40,228 bases of DNA from a virus. Position 1 is the first letter of the stretch; every line of letters starts with the position of its first letter. The position numbers were made by a program, and so were the translations under genes. The stretch covers positions 1 through 40,228 of IMG/VR virus record IMGVR_UViG_3300045431_000812. One strand, 5' to 3'. The notes beneath the pieces are model-generated. The model did no database searches. It saw only the letters and a list, made by a program, of their open reading frames with translations, and had not been told where the DNA came from. This document shows positions 1-40,228 of the stretch, in pieces.

Positions 1-43
1 TCATAATCCGCGTGTCGGGGGTTCGAGTCCCTCCTCCGCTACC
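1..43 (+). tRNA. 3' portion of tRNA-Met (CAT), 5' part outside window
   Basis: The sequence folds as the end of a tRNA. The anticodon loop ends at 1-6 with anticodon CAT at 2-4, followed by the 3' anticodon stem TCCGC (7-11) and a 5-nt variable loop. The T-arm is GGGGG/CCCTC (17-21, 29-33) around loop TTCGAGT. The 3' acceptor strand CTCCGCT is at 34-40, with discriminator A41 and CC at 42-43. The 5' half lies upstream of the window. The base after CC is G, so an encoded CCA is not complete here. CAT could also be Ile2, but the arm sequences look like alphaproteobacterial elongator tRNA-Met as I remember it. Confidence 0.85.
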
Positions 44-45
44 GC
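1..45. other. attL: Prophage attachment junction (attL candidate) overlapping tRNA-Met 3' end
   Basis: The minus-strand integrase gene runs directly into the tRNA gene. Its last 14 codons, ending EEGLEPPTRGL, are the antisense of the tRNA 3' half, and its stop codon is the complement of positions 1-3. An integrase abutting a tRNA 3' end is the classical sign of an attachment site. Large serine recombinases share only a very short crossover core, so the exact exchange point cannot be fixed from one junction. The matching attR is not in the window. Confidence 0.65.
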
Positions 46-1635
46 CTGTATCGTCCGTTTTTGGACGACGGGCTGATCGGTCGCTATCGCGAGGACGGTG
101 GCAAGGTTTCCGACAACTTCGAGCGAAGCGCGATCAGGCGCGTTGGCATCGTCGCGGACGATGACGGCGTCGATCAGGCCACGTACCATCGGCAGGTAGC
201 GACGGGCATGCTCGCCCTTCGTCAACGCGTCGCCCAGCAGGCGGACGCGCTTACGATAGGCTTCCACGATCTGCGGATGAAGGATGATGGCTGGCAACGC
301 CTCATGCTCCGCCAGCGCCAGTTCGGCCGCTGCCAGAGCAGCTTTCCGATCGTCGAGGGCCGTTCGCACCTCTGCCAAATCAGCACCGGCGGCGATGGCG
401 TTCACGAGATTACCAATTTCAGCCTTTAGCTGATCGACGCGCTCTTCCGCGCGGTAGCGGGACGTTTGAAGTTGGGCGCGGTGGCGCGTCCGCGCATCGT
501 GGTATCGCTTGACGACGGCGCTCACAATTTCCGGATCCAGCAGGCGCTCCTGCAGTCCACCGAGGACACGGTCCTCCAGGCGCTTCGTCGAGATCCGGCG
601 AGGGTTGTCGCAAGTGCCCGCTTCGCGATGTCGTGAGCAGCCCCAGCGACCGTTGCTGATGACGATATAGTTACCGCCGCAGCCACACTTCACCAAGCCG
701 CTCAGCACGTGGCGAGGGGGGCGTTGAAGCCGGTATGGGACGCGCGCGCTCTCTTCCTTCCTCGACTGTGCCGCCGCCCAGACATCATCATCGACGATTC
801 GCAGGTGCGGAGCCTCGCCCTCGGCGATATCGGGCTTGGCATCCACCCGCGACAAACGCTTGCGACTTGTCGGGTCTCGGACCATGCGGACGCGGCCGTA
901 GCGGATACGGCCGACGTAGATCGGGTTCCTGAGGATCCCGTAATCGCGGGCGGCCGATCCGTTGATGGTGCTGGCCCGCCATTCTCCTCCGCGCGGCGAC
1001 GGGACGCCTTCATTGTTGAGGCGCTGCGCGATGGCACGCGGTGCGTCGCCGGCAGCATATTCGGTGAAGATCCGGCGCACGATGGCTGCCTCGTCCTCAT
1101 TGATGGCACGGTGGCCGAATTCGACGCTGCCATCATCGCGCAGCACGGGCGCTACCGAGTAGCCATAGCAGCGACCGCCAGGTATGCGGCCCCGGCCCAC
1201 CTGTCCCTTGCCGCCTCGCCGGATCTTGTTGCCCATGTCCTTGAGCTGCAGCGCGCTCATCGTGCCGATCAGGCCGATATGGAGCTCGCTGATGCGATTG
1301 TCGGCGCAGGTGAACAGTGCGACGCGCGCAAATTCAAGCCGTCGATAGATCTCCGCCGTATCGCCAAGATCGCGCGCGATGCGATCGAGCGATTCGGCAA
1401 GAACGATGTCGAAGTCGCGTCGGTCGGCCGACGCCAACATGGCGTTCAATCCGGGGCGGTGCCGGTTTTGTCCTGAAATGGCGGCGTCCGAAAATGCTTC
1501 GACTACCTCCCATCCCTGCCGATCAGCGTAGGCGCGACACAGCCTGATCTGGTCTTCGGCCGACAGGGCGTTCTGCATGTCGGTGCTGAAGCGCGCGTAG
1601 ATTGCGACGCGGGGGCCTTCCGGTGCCCAAGTCAT
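1..1635 (-). CDS. int: Large serine recombinase (phage integrase)
   Basis: The 544-aa protein has the three-part plan of large serine integrases. The N-terminal resolvase domain (about residues 9-155) carries catalytic Ser17 in YARFS and the SLDR motif at 82-85. A 'recombinase' domain follows (about 157-290), then a zinc ribbon with cysteines near 317, 319, 333 and 342, then a charged coiled coil (about 385-440). It should catalyse integration of the phage next to tRNA-Met. The start ATG at 1635 has AAAGG about 9 nt upstream. It is the last gene of the early operon, with no visible promoter of its own. P2 itself uses a tyrosine integrase, so this module was exchanged. The C-terminal tail is encoded by the attachment site and may change on excision. 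Confidence 0.93.
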   Translation of the reverse strand: MTWAPEGPRVAIYARFSTDMQNALSAEDQIRLCRAYADRQGWEVVEAFSDAAISGQNRHRPGLNAMLASADRRDFDIVLAESLDRIARDLGDTAEIYRRLEFARVALFTCADNRISELHIGLIGTMSALQLKDMGNKIRRGGKGQVGRGRIPGGRCYGYSVAPVLRDDGSVEFGHRAINEDEAAIVRRIFTEYAAGDAPRAIAQRLNNEGVPSPRGGEWRASTINGSAARDYGILRNPIYVGRIRYGRVRMVRDPTSRKRLSRVDAKPDIAEGEAPHLRIVDDDVWAAAQSRKEESARVPYRLQRPPRHVLSGLVKCGCGGNYIVISNGRWGCSRHREAGTCDNPRRISTKRLEDRVLGGLQERLLDPEIVSAVVKRYHDARTRHRAQLQTSRYRAEERVDQLKAEIGNLVNAIAAGADLAEVRTALDDRKAALAAAELALAEHEALPAIILHPQIVEAYRKRVRLLGDALTKGEHARRYLPMVRGLIDAVIVRDDANAPDRASLEVVGNLATVLAIATDQPVVQKRTIQAVAEEGLEPPTRGL

Positions 1636-1735
1636 CCAAGGGGCCTTTCACTGATTCCTTATCGTGGGCACCATCCTCTGCGGCCAAGTCCTCCGCAATG
1701 GCTAAGGCAAGATCGAAGATGCCGGCACGGTTCAC
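1523..1735 (-). CDS. Small hypothetical protein overlapping the integrase start
   Basis: A 70-codon frame starts with GTG at 1735, overlapping the TGA of the preceding gene as GTGA. The same coupling style occurs at several other junctions in this operon. The first 35 residues (VNRAGIFDLALAIAEDLAAE...) look like a real acidic helical protein. The part beyond position 1635 lies inside the integrase coding region in another frame and is rich in Arg and Pro, so it may be only read-through. The 113-nt overlap with integrase is unusually long, and a past frameshift that removed an earlier stop is possible. I recognise no function; it could couple translation to integrase. Confidence 0.45.
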   Translation of the reverse strand: MNRAGIFDLALAIAEDLAAEDGAHDKESVKGPLDDLGTGRPPRRNLRALQHRHAERPVGRRPDQAVSRLR

Positions 1736-2268
1736 GCGGCGCGCAGCTCCGCATGTCGGCGCGCGCGGATATTCTGATGGACAGCTAGATAGTCGTCTAT
1801 GCCCTGATACAGGCCGGGCTGCCCGGGCAGTTCCTGCCGATACCATTCCTTCAGCACTTCAATGCGGTCCCGGCGGCGAGCCAGGTCGAGCAGAGAAGAG
1901 ACCGCATCACCATGAAGGATGCGGAGCATGTAGGCGTCCGCTCCCATTGCGCAGTCGCGCTGAATCCTGGCGTTCGCCCTGATCTCCTTTGACAGAGCAG
2001 CGTCGAATCGGCCGACGGCATCGACCAGGGCCGCTATCTTTTCCTGGACGGTCGCCCCGTCCCCGCGATCGCCTCGATCCATGACGACGCGCCGCCAGTC
2101 CGCGACGATCGCGGACCAGATGCGGATTTCCTTGTCCGCCCTGGCCGCGTCCATGCGCCCGTTGGAGACCATCGCGGGATATTGCGCCTGGCGGCGCTCG
2201 AGCGCGCCCTCGGCCTCGTCCAGCAGCGGCTTCAACCCGGCCCGAATGTTGGCGACCAGATCAGCCAT
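1732..2268 (-). CDS. Hypothetical protein, early operon (178 aa)
   Basis: The start is ATG at 2268 (MADLVANIRAG), overlapping the end of the methyltransferase gene by 8 nt; in-frame sequence upstream looks like shadow translation. The protein is rich in helix-forming charged residues, with long amphipathic stretches and no cysteine cluster, signal peptide or membrane segment. A segment about ligand or substrate cannot be assigned. It sits between the adenine methyltransferase and the small gene before the integrase and is co-transcribed with both. No family recognised. Confidence 0.75.
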   Translation of the reverse strand: MADLVANIRAGLKPLLDEAEGALERRQAQYPAMVSNGRMDAARADKEIRIWSAIVADWRRVVMDRGDRGDGATVQEKIAALVDAVGRFDAALSKEIRANARIQRDCAMGADAYMLRILHGDAVSSLLDLARRRDRIEVLKEWYRQELPGQPGLYQGIDDYLAVHQNIRARRHAELRAA

Positions 2269-3022
2269 AGCTTGCCTCCACGGCCGCGCGGACGCGATTG
2301 CAGGCGGTCTCGAAGTGCGTGGGATTGTGCTCGACCCCGAAGAAGCGTTTGCCGGCGCGGATCGCGGCGACGCCCGTCGAGCCGGTGCCCATGAACGGGT
2401 CGCAGACGGTCTCACCCGCGACGTTGCGGATGATCTTCGCCATGAGATCGTCGGGCTTGGTCGTGGGGTGATCGAACCGGGCCGCGCCGCGCGGCGACGT
2501 GATGCGGCTCACGCGGAGCTTGTCGCCCGCGTCGCCGGCGGGATGGAAGCCCCGGTTCCAGGCATGAACATAGAATTCGACGTCGGGGCGGTAATGCTTG
2601 TTCGCGACGGGTTGCGGGTTGGTCTTTTGCCAGACGCACAGCGCGTGGCGGTGGAAGCCCTGGACACGGGCGAGCAGCTGGGCGAGCTGGTCATTGTGTG
2701 CGAAGACGATCGCGGATCCGCAGCGGACCGGATCGATGATGCCCATGTCGAAGCCACGGTGCAGATCGTCGCGCACCAGGCGATCGAAGTTGGGACGACG
2801 CTTGCGATAATGCCCTGCCCCCTGCGCTCGGATGACATAGGGCGGATCCATGACGTCCGCGTCCATGAAGCCGAGCCTCGGACGAATGGCGTGGGCGTCA
2901 CCGCAATAGAGGGTGGCGACGACCTCCGCGCCAATCTGGAACGAGACAACATGCGTGTCGCTTTCCGGGCTGGCGATGTCGAGGCCGACGAAGGTCGGCT
3001 GATAGGGCTGAAGCGCGATCAT
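2261..3022 (-). CDS. Beta-class adenine-N6 DNA methyltransferase
   Basis: The 253-aa protein contains catalytic motif IV DPPY at residues 59-62 and, near the C-terminus, the AdoMet-binding motif I DPFMGTGS at 208-215. Motif IV before motif I defines the beta class of amino-methyltransferases, and DPPY points to adenine N6. Between them is a variable region that would contact DNA. The ATG has a strong GAGGA Shine-Dalgarno about 7 nt upstream. No cognate restriction enzyme is adjacent, so it is an orphan phage enzyme. Likely roles are protecting phage DNA from host restriction or marking it for a regulatory purpose. A second, unrelated adenine methylase lies at the right end of the window. Confidence 0.9.
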   Translation of the reverse strand: MIALQPYQPTFVGLDIASPESDTHVVSFQIGAEVVATLYCGDAHAIRPRLGFMDADVMDPPYVIRAQGAGHYRKRRPNFDRLVRDDLHRGFDMGIIDPVRCGSAIVFAHNDQLAQLLARVQGFHRHALCVWQKTNPQPVANKHYRPDVEFYVHAWNRGFHPAGDAGDKLRVSRITSPRGAARFDHPTTKPDDLMAKIIRNVAGETVCDPFMGTGSTGVAAIRAGKRFFGVEHNPTHFETACNRVRAAVEASYG

Positions 3023-3031
3023 GGTGCGTCC

Positions 3032-4249
3032 TCAGAGCAGGCCGGAGCCGACACCGCCGAGGGTGGCGTCGATCAGCGGACGGGTTGGACGGAAGGCGGG
3101 CACCAGCTTGGCGCCGGCGGCGATGCGCGCGAGTTGCTCCTCAAGCGAGAGAGGGCGGCGCGCGGGTTGTGGCTTCGCGGTGACGAGCGGGAGGGGGGAG
3201 ACAGGCTCGGCTGCGGCTGTCATTGCAGCTGGCCGGCGGAGCGCCGGCGTTGACGCAACGGCCTGCGGCTTGGGCCGCTCCGGGATGCGTTTCGCCTTCG
3301 GCGTCGGGGGATGCGGCAGCGCCGGTCGCTGGGCAGACGGCAGACGTCGCGGCTGTGGCTTGCCCTCCCGACGTAGTTGCGCCTTCACCGCATCCACTAT
3401 CTCATAAGCCTTTGAACGGCCGATGCCGAGATAGTCGGCCGCCGGCGCAGTCGGCCATCCCCGGAGATAAAGCCATTGCAGATCGACCTTCTGCTGCGGG
3501 GTGATGAAGCTGGCGCTTTCTCTTACAACGATCCGCTTCCCTTCCAGATCGCACCCCGGCAGACATTCGTTTCTGGCCGCGAGGCGTTGGACAAGTTCCC
3601 TGCGCCGCCGCTTCGCCGCGCTTACGTGGATGCCGGTCAGTTCCGCGACCTTGGCGCATCCATATCCCTGCATGAAATGCAGGTCGACCTGGGCGCGGAC
3701 ATCATCGGGATAGCGGGAGCCGCTGTAGCGTAGCCCCTGCCCCGGTGCCGGAACCCTTTCGCCCGCCTTATTCATCCGTCGGCGATGATGCGACACGCAA
3801 GACGCGCTGACCGCCATGCGACGCTGGATTTCGACATTGGGGAGACCCTCAAGGATCAGATCCCGCATCCGGCGAACCTCTCGCGCGACCAAGCCGCCCG
3901 AGGCGTCACGCTGGGCAGGGGTGAAGCCGGCGCGCTCGCATTCGATGGCAAGGATCGCATTGCTCACGGCCTGGGCATCGATCCCAAGGGTGCGCGCGAT
4001 CGCCTCATAGCTCATGCCCTGGTCGTGCAGCCCAATGATCGCATCGCGGTCCTCGGCCGCGCAAGGCTTGCGCAATCCCTGCGGCGTCGAGCCGGCTACG
4101 CCCAGCTTTTTAGCGCGCAGCCGAATGGCCTCGATCGTGCGGCCCGGCAAAAGCGCGGCTACCTCCCCCGCGCCCTTGGCGTAGAAACGACAGACGATTT
4201 CGTCCTCGCGGTTCGTCCATGGCTCGCGAGATCCGTATCCGGTGGGCAT
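3032..4249 (-). CDS. Protein with about five tandem helix-turn-helix units
   Basis: The 405-aa protein starts at ATG 4249, overlapping the previous stop as TGATG; a GTG four codons upstream is possible. Residues about 8-52 resemble a SANT/Myb-like unit (EPWTNREDEIVCRFY...). At least four further HTH-like units follow at about 66-102, 124-160, 183-224 and 250-300, each with the alternating pattern of a resolvase- or sigma-like HTH (for example SYEAIARTLGIDAQAVSNAI). The C-terminal 100 residues are Pro/Arg/Ala-rich and probably flexible, ending in a short helical region. It should bind DNA, perhaps as a beaded chain along a repeat array. Its place between small early genes and the methyltransferase suggests a regulatory or DNA-organising role. 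I cannot name a family for the whole protein. Confidence 0.85.
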   Translation of the reverse strand: MPTGYGSREPWTNREDEIVCRFYAKGAGEVAALLPGRTIEAIRLRAKKLGVAGSTPQGLRKPCAAEDRDAIIGLHDQGMSYEAIARTLGIDAQAVSNAILAIECERAGFTPAQRDASGGLVAREVRRMRDLILEGLPNVEIQRRMAVSASCVSHHRRRMNKAGERVPAPGQGLRYSGSRYPDDVRAQVDLHFMQGYGCAKVAELTGIHVSAAKRRRRELVQRLAARNECLPGCDLEGKRIVVRESASFITPQQKVDLQWLYLRGWPTAPAADYLGIGRSKAYEIVDAVKAQLRREGKPQPRRLPSAQRPALPHPPTPKAKRIPERPKPQAVASTPALRRPAAMTAAAEPVSPLPLVTAKPQPARRPLSLEEQLARIAAGAKLVPAFRPTRPLIDATLGGVGSGLL

Positions 4250-4539
4250 CAGGCAACCCACCCGTCAATGAACGCCTCGGCCGCGCCGCGCAGGTTGACG
4301 AAAAGCGCCTGTTCGTCGGGATCGAGAGTGCTGTTGGGGCCGGGAAGCACCGCATCGGCGTCGATCTCGATGGCGAGCTTGAGGGCTTCGGCGAGCTTGC
4401 CGACGACTTCCTCGGTGAAGGCCGCGCGGTTGGTGGCCGCCCCTTCGCGGGCATAGCGGAGCAGTTCGGCCGTGGCCTCGGTGGCCTGGGACGCGGCGAC
4501 GATCGCCGCCTCCTCCGGAGTGAAAGCGTGATCGGACAT
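4249..4539 (-). CDS. Small acidic hypothetical protein (96 aa)
   Basis: ATG at 4539 overlaps the preceding TAA as TAATG, and AAGGA lies about 8 nt upstream. The protein is acidic, Ala/Glu-rich and mostly helical in appearance (FTPEEAAIVAASQATEATAELLRYARE). It has no cysteines, membrane segment or known motif. It is translationally coupled to both neighbours, so it belongs to the early operon. Function unknown. Confidence 0.75.
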   Translation of the reverse strand: MSDHAFTPEEAAIVAASQATEATAELLRYAREGAATNRAAFTEEVVGKLAEALKLAIEIDADAVLPGPNSTLDPDEQALFVNLRGAAEAFIDGWVA

Positions 4540-4691
4540 TAGAAAAATCCTTTAAGGATAGCGCCGGCAATACGGAGCAAGCCGGCGAGCAGGAAAAACA
4601 GCACAAACCAAAGAGCGCCGCCGACCAGGCCGGCGAGCAGCAGGATGAAAGGGTGGATGGCGCAGCCGCGCGGATCCGGTGCGGGAGCCAT
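4539..4691 (-). CDS. Small membrane protein (50 aa)
   Basis: The gene runs from ATG 4691, one base after the previous stop (TGACATG), to a TAA that overlaps the next ATG. After a short polar N-terminus (MAPAPDPRGCAIH) nearly the whole protein is hydrophobic: one long or two short membrane segments at about residues 14-48 with a Gly-Gly break, ending KGFF. It should sit in the inner membrane. A tiny membrane protein in an early operon could affect host physiology or exclude other phages, but nothing shows this directly. Confidence 0.7.
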   Translation of the reverse strand: MAPAPDPRGCAIHPFILLLAGLVGGALWFVLFFLLAGLLRIAGAILKGFF

Positions 4692-4692
4692 G

Positions 4693-4980
4693 TCAGGCCG
4701 CCTTCCGCGCTGACGCGACGCGGCGGTAGAAGGGACTGCGGGCTGCGTCCTCGCCAGCGTAGCCGTCCTTCCGCCAGCCAAGGCGCTGCATGATGCGGAC
4801 AAGCTGACTGTTGTCAGTGACGTGCGGGATGTGGCCGCGATCGGCGGCGCGGTCGAGCAGCGCGCGCAGATCCCGCAGGGCAATGCCGTCGACGCGATAG
4901 AGCCGGAAGGCCGCGTAGATCGCGATGCGGGCGGTGTGGCGATCGTCAGGCGGGATCGTGAGGGCAGATGGCCAGATCAT
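4693..4980 (-). CDS. Hypothetical protein (95 aa), possible winged-helix
   Basis: Starts at ATG 4980 and ends one base before the small membrane protein gene. The pattern ALRDLRALLDRAADRGHIPHVTDNSQLVRIMQRLGWRK resembles the helices and wing of a small DNA-binding fold, but the match is by eye only. The C-terminal tail is basic. It is part of the tightly packed early operon downstream of the primase, which suggests a DNA-related role. Confidence 0.7.
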   Translation of the reverse strand: MIWPSALTIPPDDRHTARIAIYAAFRLYRVDGIALRDLRALLDRAADRGHIPHVTDNSQLVRIMQRLGWRKDGYAGEDAARSPFYRRVASARKAA

Positions 4981-4995
4981 GCGGGGATCCTTTCG

Positions 4996-5298
4996 TCAGT
5001 CCTGCTCGCCGAGCAGGCGTTGGTGGTTCTGGAAGGCCTGCTGGGCGCTGACATGCGGCAGGCCGATGCGCGCGGCGCGGGCGGTCAGGCGGCGGCTTTC
5101 GCAGGCGAGGCTGTCTGCCAGCAGGCGACCGCTTTCCTTCTGGAGCGCGCGCCAGGCGGGGCGATCGCCGGTGCGGTAGGCGGCGATCAGCGCCAGGATG
5201 GTGCGCCGGGGCACGACGGCGAAGCAACGGGTGCAGACGCGCTGCCAGCGGGCACGGTCGCGGGTGCAGCCGCCTACGTCGCAGCGATGCTTAGCCAT
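4996..5298 (-). CDS. Small cysteine-rich protein (100 aa), putative zinc finger
   Basis: The start is ATG 5298 (MAKHRCDVGG), overlapping the upstream stop by 8 nt. Four cysteines near the N-terminus, CDVGGC and CTRC, form a plausible zinc knuckle. A helical arginine-rich region follows (RPAWRALQKESGRLLADSLACESRRLTARAA), of a kind that could bind nucleic acid. It sits directly after another CxxC protein and the primase gene. Likely a replication- or transcription-associated accessory protein; no family assigned. Confidence 0.75.
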   Translation of the reverse strand: MAKHRCDVGGCTRDRARWQRVCTRCFAVVPRRTILALIAAYRTGDRPAWRALQKESGRLLADSLACESRRLTARAARIGLPHVSAQQAFQNHQRLLGEQD

Positions 5299-5488
5299 TT
5301 GGCACCGCCCTACCCTTGGGCTTGCAGTCCGGGCAACGGACGCCGGCGGTGATGATCGCCCAGCCTTCCGGCAAGGTCGGCACCGTAGATACATGCTGCA
5401 CCTGACAGCGGGCGCAGGTGACGCTGAAAGACGGCGGGGAAACGGGGCGCGCGGCGTCGGCGCGCGCGGTGGTGCGCTGTTGGGTCAC
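5291..5488 (-). CDS. Small zinc-ribbon protein (65 aa)
   Basis: The start is GTG at 5488, overlapping the primase TGA as GTGA; the first residues are MTQQRTTARADA. Two CxxC pairs (TCARCQV near residue 25 and CPDCKPKG near 55) make a classical zinc ribbon. The protein ends 8 nt inside the next gene. It is translationally coupled to the primase-helicase, so it may act in replication. Function is inferred only from context. Confidence 0.75.
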   Translation of the reverse strand: MTQQRTTARADAARPVSPPSFSVTCARCQVQHVSTVPTLPEGWAIITAGVRCPDCKPKGRAVPNG

Positions 5489-8124
5489 AGGACATTCTCC
5501 GGGCTTTGGGGATTTTCGAAGACCCAGCAGAGCGCGACATGGTCGACTGGGTTGCGGACGTTCTTGGTGGCCAGCCACTTGCGGCTTTTCGACCCGCGCA
5601 AGACCTTCTTGAGCTTGTCCATGTCGGGGGGGACGATGCCGGCATTGCGGCAGCGCGCCTCGAAATCGACAAGGCGGACGGCGATCTTGTTGGGATCGCG
5701 ATGCTGATTGATGGACCGGCCCTGCTCGTGATCCTCGAGCTTTTCGCGATCGAGCAGATATTCGACCTGTTCCCAAAAGCGCGCGACCAGCGGGTGATCG
5801 CCGCCGCAGGACTGCTGCCGATCGAGCGCCATGCCGTCGACCAGCTCGAGCGTCTCGGCGATCCATTCGGGCCGGATCCCGGAAAACAGATGTGCGAGCG
5901 CCTCGACGCCGGCGGCCAGCTGCGAGTGCGTTTTGATCGGGCGGCTGTTGAGCAGGCCAGCGACGCGCCGGGGCATGTCCCGGTCATGGTGCGCGTAGCG
6001 ATCGAAAAAGAAGGGGAGGAACTTGGCCTCGTTGCGGACGATGTGGACGACGGTCCCCGACACGTCCTCAACAGGCCATGTCTCTAGCCGGATCGCCGCG
6101 TCCTTGGTTGCTTCCGACCAGCGCGACTTGTCGATCGCCATCGACATGAGCCGCTCGAGCACCGCCGGGTGCGCATCGATCCGCTCATTCTGCATGAGGT
6201 AGATCGCGCCCAGGAAGGGCGGTTCGGAGGTTTCGTAGCCGCCGGACTTCTGGCCCAGACCACGCGGTGATCGCCCGCCGTAGAGGACAAGCAGCTCGTT
6301 ATAGTCGAACTGGCGCGTCCCCGTTCGCTTCTCATCGTCGCGGCCGCCCTCGATCAGGCCAACAGGCAGGTTCGACACCTTGAGCAGGCTGCGCGCGATG
6401 AAGGCGGGGGTGCCCTTGTTTGGGTCGAAGCCTTCGTAACCGGAGCGACCCGCGAGCTTCCACATGAACTCGACCAAGGTGGACTTGCCGGATCCGGGCG
6501 GCCCCGTCAGCTCGAGGAAGCCCAGAGACTTGTGCCGCTCGCGGATCTGCACCGCGAAGAAGCTCATTGTGAAGAAGGCCAGCGTCACCAGCCCCTTGGG
6601 TCCATAGGCGGTCCAGAGATCATCGATCCATTTGAACGCGATCCTGTCCGCGTCGTAGGCGATGTCGAGCAGGCGTTCGGAGCTGCGGAGTTTCACCGCC
6701 TGCTGCCCGAAGTCGAAATAATTCTCGCTGTTGATCTTCTCGATCCGCCCTTCCCGCACGGCGAAGTCGCCGAACAGCCAGGCGCGGTGCGGGGCGGAAT
6801 AGCCGGTGAAGGGGATAGGCTCGACCACCTTGAGGCGGCGGGTCTGCGCGCGCATCAGGCGATCGAGCTGCTCGCCCGTCCCGCTCCACATGCCGGCGAA
6901 ATCCATCAGCCGCTTCTTGAACTCGCCCGAGCTGGCGCAGGCGGCGGCGGTGAAACGCCCTTTCACCGTGGGCTGGTCAGGGAAATCGACCTGCAGGAAA
7001 TAGTTCGTTTCGTCGGCGATCTCGTCCCGCTCGCGGTAGAGCATGCGGAAGGCGCAGTTCGCGATCTCTTCCACGATCAATTGGTGATCGTCTTCCTTCC
7101 ATTGGCTTCGGCACCACCAGATGCGGTTGCCGTGCCGAAAGTCGAAGCTGGCGAGCAGCTTCTTGTCGTAGATCAGGCGGGCCTTTTCGCGGGGCGTCTT
7201 GGCGATCGTGACCGCGCCATTCCAGCAATAGTCCTCGACCATCTCTTCGGAGAGCGGGGCCTTGTCCGGATCGCCCTTCCATTGCTGGTGGCGCAGGAAC
7301 AGGTCGTTCCAGTCGTGGCTGGTCCCCTCGCCATCAGGCCGCACCTGCATGGCGGACGCGGGCCAGCCTTCTTGCGCGGCTCGGTCGACGAACTTGCGGG
7401 TCCATTTGACGCCGGCGGCGCCGGGATCGAAGGCGAACACCAGCTCGGGCCGGGTGGCGCGACGGATGGCGCGGATTTCTTCCTTGAGGCGATCGAGGAA
7501 ATGCTCGGGCCAATAGTTGCAGGACATGGCCGAGACAGCGAGCAGCCCTGCGCCCTGGTGCAGCGCCTGGGCGTTGAAGATGCCCTCCGCGAAGAAGATG
7601 CGGTCCGCCTTGGCGAAGTCCTCGATCGTCAGGCGGGGCGGCATCCACACGTGTCCGCCAGGCTTGCCGCCCTTCTTGAAATGCGCCTTCTTCCCGAACC
7701 GACCGGGCCGATCGATGATGCGTTCCCACCAGGTGTCGCCGACCGGGAAGCGCACGGTCGCCCCCGACTGTCCGCTCTCATGATCCTGGTAGACTTCCTG
7801 GGTGTAGGATCCGCGCAGATATTGGAGATCGAACCCGCGCTCATGCAGCAGGTAGGCATCGGCCGCCGCCGTGGGATTGGCGTCGGTCGAGGGGAAGCGG
7901 CGCGACCAGTCCTCGAACAGATCGGGCAGGATGTCGCGGACACTGGCTTCGTAGCCGCACCGCTCCTCCCGCGAGCAGCGGACAATCTTGGGATTGGTGG
8001 CCGAGCAGTAGAGCTCCCACTGTTTGCAGTTCGGGCACTGCCCTTCCTGCATCCATGCGCCCTTTGGCTTCCGGAAGCGGAAGCGGTCGGTCAGGCCCTT
8101 AAGGATTTGCGCTTCCAGGTTCAC
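5485..8124 (-). CDS. TOPRIM primase-helicase, replication protein
   Basis: The 879-aa protein has a zinc-binding primase finger at the N-terminus (C30, C33, C50, C56). A TOPRIM-like domain contains FFAEGIF near residue 181 and FAFDPGAAG near 233. A C-terminal helicase/ATPase has Walker A GPPGSGKST at about 541-549. It would prime and unwind DNA at the phage origin, in the manner of P4-alpha-like or DnaG-DnaB fusion proteins. The start is GTG 8124, overlapping the upstream TGA as GTGA; upstream in-frame residues look non-coding. It replaces the rolling-circle initiator gpA of P2, which is absent from this window, so the replication mode probably differs from P2. Confidence 0.88.
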   Translation of the reverse strand: MNLEAQILKGLTDRFRFRKPKGAWMQEGQCPNCKQWELYCSATNPKIVRCSREERCGYEASVRDILPDLFEDWSRRFPSTDANPTAAADAYLLHERGFDLQYLRGSYTQEVYQDHESGQSGATVRFPVGDTWWERIIDRPGRFGKKAHFKKGGKPGGHVWMPPRLTIEDFAKADRIFFAEGIFNAQALHQGAGLLAVSAMSCNYWPEHFLDRLKEEIRAIRRATRPELVFAFDPGAAGVKWTRKFVDRAAQEGWPASAMQVRPDGEGTSHDWNDLFLRHQQWKGDPDKAPLSEEMVEDYCWNGAVTIAKTPREKARLIYDKKLLASFDFRHGNRIWWCRSQWKEDDHQLIVEEIANCAFRMLYRERDEIADETNYFLQVDFPDQPTVKGRFTAAACASSGEFKKRLMDFAGMWSGTGEQLDRLMRAQTRRLKVVEPIPFTGYSAPHRAWLFGDFAVREGRIEKINSENYFDFGQQAVKLRSSERLLDIAYDADRIAFKWIDDLWTAYGPKGLVTLAFFTMSFFAVQIRERHKSLGFLELTGPPGSGKSTLVEFMWKLAGRSGYEGFDPNKGTPAFIARSLLKVSNLPVGLIEGGRDDEKRTGTRQFDYNELLVLYGGRSPRGLGQKSGGYETSEPPFLGAIYLMQNERIDAHPAVLERLMSMAIDKSRWSEATKDAAIRLETWPVEDVSGTVVHIVRNEAKFLPFFFDRYAHHDRDMPRRVAGLLNSRPIKTHSQLAAGVEALAHLFSGIRPEWIAETLELVDGMALDRQQSCGGDHPLVARFWEQVEYLLDREKLEDHEQGRSINQHRDPNKIAVRLVDFEARCRNAGIVPPDMDKLKKVLRGSKSRKWLATKNVRNPVDHVALCWVFENPQSPENVL

Positions 8125-8336
8125 CGGGCGGCAGCTCCGCTCACCAGGCGCAGGGCGGGCAGCGCCCGCTTGATCGGATAGGGGCCGAGATAAGGGCGCG
8201 CCGGTCCGCGCGCGGGTTCGGCGCAACCGCCGCACAGGCGGACAAAGCCGCGGTCGTTCATGAAGGAGTCGAACAGGCTCCGGTAACGGACGCCGCAGCC
8301 ATCGCAGGCTGGTTGATGGTGCAGATCGATAGGCAA
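8121..8336 (-). CDS. Small zinc-binding protein (71 aa)
   Basis: Two pairs of cysteines, CDGCG near residue 11 and CGGC near 37, predict a zinc ribbon. The only start that keeps both pairs is TTG at 8336, with GGGGGA a few bases upstream; an ATG further in (MNDRGF) would lose the first pair. The protein ends in the GTGA overlap that starts the primase. It is probably a DNA- or RNA-polymerase-associated accessory factor, but this is inference from size and position. Confidence 0.7.
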   Translation of the reverse strand: MPIDLHHQPACDGCGVRYRSLFDSFMNDRGFVRLCGGCAEPARGPARPYLGPYPIKRALPALRLVSGAAAR

Positions 8337-8347
8337 AGCGTCCCCCT

Positions 8348-8364
8348 CGGCCGCCGCGCGGCCG
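8348..8364. other. GC-rich hairpin in the gap before the small zinc protein gene
   Basis: CGGCCGC and GCGGCCG form a perfect 7-bp stem with a 3-nt loop. On the plus strand it is followed by TCATTCGTTTTTC, which resembles a terminator tail, but no plus-strand gene ends here. On the minus strand it lies upstream of the TTG start of the next early gene and could attenuate or tune it. The rest of 8337-8406 shows no coding sequence. Confidence 0.3.
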
Positions 8365-8406
8365 TCATTCGTTTTTCGGTTTTCGGTTGCGGTCGGCGCC
8401 GGCGGA

Positions 8407-8778
8407 TCAGCCGCCGGCGAACATCGTCAATTGGTCGGGATCATCAGGCGCGTCCCTCGTAGGCGGCATGACGTGCGGCACCTGCTCACGCGGGCAGATA
8501 GGCAGATCGAGATCCGGACGCTCGAGCAGGCCCGGATTGTAGGAGTGGCGAAAGACCAGCTCGAGGCCGAAGGTATGACCGCAGCCTGTGTTGGTGCAGT
8601 GCGCGTCGATATGCTTGACGCGCTCGGTCACGCGGACGCTGCGGCGGATGAAGCATGGCGCCTCGCATTTCGGGCAGGTGATGAGCGCATTATGCTTTGC
8701 GCGCTCCCCGCCCGAGCTGGTGCGAAACTGCAGCGGTGCTTCAATCAGTGGGCGCGTCGGACGGCGGTCGATGTTCAC
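8407..8778 (-). CDS. ogr: Ogr/Delta-like zinc-finger late transcription activator
   Basis: The 123-aa protein contains the Ogr/Delta signature: CPKC at 35-38, an R-S-x-R-V stretch, then C61 and C66 in CTNTGCGHTF, followed by a conserved tail ending near LDLPICP. P2 Ogr and P4 Delta are about 72-166 aa activators that bind upstream of late promoters and contact the RNA polymerase alpha subunit. This protein has about 30 extra N-terminal residues and a Pro/Asp-rich C-terminus. GTG 8778 overlaps the preceding TGA. It is encoded in the early operon rather than beside D as in P2. Five matching candidate operators stand before the late operons. Confidence 0.85.
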   Translation of the reverse strand: MNIDRRPTRPLIEAPLQFRTSSGGERAKHNALITCPKCEAPCFIRRSVRVTERVKHIDAHCTNTGCGHTFGLELVFRHSYNPGLLERPDLDLPICPREQVPHVMPPTRDAPDDPDQLTMFAGG

Positions 8779-9230
8779 GGCTGATCCCCCTCCAGGCGTT
8801 CGACGGCGGCCAGGCCGTCCTTCATCTTGTCGATCCCCTCCTGAATTTCCTTCTTCGCGCGGCGGATGCTGCGCTGATCGCCGACTGTGCTAGCGGCAAT
8901 CATGGCGGCTATGGCCTCGCCGGTTTCCTTGGCGGCGTCACCGGCGAGGCCCGCCAGGCAGAGGTCGGGGGCGTCTCTGCCGGCGATGTCGAGGCGGAGC
9001 GCATGCAGCCGATGAAAGGGTGCATGGTCACCCCCATGATCGAGGTAGGCACGATCGAGCCGCTCGGCGTCGATCATGCGGATTTCCGTCTCGCAATCGG
9101 GATCTGACCAGTAGCGCACGGTGCGCTCCGAGCGGACACCGCAGATTGCTGCGCAACGGTCCCACCCGATGAGGTTGGCGACAGTGGTGAGCGTCGCCTG
9201 ATAGGTCAGAGGTTCGCGGCGCTTGGTCAC
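8775..9230 (-). CDS. Putative CII-like HTH regulatory protein
   Basis: The 151-aa protein starts at GTG 9230, overlapping the previous TGA as GTGA. Residues about 12-45 (LTTVANLIGWDRCAAICGVRSERTVRYWSDPD) look like a short HTH similar to phage regulatory CII-type proteins. The middle resembles a dimerisation helix, and the C-terminus is a long charged helix. Its place directly after the Cro-like gene fits an early switch or replication regulator. The assignment is by pattern recognition and could be wrong in family. Confidence 0.6.
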   Translation of the reverse strand: MTKRREPLTYQATLTTVANLIGWDRCAAICGVRSERTVRYWSDPDCETEIRMIDAERLDRAYLDHGGDHAPFHRLHALRLDIAGRDAPDLCLAGLAGDAAKETGEAIAAMIAASTVGDQRSIRRAKKEIQEGIDKMKDGLAAVERLEGDQP

Positions 9231-9571
9231 AGGCTGGCCCCCTTCAATTTTGCAGAGCCATTGAAGGAGACGCGGCCTGTCCGCGCATCTAGGCCGCTCA
9301 TGCGGCTGCTCCGGAAGCGATCGACGCCATGAAAGCGCGTCGGCGCGGGCGGCAGATCAACAGGGTAGATATCGGGGCGCAGCCAATGACGAGACACGCC
9401 AGTCGCAGCTTCCACGCGAAGCACGTAATCAGCCGGGATGCGCTTAGAGCTTTGCACCCACTTCCAAACGGCTGTTGGCGAGACGCCGCATATGCGGGCC
9501 AATTCGGATTGAGACCCAAGCTCGTCGATCGCGAGCATCAGCGCCTCAAATGGGGTGAGCGTTTCAACCAT
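9227..9571 (-). CDS. Cro/YdaS-like HTH repressor
   Basis: Starting at ATG 9571, the 114-aa protein begins with a compact HTH: LGSQSELARICGVSPTAVWKWVQSSKRIP, then VLRVEAATGVSRHWLRPDIYP. That arrangement is typical of YdaS/Cro-like phage proteins. It is the first gene of the leftward early operon and lies opposite the S24-type repressor, the arrangement of a lambda-like cro/cI pair. Its start codon sits inside a perfect palindrome (CAACCATGGTTG), so the protein or its partner may block its own translation start and promoter. The C-terminal 40 residues are basic and not recognised. Confidence 0.85.
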   Translation of the reverse strand: MVETLTPFEALMLAIDELGSQSELARICGVSPTAVWKWVQSSKRIPADYVLRVEAATGVSRHWLRPDIYPVDLPPAPTRFHGVDRFRSSRMSGLDARTGRVSFNGSAKLKGASL

Positions 9572-9656
9572 GGTTGATTGTTTAACTAAAGTTGTAGGTG
9601 CCCGCAACAAGAAAAGTTGCCTCGCTGATTTTTACCAAAGTTGTAAGGAACAAAGC
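9565..9656. promoter_or_regulatory. Divergent cro/repressor operator and promoter region
   Basis: This AT-richer interval separates the two regulators. It contains the perfect 12-bp palindrome CAACCATGGTTG (9565-9576). It also holds two copies of a half-site block, ACTAAAGTTGTAGG (9585-9598) and ACCAAAGTTGTAAGG (9634-9648), and the dyad GCAAC-N7-GTTGC (9604-9620). All share the half-site GTTG/CAAC, as expected for cooperative operators. A leftward promoter could be TTGTTG then 16 nt then TAGTTA on the minus strand. A rightward one is not clear. The AAGGA at 9645-9649 is the ribosome site for the repressor. Confidence 0.6.
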
Positions 9657-10322
9657 GTGTTTCGCGCTGACCGCCTCATCGCTCTGATGACAGAGAGGGG
9701 AATATCCCAGAGCGAGTTAGCGCGTCGCGTTGGCGTTTCTGCAACGGCCATCTGGAAGTTGATGAATGAACCAGCGCAAGGCTCGAAACACACGCACAAG
9801 ATTGCGCGCGAGCTGGGCACGACTGCCGAATATCTGACTGGCGAAACCAACGAAGGCGGCCAAGGGCGACAGCTTATTGCCGCAACGGCATCTGAGCCGG
9901 AGATCGATGAAGACTTAGTTGAGATCGACAGCATCGATCTGAAATATGGCATGGGCGGCAGCTTCCTCGACACCGATCATGTCGAGGTGGAAAAGGTGAA
10001 ATTCGCCCGGGCGTGGATCCGGCAATTCACCAATTCGCCTCCGGAAATGCTCTGCACGACGAAGGGCATTGGCGACTCGATGATGCCCACGATCCATGAC
10101 CAGGACGTCGTCATCATTGATCGATCGCAGACGCGCCCCGAAATGGGCGACATGATCTGGGCGGTGGTCTATTCCGGGTGGGGCATGATCAAGCGCCTGC
10201 GGGCGCTGCCTGATGGGAGGATTCGCATCAGCTCCGACAATCAGCTGGTCCGCGACGAATATGCCAGCGACGGCGAGCTCTTCATCGTTGGGCGCGTGAT
10301 CGCGGCAGTGAAGAGCCTCTGA
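9657..10322 (+). CDS. CI-like repressor with S24 (LexA-type) peptidase domain
   Basis: The 221-aa protein starts at GTG 9657, with AAGGA seven bases upstream; in-frame codons further upstream run through the operator and look non-coding. Residues about 3-38 form an HTH (SQSELARRVGVSATAIWKL). The C-terminal half is an S24 peptidase fold with nucleophile Ser141 in GDSMMPT and general-base Lys179 in MIKRLR. It should keep the prophage silent and be inactivated by RecA-stimulated self-cleavage after DNA damage. I see no obvious Ala-Gly cleavage pair, so the cleavage site, or cleavability itself, is uncertain. It is translationally coupled to the next gene. Confidence 0.9.
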   Translation: MFRADRLIALMTERGISQSELARRVGVSATAIWKLMNEPAQGSKHTHKIARELGTTAEYLTGETNEGGQGRQLIAATASEPEIDEDLVEIDSIDLKYGMGGSFLDTDHVEVEKVKFARAWIRQFTNSPPEMLCTTKGIGDSMMPTIHDQDVVIIDRSQTRPEMGDMIWAVVYSGWGMIKRLRALPDGRIRISSDNQLVRDEYASDGELFIVGRVIAAVKSL

Positions 10323-10753
10323 TGGAGTTGACGCCTGCCCCGCTCCGAGCGCTGTCGCTCGAGGTGGTGGGCGTACGCCATCCCAATCGCGACGGGTCAA
10401 ACCGAAAATTCGAGATCCTGCTTTGCAAGCCCGGCGACCCGGTCGAGCTGCGGCCCGAGCCTAAGAACAAGCATGACGAGCGCGCGATCGCCGTCTTCAG
10501 TGAGCGCGGCGTCCAACTGGGCTATCTGACAGCCGAGCGGTGCGGGCGGATCGGGCAAATCATGCGCGACGGCCATGAAGTGACTGCGGTGTTTCAGGGC
10601 GTGTCACCGCGAGGCGCGTGGATCCGCGCAGCATTCGATGGCGAGGTGCCTGAGATACAGCACGAGCCTATGGCCGCGCCGCTTTCGACCACCACAGAGG
10701 AAGTCGATCCAACGCCGGAATTTTATCCGGACGAGGAATGGCCGGACGACTGA
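10322..10753 (+). CDS. HIRAN-domain protein
   Basis: The ATG overlaps the repressor stop (TGATG), so the two are translated together during lysogeny. The 143-aa protein carries a HIRAN-like domain (VVGVRHPNRDGSNRKFEI, VELRPEPKNKHDERAIAVFSERGVQLGYL). The HIRAN domain binds 3' DNA ends in HLTF-type helicases and also occurs alone in bacteria and phages. The acidic C-terminal tail (about residues 110-143) is probably disordered. In a repressor operon it could sense damaged or replicating DNA, but no such link has been shown by the sequence. Confidence 0.8.
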   Translation: MELTPAPLRALSLEVVGVRHPNRDGSNRKFEILLCKPGDPVELRPEPKNKHDERAIAVFSERGVQLGYLTAERCGRIGQIMRDGHEVTAVFQGVSPRGAWIRAAFDGEVPEIQHEPMAAPLSTTTEEVDPTPEFYPDEEWPDD

Positions 10754-10774
10754 TCAAACGGACGGGGGGACTTG

Positions 10775-11470
10775 ATGGCAAAAAAGCCGGGGTTGGGCGA
10801 AAGGGAATGCCCGAAGTGCAAGGAAACGATCAAGGCCGACGCTCTGATCTGCAAGCATTGCAGGACCGAATTCACCCCCGACGAAGTTGCGCAAGCGAAA
10901 CAGGCGGCGAAATCGGACAGTCGCATGGCCGGCATCGGCTGCCTTCTCCTCGTGCTGCTGCTAGGATTTTGCTCTTACACCTTGTCGGGTGACGGTACCC
11001 AGAAGAGCGACATACCGGAGAAGCCGGCACCTACAGCCAAGGCCGATGTAATTGCCTTCTACAAGGCTATGATGGATTCCATTTCCGGTTGCGACGCTGC
11101 CGGGAAAAGCATGGCCAGGGCAGGCTCAGCCAATGACGCCGTGGGAGTCTATCAGGCCGCCTCCTTGATGGAGTCGGCGTGCCTCGGCACACCATCGGCA
11201 ATTCGCGCGATCGACGTGCCGCCGTCGGTTGGTAAGGACGCCCATTCCAAACTGACCGAGACGAAGAAAGTATGCGAGAACGCCTATCTGGCAAAATGGT
11301 CTAGCGCCGGCAAAATGAAAGACGCACTCGATGGAGGCGGCATCGCCAAGCTAGCAGCGTTGAAGGAAGAAACTCAAATGGCGCAGGCTGGCACACTGGC
11401 GTGCGCAGCCGGATTGGTCGGCGAGGCCATGACGCTGGGCGCAAGCGACAAGGATCTGGGCGGAGACTGA
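10775..11470 (+). CDS. Membrane-anchored zinc-ribbon protein, putative lysogenic-conversion gene
   Basis: The start is ATG 10775; GGGGGGA lies about 6 nt upstream. The N-terminus is a zinc ribbon (C12, C15, C26, C29). A single membrane segment follows at about residues 51-70, then an Ala/Lys-rich region (to 231 aa) with four more cysteines that would lie outside the membrane. It is the third gene of the repressor operon, so it is likely expressed in the lysogen. That fits a role in superinfection exclusion or host modification, which is inference only. Its TGA stop overlaps the target duplication of the neighbouring insertion sequence but is intact. Confidence 0.7.
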   Translation: MAKKPGLGERECPKCKETIKADALICKHCRTEFTPDEVAQAKQAAKSDSRMAGIGCLLLVLLLGFCSYTLSGDGTQKSDIPEKPAPTAKADVIAFYKAMMDSISGCDAAGKSMARAGSANDAVGVYQAASLMESACLGTPSAIRAIDVPPSVGKDAHSKLTETKKVCENAYLAKWSSAGKMKDALDGGGIAKLAALKEETQMAQAGTLACAAGLVGEAMTLGASDKDLGGD

Positions 11471-11476
11471 TTTTAC
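11469..11476. repeat. Target-site duplication, left copy (GATTTTAC)
   Basis: GATTTTAC directly precedes the left inverted repeat and is repeated at 13741-13748 directly after the right one. Eight bases is the usual duplication length for the ISL3 family. The left copy includes the last two bases of the TGA stop of the upstream gene. Confidence 0.9.
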
Positions 11477-11500
11477 GGCTATTCGGATTTCGGCGTTGAA
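11477..11500 (+). repeat. Left terminal inverted repeat of the ISL3 element
   Basis: GGCTATTCGGATTTCG followed by GCGTTGAA; it matches the right end at 22 of 24 positions. The transposase stop codon TAG lies inside this repeat at 11479-11481. Confidence 0.9.
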
Positions 11501-12870
11501 GCCGAACCATCTGCGAACCATCTCGCCGTGTTGAAACGGTTGCAGCTTTGGCACACGCGCTTCGTCTTCTCGCGGTCGAGCCACTGCATGATGGCAGGCT
11601 CGAACAGGCCAAGGCACTCGGTGCACTGGACGAGCTTGGCGCGGGCAGCGGCAGCGGCGGCCTTCTCCGCCTTCACTCGCGATGGACGCTTGCCGAACAG
11701 AGCGCGAGCGCGGATGTTGTCGAAGTTGTATCCAGAGCCGAGCCGGTTGGTCATCTTGATGACGCGGTTGCGCGCCTCGGTCGGCGCGTTGGTCCAGCGG
11801 CCATGACCGAAGTAGTTCAGGATCTCCGGCTCCCAGTTGGTAGTCGCGGTCACGACGGGGCGGAAAAGTGCCTTCAGGTGTGGCGGAATGCTGTCGCGCC
11901 ACGCGTCCAGCGCCTGCTTCGCGGTGGCCATCTTGCGGGCCTTCCAGATGTCCATGAACGCCTCCTTGCATTCATAGGCACCGCGCAACTCGGGTGTGTT
12001 CTTCAGCCAGCCATCAAGGTCGAGCAGCTCGCGGGCGGACAGCTGATAGGGGCGGCGCAGGAACATGTACTTGCCGCGCTTCAGCACCTTGCGGTCCTTT
12101 TTGGTCAGCAGGCTCTGGTAGCGTCGCCTCGCGGTTTCCATCACGTCGTTCGCGAGGCGCATGACGTGCCACTTGTCGACGATGAGGACGGCCTGCGGCA
12201 TCGCGTAGTGCACAGCCGACTTGTAGGGCCGCCACATGTCCGTCGTGACTACCTCGACCTTCTCCCGATCGCGCAGGTTCATGAGGAAGTTGGTCACCGG
12301 ACCCTGCCAGCGGTTCGGCAGGATCTCGATCGGCCAACTGGTCTCGATGTCGACGAAGATGGCGCGCATCTCGTCGGCCAGGAACAGTTCGTCGATGCCG
12401 AGGATGCGCGGCGCACGCATTCCGCGTTCATGCGCGGCGGACAGCCGCTCGGCCTGGGCCTTGCCGATGATACGAATGGTCTTCTCGTGTATTCCGACAT
12501 CCTCGGCGACGTGCGTGTTCGGCTTCAGCAGGCACTGGCGCTCGATGTATTCGCGACAGCGGTGCGTCATCCGCCGATCCTCGTCCATGTCCGGCAGCGG
12601 CTGCACGAACGTGGCCTTGCAGTTCACCAGGTCGCGGCACCGATAGCGCTGTCGCTTGACGTTGATGAAGGTCTGCCGGCCGTGGACTGGGGCGTCCGCG
12701 AACTTGATCCTGCTGACGCCGTAGCGGTGCGGCTTCTGGTCAGCCAGCCCGCATGCGAGGCAGTGATCCGGCACGACGTCATAGGTCGCGTCGATCTGGT
12801 AAGCGCCATCGCCATCGATCTCGACGTTCGTCACGGTCCAATTGGGCAGATAAAGCAGATTCGACATCAT
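11479..12870 (-). CDS. tnp: ISL3-family DDE transposase
   Basis: The 463-aa length is normal for the family. The N-terminus has a zinc-binding region (CLACG near residue 37 and further cysteines to NCKATF near 85), then an HTH. The DDE catalytic core shows GIDELF, then TTDMWRPY and WHVMRLAND, and the final glutamate in TNAPTEARNRVIK. A cysteine pair (CTECLGL, CQSC) near the C-terminus could form a second zinc site. The enzyme cuts and joins the 24-bp ends. A start at 12867 is possible because the gene begins with two ATGs. The frame is intact. Confidence 0.95.
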   Translation of the reverse strand: MMSNLLYLPNWTVTNVEIDGDGAYQIDATYDVVPDHCLACGLADQKPHRYGVSRIKFADAPVHGRQTFINVKRQRYRCRDLVNCKATFVQPLPDMDEDRRMTHRCREYIERQCLLKPNTHVAEDVGIHEKTIRIIGKAQAERLSAAHERGMRAPRILGIDELFLADEMRAIFVDIETSWPIEILPNRWQGPVTNFLMNLRDREKVEVVTTDMWRPYKSAVHYAMPQAVLIVDKWHVMRLANDVMETARRRYQSLLTKKDRKVLKRGKYMFLRRPYQLSARELLDLDGWLKNTPELRGAYECKEAFMDIWKARKMATAKQALDAWRDSIPPHLKALFRPVVTATTNWEPEILNYFGHGRWTNAPTEARNRVIKMTNRLGSGYNFDNIRARALFGKRPSRVKAEKAAAAAARAKLVQCTECLGLFEPAIMQWLDREKTKRVCQSCNRFNTARWFADGSASTPKSE

Positions 12871-12909
12871 GGCCTTGGTGCCCGATGCTCCTCACGATGT
12901 GGAGTCAGT

Positions 12910-13659
12910 TCAGGCGGCCATTTCCTGTTCGGCCAGCGCGCACATGATCGAGCATTCGAAAGCCGGTTCTGTTCGATGGTCCCCGTCTTCCGGCCGGAGC
13001 ATTCGCAGCGAGATCCGCTCACCGCGACGAACGTGAAACCACGAGCCAGGACCAAGCTCGTCCTGAATACTGGCCATGCGTTCGAACTGGTCCGGGAAGT
13101 GGACCCGGATCATGTTCCAGTAGCCCATCCCGCCCTTCGGGCAGCCGATGCAATTGTTGTTGTTGAAACCAAGGCGATACATCACCGGGATATCAATGCC
13201 GGCGCGCTCGACGATCGCCATGCAATCCGACCTCGTGAGGCCACGCTCGATCAGCGGAAACCTCATGAGCTCGGCGCTTCCAGCCTTCAGCCTGATAGCA
13301 CGTTCAGCGTCCCGCCTGTCGGAAGTGAAACCGAACAGGAGCGTGTCTGTCGGATGGTAGTAGCCGTGAAACGGCGCCATTTTCATCTCAACTCGACACT
13401 TCGCACCCTGGTGCGAAACGATGAACCGCTCGCGACGGTAGACATCCCAAATGTCTTCATATTCGTCGCTCGCCAGAACGGTGACCTTCTTGCCAAACCA
13501 TTCTTCGCAGTCGGCCATGAAGCGCTCATTGTCCTCATGCTCGGATCGCGTATCGCTTCGCACTATTTCGACCCGATCATGACCAAACTCGGCGAGCGCC
13601 AATTTCGCCGTCACCGCAGACGGAATGCCACACGAATATCGAACAACAACGCGATCCAT
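12910..13659 (-). CDS. PP-loop ATPase, PAPS-reductase-like, passenger of the insertion sequence
   Basis: The 249-aa protein begins with a PP-loop variant, YSCGIPSAVTAK (residues 8-19), which binds the pyrophosphate of ATP. CRVEMKMAP follows, and near residue 178 a cysteine motif CIGCPKGG. The pattern matches phage proteins annotated as phosphoadenosine phosphosulfate reductase-like. Relatives of the fold act in sulfur transfer, tRNA thiolation and DNA phosphorothioation (DndC-like). True sulfate reduction is unlikely without the canonical cysteine tail. It lies inside the IS ends, upstream of the transposase in the same direction, so it travels with the element. Its benefit to element or host is unknown. 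Confidence 0.82.
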   Translation of the reverse strand: MDRVVVRYSCGIPSAVTAKLALAEFGHDRVEIVRSDTRSEHEDNERFMADCEEWFGKKVTVLASDEYEDIWDVYRRERFIVSHQGAKCRVEMKMAPFHGYYHPTDTLLFGFTSDRRDAERAIRLKAGSAELMRFPLIERGLTRSDCMAIVERAGIDIPVMYRLGFNNNNCIGCPKGGMGYWNMIRVHFPDQFERMASIQDELGPGSWFHVRRGERISLRMLRPEDGDHRTEPAFECSIMCALAEQEMAA

Positions 13660-13716
13660 CGGCTCACCATTTCAACGTCAAATTCCGATTTTGAGGATAG
13701 CATATGGTTGATCGTT

Positions 13717-13740
13717 TTCAACGCTCAAATCCGAATAGCC
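13717..13740 (-). repeat. Right terminal inverted repeat of the ISL3 element
   Basis: Read on the minus strand it begins GGCTATTCGGATTTGA and continues GCGTTGAA, the same as the left end except at two positions. It lies about 60 nt upstream of the passenger gene start, so promoter signals for that gene must be within 13660-13740. Confidence 0.9.
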
Positions 13741-13748
13741 GATTTTAC
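13741..13748. repeat. Target-site duplication, right copy (GATTTTAC)
   Basis: Second copy of the 8-bp duplication. It contains the whole TAA stop codon of gene D (13745-13747, minus strand), so D is not shortened by the insertion. Confidence 0.9.
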
Positions 13749-14734
13749 GCGCTTTCCAGCGTCACCCTCTGGCGCAACCCTTGCCCCGACATTGACGTCT
13801 CGACGCTCTCGACCAGCCATTTTACCGCATCGATTCGGCTGTTCCATCCGCTCAGCGTCACGCCCTTGTTGGGCATGATGCGGCAGTCGGCGATCGCCAG
13901 ATCATATTCGAAACGATAGCCCCCGCGTTTGCGCTTCTTCGCCTCGGCCTCGGCCGCCTGCTTCGCGTCTGCCTCGCTCGCATAGACCCGCTTTAAGCGC
14001 TTTGGGTTCTTGCCTCCCGTGGAGTGCTTCTTCCTGCGCCCGGCGCCCTGGTCATGCCATTGCGCCTCGACCCCGTCATTCTCGTCCCGCTCCGCGCGCG
14101 TGAAGCTCCACGTCCAGCCATCGCGGCGCGTCAGAGTGAGCGCAGGGATGGCTGTCCCGCTGGGCGTCGTGTCGCTGCCCACCGGCATGAAGATCAGCCG
14201 CCGGTCCTTCCATGTCGCGACGGCATCGAAGCGGCTGCCCAGATCCTTGACGAAGGCCATGTCGGATTTGCCATTCTGGTCGATGGTGATGGTCCGGCCC
14301 GACAGGTCGGGATGCACCTGCGCCGTCACGCCATGGCGACCGGCGATCTCCGCAAGGATTGCGCCCAGCGTGGCGCCCTTCCATGCCTTGGTGCGGCGCT
14401 TGCGATAGCCGCCGGACAAGTCTGCCGATCGCGCGCGAATCGTGATCTTGTCCGGCGGGCCTGAGGCCTCCACTTCATCCACGGTGAAGCGGCCCTTTTC
14501 GACCAGTCCGGCAACGACATCGTCGCCCTGTTCCCAGCCCAGCGCCAAAGCGATGATCTTGCCGGGATCGGGCATGGCCAATCGGCCATCGGCGTTCTGG
14601 AGCGTCAGGCTCAATTCGTCTGCTTCGCCGCCTCGCTTTTCGGTCAGCGTCAATTCCATGTGACGCGGGTTGACCTTTTCGGCCAGATCGACGCCGTCGA
14701 GGGTCAGGCGCAGCCCCGCCTTGTTCGCGGTCAT
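13745..14734 (-). CDS. D: P2 gpD-like tail hub / late control protein
   Basis: The 329-aa length and sequence (LTLDGVDLAEKVNPRHMELTLTEKRGGEADELSL, FTVDEVEASGPPDKITIRA) match the phage late control D family, the gp27-like hub at the tail tip through which the spike is attached. The central region contains a Lys/Arg-rich stretch (GAGRRKKHSTGGKNPKRLKR) that is probably a loop. The ATG overlaps the U stop as ATGA. It is the last gene of the tail operon. In P2 the next gene would be ogr, but here the insertion sequence and repressor operon follow instead. Confidence 0.93.
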   Translation of the reverse strand: MTANKAGLRLTLDGVDLAEKVNPRHMELTLTEKRGGEADELSLTLQNADGRLAMPDPGKIIALALGWEQGDDVVAGLVEKGRFTVDEVEASGPPDKITIRARSADLSGGYRKRRTKAWKGATLGAILAEIAGRHGVTAQVHPDLSGRTITIDQNGKSDMAFVKDLGSRFDAVATWKDRRLIFMPVGSDTTPSGTAIPALTLTRRDGWTWSFTRAERDENDGVEAQWHDQGAGRRKKHSTGGKNPKRLKRVYASEADAKQAAEAEAKKRKRGGYRFEYDLAIADCRIMPNKGVTLSGWNSRIDAVKWLVESVETSMSGQGLRQRVTLESA

Positions 14735-15138
14735 CCGTCGACCCGCTTTAAATCCATGGTGAAATCCTGGCCGCGCGGCAGGCCGCCGGCCATGATGCCG
14801 ACATGGCCCAATTCCATCGCCTCTATCTGGTAATGGCCCATGACATAGCCCCGCCCGTCGACCAGCGGCCAGTTGTCGCCGGTGTCGGCCATTTCGATGA
14901 GGCGGTCTATCGACGCATAGCTGCCCGCGATTTCCGGGACGACCAGGCCGGCGATCGTCACCAGGTCTTCGCCGGGACCGGCGAACTGGCTGGCGGCGCG
15001 GGCGCCGAAACGGTCCATCTCCTCATGCCGCCAGCTGATGCGCCGTTGCAGATCCTGATAAGGGATCGTGTCCATGCCGAAGATGAACATGCCCAGCGTC
15101 ATGAGATGCGCTGGGCTGATGATCGGGAGCGAGGCCAT
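14731..15138 (-). CDS. U: P2 gpU-like tail terminator protein
   Basis: The GpU family signature is clear (MTLGMFIFGMDTIPYQDLQRRISWRHEEMDRFG... DNWPLVDGRGYVMGHYQIEAMELGH). The protein caps the tail tube and joins baseplate or head-proximal tail parts. Three in-frame ATGs are possible (15156, 15147, 15138). I chose 15138 (MASLPIISP) because it leaves about 18 nt after the conserved TCGCGCGCGCGA element, close to the 22-23 nt seen at three other operons, and because GAGG precedes it. The 15156 ATG would touch that element directly. Confidence 0.88.
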   Translation of the reverse strand: MASLPIISPAHLMTLGMFIFGMDTIPYQDLQRRISWRHEEMDRFGARAASQFAGPGEDLVTIAGLVVPEIAGSYASIDRLIEMADTGDNWPLVDGRGYVMGHYQIEAMELGHVGIMAGGLPRGQDFTMDLKRVDG

Positions 15139-15156
15139 TGGCCTCATGTGGGTCAT

Positions 15157-15203
15157 TCGCGCGCGCGAGGCGACCGGGTGGCCCGGTGACGGGCGGTGCT
15201 ACC
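15157..15203 (-). promoter_or_regulatory. Late-operon control module before U (site 1)
   Basis: On the minus strand the 19-mer GGTAGCACCGCCCGTCACC (15185-15203) is followed after 16 nt by TCGCGCGCGCGA (15157-15168). The TAG stop codon of T is part of the 19-mer. The spacer is 4 nt longer than at the other modules, and the right half-site (TCACC) is weaker. It would let U and D be expressed apart from the long T transcript. Confidence 0.6.
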
Positions 15204-17376
15204 CGCCATCATCCTCGAATCCGCGCCGGCGCTTGCGCTCCTTCGCCTTCCTGATCTTTTCCATGATCTTTTCGGCCAGCGCTTCCGCGTCTTCGCCCGG
15301 CAGCTGCTTGATATGGAAATGGTAGCTATCGCCGGCCGCTGGCGCGTCGCCTGGTCCACCCCTGCCCCGCGCGCCTGCGGCGGCCGGTGCCGCCATCGCC
15401 AGCGCTCCCGCCGCCGCGACGCCCGCCGCCATGCGTCCTGCAGCGCGGGCCGGGCCGTGGCGGTTGCCATCGATGCCCCGTTCGAGGCCGCCCGCCACAT
15501 GGCCGCCCAGCGCCATGAAGAGACGAGAGGGTGATTTGATGCCCAGATAGTTTTTGAAGGCGGTGACGCCGTTCTTCGCCACCTTGAGCAAGTGCCAGGC
15601 AAGCGCCATCGGACTGATGGCGTTCAGCAGGCCCGTCATCATCATCGAGCCGATATTGCGCAGCCAGGCTGGCAAGCCGCCGATCGCGCCCTTGACCGCC
15701 GCGACGCCGCTGGTCCAGGCCGCGCTGATCCTGTCCCAATGGGTATAGATGAGATAGGCGGCTGCTCCCAGCGCGACGACAATCCCGGTGATGATGAGGA
15801 CTATCGGATTGGTCATCATCATTATGCCGGCCCGCATAAATCCTTGCCCCATGAAGATCGCGGCGGTGCGAAGCAGGCTCAACACAGGCCCCGCGCGTCG
15901 CGCGACCGATATGACCGAGCCAATGGGGCCGATGATGGAACCCAGCGCGAATTGGGCCACGCCCAACCCCATGCGAAAGGCGATCAGCGCCGCCGCGCCC
16001 TTTGCGATAGACGATGCGAGTTGCGGGTTGGCGCCGGCCCATGCGCTGACAGCCAGCACGATGGACGAGACGCTGCCCATCAAGTCCTGAGCGACCGGCA
16101 ATAAGGCTGTCCCGACGACCAGCGCCGTTGAAGACATGGTGCCCATCAGCGCCCGCCATTGCACGGTGGCATCGCGTGCTATGCGCTGGTCGAACGCGCG
16201 GTCGGTCGTCCCCGATGCCCTTGCGATCTCGCTGCGCATCTTGCGGTAATCGTCCATATTCTGGATCAGGGATCGCAGGGCGGACTGCGCCTGCATATCC
16301 TCGAAAATATAGCCCAGCTTCGACATGTCGCCGCCGGTCGCCTTGACGGCCAGGTCCGCGATGGCCTCCAGCGGTGTCTTGCCCTTCGCATAGGCCAGTT
16401 TGAGCGCGGCAGGCAGGTCGATGCCGAAGCTCTTCTCGAACGCCTTCACCGTCGCCGGGGCGTTGATCTTGCTCAGCAGGTTCTGGACATTGTTGGCCGC
16501 TTCATCGGCGTCGCCCGCACCCCGCCGCGCGATTTGCAAGGCGGCCGACAGATCCGCGACGGCGGGTACGCCCCGCTGGCCCAGCGCCTGCAGTTGCGCG
16601 GTCAGTCCTGGAAAATGGCGCGCCATGTCCTTCACTTCGAAGGCGCCAGCATTGCCGGCGGCGGCCATCACGTCCAGGGCGACGGACGTCTGCGCGATCG
16701 GCACCCGGAGATTGTTGAGGTTCGCATAGGCGGCCGCCGCGCCGTCCGACAAATCGACCTTGAACGCAGTTCCAAGCCGCCCGATCGGGCCGATCATGCG
16801 GACGGCGTCGCGCGGGTTCAGGCCAAATCCCGACAGGACATCGACGCCTGCGCGCATATCCTCCGGCAGCTGTCGTGCGGCAGCGGCCAGCAGGACGATG
16901 CTATTGGCCATCCTGTCGGTTTCGGCGTTGGTCAGTTCGGCCTTTTGCTGAATATCGACCATGCCGCTGGAAAATTCGCCCGCCGCCTTGGTCGCGTAGA
17001 TGAGCGGCGCGGCCAGTGCCGCCCCGCGCATGACATTTCCCGCGCCCTTGTCCTTCATCTCTTGGCCGCGCCGCTGCATGGCGCGACGATCCGCGTCGAT
17101 CGCGGCGAGGCGCTTTTGTCGCTGCAGCTGGTTGTTGGTCGCGTCCAGCTGACGTTCCAGATCCCGTTCGCGGTCGACCAGCTGGGTGACGTTGCCGGCG
17201 CCCTTGGCGATTTCGCGTTGCACCGACTGCAGATTGCGGGACAGCTTCTTCGCGTCGCCGGTCAGCGCGCGCAGGGATTTCGACCCCTTGCCGCCCAGGC
17301 CGACGATATTCTTGAGCGCGCCCGACATCTTGTCGACGCCGATGAAATTGACCAGCAGGGACAGTTTGTTGTTCAT
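15199..17376 (-). CDS. T: Tail tape measure protein (P2 gpT-like)
   Basis: Starts at ATG 17376 (MNNKLSLLVNFIGVD), overlapping the E' stop as TGATG. At 725 aa it is the longest tail gene, as expected for the ruler of tail length. The N-terminus is a coiled coil rich in Lys, Arg and Gln (about residues 20-110). A TP901-type tape-measure core follows (AALAAPLIYATKAAGEFSSGMVDIQQ). Two or three hydrophobic segments lie at about 410-560 (IVLIITGIVVALGAAAYLIY), as in other tape proteins that reach the host membrane. The C-terminus is Ala/Gly-rich, then basic (EKIRKAKERKRRR). Confidence 0.92.
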   Translation of the reverse strand: MNNKLSLLVNFIGVDKMSGALKNIVGLGGKGSKSLRALTGDAKKLSRNLQSVQREIAKGAGNVTQLVDRERDLERQLDATNNQLQRQKRLAAIDADRRAMQRRGQEMKDKGAGNVMRGAALAAPLIYATKAAGEFSSGMVDIQQKAELTNAETDRMANSIVLLAAAARQLPEDMRAGVDVLSGFGLNPRDAVRMIGPIGRLGTAFKVDLSDGAAAAYANLNNLRVPIAQTSVALDVMAAAGNAGAFEVKDMARHFPGLTAQLQALGQRGVPAVADLSAALQIARRGAGDADEAANNVQNLLSKINAPATVKAFEKSFGIDLPAALKLAYAKGKTPLEAIADLAVKATGGDMSKLGYIFEDMQAQSALRSLIQNMDDYRKMRSEIARASGTTDRAFDQRIARDATVQWRALMGTMSSTALVVGTALLPVAQDLMGSVSSIVLAVSAWAGANPQLASSIAKGAAALIAFRMGLGVAQFALGSIIGPIGSVISVARRAGPVLSLLRTAAIFMGQGFMRAGIMMMTNPIVLIITGIVVALGAAAYLIYTHWDRISAAWTSGVAAVKGAIGGLPAWLRNIGSMMMTGLLNAISPMALAWHLLKVAKNGVTAFKNYLGIKSPSRLFMALGGHVAGGLERGIDGNRHGPARAAGRMAAGVAAAGALAMAAPAAAGARGRGGPGDAPAAGDSYHFHIKQLPGEDAEALAEKIMEKIRKAKERKRRRGFEDDGG

Positions 17377-17507
17377 CAGCCTTCCTTGCCGCCCCACATG
17401 GCGTTGAAGCGGGCCGTTGCCCGCCCGCTCCATTCGATCAGTTCATCCAGTGCGAGCGCCTGCAACTCCGACAGCGGCCAGTGAAAGACCGCCGCGATGT
17501 TGGCCAT
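17376..17507 (-). CDS. E': P2 E'-like tail assembly chaperone, frameshift partner
   Basis: This 43-codon frame begins at an ATG overlapping the E stop (TGATG) and reads MANIAAVFHWPLSELQALALDELIEW, the GpE (E') family pattern with its FHWP motif. It lies in the -1 frame relative to E and is open from the slippery site, so it is probably expressed mainly as the C-terminal part of an E-E' fusion of about 161 aa. In P2 the fusion is a chaperone for tail length control. Its stop overlaps the T start. Confidence 0.85.
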   Translation of the reverse strand: MANIAAVFHWPLSELQALALDELIEWSGRATARFNAMWGGKEG

Positions 17508-17860
17508 CAGGTCTTCGGCATGAGACCCGCGACGTAGCTTTCGATCGCCTTCCTCTCGGTCGCCGTCATAAAAAAACCGCGAATGGTGCCCCCGATTTCG
17601 GCCAAGTCATCGGCTTCCAGATTTTCGGCCTCGTCCTGGATCAGGATCGGGTCGGAAATGCGCTGGACCAGGGTGATGATGGTTCCAATATCGGTTTGAA
17701 GGATATCCTGCAGCGTCAAGCCGCGCAGTTCGCCGCCCCTGGGCTTGCGCAATGTCAGCTTCTCGATCCTCGTTTCGCCACGGACGATCGGCGTCGAGAG
17801 GGTGACGGTTTCGAAGCGGTTCCTGTTTTCGCTGGCGGCAGCGACTTGCGGGTCGGTCAT
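17507..17860 (-). CDS. E: P2 E-like tail assembly chaperone
   Basis: The 117-aa protein matches the phage tail assembly protein family that precedes the tape measure (TPIVRGETRIEKLTLRKPRGGELRGLTLQDI). The short product ends PKT at 17507. Ribosomes that slip back one base at the T-run after residue 97 would instead add 21 linker residues and E'. Position between tube gene FII and tape gene T is the standard P2 order. Confidence 0.9.
   Translation of the reverse strand: MTDPQVAAASENRNRFETVTLSTPIVRGETRIEKLTLRKPRGGELRGLTLQDILQTDIGTIITLVQRISDPILIQDEAENLEADDLAEIGGTIRGFFMTATERKAIESYVAGLMPKT
17570..17576 (-). other. Slippery heptamer T TTT TTT for -1 frameshift in E
   Basis: On the minus strand E reads GGT TTT TTT ATG, so seven T residues lie in the correct X XXY YYZ phase. 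After a -1 slip the next codons (TAT GAC GGC GAC CGA...) stay open through 21 codons into the E' frame. P2 uses TTTTTTG at the same place for its E/E' frameshift. Confidence 0.85.
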
Positions 17861-17891
17861 GCGGGGTTCCTCTGATTAAGCGGGGCGGATT

Positions 17892-17934
17892 GGGCCGGTG
17901 GGGTATGTGGAGAGGAAAGTCCCCCCACCGGCCC
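17892..17934. other. Strong stem-loop between FII and E
   Basis: GGGCCGGTGGGG (17892-17903) and CCCCACCGGCCC (17923-17934) are perfect 12-bp inverted arms around a 19-nt loop. The structure lies in the 127-nt gap after the tube gene. It lacks a T-run, so it is more likely a partial terminator or an RNA stabiliser for the abundant sheath and tube messages than a full intrinsic terminator. Confidence 0.55.
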
Positions 17935-17987
17935 GCCACCGGACGGCAGCCCCGCATTAGGCCGCCCGGCGGATCGGATGGACGGCA

Positions 17988-18497
17988 TCAGCCCAGCAGG
18001 ATCGCCATGATCTCCGCATAGCGATCGACGCCGTTGACGATGAAGATGCCGCGAATGAAGTCGATCTCCACCTCGGTCCGGCCGTCGACGACGCGGCGAT
18101 AATAGGACAGCGCCGCCGTATATTTATGTTCGGTCTGGTCGCCGGGCTTATCCTTGCCCAGATCGATTTCGGTGAAGCGCCCGCCGATATAGATTTCGAC
18201 CGCCTGGGCCGGGCTGCCATCGTCGGCGCGATAGGCGCAGACGAGGCGCAGACGCGTCCCTTCCGCGCTGGTCGTACCGAATTCACGGACCAGGCTGACT
18301 TCATGGCCGCCGAAGGAAAGGGTCGCTTCCATCGCGGCGACGCCCTTGTCGAGCTTGATCGCGCCCAACATGCCGCCGCCGCGATAATCCTCCGTCTCGA
18401 TCGCCAGCTTGGGCTGTTCGAATTCGGAGATCACGCCCAGATAGCTGACGCCGTTTTTGAAGGCGTTGATGTTCACCAGATTGCGTGGGAGGCCCAT
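17988..18497 (-). CDS. FII: Major tail tube protein (P2 FII-like)
   Basis: The 169-aa protein begins MGLPRNLVNINAFKNG and ends IRGIFIVNGVDRYAEIMAILLG, with the typical P2 tube pattern (LDKGVAAMEATLSFGGHE; VEIYIGGRFTEIDLG). It polymerises into the inner tube that the sheath contracts around. It follows the sheath gene with a 26-nt gap and an AGG-rich ribosome site. Length is normal for the family (about 170 aa). Confidence 0.95.
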   Translation of the reverse strand: MGLPRNLVNINAFKNGVSYLGVISEFEQPKLAIETEDYRGGGMLGAIKLDKGVAAMEATLSFGGHEVSLVREFGTTSAEGTRLRLVCAYRADDGSPAQAVEIYIGGRFTEIDLGKDKPGDQTEHKYTAALSYYRRVVDGRTEVEIDFIRGIFIVNGVDRYAEIMAILLG

Positions 18498-18523
18498 GGC
18501 CTTGTCCTTTTCAGATGAGAGGG

Positions 18524-19678
18524 TCAGGCGAGCTGGTCAGCGAAGCCGTCATAATATTCGGCGGTGTTGACCAGTTCGATGATCGGATTTTCCAGCGGCG
18601 CGGCCGGCGTATATTTCAGGCTGATGGTCGGGCGGCCCGCCGCCAGCGCGGCGGAACTGTTCTTCGAGGGATCATAATAGGCCTCCGCCCCGATGATCCG
18701 CCCCTCCGTCACGAGCAGGCGCAGCTGCGCGTTGATGGTTTCCAGCAGATCCTTGACCAGGCCGATGGTCATCGGCTGATCCATGAAGGGCGCGACCGCC
18801 GACAGGATCATGTCCTGCAGGGCGAAGCTGGTCAGCACCGCGCTTTCGAAGCTGAATTCGGGCTGATCGTCGCCGGCGCAGGTGCGGTTGCCCCAGAAGC
18901 GGAAACCATCGTTGCGGATCAGCGTGACGACCTGCGCCGCGTTGAGCAGGCCGGCGTCGTTGCTTTCGTCCTGGAGGTCGAAATGCACATCCTTCGCCAG
19001 CGCGGTCACGCCGCCGATCGTGACGTTGCTCAACGTCTTGTGCCAGCCCTGTTCCTCCGTGATGCGCGCGCGCAGGCCAAGCGCGCGGGCGACGGCGTCG
19101 CCGGCGAAGGAAGCAGCGGTGTTGGGCCAGATCAGCGTCAGTTCGCGATCACCGAAATTCTCGCGATAGGTGATGACGTCCGCCACATCGTCGCCGATCG
19201 CGCGGGCATAGACCCGCGCGCGCAGCTTCTTCGCCGCGATGACCAGCTGCGCCGTCACCGCCTGGCTGTCGAGGCCGGGCGCGCCGATGATCCGCGGCCG
19301 GACGCCCAGCTTGCCCTGCGCCGCCAGCAAGGCCTGAATGCCGGTGTAGCTGTTGCCGTCGGTCCCGCCGATGACATTGGCGTCGGTTTCGGCCTGATCG
19401 TCACCGGGCGCCACGCGCACCACCACGACGATCGGGCTTGTCTGGTCACCGATCGCCTGCAACGCGGCCCGAAGCGTGCCGCCGGTGCCTGCACTGCCGG
19501 CGGCGGCCTCGACATCGGTGACCAGGACCGGTGTGTCCAGCGGAAAGGCGGCGTCCAGCGCCTCGGTCGCCGCGCCGGCGGCGGCGGTGGCCGTGGCAAT
19601 GAGGCCGATATAGCCCAGGCTGGCGGTGCGGATGGTGCGGGCGCCGATGGTCGTTTCGCGGATGGTGATGCCGTGCAT
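18524..19678 (-). CDS. FI: Contractile tail sheath protein (P2 FI-like)
   Basis: The 384-aa protein shows sheath motifs: MHGITIRETTIGARTIRTASLGYIG at the N-terminus, WPNTAASFAGDAVARALGLRARIT in the middle, and a C-terminal domain (DQPMTIGLVKDLLETINAQLRLL). The C-terminal region is the conserved contraction core, and length is close to P2 FI (396 aa). It is the first gene after W, with only 10 nt between, so it is probably on the same transcript as W and under the module at 20075-20117. Confidence 0.95.
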   Translation of the reverse strand: MHGITIRETTIGARTIRTASLGYIGLIATATAAAGAATEALDAAFPLDTPVLVTDVEAAAGSAGTGGTLRAALQAIGDQTSPIVVVVRVAPGDDQAETDANVIGGTDGNSYTGIQALLAAQGKLGVRPRIIGAPGLDSQAVTAQLVIAAKKLRARVYARAIGDDVADVITYRENFGDRELTLIWPNTAASFAGDAVARALGLRARITEEQGWHKTLSNVTIGGVTALAKDVHFDLQDESNDAGLLNAAQVVTLIRNDGFRFWGNRTCAGDDQPEFSFESAVLTSFALQDMILSAVAPFMDQPMTIGLVKDLLETINAQLRLLVTEGRIIGAEAYYDPSKNSSAALAAGRPTISLKYTPAAPLENPIIELVNTAEYYDGFADQLA

Positions 19679-19688
19679 GATGTGCCTT

Positions 19689-20051
19689 TCAGCTGGCGAT
19701 GATCGAGGGAAGCGGGATGGAAAGGGTCGTTCGCGCGGTGGGCGCTGGCATGTCGGTCCGCGTGCCGGTGACCGTGATCGCCAGCGATCCGGCGGCGGGC
19801 GAGCCTGACAGGGCTATGCGGCTGATCCGGAGGCGCGGTTCCCAGCGGCGCAGGGCGAGCGCCGTCGCGGCGCGCATCAGCATCGCGGTTGCCGCGTTCA
19901 AAGGCTGATCGACAAGATCGAAGAGCAGCGATCCATAGTCGCGCAGCATCACCCGCGATCCCAGCGGGGTCGACAGGATGTCGCAGATCGATTGCGCCAG
20001 ATGATCCGCGCCTTCGATCGCTTTCCCGGTTGTCGCGCTCATGCCCTTCAT
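19689..20051 (-). CDS. W: Baseplate wedge protein (P2 gpW / T4 gp25-like)
   Basis: The 120-aa protein has the gp25 signature (GADHLAQSICDILSTPLGSRVMLRDYGSLLFDLVDQPLN... RWEPRLRISRIAL). gpW starts sheath polymerisation from the baseplate. I chose ATG 20051 (MKGMSATTGK), about 23 nt after the TCGCGCGCGCGA element; ATG 20042 is an alternative. In P2 W directly follows V, but here an unrelated secreted-protein gene is inserted between V and W. Confidence 0.9.
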   Translation of the reverse strand: MKGMSATTGKAIEGADHLAQSICDILSTPLGSRVMLRDYGSLLFDLVDQPLNAATAMLMRAATALALRRWEPRLRISRIALSGSPAAGSLAITVTGTRTDMPAPTARTTLSIPLPSIIAS

Positions 20052-20074
20052 GGGGCCATGCCTGCCCCGCAATG

Positions 20075-20117
20075 TCGCGCGCGCGAAGAGGGGCGACGGG
20101 TAGGAGAAGCTGCTACC
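20075..20117 (-). promoter_or_regulatory. Late-operon control module before W (site 2)
   Basis: On the minus strand GGTAGCAGCTTCTCCTACC (20099-20117) is followed after 12 nt by the palindrome TCGCGCGCGCGA (20075-20086), then by the W start. The dyad extends outward (GGCGACGGGTAG... CTACCCCGTCGCC), so the RNA could also form a strong hairpin that ends or dampens transcription of the upstream secreted-protein gene. Confidence 0.7.
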
Positions 20118-20132
20118 CCGTCGCCAAGTGTA

Positions 20133-21101
20133 TCAGAATTTCAGGGAATAGGTTGTCAACGCCGTGCCGGCCCTATTTCTGTCGGCATCGGTCGGGATTA
20201 CGTCGCCGCTGCAGGCATTGCTGCCCATGATATTGACATATACTTCACGAACGGCGTCATCTGTCACCGAGTTTCGGTTGACAACCGCCCCCTGCGCGAA
20301 CGCGCATTTTTTTCCTTTTGAAATCTGACCTATCGCCATAGCCCGGACTGCCGTCGCGGATAGCAAGTCGTCCGGCTCGTCATCTGCGGTGATAGCCGCG
20401 ATTTTTGGCCGAAAGGTAACCGTGGCAGGTTCTTTGATTACGGCGTCGCGGATTTTATCCACCGCCTGCAGTATCGAAATATAGGCTTCGGTATCGAATT
20501 TTCCCAGCTTGAGTGCCGGAGGAATTGCCGTGTCGATTCCTGTACCGGACATACCGAAGGTCCGTAGTCGATAATCGACCTGCTGTAATTTGGCTTCACC
20601 ATTCACAGCCAGCAAGGGCAAAGATGTACTGAAATTAGCGCCAGCATCCTTTACCTTTACGGCGACCAGAATGCCCGAGGCACAGCGCGCGATCGTTTCG
20701 CCACTCGCGTTCTGAATATCCTTGTACCAGACCAACTGCTGCAAAACGACTTTGTCATTCGCGGTCATGTCCGCATTTGCATAAAAATTGAGTTTTACGG
20801 CGGCCGATTTATTTAGCGAATAAGTGAACTGGTCAAAACCATCGTCAAGCCCGTTTTTATCAGCCGGACAGGTAATCTTTTGAGCCTGATCAACCGCCGT
20901 TTTGTTCACCTCCGACTCTGCCGAAATGGCCGAACTTTTGGCAACCATCCCGACGAATTGCGCCCATTCACCTGTCAAACGTGGCGGCGCGACCTCCGCG
21001 CCGTCTGAAACCGGCACAAGACCGCCTTCCGCTCTTGCAGGTGCGCTGGCGAGTAAGCTGCAAGAAATTCCCAATGAAGTGACAAAACACATCTTACGCA
21101 T
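20133..21101 (-). CDS. Secreted protein of unknown function (322 aa), likely accessory gene
   Basis: ATG 21101 (MRKMCFVTSLGISC) has GGGGAG about 8 nt upstream. The first 24 residues form a Sec signal peptide with a likely cleavage after ARA (ASAPARA-EGG). The mature part has three or four cysteines (CPADKN, RCASG, KCAFAQ, NACSGD) that could form disulfides, and alternating beta-like stretches. It is visibly AT-richer than its neighbours and sits between V and W, where P2 has no gene. This suggests a horizontally acquired lysogenic-conversion gene. No family recognised. Confidence 0.8.
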   Translation of the reverse strand: MRKMCFVTSLGISCSLLASAPARAEGGLVPVSDGAEVAPPRLTGEWAQFVGMVAKSSAISAESEVNKTAVDQAQKITCPADKNGLDDGFDQFTYSLNKSAAVKLNFYANADMTANDKVVLQQLVWYKDIQNASGETIARCASGILVAVKVKDAGANFSTSLPLLAVNGEAKLQQVDYRLRTFGMSGTGIDTAIPPALKLGKFDTEAYISILQAVDKIRDAVIKEPATVTFRPKIAAITADDEPDDLLSATAVRAMAIGQISKGKKCAFAQGAVVNRNSVTDDAVREVYVNIMGSNACSGDVIPTDADRNRAGTALTTYSLKF

Positions 21102-21173
21102 CGCAAAATCTCCCCTGTGAAAGAGAATAGGACAATGCATTGCGAATGCGTAACAATCTAGATCGATATTTAA
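21102..21173 (-). promoter_or_regulatory. Possible own promoter of the secreted-protein gene
   Basis: The 72-nt gap after V is AT-rich. On the minus strand TTACGC, then 18 nt, then TATTCT could be a sigma-70 promoter about 15-20 nt before the ribosome site. The hairpin GCATT-CGC-AATGC lies within the spacer. A private promoter would let the gene be expressed in the lysogen while the late genes are silent. Confidence 0.35.
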
Positions 21174-21761
21174 TTATGCCGGTGTATCGGTGAGGTCATT
21201 TCCAGATTGTACACCCTTATGTTTGTGCTGGCTCAAGCTGGTGGCAGCGGCCACAACGTCGTCATCGGCAACCATGCCGCCTTTCAGCGTGACATTGCCC
21301 TCTATAAGCAGGTCGCCCCGAATCGTGAGGCCGCCGGGCGCCTCGATCAAAGCGGTGCCGCCGGCGGGCAATAGCGCGGTCAGCGCATGGGCGACCGGAT
21401 CGTAACCGATGCGCGCGCCATCCTTATATTCGGTCAGTTCGGCCAGCGTCGATCCGGGTAGCGGAAACTGATCGCTGGGGACGCCCAGCAGTGCGATTCC
21501 GGCCGCGATCTGGCCATCCGGGCACAAGAGGATCGCCCCTTCCCCGACCGTGGGCGGCGACCAGCTGCGCGTATCGCCCGCGCGCAGGGCGAGCCATGCG
21601 ACGGGGGGCGTTTCCGCCCCTCCATCCTCATCGTCCGGATCGCCGTAACGCACCGTGCAGCGCCGGGCGGCCAGATCGACCGACGCGATCGATCCCAGGC
21701 GGATCAGTTCGGACAGATCGGCGGGGATGTCTTCCTGTTGCCGCGTCACAGGACGACCCAT
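21174..21761 (-). CDS. V: Baseplate spike protein (P2 gpV-like)
   Basis: The 195-aa protein has an N-terminal OB-like domain (IRLGSIASVDLAARRCTVRYGD), then a beta-helix (TIRGDLLIEGNVTLKGG), and the tip motif HKHKGVQSGN near the C-terminus. In P2 and phi92 spikes a His-x-His tip binds iron and pierces the outer membrane. The start may be ATG 21761 or GTG 21749, the latter overlapping the previous TGA as GTGA, the coupling style used elsewhere in this phage. It follows the fibre-like gene instead of S as in P2. Confidence 0.92.
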   Translation of the reverse strand: MGRPVTRQQEDIPADLSELIRLGSIASVDLAARRCTVRYGDPDDEDGGAETPPVAWLALRAGDTRSWSPPTVGEGAILLCPDGQIAAGIALLGVPSDQFPLPGSTLAELTEYKDGARIGYDPVAHALTALLPAGGTALIEAPGGLTIRGDLLIEGNVTLKGGMVADDDVVAAATSLSQHKHKGVQSGNDLTDTPA

Positions 21762-23389
21762 TCGGTCCCGTCATAGGTCAGTCGCGCGACACCCCGGTTG
21801 CTGCCGATGCTGAGGCTGGCCGCGCCGTCGATCGTGCCGCTGGCGGGCGTGATCGTGATGGCGTTGGTCGCGGCGTCGCCCTTCCCGTCCTTTACGACAA
21901 GCTCCTGTCCGGTGGCCGGGCTGGCCGGCAGGGTGATGGCGGTGGCGGAGCCGGTGCCCTTGCGCACGACGATCAGACTGTCATTGCCGTTGGCGACATA
22001 GGAAGCGCCGGTAGTGACCAGGGTGACGTTGCGGGCGACGGGTCCGGAAAGATAGAGCGCCTTCCAGCGAAACGAAGCCGAGCCGAGGTCATAGGCCTGG
22101 TTGGTCGCGGGGCGCAGCGTGCTGGTGGCAAGGATATTGCCGGTCCCCTTGCCGCCGATCTGGAGGTTGATGTTTGCGTCAGCGCCGCGCGCCAGGACGG
22201 ATGGTATCCCGCCCGCCGCCGCACCCGTGATCTGCACGGCGTCGACCTGGCTGGCGACCGACACGACCCGCAGCGCTTCGTCGCCGCACGCGCTGAGCGC
22301 CTTGACGCAGAATGGCCCGGCTGACACCTGGCTGACGTTGCCGCTGGTATCGACCGTGTAGGTCGCGGTCGGCGTCGCATTGCCGCCGGAATAATAGCGC
22401 AAAGCAACGGGCGATGCCGTCGCCTGATTGCCCAGGTCCATGCTGCCCTGCAGCCCGACCTCCCAGACTTTGACCCCGCCGGGCCGTGCCGAAAAGGGGA
22501 TGCCGGATGATGCTTCGGTAACGAAGCCGAAGCCGGGATTTTGCGACCAGTCCTCGACATGGAAGCCGGACCCATATTGGCCGCGCGACACATAGCCGCG
22601 CAGAAAGTCGCCGCGAGACATATAGGCAGCACCGCCGCGATAGACGCCCAGGCTGACGACATCCATGCCCCAGAGCATGTTGTCGCCGCTGTTGGCGCCG
22701 GGGCTGCCCGTACCGTAAGTCAGCGCGCCTTTGTTATTGAGAACGCCGATTTCGAAGGCCGCGCCGCGTTTCGCGTGGCTGTTGGCGCGCAGGATGATGT
22801 TGGAGTTGTTGGCCCACACCTTCGTGATCGGATTGATGTAGAGGGTGGGCGTGCCGGTCGGCACCTGGCCCGCCGCCATATTGCCCATGCGATACCAGCC
22901 AGTGACCGTCAGCGTCAGCCGATTGGCGGAAATGGCGCTGATGCGGCCCGAATATTTGGTCGCGTCGCTGGTATCGACGATCATGCCGGCGATGACGGCG
23001 GGGCTGGCGGCGCTGGCGAGCGTGACGCTGGTCGCGGTGAAGGCGACGGCGGCGACGGTTTGCGTCGGCGGCGGCGCGACGTTCGACGCGAACAGGGCCA
23101 CGCTGTCGCGATCCTCATAGGTCGAAAGCTGGCTGTCGTCGGTAAAGCCGTTGACCTGCGGCCGCCCGTCCGGCTCGTTCGCGATGGCCCAGGCAATGGC
23201 AGCGTCCTCATAGGTGCCATGCGTCCCACCCTGCGCCCCGACCTGCGCGCCGCGCACGGTCAGGCCGTTCGCCGATCGGGACACGAAGCTGAGGTCGCCG
23301 GCACTGTTGACGACGACCTGCGCAGACGCGGGGGAGAGGATCATGCCCGCGAGGGCGACAAACGAGAGGAAGCGGCGGATCATGGTCAT
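21746..23389 (-). CDS. Tail-fibre-like protein with an N-terminal signal peptide
   Basis: The 547-aa protein begins MTMIRRFLSFVALAGMILSPASAQVVV, an apparent Sec signal peptide with cleavage after ASA. The body is Gly/Ala/Ser/Thr-rich and beta-repetitive. The last 100 residues (ITLPASPATGQELVVKDGKGDAATNAITITPASGTIDGAASLS) are a motif common at the ends of phage fibres. Structural phage proteins rarely carry cleavable signals, so it may be exported, or the hydrophobic end may be an anchor. It is coupled to the preceding small secreted protein (ATGA) and overlaps V by 16 nt. Confidence 0.8.
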   Translation of the reverse strand: MTMIRRFLSFVALAGMILSPASAQVVVNSAGDLSFVSRSANGLTVRGAQVGAQGGTHGTYEDAAIAWAIANEPDGRPQVNGFTDDSQLSTYEDRDSVALFASNVAPPPTQTVAAVAFTATSVTLASAASPAVIAGMIVDTSDATKYSGRISAISANRLTLTVTGWYRMGNMAAGQVPTGTPTLYINPITKVWANNSNIILRANSHAKRGAAFEIGVLNNKGALTYGTGSPGANSGDNMLWGMDVVSLGVYRGGAAYMSRGDFLRGYVSRGQYGSGFHVEDWSQNPGFGFVTEASSGIPFSARPGGVKVWEVGLQGSMDLGNQATASPVALRYYSGGNATPTATYTVDTSGNVSQVSAGPFCVKALSACGDEALRVVSVASQVDAVQITGAAAGGIPSVLARGADANINLQIGGKGTGNILATSTLRPATNQAYDLGSASFRWKALYLSGPVARNVTLVTTGASYVANGNDSLIVVRKGTGSATAITLPASPATGQELVVKDGKGDAATNAITITPASGTIDGAASLSIGSNRGVARLTYDGTEWVVL

Positions 23390-23868
23390 GGCACTCGCGA
23401 AAGGGTGGCGTTGCAGCCGGTCGAACCGGCAGGCAGGGTTACATCGAGGACGCTGTTCGACCCCAGCGCCAGCTGCGCGCCGCCGGTGCTGTCGGAGGCG
23501 GTACGGGTCAGAAGCGTCACCATCGTCGTTCCATCCGGCCCGCGATAGCGCAGGGCGAGCGCCCCGCCATTATAGCTGGCGCACGACTGGCTGAAGACGT
23601 AGCTGCCGCCGAAGATGGTGGCGGCGGCGGACGCGACGTTCGCAGCGGCAAGCGTGACATTTTCCTGCTTGTCGGCCGCGCTCAGCAGATTGCCGTCTTC
23701 ATCGACCTTCACCGCCTTGAGCTTGCCCGTCGGATCGACGCCGCCCATCTGGAACGCCGTGGGGGACAGGGGCTTGTTGAGGACGCCCACGCCCTGGCTA
23801 CCCTGTGCGGCGACGGATACCGGTACGCAGAGACCAGCCAGGGCGAGGCAAAGAGACGCTATTTTCAT
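23386..23868 (-). CDS. Small secreted protein (160 aa) coupled to the fibre-like gene
   Basis: ATG 23868 has GAAAGG six bases upstream and overlaps the stop of the lipoprotein gene (ATGA). Residues 1-22 (MKIASLCLALAGLCVPVSVAAQ) form a signal peptide with an AxA-type site. The mature part is Gly/Ser-rich and contains two cysteines (SQSCASYNGG, STGCNAT) that could pair. Part of it (MGGVDPTGKLKAVKVDEDGNLL) resembles phage head-fibre or decoration proteins. With the next gene it forms an unusual exported pair in the lysis/fibre region. Confidence 0.75.
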   Translation of the reverse strand: MKIASLCLALAGLCVPVSVAAQGSQGVGVLNKPLSPTAFQMGGVDPTGKLKAVKVDEDGNLLSAADKQENVTLAAANVASAAATIFGGSYVFSQSCASYNGGALALRYRGPDGTTMVTLLTRTASDSTGGAQLALGSNSVLDVTLPAGSTGCNATLSRVP

Positions 23869-24083
23869 CTTGGGCCTTTCCATTCTGCCGCGCCGACCGA
23901 CCGGCGCATTGTCCATCCGCGCGCCGGCGGACAGAAAAGATCGATGGTGCTGATCGCCTGTTCGGCCACGGCCCGCGCCTTTGCGGCCTTGTCGCAGCCG
24001 GCCGCCGACGGCATGGATTTGCAGCCGGCCGTCACGCACAGCGCGAGCATGACGCCGCCAAGGTAGGCGCGTCGGCGCATCAT
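23865..24083 (-). CDS. Small lipoprotein, candidate outer-membrane lysis protein
   Basis: The 72-aa protein starts at ATG 24083 (or 24080, since two ATGs are adjacent), overlapping the endolysin stop. The N-terminus is basic, then hydrophobic, with a lipobox-like VTAGC ending at Cys21. The short mature part has further cysteines. A lipoprotein directly after holin and endolysin genes is where Rz1-like outer spanins are found, although it lacks the proline-rich character of typical Rz1 and no inner spanin is obvious. Function is inferred from position. Confidence 0.65.
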   Translation of the reverse strand: MMRRRAYLGGVMLALCVTAGCKSMPSAAGCDKAAKARAVAEQAISTIDLFCPPARGWTMRRSVGAAEWKGPR

Positions 24084-24658
24084 GCGTCCTTCACGCATTC
24101 CGCCCGCTCCCGCTTGCGACGGGCGACAAGGCCATTCACGACCTTGCCGCCGGCCTTGTTCCACCAGGTGATCGCCTCGCAGGCCGCGCCGATCTGGCCC
24201 GCATTGAACCGAACGCGGGCGGTCGATCCGCAATAAGCGCCCACGCCCACATTGTAGGCGAGGGAGACGGCCGCGAAACGGGCATGGTCGCGCCGGGGGA
24301 TCGTCAGCGCCAGGCCCGGCGTGCATTGCATGACGCCTTTCGCGTGAACGACCAGTTCCTCTTCCAGCATGACCGCGCACTGATCTTCGGTGAACTGATC
24401 GCCGATCCTGATCTTGCGGCCCTTGTAGCTGGTCAGGCCGTCGCAGGCCGTGGCCACGCCCACCATGTCGAGATAGGCGCGCAGATATTGCCGGCCGCTG
24501 ACATGGTGCACCTTGGCGACACCCGCCTTGTCGATTTCGACGCGGACCTTGCGCCCGCTTTCATCGGACGGGATGCTGGTCAACAGCATCTGCGCCGTCG
24601 CCAGCCCGACGATGGCGGCGAGACCGCCGCCGGCGATCCTCTGCACTTTACTCACCAT
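24080..24658 (-). CDS. Endolysin, lysozyme-like with N-terminal signal anchor
   Basis: ATG 24658 overlaps the holin stop by 11 nt; GGGGGA is upstream. Residues about 8-30 (IAGGGLAAIVGLATAQMLLTS) are a weakly hydrophobic, Gly/Ala-rich segment typical of SAR endolysins, which are exported and then released. The catalytic region reads RQYLRAYLDMVGVATACDGLT, clearly the GH24 (T4/P21 lysozyme-like) fold, but the usual glutamate of the E-x8-D-x5-T triad is not at its place. Several cysteines (ACDG, DQC, MQC, YCG, AACE, AEC) may regulate activity by disulfide exchange. Confidence 0.85.
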   Translation of the reverse strand: MVSKVQRIAGGGLAAIVGLATAQMLLTSIPSDESGRKVRVEIDKAGVAKVHHVSGRQYLRAYLDMVGVATACDGLTSYKGRKIRIGDQFTEDQCAVMLEEELVVHAKGVMQCTPGLALTIPRRDHARFAAVSLAYNVGVGAYCGSTARVRFNAGQIGAACEAITWWNKAGGKVVNGLVARRKRERAECVKDA

Positions 24659-24899
24659 GATGGTCCCCCTGTTTGAGGATGCGCGCGACATTGGCCGCGA
24701 ACAGGATGATGAGCGGGATCAGGTAGGCGATGCGCGGCGGCAGTTCCGCCTTCAGTTCGGCGGGCAGCGCAGCCCAGATTTCACGGGCGACATCGGGCGC
24801 CGCGAGGAACCATGCCAGCAGCGTCGTGCCCAGCACATTGAGGCGCACGCTCCACCAGCGCCAGGCGCGGCGCCAGTCGTCGACCAGTTTGGGTTTCAT
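24648..24899 (-). CDS. Putative holin (83 aa)
   Basis: The protein has two hydrophobic segments (about 22-38, RLNVLGTTLLAWFLAA, and 56-74, RIAYLIPLIILFAANVA) separated by an Ala/Glu-rich loop, with charged ends. Size, topology and position immediately before the endolysin fit a small phage holin that forms membrane lesions at lysis. ATG overlaps the previous stop (ATGA). Confidence 0.75.
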   Translation of the reverse strand: MKPKLVDDWRRAWRWWSVRLNVLGTTLLAWFLAAPDVAREIWAALPAELKAELPPRIAYLIPLIILFAANVARILKQGDHHGE

Positions 24900-25276
24900 G
24901 GCTTTTCGCCCCCGTCGAGTTGATGGAGAGTTTCGAGCCGGCGTATCCGCCGGTCATAGTCGGAAAAGCGGGTATCAAGCCCGTCGACCTGCGCCTTTTG
25001 CCGCTCGTCTATACGCACGAGCGTCTGCTGCATTTCGCTGACGCTGCTGACGAGCCAGAAGAAAAGCGCGATGATGCCGGCGGTCAGGATCGCGGTAAGG
25101 ATGCCCCCGGCCCATTTCATCAGCGCCGGAACGGAAGTCTCCACCTTGTTTTCCTGCAGGAGCAGCGCCCGATCGACGCGCGAGAGAATGGGTGTGATTT
25201 CCGCCAGCGCGATATCGGCCGCCTGTTGGGCCATGGACTTGATGGCGGCGAGATTGGCGGGATCGGTAGCGGTCAT
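24896..25276 (-). CDS. Membrane protein of the lysis cluster (126 aa)
   Basis: A single membrane segment at about residues 55-78 (WAGGILTAILTAGIIALFFWLVSSV) separates an N-terminal helical domain from a C-terminal coiled coil (ERQKAQVDGLDTRFSDYDRRIRRLETLHQL). It is the first gene of the lysis cluster, about 22 nt after the palindrome of the late control module. It could be an antiholin, a second holin component or an inner-membrane spanin partner. None of these can be chosen from the sequence. Confidence 0.75.
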   Translation of the reverse strand: MTATDPANLAAIKSMAQQAADIALAEITPILSRVDRALLLQENKVETSVPALMKWAGGILTAILTAGIIALFFWLVSSVSEMQQTLVRIDERQKAQVDGLDTRFSDYDRRIRRLETLHQLDGGEKP

Positions 25277-25298
25277 GGACTGGCCATGCCAAGCCGCT

Positions 25299-25341
25299 GC
25301 GCGCGCGCGAATAGGCCGCGTGGGTAGCGCGGGCTGCTACC
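25299..25341 (-). promoter_or_regulatory. Late-operon control module before the lysis cluster (site 3)
   Basis: Minus strand: GGTAGCAGCCCGCGCTACC (25323-25341), 12 nt, then GCGCGCGCGCGA on the plus strand (25299-25310), one base from the common palindrome. The start of the first lysis gene is 22 nt further on. The site also lies about 66 nt upstream of the divergent TIR gene. Confidence 0.7.
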
Positions 25342-25363
25342 CTCATGCCGCAAAATTGCGTAC

Positions 25364-25387
25364 AGGATGCGACCTACCGCGCATCCT
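25364..25387 (+). other. Hairpin in the leader of the TIR gene
   Basis: AGGATGCG and CGCATCCT form a perfect 8-bp stem with an 8-nt loop, ending about 8 nt before the GGAG ribosome site of the TIR gene. It may regulate translation, stop incoming transcripts, or be an operator. No clear sigma-70 promoter is visible in 25342-25407. Confidence 0.45.
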
Positions 25388-25407
25388 CTTGTCGGAGATT
25401 TAATAAG

Positions 25408-26205
25408 ATGACCGCAATTTGGCTAACATATGCTTGGCGCGATAATAATGACGGAGACATCGATCATATCATTAAAGAGATGCAGGAAGGCGGCATCGAC
25501 GTTCGGTATGACCGTAATCAATTAATCTCTGGCCAACTCCTTTGGGATCAGATCGCAAATCACATTGCTGACCCTGAGATTTCGGCTTGGGTCATATATG
25601 TATCCGAGAACAGCATCGATAGCCGTCCTTGCATAGAGGAACTGGCATATGCGTTGGATCGCGCGCTGGAGAATGATCGCCCGACTTTTCGCCTGATCGG
25701 TCTTTTCAATGGTAACTTCGACCCAAATCTAATGCCTGCAGCGCTTAAGGTCAGGCTTTGCGTCAATCTCAAGTCCAATGACTGGGTAGATAGAGTGCGA
25801 GCCGATGCTTCTGGAGCAAAGTCATCAGCTGATGATGAGCCTATGCCTTTCGGACACAGAGTGTTCAAAAGCGGGGAGATGTGGGTTGTCGAAGTATGGC
25901 CAAGAACGGGTAGTTGGAATCAGGCATTGGCGGCAGTCGCAATATCTGATCGCGAGAAATTGGTATCCTCAGGAACAGCGGTACGAAACTCCACCCCCAC
26001 CGGAATATTTTCTCGAAATTCTCGAGAATATGAACATCCCGATCAAAAATTATGGGTTCGCGTATTTAATGGTCCGGTCGATAATTCAACATCCATGTAT
26101 ATATTTTTAAATGCGTTGCCCGAGCAAATTATTTTCGGTGATGAGAATAAGCAGTATGGCATGAAGCCTTGGCATGCCTTTATAAGTGCTCAGAAGAAAA
26201 GGTGA
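25408..26205 (+). CDS. TIR-domain protein, candidate anti-phage defence gene
   Basis: ATG 25408 (MTAIWLTYAWRDN) has GGAG about 10 nt upstream. Residues about 1-130 form a TIR domain: IWLTYAW (box 1), GGIDVRYDRNQL, then SRPCIEELAYAL with a cysteine and the glutamate expected as the NAD-cleaving residue (about E78). The remaining 135 residues are a separate, unrecognised domain (EMWVVEVWPRTGSWNQALAAV to the end). Bacterial TIR proteins often deplete NAD or make cyclic-ADP-ribose signals during phage attack. The gene is alone on the plus strand between lysis and fibre genes, AT-rich, and ends 10 nt before the convergent fibre gene, all signs of a late-acquired accessory gene. Confidence 0.88.
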   Translation: MTAIWLTYAWRDNNDGDIDHIIKEMQEGGIDVRYDRNQLISGQLLWDQIANHIADPEISAWVIYVSENSIDSRPCIEELAYALDRALENDRPTFRLIGLFNGNFDPNLMPAALKVRLCVNLKSNDWVDRVRADASGAKSSADDEPMPFGHRVFKSGEMWVVEVWPRTGSWNQALAAVAISDREKLVSSGTAVRNSTPTGIFSRNSREYEHPDQKLWVRVFNGPVDNSTSMYIFLNALPEQIIFGDENKQYGMKPWHAFISAQKKR

Positions 26206-26215
26206 TTTTTAATCC

Positions 26216-28159
26216 CTATGCTGCCGTGAACGACCCATGCAGCACCATTTTCAGAGGATCGCCGGCGGCTAGAAGATAGATCGCGCCGTCGGCGTCGAAG
26301 CGAACCGGAATGACCTGCCCCTCCGACCCGATGGCGAATCCATAAGCGTAGCGCGGCGGGCGAAAGCCGAGCGGCAAGGCGCCGATCATCGTATTGGCCG
26401 CAGGATCGCCGTCGGCGAAAGAACCGCCGATCGTCACCTCGCCGCTTTCGTCGCGCACGGCGAAGGGCGCTACATCCACTTCCGGCCCAGCCCCCCAGCC
26501 ATTGCTATAGACGATCGGGACGGGAAAGCCGGTCCAGAAGCCGCCCCAGGCCGCTGCGTTGGCGGCGAAGCGCGTATATTTGCGCCCGTTGATCGCGAGC
26601 GGAAACAATTCCTGCACCGCGTAGCGATCGGGGCTGAGGCGAGTATCGAGGAAGCCCGTCGCCGGAAAGCCGTCCTCTTCCAGAACGAATTCGCGCGTGT
26701 TGCCGAATTCACCGGCCTGGACATAATCGATCGGCATCTTCGTCAGTGAAACAGGTCCGGCCAACTCGCCCCTGACCGTGAAATTATTTGCCGCCCAATA
26801 GCTATGCTCATGACGCGGAAAGACATGGCGCACCATGCCGCCCCAGATCCATTGCGCGGCATTGTCGAGCGGGTGGACGTTGACGACTTCGCCGCTGATG
26901 ACCGTCGCATCGAGCCAGAAAAGGCCGGACGATCGCGCGTCGCGCAGATAGGCATAGGTGTCGAAGAAGCAGCAGGCATGTTTGCGCGCAACCATCACGT
27001 ACAGCGCGCGCAACTGCTCGTACCATTCTTCGTTGCGCCCATTGACCTGATCCTTGGTCGCGTTCGGCCCCATGAGGATGATCGCCAGTGTTTCGACCCC
27101 GCGCGCCTCGCGAAGTTCGGCAAGCTTCGCGTCCATGGCCACGGCCATCGCGGCCAGCGCCTCGCGGGGCAAGAGGGATGGATCAAGCGCCCGGTCATTG
27201 ATGCCATATTTGATGATGACCAGGTCGGTGTCGGCGCTGATATGGCTGAGCGCGTCGAAATGGACCCAGGACGTCCCCGACACGCCATGGTTGGCGGCGA
27301 TGACATTATGGACCCCCTCTTGTCGCAGCAGGCGGGGCATGATGTTCTGGAACAGGAAATAGCCGTTGCGGATGGCCGGGGCGGACAGGAAGCCCTCCAT
27401 CGTGCTGTCGCCGAAACCCGCAATGTTCAGTTGCGTGGAAAGGCCGCTGGGGCCGATCGACAGCCGGGCATAGACGCGCACCAGATATTCGCGGCCCACG
27501 ACGATATCGCGATCGGCATAGGTGGTCAGCTGATGGAAGCCGCCGTCCGGATCGACCATCGACAGCCTGCCCGGTCCGGTGAAGTGCTTGGCGGTCGGAT
27601 TGTTCGGTGTCTGCGCCACCACCCAATCGCCCGAAGGCAGATAGACCTCATCATCGGCGGCCGCCAGTGCGGCGTCGAGGGCGTCGCCATTATGGGCCGC
27701 GTTGTCGGGACTGCGCCCCTCAATCGCGCCAAAGGGTACATCCGCGATGGACGGCGCAAACTGCGCCAGCTTCCCGCCAACGGTGCCCGACGGCAATCCG
27801 ATCAGGAACGCCCCGTCGGCCGCACCCAGCGCCTCCGCCGTCGCCAGGCGGCGCTGGAAAACCGCGCTGCCCCCGACATTGCGATAGATGAAGACGGTGC
27901 CGCCGCCGCCATCCACGGCAAAGGACTGGCCATCGATGGTGGCGGCAAGGCCGGCGGCGATCGTCGCATAGGTGGGACCGACGACGCTTTCGGCCGTCGC
28001 GGCTGCAAGGCGAGCCTTGTAGATGGAGGGTTCCGCCAGCGCCTCTATCATCGGCGACACCGGCGAGCGCCAGGTCTTTTGATGCTGGACGACGGGGACC
28101 GTCACCAGGCCGTCCATGTCATCCGCGTCGAGCAGGGGGAGCGAGGAAATCTTGCCCAT
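26216..28159 (-). CDS. Tail fibre/spike with SGNH esterase domain
   Basis: The 647-aa protein starts with a short baseplate-binding region (MGKISSLPLLDADDMDGLVTVP). A pectate-lyase-like segment follows (about 60-210; GDALDAALAAADDEVYLPSGDWV). An SGNH hydrolase domain comes next, with GDS at 250-252 (nucleophile Ser252), HGVSG near 291-295, YGIND near 318-322, and a catalytic-type VNVHP (His429). Such enzymes remove acetyl groups from surface polysaccharides. It is thus probably the receptor-binding depolymerase or deacetylase that sets host range. The C-terminus is beta-rich. It follows the Tfa-like gene by 4 nt. Confidence 0.88.
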   Translation of the reverse strand: MGKISSLPLLDADDMDGLVTVPVVQHQKTWRSPVSPMIEALAEPSIYKARLAAATAESVVGPTYATIAAGLAATIDGQSFAVDGGGGTVFIYRNVGGSAVFQRRLATAEALGAADGAFLIGLPSGTVGGKLAQFAPSIADVPFGAIEGRSPDNAAHNGDALDAALAAADDEVYLPSGDWVVAQTPNNPTAKHFTGPGRLSMVDPDGGFHQLTTYADRDIVVGREYLVRVYARLSIGPSGLSTQLNIAGFGDSTMEGFLSAPAIRNGYFLFQNIMPRLLRQEGVHNVIAANHGVSGTSWVHFDALSHISADTDLVIIKYGINDRALDPSLLPREALAAMAVAMDAKLAELREARGVETLAIILMGPNATKDQVNGRNEEWYEQLRALYVMVARKHACCFFDTYAYLRDARSSGLFWLDATVISGEVVNVHPLDNAAQWIWGGMVRHVFPRHEHSYWAANNFTVRGELAGPVSLTKMPIDYVQAGEFGNTREFVLEEDGFPATGFLDTRLSPDRYAVQELFPLAINGRKYTRFAANAAAWGGFWTGFPVPIVYSNGWGAGPEVDVAPFAVRDESGEVTIGGSFADGDPAANTMIGALPLGFRPPRYAYGFAIGSEGQVIPVRFDADGAIYLLAAGDPLKMVLHGSFTAA

Positions 28160-28163
28160 GGTC

Positions 28164-28601
28164 TTACTCCGGCCAGGCTATGTGGGTGGCAAGGTCGAGC
28201 GCCTCGATCGACCGGGCGGACATGGCCGCGACGTCCGCTTCAATCGCGTCGGAGGCGTGGCGGATCGCATCGATACGGGCGAAGCGCGCATCGCCATCGT
28301 CCGTCGGCAGCCGCAGATCGTTCATCTGCTGCCAGAGCGGCGATATGGCGAGGATGCGCCGCGACGCCTGCGCCTTGACCTTCTCGATCGTCGCGGCGCG
28401 CAGGGCCGACAGTGTCGGCCGCGCGGGCGTCGCGGCTTTCGGCAGTCCGCTGGCGTCGGCATCGATCGCGGCGCCGGCGGCCTGCGCGTCCAGCAGCTGA
28501 CGATACTGATCGTCGGAAATGGCGACCGCGTCGGCCGGCAACGCGTCATGAAAGCGACCGTCGAAGAAGCCGCGGCGATGGGCGGAAAAATAGATCGTCA
28601 T
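28164..28601 (-). CDS. Tail fibre assembly-like protein
   Basis: The 145-aa protein begins MTIYFSAHRRGFFDGRFHDALPADAVAISDDQY, the usual opening of tail fibre assembly (Tfa/DUF4376-type) proteins, and continues with a helical C-terminus. It lies between two fibre genes with gaps of 3 and 4 nt, so it is likely a chaperone for one of them. Confidence 0.8.
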   Translation of the reverse strand: MTIYFSAHRRGFFDGRFHDALPADAVAISDDQYRQLLDAQAAGAAIDADASGLPKAATPARPTLSALRAATIEKVKAQASRRILAISPLWQQMNDLRLPTDDGDARFARIDAIRHASDAIEADVAAMSARSIEALDLATHIAWPE

Positions 28602-28604
28602 CGA

Positions 28605-29672
28605 TCAGACCCCCAATGCGATGTAGCCGCAGGCATTGCTGCTGTCGTCGGCGGAAAAGACGGAGAAGCCCGACGCGGTTATGGAGCCGTAATCGACGCC
28701 CGCCGGGTTATCCTGGCTGTCCGCGCCGCTGTTCTTCACGCCATCGGCGATGACGACGAAACAGGCGGTCGCGAAGCTGTCGGGGAAAGAGACCGGCGTG
28801 ACGGCGTTGGCGGCCGAGGTGAAGCGGCCCCACATCAGGCGCAGGCCGCCCTGCCCCGGTATGAAGGCATGGCCGTTCGGCGCGATCGCGCGCAGAAGGC
28901 CCGATAGCCCCGCCGGGGTGATCGCTTTCCCGGCGGCAACGCCCGCCGCGATTTCCGCCGCGCTGGCCGCGCTGACGGTGATGGTGCGATTGGCGGAGAG
29001 ACTGCCCCCGCCGGTCGCAATGCCTGCGCCGGTGATGGTGCGCCCCGTCAGCGCCGCCAGCGCCGCCGCCAGCCCGTCGATCTGATCCGAGACATCCGCA
29101 TCCAGATCGCCGATCAGGCCGGTCAGCGCGTCAATCACCGCCTGCAGCCGGACCCGCAATTTGAGCGGCGTCACGATCCGCGCATCGTCGGCGCCGGTGT
29201 CTACCTCCGCCTGCGTCGCCGTTTCGGCCACGCCCGCCACTGTCTCTGTCGCCGGCGGATTGAGGAAAAGCGCGTCGCCAAAAACGATCGAGCCGCCGAT
29301 CGCGGAGGAGAAGGACAAGTCCTGAACGAAGAGGAAAGTGGTTTTGGCCACTTTCCTGAACAATTCGCTTTCCTGCGCATAGACGGCAAAGAGCGTCCCG
29401 TCCTCAAGGTAGAGGCCGATCCCGCGCACGTCATAGACATCGGCGCTGCTGTCCAGCGCGGTCATGTGAATGACATTTTCGCTGACGGACTCGCCCGACA
29501 CCGTATCGAGCCGCTTCAACTCGTCGGGCAGCGCGGTGATGGTCGGGGCCATGGTGAAGGCGGTGGCGGTAATCCCCACCTGCGTGACCATGATCGGTTC
29601 GGTCGTACCGTCCTGCGCATTGACCAGCGCGTCCAGTCCGGCCTGTGTGATGATGAGCGAAATGGGCTGCAT
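28605..29672 (-). CDS. H: Tail fibre protein (P2 gpH-like)
   Basis: The 355-aa protein starts at ATG 29672, overlapping the I stop as TGATG. The N-terminal half (LIITQAGLDALVNAQDGTTEPIMVTQVGITATAFTM... VYDVRGIGLYLEDGTLFAVYAQ) matches the P2 H attachment domain that docks on the baseplate. The middle is Ala/Gly-rich with coiled-coil-like stretches, and the C-terminus (VNAVTPVSFPDSFATACFVVIADG) resembles the tip domain of phage fibres. It is shorter than P2 H (669 aa), with the receptor-binding function possibly shared with the SGNH fibre. Confidence 0.88.
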   Translation of the reverse strand: MQPISLIITQAGLDALVNAQDGTTEPIMVTQVGITATAFTMAPTITALPDELKRLDTVSGESVSENVIHMTALDSSADVYDVRGIGLYLEDGTLFAVYAQESELFRKVAKTTFLFVQDLSFSSAIGGSIVFGDALFLNPPATETVAGVAETATQAEVDTGADDARIVTPLKLRVRLQAVIDALTGLIGDLDADVSDQIDGLAAALAALTGRTITGAGIATGGGSLSANRTITVSAASAAEIAAGVAAGKAITPAGLSGLLRAIAPNGHAFIPGQGGLRLMWGRFTSAANAVTPVSFPDSFATACFVVIADGVKNSGADSQDNPAGVDYGSITASGFSVFSADDSSNACGYIALGV

Positions 29673-30316
29673 CAATGCTGCTCCTCAAGAAAAGCGCCGG
29701 CTTCGGTCAGCAGTGGCTCGCCATCTTCAGTCTGGAGATAGCTGTTCCAGACCGGATCGGTGGCGGCGACGGCATCGACGGGGATGGCCAGACGGCGTTG
29801 CCCCGCCAGCGCCGCCGCCGACAGCAGCCAGGCGCGCGCCTCCGCCACCAGTTTGAAGACCGCCGTCATGTGCGCGCGCACCGGCTTCACCTGCGCGATA
29901 TCGCGCATGATCTGTTCGACCAGGGCGTCGTCGTAGATGACGTCGCTGTCGGCGCGGAGCGGCATTTCCAGGCGGAATGTGTAGGGATCGAGCGTGTCGC
30001 GATCCTGAAACCATTCCATGATTCCGATCATGGGATCGAAACGATCCAGTACGGTGCGCAGGGACGCGGGCGTCCCCTTGCGCTGCTGGAAGCGGATGGC
30101 GTCGGCGACGGCGGCGCGCTTCTGCGCCTCCGTCCAGTTCGCATTCCACAAATCGAGCGAGAGGCCCCAGGCGAGCCAGGGGAGCAGCTGGGCGGGACAG
30201 GTCGCCGGGTTCCATATCCGGTCTATCGCGACCGGTACGTCGTCCAGGCGAGTGGCGATGGCTTCCTCGACCACGCGATCCAGCCTGGAGGCATTGGGCG
30301 GCAGGATGCTGGTCAT
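29672..30316 (-). CDS. I: Baseplate protein (P2 gpI-like)
   Basis: The 214-aa protein shows the family pattern: LLPPNAS-like start (MTSILPPNASRLDRVVEEA), CPAQLLPWLAWGLSLDLWNANWTEAQKRAAV and the FQQRKGTPASLRTVLDRF motif. It connects fibres to the baseplate. The ATG overlaps the J stop as ATGA. Confidence 0.93.
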   Translation of the reverse strand: MTSILPPNASRLDRVVEEAIATRLDDVPVAIDRIWNPATCPAQLLPWLAWGLSLDLWNANWTEAQKRAAVADAIRFQQRKGTPASLRTVLDRFDPMIGIMEWFQDRDTLDPYTFRLEMPLRADSDVIYDDALVEQIMRDIAQVKPVRAHMTAVFKLVAEARAWLLSAAALAGQRRLAIPVDAVAATDPVWNSYLQTEDGEPLLTEAGAFLEEQH

Positions 30317-31179
30317 GGCGCCACCGTCACGGACGTAGCGGTGGCATGGGCGAAGCCCGTCCGGCCGGGATCGACATCCGCCGCAGGCAGGGAAAGGCTG
30401 GTATTTTCCACCCCTTCAACCTGCAGCGCGCCGATCAGCCCGGCGCGCGCGACGATGCGGCCGATCCGCCGCCGCTGATCCTTGTAGCTTTCCAGATCCG
30501 CGCTGGCGGTCGCCAGCACGATCGCCGGATCGGGGCCGCCCGCGATCGTCAGCATGGCATCGATCTGGAAATCGACGCGGGCAGCGCTGGCGACGCTGAC
30601 ATGGTCGGTCAGCGGGCGGACCTCGTCATTATCGAGGACGGCGGCCACCGCCGCGATCTGCGCCGGCGATGCCGTGCCATCGCCGGTTTCGCTCAGCAGG
30701 CTGACCAGCACTTCACCGGGCGCGGGCGACGTCGCGACGGCGTCGGCGATCGTGACATCAGCGCTGAGCGCGTGGAAGACATAGGCCGCCTCCGGTCCCG
30801 CCACGGTGAAGGCATCGGGCGCCAGCAGCACCCGGCGGCGCAGGCGGTCGTCATCCTCCCCAACCAGGCGTACGACGCCGTAGAAGGCGGCCAGATTTTC
30901 CAGATTGGCGCCCGTCGCCTTGGCGATCAGCATCGACACCGCGCGCTCGTTGAAGTCCTGGCGCAGGAGCATTTCGCGGAAGGCGGCCGCCTCGATCAGC
31001 TTCATGACCGGATCGCTTTCGACCAGCGCGTCGAAAGCCAGTCCGGCATCGGCCATCAATTGCTGAAACAAGGCGAGGAAGTCCGCCTTGATCGTCTCGT
31101 AAGACAGTGTCTCGACAACCTGCGGGGCCGGCAGGCGGGACAGTTCGATAGCGACGGACGCTGGGGCTTCGAAGGACAT
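30313..31179 (-). CDS. J: Baseplate wedge protein (P2 gpJ-like)
   Basis: The 288-aa protein (MSFEAPASVAIELSRLPAPQVVETLSYETI) is a clear J family member with the central YGVVRLVGEDDDRLRRRVLLAP. I chose ATG 31179, with AAGGGA six bases upstream and 22 nt after the palindrome; ATG 31185 is two codons earlier with almost no space to the AAGGG. Its ribosome site and both ATGs lie in the 3' arm of a 16-bp inverted repeat, which suggests translational control of read-through message from S. Confidence 0.92.
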   Translation of the reverse strand: MSFEAPASVAIELSRLPAPQVVETLSYETIKADFLALFQQLMADAGLAFDALVESDPVMKLIEAAAFREMLLRQDFNERAVSMLIAKATGANLENLAAFYGVVRLVGEDDDRLRRRVLLAPDAFTVAGPEAAYVFHALSADVTIADAVATSPAPGEVLVSLLSETGDGTASPAQIAAVAAVLDNDEVRPLTDHVSVASAARVDFQIDAMLTIAGGPDPAIVLATASADLESYKDQRRRIGRIVARAGLIGALQVEGVENTSLSLPAADVDPGRTGFAHATATSVTVAP

Positions 31180-31225
31180 GGCCATCCCTTCGCCCGGCTC
31201 GTCGCGCGCGCGAAGGGATGGCCAT
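31178..31225. repeat. Perfect 16-bp inverted repeat over the J translation start
   Basis: ATGGCCATCCCTTCGC (31178-31193) and GCGAAGGGATGGCCAT (31210-31225) are perfect inverted copies around a 16-nt loop. In the minus-strand RNA the 3' arm contains the Shine-Dalgarno AAGGG and the J start codons. The loop and arms include the TCGCGCGCGCGA element. Confidence 0.85.
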
Positions 31226-31244
31226 GGTAGCAGGCGCTGTTACC
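31202..31244 (-). promoter_or_regulatory. Late-operon control module before J (site 4)
   Basis: Minus strand: GGTAACAGCGCCTGCTACC (31226-31244), the most symmetric of the five (GGTA-R-CAG / CTG-Y-TACC), then 12 nt, then TCGCGCGCGCGA (31202-31213). The last base of the S stop codon touches the site. It separates the head/tail-completion genes from the baseplate/fibre genes. Confidence 0.72.
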
Positions 31245-31726
31245 TAGTCGGCATCGGGATCAAGGAGGGAGGCGGCCACTTCGAGCGTGAGGAAATCATC
31301 CTCCGGACTGAAGCCCAGAAGCCGCCGGACGGGGTAGCGCGCGCGGATGGGCGCGCCGCCGCGCAGATATCCGACAACCGCAACCTCGCCAAAATGGCTG
31401 ACCGACGCCACGCGATCGACCGCATTGGTGGCGGGATAGATGGTCACGCCATCTTCATCGGCGTCGATTTTCCAGTTGCGGGCATAGCGCAGGCCCTTGA
31501 ACATTTTGCCGCCGGCGCGGCTTCGCAGCCGGCCACGCCGGTCCTTTCGGGGGCGGCGCGGCTTGAACGGCGTGCCGTCGGGTTCGACATTCTGCGCGAT
31601 CCGGACAAGATTGGACGCCCGGAGCCTTTGCCCCAGGCGGTTGGTTGCGCGCCGGCGCTTCGCCGGGTCCATGCCGGCAAGGATGCGACCGAACCACGCC
31701 TCGAACGCCTGCAGATCGTCATCCAT
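31244..31726 (-). CDS. S: Tail completion protein (P2 gpS-like)
   Basis: The start is ATG 31726 (MDDDLQAFEAWFGRIL), overlapping the R stop by 8 nt; the in-frame sequence upstream is Pro/Cys-rich shadow translation. The 160-aa protein has the P2 S pattern (MFKGLRYARNWKI, ATNAVDRVASVSHFGEV) and basic R/K stretches. It acts with R to finish the tail. Confidence 0.88.
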   Translation of the reverse strand: MDDDLQAFEAWFGRILAGMDPAKRRRATNRLGQRLRASNLVRIAQNVEPDGTPFKPRRPRKDRRGRLRSRAGGKMFKGLRYARNWKIDADEDGVTIYPATNAVDRVASVSHFGEVAVVGYLRGGAPIRARYPVRRLLGFSPEDDFLTLEVAASLLDPDAD

Positions 31727-32186
31727 CCAGATCGACGCCGGCCAGGGGCGGCACCGGCACAACGCCGGCGAAGCCATCATCGTCATGAAACAGCGGATCA
31801 GGTTCGGTCAGATAGGCCAGATCATATTGCCCGTTCGGGCGCGGCGCGACCGTCACATTCTGTGTCAGCTGGATCTGCAACAGCAAATCGGCGGTGCCAT
31901 TGTCGAGAATGTCGGCATCAAACGTAAAGCCATCGCGGCCGGGCGTGAGCAGGTCGGGCTGATGCACCCGGAGCCACCGAAAGACGGCGTGGGCGACCAC
32001 GCGAATGTCGCTTTGCATTTCGACGATCAGGACGCTGGCCTGAAAGGAGAAGCCGAAGGCGTCGGTCCTGGTCCCCTGGCACCGCCCCGCGCCGCGCTCG
32101 ATCCATATCCGCAGATTTTCCGGGCTGCGCTGCAGTTCGGGCAAAACGGCGGCGATGGCTGCGCGCAGGCTGTCAAGCTTTTGCAT
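31719..32186 (-). CDS. R: Tail completion protein (P2 gpR-like)
   Basis: The 155-aa protein (MQKLDSLRAAIAAVLPELQRSPENLRIWIERG... FRWLRVHQPDLLT) is a recognisable R family member, required for joining tail and head. It starts one base after the X stop and overlaps S. Confidence 0.9.
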   Translation of the reverse strand: MQKLDSLRAAIAAVLPELQRSPENLRIWIERGAGRCQGTRTDAFGFSFQASVLIVEMQSDIRVVAHAVFRWLRVHQPDLLTPGRDGFTFDADILDNGTADLLLQIQLTQNVTVAPRPNGQYDLAYLTEPDPLFHDDDGFAGVVPVPPLAGVDLDG

Positions 32187-32187
32187 G

Positions 32188-32400
32188 TCAGTCCCAGAGA
32201 TTGACGGTTTCCAGCACCGCCGGCGCCAGTTGGCCGAGATCGGGCAGGATCACCTGCGTGCCGCCCGGCAGCGACGGACCCAGCGCCGCGAGACCGGGAT
32301 TGAGCGCCAGAAGCTGTTCCGTCACGCCCTGGGTGCGGCCCAGTGCGCGCCAGCAGATGGCATCCACGGTTTCGCCGTCCAGGGCGGTGACGATTGTCAT
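32188..32400 (-). CDS. X: Tail protein X, LysM-like (P2 gpX)
   Basis: The 70-aa protein has the short LysM-type pattern GETVDAICWRALGRTQGVTEQLLALNPGLA... GTQVILPDL typical of gpX. It helps attach the hub in tail assembly. The ATG overlaps the preceding small gene as ATGA. Confidence 0.92.
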   Translation of the reverse strand: MTIVTALDGETVDAICWRALGRTQGVTEQLLALNPGLAALGPSLPGGTQVILPDLGQLAPAVLETVNLWD

Positions 32401-32576
32401 GGTCGACTTGCCAGTTCACGGCGCACGGGCCTGGCCAGAATGTGCCGCTGCAAATCGTGCAGCGAGGACATGAACTCCACGCGGTCACAGCGATGCTCGA
32501 CCGGCAAGGCCAGAAAGGCGTCCCAGAGCGCGGCGCTTTGATCCAGAAGTAACGCTTCCTGTTCTGTCAGCGGCAT
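32397..32576 (-). CDS. Small conserved-looking protein between L and X (59 aa)
   Basis: The gene begins at an ATG overlapping the L stop (TGATG) and ends overlapping the X start (ATGA), so both ends are coupled. The product (MPLTEQEALLLDQSAALWDA... DRVEFMSSLHDLQRHILARP) is a short helical protein. I have seen similar small proteins at this place in P2-like prophages of alphaproteobacteria, but I cannot give a family name. It occupies the slot of P2 lysis gene Y but has no membrane segment, so it is not a holin. Confidence 0.8.
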   Translation of the reverse strand: MPLTEQEALLLDQSAALWDAFLALPVEHRCDRVEFMSSLHDLQRHILARPVRRELASRP

Positions 32577-33070
32577 CAGAGCAACTCCACCCGATTGCGC
32601 TCCACCGGCTGCTCAGCCCCGATGCTGCGCAAATCCGCAACGGCCGCCAATGCGCGGCGGCGCAATTCGTCGCTGGTCAAATCCTTTTCCGCCGAGCGAT
32701 CGAGGCCCTGATCGGTGGCGGTGACGTCGCGATAGTCGGCCGCCAGTTCCGCCCCGGCGAAATTGCGGATGACGCGTTCCCACAACAGCACGGCATAGTT
32801 GCGCCCGTTCAGCGTTTTGTCCGTCACCTCTTCGAGGATGACCGCCCCGCCCAGAACCCGCGCCGTGCGCCAGTCGGCCAGTTCGCGAAAGGCATGGACC
32901 ATCGCGCCTTCCGTCGCTTCGACCAGGCGCGCGTGGGTCACCGCGCCCTCACCCAGGCGCAAGCGGTCGCGCACATCGTCGAGCGCAACGGGCGGAAACC
33001 AGCCATCGGCCACCACCTGCGCGCCGGCGGGATCGGGCGCGGGCACCGGAGAGGAAATAAGGCCGGTCAT
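32576..33070 (-). CDS. L: Head completion protein (P2 gpL-like)
   Basis: The 164-aa protein fits the L family (DGWFPPVALDDVRDRLRLGEGAVTHARLVEATEGAM; AVLLWERVIRNFAGAELAADYRDVTATDQGLDRSAEKD). It closes the filled head and forms part of the connector. It follows M after a 113-nt gap that holds repeats. Confidence 0.92.
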   Translation of the reverse strand: MTGLISSPVPAPDPAGAQVVADGWFPPVALDDVRDRLRLGEGAVTHARLVEATEGAMVHAFRELADWRTARVLGGAVILEEVTDKTLNGRNYAVLLWERVIRNFAGAELAADYRDVTATDQGLDRSAEKDLTSDELRRRALAAVADLRSIGAEQPVERNRVELL

Positions 33071-33183
33071 GTCGGTGGTTCCTGTCAGATTTTGGGGGGT
33101 GAGGATGGCTGGGCCGTGCGGACCGTGCAGGGCCGTGCGGACCGTCCATCCGCCCCCCAGCGCCGTGGGGCGGGCTGTTCTGG
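33071..33183. other. Repeat-containing gap between terminase M and L
   Basis: The 113-nt gap contains a 16-bp direct repeat, GGGCCGTGCGGACCGT at 33111-33126 and 33130-33145. A GC-rich hairpin follows, CCGCCCC (33150-33156) with GGGGCGG (33167-33173). No T-run follows the hairpin. It may be an RNA-processing or attenuation point between head genes. No coding sequence is seen. Confidence 0.5.
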
Positions 33184-33945
33184 CTATCGGTTGCCGGCTT
33201 CGGCAGCCTCCGCCAATTTCCTGAGCGTTCGGGCGATACGCTCGACATCCTTTTTCACGCCGACATTGCTGTCGAGTTGAAGCGCGCGCTTCAGATGGTT
33301 GAGCGCTTCTTCGGTATAGGCCGCCTTGCCGCCCGCCGGCGCATTGTCGGCGGTGGGATCGAAGGCTTCGGCGCGGCGCTCATAGGCGCGGCCTATGGCC
33401 TTGTGCAGCTTGGCGCGGGCGGGATCGGGCATGTCGGCGCCGGCCGTCAGCGCATTGGCGCGGACCAGTTGTTCCAGCGTCACGGCCTCATGCTGTTCCA
33501 GCGCCACGGTGGCGATGTCTTCGGCAACGAAACAGGCGGCGGTGCGGTTGTAGCGTTCCGGCAGGACCAGGTTGAATTTCAGGACATGCGCCGCCAGGCG
33601 CAGCGCATAATCGAAATCGCGATAGTCGATCGCCCAGATCATGTTGGTCACGAGGATTTCATCCTGCGACGCCAATCCCTGTTCGCCGGCGGCCAGGACG
33701 CCGTCTATCCAGTCCCGGTAGGCCGCCGCCATCGCCGCCTTCATGGGGTTGCGCGCCTCGATCGATGCGACGTCGGCCAGCTTGCGCAGATCGTCGTGCA
33801 GCAGCACGCGCATGGTCGCATATTCGCGGCCCGCCTCCGTATCACCGGCCGGTTCCGACGGCGCGACGGCGGTGCCGGCGGCGATCGGCGCGCCGCTCAT
33901 CTGCGCGCGGATTTTCTGCTGGGTTCGGCGGAACGGGCTGACCAT
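33184..33945 (-). CDS. M: Terminase small subunit / endonuclease (P2 gpM-like)
   Basis: The 253-aa protein matches the P2 M family (AAMAAAYRDWIDGVLAAGEQGLASQDEILVTNMIWAIDYRDFDYALRLAAHVLKFNL). With the large subunit P it cuts at cos and starts packaging. It lies third in the O-N-M-L order of P2. Confidence 0.92.
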   Translation of the reverse strand: MVSPFRRTQQKIRAQMSGAPIAAGTAVAPSEPAGDTEAGREYATMRVLLHDDLRKLADVASIEARNPMKAAMAAAYRDWIDGVLAAGEQGLASQDEILVTNMIWAIDYRDFDYALRLAAHVLKFNLVLPERYNRTAACFVAEDIATVALEQHEAVTLEQLVRANALTAGADMPDPARAKLHKAIGRAYERRAEAFDPTADNAPAGGKAAYTEEALNHLKRALQLDSNVGVKKDVERIARTLRKLAEAAEAGNR

Positions 33946-34088
33946 GGTGTCTCCTTCAAAATGGCCGCGCTATCCGGCGGCGGCCGACCGGGCGGTTGCA
34001 GAGCATCGCACCCCGCCACGGCCATGATGTGGGCTGTTGCGCGGTCCGCCCCGGATGGCAGAGCCGCGCCGTCAAAGCCCCCTGGGTA

Positions 34089-35216
34089 TTACGGGCGCTG
34101 ACCGAAGGTGATATTTTCGGCCATGACCATGAAATCGACATCCTCGATCACATAGCCTTCGTTGACGCTGTTGTAGTCGACCAGCGACGCCTTGTTTTCC
34201 GGCTCATCCTTGATGTAGCGGCGGCGCGACCCTTCCTGATAATACATCGAAAGGTTCGATCCGTCGGTCGCGCCGGACGGTGCCAGAGGCGTGACGACCA
34301 TTGTGCCTTCGGGGAAGAAGGGCACGATCGCGGCCGGGCGACCGCCCACCTGCTTGGTCGACATCACGATATCCGATACCGTCTGGTCGCTGGTGGACTT
34401 GCCGCCGTCGGTCGTGTCGGCGAGCGGCCGGTTGACCATCGGGAAATATTTTTCGTCGATCAGATCCTGGCTGACCAGAACGACATGATCGGTCGAACCC
34501 CGCGCCCAGCTGGGCATGCCGGCGATCAGGTCATAGGCCAGCGCGTCGATATTCTTGTAATCGCCATCGGCAATGTCGGCGGACGGGCCGATATAGATGG
34601 GCTGGGCCGCGCCAGTGGCGGTGGTGACCCCGCCCGCCGTGACGGTCGCACGGCCCATGACATGATCCGCTTTTTCAAGGCGAAGCTTCTGCAGCCACCC
34701 GATGTTCAGATCCTCGCCCATCGGATTATCATCCGGGTCGCTGTCCGCCGCCGCCGTGACGCCATGCCAGCCCACCATGATCCGGCTGAGCGCGATCGAG
34801 ATGGCGACATGGCGGGCATAGCGCTGCGCGAAGTCGGGGAAACGCGACCAGGCGTCGATGATCTCCCACGGCAGCAGGGTATCGAATTCGGTGTCGTGCA
34901 GCTGATATTTGCGATCCTGCAGGTTGCCGACATATTTGGGCTTGCGCGGCAGATTGGCGCGCGACGTGCGGCTTGCGATCAGATTGTGGGTGTTCATGCC
35001 GATCACCTGGCCGATCATGTCGCGGACCGGCATGATGTTGACGCGCTGCAGGAAGCCCACCTGTTCGCGCTGCAAATCCTCAAGCCGCTGTTCGGAGGCC
35101 GGGTCCAGCGCGAACTGGTGGTGGACGCCGCGCGAAGCGCCATTGATCTGGGCAATCGCGGTGTAGAGGCCATCGAGCGCCCGGCGGCCGCGATCCGAAA
35201 GAGTATATTTCGCCAT
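34089..35216 (-). CDS. N: Major capsid protein precursor (P2 gpN-like)
   Basis: The 375-aa protein carries the family pattern: FALDPASEQRLEDLQREQVGFLQRVNIMPVRDMIGQVIGM at the N-terminus and DHVVLVSQDLIDEKYFPMVNRP near the middle. The N-terminal 30 or so residues are probably removed by the O protease, as in P2. A 143-nt gap without coding sequence separates it from M. Confidence 0.95.
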   Translation of the reverse strand: MAKYTLSDRGRRALDGLYTAIAQINGASRGVHHQFALDPASEQRLEDLQREQVGFLQRVNIMPVRDMIGQVIGMNTHNLIASRTSRANLPRKPKYVGNLQDRKYQLHDTEFDTLLPWEIIDAWSRFPDFAQRYARHVAISIALSRIMVGWHGVTAAADSDPDDNPMGEDLNIGWLQKLRLEKADHVMGRATVTAGGVTTATGAAQPIYIGPSADIADGDYKNIDALAYDLIAGMPSWARGSTDHVVLVSQDLIDEKYFPMVNRPLADTTDGGKSTSDQTVSDIVMSTKQVGGRPAAIVPFFPEGTMVVTPLAPSGATDGSNLSMYYQEGSRRRYIKDEPENKASLVDYNSVNEGYVIEDVDFMVMAENITFGQRP

Positions 35217-35259
35217 GTGATTGTTCCTTGGCAGTTAGGCGGTTGTCGGGGCGGGGCTG

Positions 35260-36093
35260 TTAGAAGACGCCGTCATAATTGGCGGCCTTGCCGTTGGACG
35301 GCGGGCGGCGGCTGTAATGCGGCGCGGGTGTTTCCTCCTTTTCGTCCGACAGCTTCTTGAACTGCAGGGTCAGACCATCGACTTCGCTGCGCAGTTCGGT
35401 GCGGATCGCGCCGATCTCCGTCGTCACAGTCTTGCCGAATTCCTCGAACATCGATCTGAAGGCGGAGAAATCGAACGAAGCGGCGGGTTTTTCCTCCGGC
35501 TTGGGCTTTTCCTCGACTTTCTCCATCGTACTCAATTTGCCGGCGAAGTTGTCCAACAGGCCCGACAGTTTCGAGAAGAAACCGGCGCCATCATTGCCGG
35601 GCGCATCATCGACGAATTCGAGCGCGGCCGATTCATCGCGCGACAGATTGATCGTGCCGGGCCGGTTACGATTGAACTGAAGCCGCTCGGTCGCGATGGC
35701 CGCCGGGCTGTCCGTGAGGGCGCAGCCCATAAGATAGGCAAAGCCCTTGCCCGCGAAATTATCCTCGATCTCGATCGAGGGATAAACCTTCTGGCTGGCG
35801 TCGTTCAGGGCCTTGGCATCGCCGGTGACGTCGAACACGCCATAGAGGCCCAGGCGCTTTTCCGTCTTCCCATTGAAATTGACGTCCACTTCGGCGGTCG
35901 ACAGTTCGAGGACATCGCCATAGGCCTTGAACGGCTTTTCACCCGATACGCCCCGGATATGCTCGATGTTCAGGCGGGCGCCATAGGTCTTCACATCGTA
36001 GCTGGAAGCCATTTCCTTCAGCAGCTTGTCGTCGATATTGCGCCCGTCGACGGTCGAACCGGCGGTGGCGAGCAGGAAAGGCTTGGTCTTCAT
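35260..36093 (-). CDS. O: Capsid scaffold and maturation protease (P2 gpO-like)
   Basis: The 277-aa protein has the protease half first, with a candidate catalytic triad Asp16 (STVDGR), His45 (NIEHIRG) and Ser106 (VYPSIEIE), as in P2 O. The C-terminal half is the scaffold, a coiled coil rich in Glu and Lys (about 185-260). It organises gpN into procapsids and then cleaves them. It is the first gene of the leftward head operon, about 90 nt after the shared control site with P. Confidence 0.94.
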   Translation of the reverse strand: MKTKPFLLATAGSTVDGRNIDDKLLKEMASSYDVKTYGARLNIEHIRGVSGEKPFKAYGDVLELSTAEVDVNFNGKTEKRLGLYGVFDVTGDAKALNDASQKVYPSIEIEDNFAGKGFAYLMGCALTDSPAAIATERLQFNRNRPGTINLSRDESAALEFVDDAPGNDGAGFFSKLSGLLDNFAGKLSTMEKVEEKPKPEEKPAASFDFSAFRSMFEEFGKTVTTEIGAIRTELRSEVDGLTLQFKKLSDEKEETPAPHYSRRPPSNGKAANYDGVF

Positions 36094-36181
36094 GTGTCGG
36101 CTCCAGTGTCGGCGGGGGCTTTTCCGCTTCGTCTGATGGACGAAGAGCCGATCCGGAGGCTTCTAGGCAACGCGCGGGCGC

Positions 36182-36200
36182 GGTAGGACGCGCTGTCACC
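36182..36200. promoter_or_regulatory. Late control site between divergent O and P (site 5)
   Basis: GGTGACAGCGCGTCCTACC read on the minus strand (GGTAGGACGCGCTGTCACC on plus) is the fifth copy of the dyad. It lies in the 154-nt gap between O and P, where P2 has its divergent late promoters. The TCGCGCGCGCGA palindrome is missing; instead a CGCGCCCGCGCG block follows on the O side. No coding sequence is seen in 36094-36247. Confidence 0.6.
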
Positions 36201-36247
36201 CGGCGACCCCCGCGACACAGGGGCCGGAAGTGGGTGGATGGCAGGCT

Positions 36248-38182
36248 ATGCGCGGCGCTGCCCTATCCGAACCCGACGACTATCAGGCGATCAGCCGACA
36301 GGTGGGCCGCGCCCAGCGCCGCGAGGCGCGGTCGCTTTACTGGCGCGGTTGGCGCATCATCGACATCGCCGATGAGATTGGCGTCAGCGAAGGGACGATA
36401 TCCAGCTGGAAGAACCGCGACAGATGGGATTTCGATCCGCCGGTCGTCGTGATCGAGGACCGGATCGAGGCGAAGATCGCCACCTATCTGGACAAGCCGG
36501 ATTTCAACGAAGGCGACATGAAGCGCGTCGATTTCCTGATGCGCCAGATGGAGCGAGCCGCGCGCATCCGCAAATATAACCAGAGCGGCAAGGAAGGCGA
36601 CCTCAATGAAAAGGTCGCCGCGCGCAACGACGACAAGGCGAAGGCCAAGCGGGCGGAGAAGCGCCGCAATTTTCTGACGCTGGACCAGTGGCGGCAGCTG
36701 CTGGACCATTTCCACGCATGGACGTTCGACTATCAGGAATTATGGTGGGAGCATCGGCACGAGCGCACCCGCAAGCTGCGCAAGAGCCGACAGGTTGGCG
36801 CGACCGCCTATTTCGCGCGCGAAGCCGTGGCAAAGGTCGCTGAAGCGATCCTGGAGGCCGCCGGCGCCGACAGCGTCGATGAGGATAGGCGGCCCCGCAA
36901 CCAGATATTCCTGTCCGCGTCCGAGCGCCAGGCGCTCAAATTCCGCCGCGAAATCGTCGGGTGGGTCCGGCGCGTCACCGGCGTCGAACTGAAGGGCAAG
37001 ATCATCATGCTCGATTTCGTCGGGCAATATCCCGACGATGAGGATGGCGAACCGACCGGGCCTTCTATCGATCAGGTGGGCTTCTATTTCCTGTCGACCA
37101 ACAGCGCCACCGCGCAGGGCGAGAGCGGCGATTTCTATTTCGACGAATATGGCTGGGTGCATGGCTTCACCCAGCTGAACAAGGTCGCCGGCGCGATGGC
37201 GACGCACAAGATTTACAAGAAGACCTATTTTTCCACGCCGTCGACGAAGGCGCATGAAAGCTATGCCTTCTGGTCGGGCGAGGAATGGAACAAGGGGCGG
37301 CGCAAGGGCGAACAGGTCGCATTCGATGTCAGCCTGAAGAACCTGCGCCACGGCGCGCGGATGCCCGATGGCAGCTGGCAGCATCTGCTGACGATCCATG
37401 ACGCGGTCGCCGGGGGCCTTGGCAAGCTGGTCGACGTAGACGAGCTGCGCCGCGAAAGCACGGACGAGGAATTCAGCAACCTCTACGAATGCGAGGACGT
37501 CGACGACAGCGAGAGCAGCTTCCCCTTTTCTCGCCTTGCGCCGGCGCGGGTGGACAGTTTCCTCAAATGGCGCGATTTCAAACCTGCGCTGGTCGATATT
37601 CCGGGCGCACGGCCCTTTCACGATGCGCCAGTCTGGATCGGCTACGATCCGAACAAACAAGGCCGCGACGATGCCGCTCTGGTCGTCGTGGCGCCGCCGA
37701 CCGATGCCGGGCGCGGAAAATTCCGCGTACTGGAAAAATATCGACTGAATGGTCGCGATTTTCAGGGGCAGGCCGATTTCATCAAGGATATCGCGGGCCG
37801 CTACAATGTGACCGACATTGCGATCGACACGACTGGCAGCGGCAAGGCCGTCCGCGATCTGGTGGCAAACTGGTTTCCCATGGTGCGGTCGATCGAATAT
37901 TCGGTCGCCAGCAAGACCGCGCTGGTCATCAAGGCCCAAAGCATATTCCGCGCCCAGCGTATCGAGTTCGATAGCGGGTGGACCGACCTCATGCAGGCAT
38001 TGATGGCAATCCGCCCGTCGCTGACCGCCGGCCAAAAAAGCGTCACCTATATCGCCAGGCGCAACGGCCAGATCGGCCATGCGGACCTTGCCTGGGCGCT
38101 TCTCCACGCACTTTCCAACGAGCCGCTCGACGCTGGCAGCGCCAGCGAGGGCGAAGGCGGCTCGGCAACATTTTTCGACTGA
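36248..38182 (+). CDS. P: Terminase large subunit (P2 gpP-like)
   Basis: Starting at ATG 36248 (644 aa; GTG 36230 is possible), the N-terminus contains an HTH (IIDIADEIGVSEGTISSWKNRDRWD). An ATPase follows, with an atypical Walker A SRQVGAT near 180-186 and Walker B FYFDEYG near 297-303. The C-terminal nuclease domain shows IGYDPNKQGRDD and IAIDTTGSG with the metal-binding aspartates. It cuts concatemers at cos and drives DNA into the procapsid. It runs in the opposite direction to O, as in P2. Confidence 0.95.
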   Translation: MRGAALSEPDDYQAISRQVGRAQRREARSLYWRGWRIIDIADEIGVSEGTISSWKNRDRWDFDPPVVVIEDRIEAKIATYLDKPDFNEGDMKRVDFLMRQMERAARIRKYNQSGKEGDLNEKVAARNDDKAKAKRAEKRRNFLTLDQWRQLLDHFHAWTFDYQELWWEHRHERTRKLRKSRQVGATAYFAREAVAKVAEAILEAAGADSVDEDRRPRNQIFLSASERQALKFRREIVGWVRRVTGVELKGKIIMLDFVGQYPDDEDGEPTGPSIDQVGFYFLSTNSATAQGESGDFYFDEYGWVHGFTQLNKVAGAMATHKIYKKTYFSTPSTKAHESYAFWSGEEWNKGRRKGEQVAFDVSLKNLRHGARMPDGSWQHLLTIHDAVAGGLGKLVDVDELRRESTDEEFSNLYECEDVDDSESSFPFSRLAPARVDSFLKWRDFKPALVDIPGARPFHDAPVWIGYDPNKQGRDDAALVVVAPPTDAGRGKFRVLEKYRLNGRDFQGQADFIKDIAGRYNVTDIAIDTTGSGKAVRDLVANWFPMVRSIEYSVASKTALVIKAQSIFRAQRIEFDSGWTDLMQALMAIRPSLTAGQKSVTYIARRNGQIGHADLAWALLHALSNEPLDAGSASEGEGGSATFFD

Positions 38183-38193
38183 CAGGAGCGAAT

Positions 38194-39273
38194 ATGACCG
38201 AAATCGCAACCGATGTGGTTGAGCAGGTGGAAGCCGACGCGGTCGCGCATCCCGGCTCCGTCTTCAGTTTCGGCGACACCGAAAGCGTGCTGGACCGGCG
38301 CGAGTTGGCCCAATATTTCGAAATCTGGCACAATGGCCGCTGGTACGAGCCGCCCTTGCCCATGGGGAAGCTGGCACAGACGTTCAACATGGCGCCCTAT
38401 CATCGCAGCGCCGTGGCTCTGAAAGTCAATCTGCTGGTCGCGCAGATGATCCCTTCGCGCTGGTTGGGCGCGGATGATTTCGAGCGATTCGCGCTGGACT
38501 TCGTGCAGATGGGCAATGGCTATCTGGAATGGGTGCCTAACAATGCAGGGCGGTTGGCGACGATCGGCCACGCTCCCGCAGTCCACACCCGGGTGGGTGT
38601 AGAGCGCGATGTCTATTGGTTCGTCAACGGCCCGCTGGGCAACATCCATGAGTTCAAGCCCGGCCATATCTTTCACCTGCAACAGCCCGATGTCGCTCAG
38701 GAGGTGTATGGAATGCCAGAATGGCTATCGGCGCTGCAGGCCGGGCTGCTCAGCGAAAACGCGACCCTGTTTCGCCGCCGCTATTATCTGAACGGCGCCC
38801 ATGCCGGCTTCGTCTTCTATCTGAACGAGCCGCTGGCGGACACGAAAACGGCCGACGCGATCCGCGACAAGCTGGGCCAGGCGAAAGGCGTTGGCAATTT
38901 CAAGAACCTGTTCATCCACATCCCGAAAGGCAAGAAGGACGGGGTGCAGATCATGCCGATCGCCGACGTCACGGCGAAGGATGAATTTTCGAGCGTCAAA
39001 GACATCAGCCGCGACGACATGCTTGCCGCGCACCGGACGCCGCCGCAACTTATCGGCGTTATTCCGAAGGTAAATGGGGGTTTCGGCAGCCTGAAGGACG
39101 CCCGCGACGCCTATTACGAGGTGGAAATCGTACCGATCGCCACACGGATGCTGCGCGCCAACGCGTGGTTTGGCAGCCAGGTGCTAGCCTTCGCCGACTA
39201 TGTGCTGAGCGATGGGTCGATCATCCGACAGCAGGGCGACCGTTTCGTGAAGATACCGGCGCCAGCGCGATGA
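38194..39273 (+). CDS. Q: Portal protein (P2 gpQ-like)
   Basis: ATG 38194 (MTEIATDVVEQVEAD) has AGGAG five bases upstream. The 359-aa protein is a PBSX/P2-type portal (YFEIWHNGRWYEPPLPMGKLAQTFNMAPYHRSAVALKVN; GHIFHLQQPDVAQEVYGMPEWLSALQ; ISRDDMLAAHRTPPQLIGV). It forms the ring through which DNA is packaged. It follows P by 11 nt, the P-Q order of P2. Confidence 0.95.
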   Translation: MTEIATDVVEQVEADAVAHPGSVFSFGDTESVLDRRELAQYFEIWHNGRWYEPPLPMGKLAQTFNMAPYHRSAVALKVNLLVAQMIPSRWLGADDFERFALDFVQMGNGYLEWVPNNAGRLATIGHAPAVHTRVGVERDVYWFVNGPLGNIHEFKPGHIFHLQQPDVAQEVYGMPEWLSALQAGLLSENATLFRRRYYLNGAHAGFVFYLNEPLADTKTADAIRDKLGQAKGVGNFKNLFIHIPKGKKDGVQIMPIADVTAKDEFSSVKDISRDDMLAAHRTPPQLIGVIPKVNGGFGSLKDARDAYYEVEIVPIATRMLRANAWFGSQVLAFADYVLSDGSIIRQQGDRFVKIPAPAR

Positions 39274-39274
39274 G

Positions 39275-39300
39275 AATTCCCCGCCAGAAATAGGCGGGGG
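39275..39300. other. cos: Candidate cos site after the portal gene
   Basis: Two bases after the Q stop the minus strand reads TTTCTGGCGGGGAATTCTC. Its core TGGCGGGGAA equals, from memory, the centre of the cohesive ends of P2 (GGCGAGGCGGGGAAAGCAC) and 186 (GGCGTGGCGGGGAAAGCAT). P2 cos also lies directly beyond the end of Q and in this orientation. The same bases form a hairpin, CCCCGCC (39279-39285) with GGCGGGG (39293-39299). It could instead be a terminator stem, although no T-run follows. Flanking bases do not match, so this is a candidate only. The rest of the gap to 39418 shows no gene. Confidence 0.45.
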
Positions 39301-39418
39301 GCCGGGGCGTTGCACCGCCCAAGCCCGACGATCCAAGCTCGTCATGATCCCGTTCGGTCCCGCCACAGGACCACCCCGCCCGCCGACTCGGCGCGGGGAC
39401 TCGTATGGAAACAAAGAC

Positions 39419-40228
39419 ATGGAGTCGAATCTTCTATTCGCCCTTGAGCAGGTGACCCCTGCCAAGCCCCTTGCGCCGTATATTGGCGGAAAGCGCCAGC
39501 TGGCCGCGCGCATCATAAAGCGCATCAATGCAACGGACCATCAAACCTATGCGGAGGCGTTTGTCGGCATGGGCGGCGTATTTCTGCGCCGCGACCGCCG
39601 CCCCAAATGTGAAGTCATCAACGATTGGTCAGAGGATGTGTCCACCTTCTTCCGAGTGATCCAGCATCACTATGTCGCATTCCTCGACATGATGCGGTTC
39701 CAGATCACGAGCCGGGCCAATTTCGAGAAGCTGCTCGCCATGGATCCGGCATCATTGACGGACCTGCATCGGTCCGCCCGTTTCCTGTACATCCAGCGCC
39801 TTGCCTTCGGCGGCAAGGTCGCCGGCAGACATTTCGGCGTCGCGGCTGATCGGCCAGGGCGGTTTGACGTCACCCAGCTAGGCGCGATGATCGAGGCGGT
39901 GCATGATCGCATGGCGAGCGTCATCATCGAGCGGTTGCCATGGGCTGACTTCATTGCGCGCTATGACAGAGCCGGCACGCTCTTCTACCTCGACCCCCCC
40001 TATTTTGGGTCCGAGCGTGACTATGGCCGGGCGATGTTCGATCGCGGGCAATTCGAGATCATGGCTGATCATCTGTCCACTTTGAAAGGCCGCTTCATCC
40101 TGTCGATCAACGACCACCCTGAGGTGCGCCGCATTTTCGCTGCCTTCTCCATGCAGACGGCCGACTTGACCTATACGATCGCGGGCAAGGGCGGGACCGC
40201 TGCGCGCGAATTGATCATCACAAACTGA
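39419..40228 (+). CDS. D12-class adenine-N6 DNA methyltransferase (Dam-like)
   Basis: The 269-aa protein has the D12 (alpha) order: AdoMet motif PYIGGKRQLA at 18-27 and AFVGMGGVFLRR, then catalytic DPPY in FYLDPPYFGS near the middle of the C-terminal half. Dam methylates adenine in short sites. The start is ATG 39419 with GGAA about 10 nt upstream; ATG 39344 would add 25 residues that look non-coding. The gene is complete and ends at the window edge. It is on the same strand as P and Q but follows the cos-like sequence, so it may belong to a different transcript. It is the second adenine methylase of this phage. Confidence 0.9.
   Translation: MESNLLFALEQVTPAKPLAPYIGGKRQLAARIIKRINATDHQTYAEAFVGMGGVFLRRDRRPKCEVINDWSEDVSTFFRVIQHHYVAFLDMMRFQITSRANFEKLLAMDPASLTDLHRSARFLYIQRLAFGGKVAGRHFGVAADRPGRFDVTQLGAMIEAVHDRMASVIIERLPWADFIARYDRAGTLFYLDPPYFGSERDYGRAMFDRGQFEIMADHLSTLKGRFILSINDHPEVRRIFAAFSMQTADLTYTIAGKGGTAARELIITN

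Follow-up and report, generated by a model that had tools for sequence, protein, structure and literature searches.

Putative Ogr-type operators and probably leaderless late mRNAs in a P2-like sphingomonad phage

The control of late transcription by Ogr is a textbook example of a phage switch and is known mainly from work on enterobacterial P2 and its relatives. In P2, the V mRNA is already annotated as starting on the V start codon. Beyond the enterobacteria, the operator of Stenotrophomonas phage Smp131 has been read as TGT-N12-ACA (PMC3931495). The Ralstonia phages phiRSY1 and phiRSA1 have, in front of four late units, an Ogr-type dyad of divergent sequence, with no recognizable sigma-70 promoter (PMC5694545); their TGTTGT-N13-ACAACA sites, which lie 50-90 nt from the initiation codons, differ from those described here (PMC5694545).

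Here, we analyzed a 40,228-nucleotide stretch of viral DNA (IMG/VR record IMGVR_UViG_3300045431_000812; "the window") with five candidate switches, which are probably a variant of the P2 late-gene system in a P2-like phage that infects sphingomonads. In the reading we favor, at a probability of about 0.8, the five dyads are operators of an Ogr-like activator, the J, W, lysis, U, and probably P mRNAs are leaderless, and an alternating CG tract belongs to the -35/spacer DNA; we infer Ogr binding, activation, the exact starts, and the role of the tract. In these environmental alphaproteobacterial phages, the same switch would use a different DNA word, and translation would start on the predicted transcription start.

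Dyads and CG tracts

A preliminary description of the window listed five GGT-N13-ACC dyads, and all five are present as described. Their placement between genes is approximate: the dyad before U overlaps the final part of T, and the one before J reaches the stop codon of S. Likewise, the half-sites GGTARCAGC and CTACC, described as well kept, are complete at three sites but not at the other two; what relatives conserve is the core GGTA-N11-TACC. The palindrome TCGCGCGCGCGA is exact before J, W, and U, has one change before the lysis operon, and is absent at the O/P site. It lies 12 nt from the dyad at three sites and 16 nt from it at the U site, and the gap from palindrome to ATG is 22-23 nt at three sites and 18 nt at U, as reported. 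The features are as follows, with plus-numbered positions counted past the 19-bp dyad frame.

31226-31244, minus strand: predicted J operon operator, GGTAACAGCGCCTGCTACC; dyad upstream of J at at least 6/8 core bases in 31/31 relatives
31202-31213, minus strand: alternating CG tract TCGCGCGCGCGA over the J promoter -35/spacer; predicted -35 at 31209-31214
31177-31179, minus strand: predicted J start codon and transcription start, ATG at +46, without Shine-Dalgarno sequence
20099-20117, minus strand: predicted W-FI-FII-E-T operon operator, GGTAGCAGCTTCTCCTACC; conserved in relatives
20075-20086, minus strand: W promoter CG tract, exact TCGCGCGCGCGA
20049-20051, minus strand: predicted W start codon, ATG at +47
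25323-25341, minus strand: predicted lysis operon operator, GGTAGCAGCCCGCGCTACC
25299-25310, minus strand: lysis promoter CG tract, one change from TCGCGCGCGCGA
25274-25276, minus strand: first lysis-operon gene (ORF 24896-25276), predicted start ATG at +46
15185-15203, minus strand: predicted U-D unit operator, GGTAGCACCGCCCGTCACC; overlaps the T end, common to only about four relatives
15157-15168, minus strand: U promoter CG tract, exact TCGCGCGCGCGA, spacer 16
15136-15138, minus strand: predicted U start codon, ATG at +46
36182-36200, divergent: predicted operator common to O (minus) and P (plus), arranged as P2 pO/pP
36091-36093, minus strand: O start codon, ATG at +88; predicted 42-nt leader with GGAG Shine-Dalgarno sequence
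36248-36250, plus strand: predicted P start codon, ATG at +47
8407-8778, minus strand: predicted Ogr/Delta-like zinc-finger activator (PF04606, 1.5e-8; PHROG 603; alignment)

GGT-N13-ACC alone is weak evidence, with 17 occurrences in the window versus 5.0 expected. GGTA-N11-TACC was seen 3 times versus 0.043 expected, and a dyad and palindrome at most 20 nt apart were seen 4 times versus 0.017. The five dyads and the TCGCGCGCGCGA repeats are real, far beyond chance.

The palindrome had been described as having no known counterpart and as an unusual core promoter. It is neither unique nor a new core promoter element with a fixed sequence. Similar tracts occur in late promoters of Smp131, Pseudomonas phage Dobby, and Microcystis phage Mae-JY29, the last with exact TCGCGCGCGCGA before J. 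Among about 60 related contigs, which are not independent and whose redundancy was reduced, the 12-mer is not conserved. All that persists over the -35/spacer region is an alternating CG run, its start floating from +13 to +20 while T11 and the ATG are fixed; at J, a run of 7-11 nt starts at +13 to +15 in 17/17 promoters. That the palindrome binds another regulator as its operator, or is a novel core promoter element whose sequence is fixed, could be argued from its three exact copies in the window and from the enrichment of CG tracts near dyads (52/221 within 25 nt). However, this is unlikely given the floating register, the lack of the tract in the O and P promoters, the background level of TCGCGCGCGCGA alone in host genomes, and CG tracts that show no overall excess over composition in these phages. 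On the grounds of the register and the host counts, we rejected a fixed operator. In our best reading, the tract would instead belong to the -35/spacer DNA.

Promoter geometry and predicted leaderless mRNAs

Alignment of the promoters shows T at +11 without exception for J, W, and O, and a second AT peak at +35/36 for J and W. Together, the T and the AT-rich +35/36 give a 17-bp -35/-10 spacing and place the predicted transcription start at +46. This predicted start agrees with the 55-57 nt that separate dyad centers from starts in P2. The -10, reported as not visible, appears on alignment as a weak, CATGCC-like sequence with A at -11, and it differs between J and W. An ATG stands at +46 to +50 in 17/17 J, 22/24 W (in frame), and 13/13 P homologs, two W homologs having no in-frame ATG there, and the U and lysis ATGs of the window fall within the same interval. 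The O ATG of relatives lies at +88 to +115. Two candidates were rejected. One was ATGGCC, which follows the palindrome and was considered as a conserved start codon; it is not in frame for W or the lysis gene and overlaps the -10 region, and the in-frame ATGs stand at +47 and +46. A TIR gene (25345-26205, plus strand), as the target of the lysis dyad, has its likely ATG 66 nt from the dyad, its own GGAG, and no T at +11.

The same operators could also serve a start further upstream, near the CG tract, with a leader of ~20 nt and a TAGATAAAA/TGGATAATA-like -10 at +11 to +19. W promoters of five relatives (G009, G010, G020, G021, and G022) do contain such an AT-rich sequence, but it is missing from J, O, and P, and the supposed leader has no Shine-Dalgarno sequence. 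Because this start would also put the operator centers near -35, versus 55-57 at all four P2 promoters, and would leave the fixed ATG position at +46-50 without a reason, we consider it improbable.

Shine-Dalgarno sequences precede only 7% of J and 5% of W genes, versus 100% for O, N, FI, FII, and H and 94% for M, and all J and W homologs start with ATG. As R, D, and I also often have no clear Shine-Dalgarno sequence, its absence alone proves little. It is the combination with a fixed ATG distance, at J and W, that points to leaderless late mRNAs. The preliminary description had noted the fixed distance without recognizing this meaning. The J, W, P, lysis, and U mRNAs are probably leaderless, with predicted leaders of 0-4 nt; P is less sure, since GGTG is kept upstream in 62% of homologs. 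The P mRNA of P2, in contrast, carries a leader of 23 nt, so whether a given operon is leaderless is not fixed. The new part is probably the placement of late-gene ATGs on the predicted transcription start, with no Shine-Dalgarno sequence at J and W, and the prediction is that several structural operons are translated without one. Zymomonas mobilis, a relative of the likely host, has leaderless mRNAs (119/2,675 TSS-gene pairs; PMC7566282).

The putative activator and conservation of the dyads

The 8407-8778 protein scores 34.8 bits against PF04606, above the cut-off of 26.3. Its C-X2-C-X22-C-X4-C motif is intact, and C35, C38, C61, and C66 are invariant in 14 aligned sequences that include P2 Ogr. 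A PDB sequence search returned only weak matches to ribosomal proteins and ubiquitin, and a search for a plasmid homolog found none. Prophages with a diverged Ogr carry other half-sites, and one Sphingobium genome has a second Ogr/operator pair. A repressor, for example a phage immunity repressor that silences late operons in the lysogen, could also use palindromic sites in front of each late operon. Yet the inferred position of ~-56 matches the "activator binding site" features annotated in P2, and the half-sites change with diverged Ogr, which together make a repressor very unlikely.

In the activator model, the Ogr-like zinc-finger protein would bind GGTA-N11-TACC sites whose centers lie ~56 nt before the transcription start. 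From there it would bring host RNA polymerase to a poor promoter, in which T at +11 marks the -35 position and 17 bp separate it from a CATGCC-like -10. Six late units (O-N-M-L..., P-Q, J-I-H, lysis, W-FI-FII-E-T, and U-D) would be switched on from five sites, although U-D has its dyad only here and in a few relatives. Transcription would start on the start codon, to within ~3 nt, at J, W, lysis, and U and probably also at P, and the 5'-terminal AUG would be read; only O would have a leader with a Shine-Dalgarno sequence.

Scored as present at at least 6/8 core bases, the dyad precedes 31/31 J, 28/29 W, 28/29 O, and 28/28 P homologs, and it is kept where the identity of the J proteins falls to about 35-50%; the U site is present in few relatives. 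An ORF-opening ATG at +45-50 follows 78/196 oriented perfect dyads, compared with 0-3 for each of nine control dyads, which have fewer sites (0-109 each). Across 251 Sphingomonadaceae genomes, the dyad with CT at +10/11 and ATG matched once, before a prophage gpJ, and in two Sphingobium genomes dyad matches fall in P2-like prophage sequence; S. abikonense NBRC 16140 is one carrier of such a prophage. Chance similarity in GC-rich DNA plus common ancestry of upstream genes, suggested by the frequency of GGT-N13-ACC alone, is refuted in practice by this conservation, the control dyads, and the 251-genome scan.

Comparison with known systems

In other P2-like elements the half-site is swapped, yet the dyad center and the ATG remain about 55-59 nt apart. 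The distance is the same in Smp131 (V), Dobby (V and P), Mae-JY29, Zymomonas, a second S. abikonense prophage, and three further sphingomonad prophages. Going by these sequences, we lean toward one frozen late-promoter rule across P2-like phages of several bacterial orders, in which the half-site (GGTA, CGTT, CCTT, TGTA, TTGT, CCCATC, or ATTTGGA) is exchanged, the center stays ~55-59 nt before many first-gene start codons, and many late operons are leaderless; sphingomonad phages would have activator/operator pairs that are orthogonal to one another, with a single bacterium containing two. Such a rule would allow late operons, true start codons, and the specificity of the activator to be predicted from sequence and would offer a natural activator/operator series for learning how the Ogr zinc finger reads DNA. 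A simple inverted-repeat search identified no operators in KL3 and Alfacinha1. In G034, a repeated-dyad scan was empty; by eye, its J promoter has TTGT-N13-ACAA at a shorter distance.

Dobby (Citexvirus) has TGTA-N11-TACA before V, O, and P, the ATG at +47 for V and P, and CG tracts in its O and FI promoters. It differs in the first half-site base (T, not G) and in an AT-richer V promoter without a CG tract. The xanthomonad P2-like phage Smp131 (Simpcentumvirus) has dyads of the TGTA/CGTA type, and its O promoter has TTGCC at +11. It contains just three CG tracts, each of them in a late promoter, and its V ATG is at +46 if the start is re-read, whereas its J geometry does not fit and its Ogr is 20% identical. 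Mae-JY29 and the P2-like genes of Zymomonas plasmid pZM41 each have an Ogr homolog and similar operator-ATG distances (J 46/46, V 47/46, P 49/45), but their half-sites are CGTT-N11-AACG (imperfect at J) and CCCATC-N9-GATGGG, respectively.

A further comparison is with the system of P2 (Peduovirus; pP, pO, pV, pF; Ogr). The proposal of an Ogr operator with a divergent half-site has good comparative support from the sites before late operons in dozens of phages, their absence elsewhere in hosts, the P2 spacing, and the zinc motif. The 19-bp frame is not new, as the P2 V site is TTGT-N11-ACAA. The sites here do not follow the literal consensus TGT-N12-ACA, the half-site being GGTA-N11-TACC, and that pattern, as searched, also missed the four annotated P2 promoters. 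P2 differs in its half-site (TTGT/TGT versus GGTA), in an Ogr only 25% identical, and in having fewer late units, J, W, lysis, and U each having their own site here. It shares the zinc-finger Ogr and one divergent site common to P and O. Its dyad centers lie 55-57 nt from the start at four promoters, in line with the prediction here, and its annotated starts are at +45 (P), +46 (O), and +47 (V and F) past the 19-bp frame. Its O leader is 40 nt, versus the 42 nt predicted here.

Predicted late operators in the window and its relatives

The virus record, of 40,228 bases, holds a P2-like phage laid out as follows.

P, Q: + strand
O N M L R S / J I H G / lysis and V / W FI FII E T / U D: - strand
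8407-8778: Ogr-like protein
9227-9610, - strand: YdaS/Cro-like regulator (Pfam YdaS_toxin, 9.2e-19), within the early region
10322-10753, + strand: HIRAN-domain protein (Pfam, 3.4e-11), adjoining the early region
11479-12870 and 12910-13659, - strand: transposase-like (phrog_5749) and PAPS-reductase-like genes, between D and the early region
25345-26205, + strand: TIR-domain gene (Pfam TIR_2, 1.3e-8), an insertion adjoining the lysis operator

The TIR-domain gene, possibly defence cargo, has its own GGAG and an upstream hairpin, with a likely start near 25407.

The five dyads and the palindromes reported in the preliminary description are present in the window at the positions it gave. The dyads (GGT-N13-ACC, before O/P, J, lysis, W, and U) are predicted Ogr-type operators with P2 geometry and a rewritten half-site. 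The earlier proposal of a divergent operator for the Ogr-like activator is supported for the half-site and for placement before J, W, O, and P in relatives, but not for the 19-bp frame, which is the same as that of P2. Relatives were gathered by capsid and Ogr similarity, plus longer contig stretches, and dyads were sought from gene-start anchors. A dyad with at least 6 of the 8 core bases (GGTA-N11-TACC) is present before J in 31/31, W in 28/29, O in 28/29, and P in 28/28. The late proteins of these relatives mostly share 35-90% identity with those of the window. Besides the window, only about four relatives have a U site. A P2-like prophage of Sphingobium psychrophilum appears to lack the DNA between a point inside M and one inside S, and its J operator is intact.

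GGT-N13-ACC alone is common in the window (17 seen versus 5.0 expected); for GGTA-N11-TACC the figures are 3 versus 0.043, and for dyad and palindrome together 4 versus 0.017. The dyad followed after 8-20 nt by TCGCGCGCG was found in 8 viral contigs, 7 of which have a 12-nt spacer exactly. Among 85,000 species genomes it gave no more than two loci, both in Sphingobium and both among P2-like prophage genes. In these two Sphingobium genomes, GGTARCA-N7-CTACC is confined to prophage (four places in one, one before J in the other), and the palindrome by itself is dispersed at roughly the level of controls. A looser grammar (GGTARM-N8-YTACC, CT at +10/11, ATG at about +45 to +49, counting the first base after the 19-bp dyad as 0) gave a single match in 251 Sphingomonadaceae genomes, before gpJ. 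The module is therefore not randomly placed in hosts; random placement was one of the two outcomes that the preliminary description named as refuting its proposal.

Operator-to-start-codon distance and probable leaderless mRNAs

The unexpected part is that the operator-to-start-codon distance is frozen and that, judging from sequence, most late operons are likely leaderless. In the window, the start codons of U, lysis, and J lie at +46 and those of W and P at +47. Across sphingomonad phages, J starts at +46 to +48 in 17/17, W at +46 to +49, in frame, in 22/24, and P at +46 to +50 in 13/13; the O start codon lies at +88 to +115. The P2 RefSeq record annotates both activator sites and transcription starts, and in the same 19-bp frame the latter fall at +45 (P), +46 (O), and +47 (V and F). 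An ORF-opening ATG at +45-50 follows 78 of 196 oriented perfect GGTA-N11-TACC sites, against a background of about 1.3 per index; the corresponding count was 0-3 for nine control dyads, each with 0-109 sites.

Among non-redundant cases, Shine-Dalgarno 4-mers precede 7% of J and 5% of W genes, 94% of M, and 100% of O, N, FI, FII, and H. On the simplest reading, the J, W, lysis, and U mRNAs would start at AUG, as probably would that of P, which is less certain because GGTG lies upstream in 62%. As some downstream genes (R, I, and D) are also often without a clear Shine-Dalgarno, the fixed distance counts for as much in the argument as the missing signal does. Hosts of this group do make leaderless mRNAs, since 119 of the 2,675 TSS-gene pairs of Zymomonas mobilis, which belongs to the sphingomonads' order, are leaderless (PMC7566282). 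In open-access papers we found no statement of either feature for P2-like late genes; because papers behind subscription, among them the original ones on the P2 promoters, lay outside the search, we claim no priority.

Promoter anatomy and the CG tract

A T at +11 is invariant (J, 17/17; W, 24/24; O, 13/13). O promoters read TTGC there, and P promoters mostly carry TCGACA/GCGACA, which resembles the -35 hexamer TTGACA. Another AT island follows, at +35/36 in J and W and +37/38 in P. With a 17-bp spacer, the first T of a -35 hexamer and the A of a -10 hexamer are 24 nt apart, exactly the step from 11 to 35, which places +1 at +46. In the window, the J promoter (31177-31226) also includes a long inverted repeat, ATGGCCATCCCTTCG ... 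CGAAGGGATGGCCAT, which takes in the spacer, the CG tract, and the start codon and has no obvious equivalent in relatives. The W promoters of several relatives (e.g., G006, G013, G021, G022, and G027) have a short inverted repeat between the -35 and -10 positions (GCGC-nnn-GCGC or GGCGCC-GAA-GGCGCC), in which pairing seems kept despite sequence change.

In the window, the palindrome occupies +12 to +23 (J, W, lysis) or +16 to +27 (U), over the -35/spacer. Across J promoters the 12-mer is not conserved, and what persists is a 7-11 nt alternating CG run that begins at +13 to +15; in W promoters, longer runs start at +13 to +20 or are replaced, and O and P promoters have none. CG tracts overall are not above composition (221 seen versus 305 predicted), and 52 of the 221 are no more than 25 nt from a dyad. 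The palindrome, for which the preliminary description knew of no counterpart, does have counterparts: CG tracts occur in late promoters of Smp131 (its only three), Dobby (2/5, in the O and FI promoters), and Mae-JY29 (TCGCGCGCGCGA before J). A role in DNA structure or as a weak -35 is more likely for the tract than one as a second operator.

Half-site words in other P2-like elements

In other P2-like elements, the predicted operator geometry is kept and the half-site word is changed. Zymomonas pZM41 has CCCATC-N9-GATGGG (J and V +46, P +45), Mae-JY29 CGTT-N11-AACG (J, imperfect, +46; V +47; P +49), and a prophage with an Ogr 51% identical (G159) GGTG-N11-CACC before W, with ATG at +46. S. abikonense has a second P2-like prophage, whose own Ogr is 29% identical over the finger; there ATTTGGA-N10-TCCAAAT stands in front of O/P, J, and V, and the ATG is about 55-59 nt away from the centre (distances by eye). 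Further sphingomonad prophages (Ogr 33-35% identical) were scanned, with no word preset, for dyads that have 6-bp arms and a centre 54-60 nt from an ATG. Two of them carry CTCGTT-N11-AACGAG and one CTCCTT-N11-AAGGAG, in front of J, V, or P and with the ATG at 56-58 nt; as the distance window was fixed in advance, what is informative is that the words recur and which genes follow them. The same scan returned no repeated dyad from G034.

Mae-JY29 (PP438421), named a "Microcystis phage," resembles the P2-like phages of sphingomonads (identity of 62% for W and 47% for J), and its stated cyanobacterial host may be doubtful. In Smp131, an ATG opening MDSAQPQQINNLL lies upstream of the annotated V start (15007), at +46 from the dyad, where a leaderless mRNA would begin, and that annotation may be wrong.

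The V operators of Smp131, Dobby, and P2 and the P operator of Dobby follow the same plan: TGTA...TACG with ATG at +46 in Smp131, TGTA-N11-TACA with ATG at +47 in Dobby (V and P), and TTGT-N11-ACAA at +47 in P2, whose annotated V transcription start is the first base of the start codon (10308), a precedent for a leaderless late mRNA.
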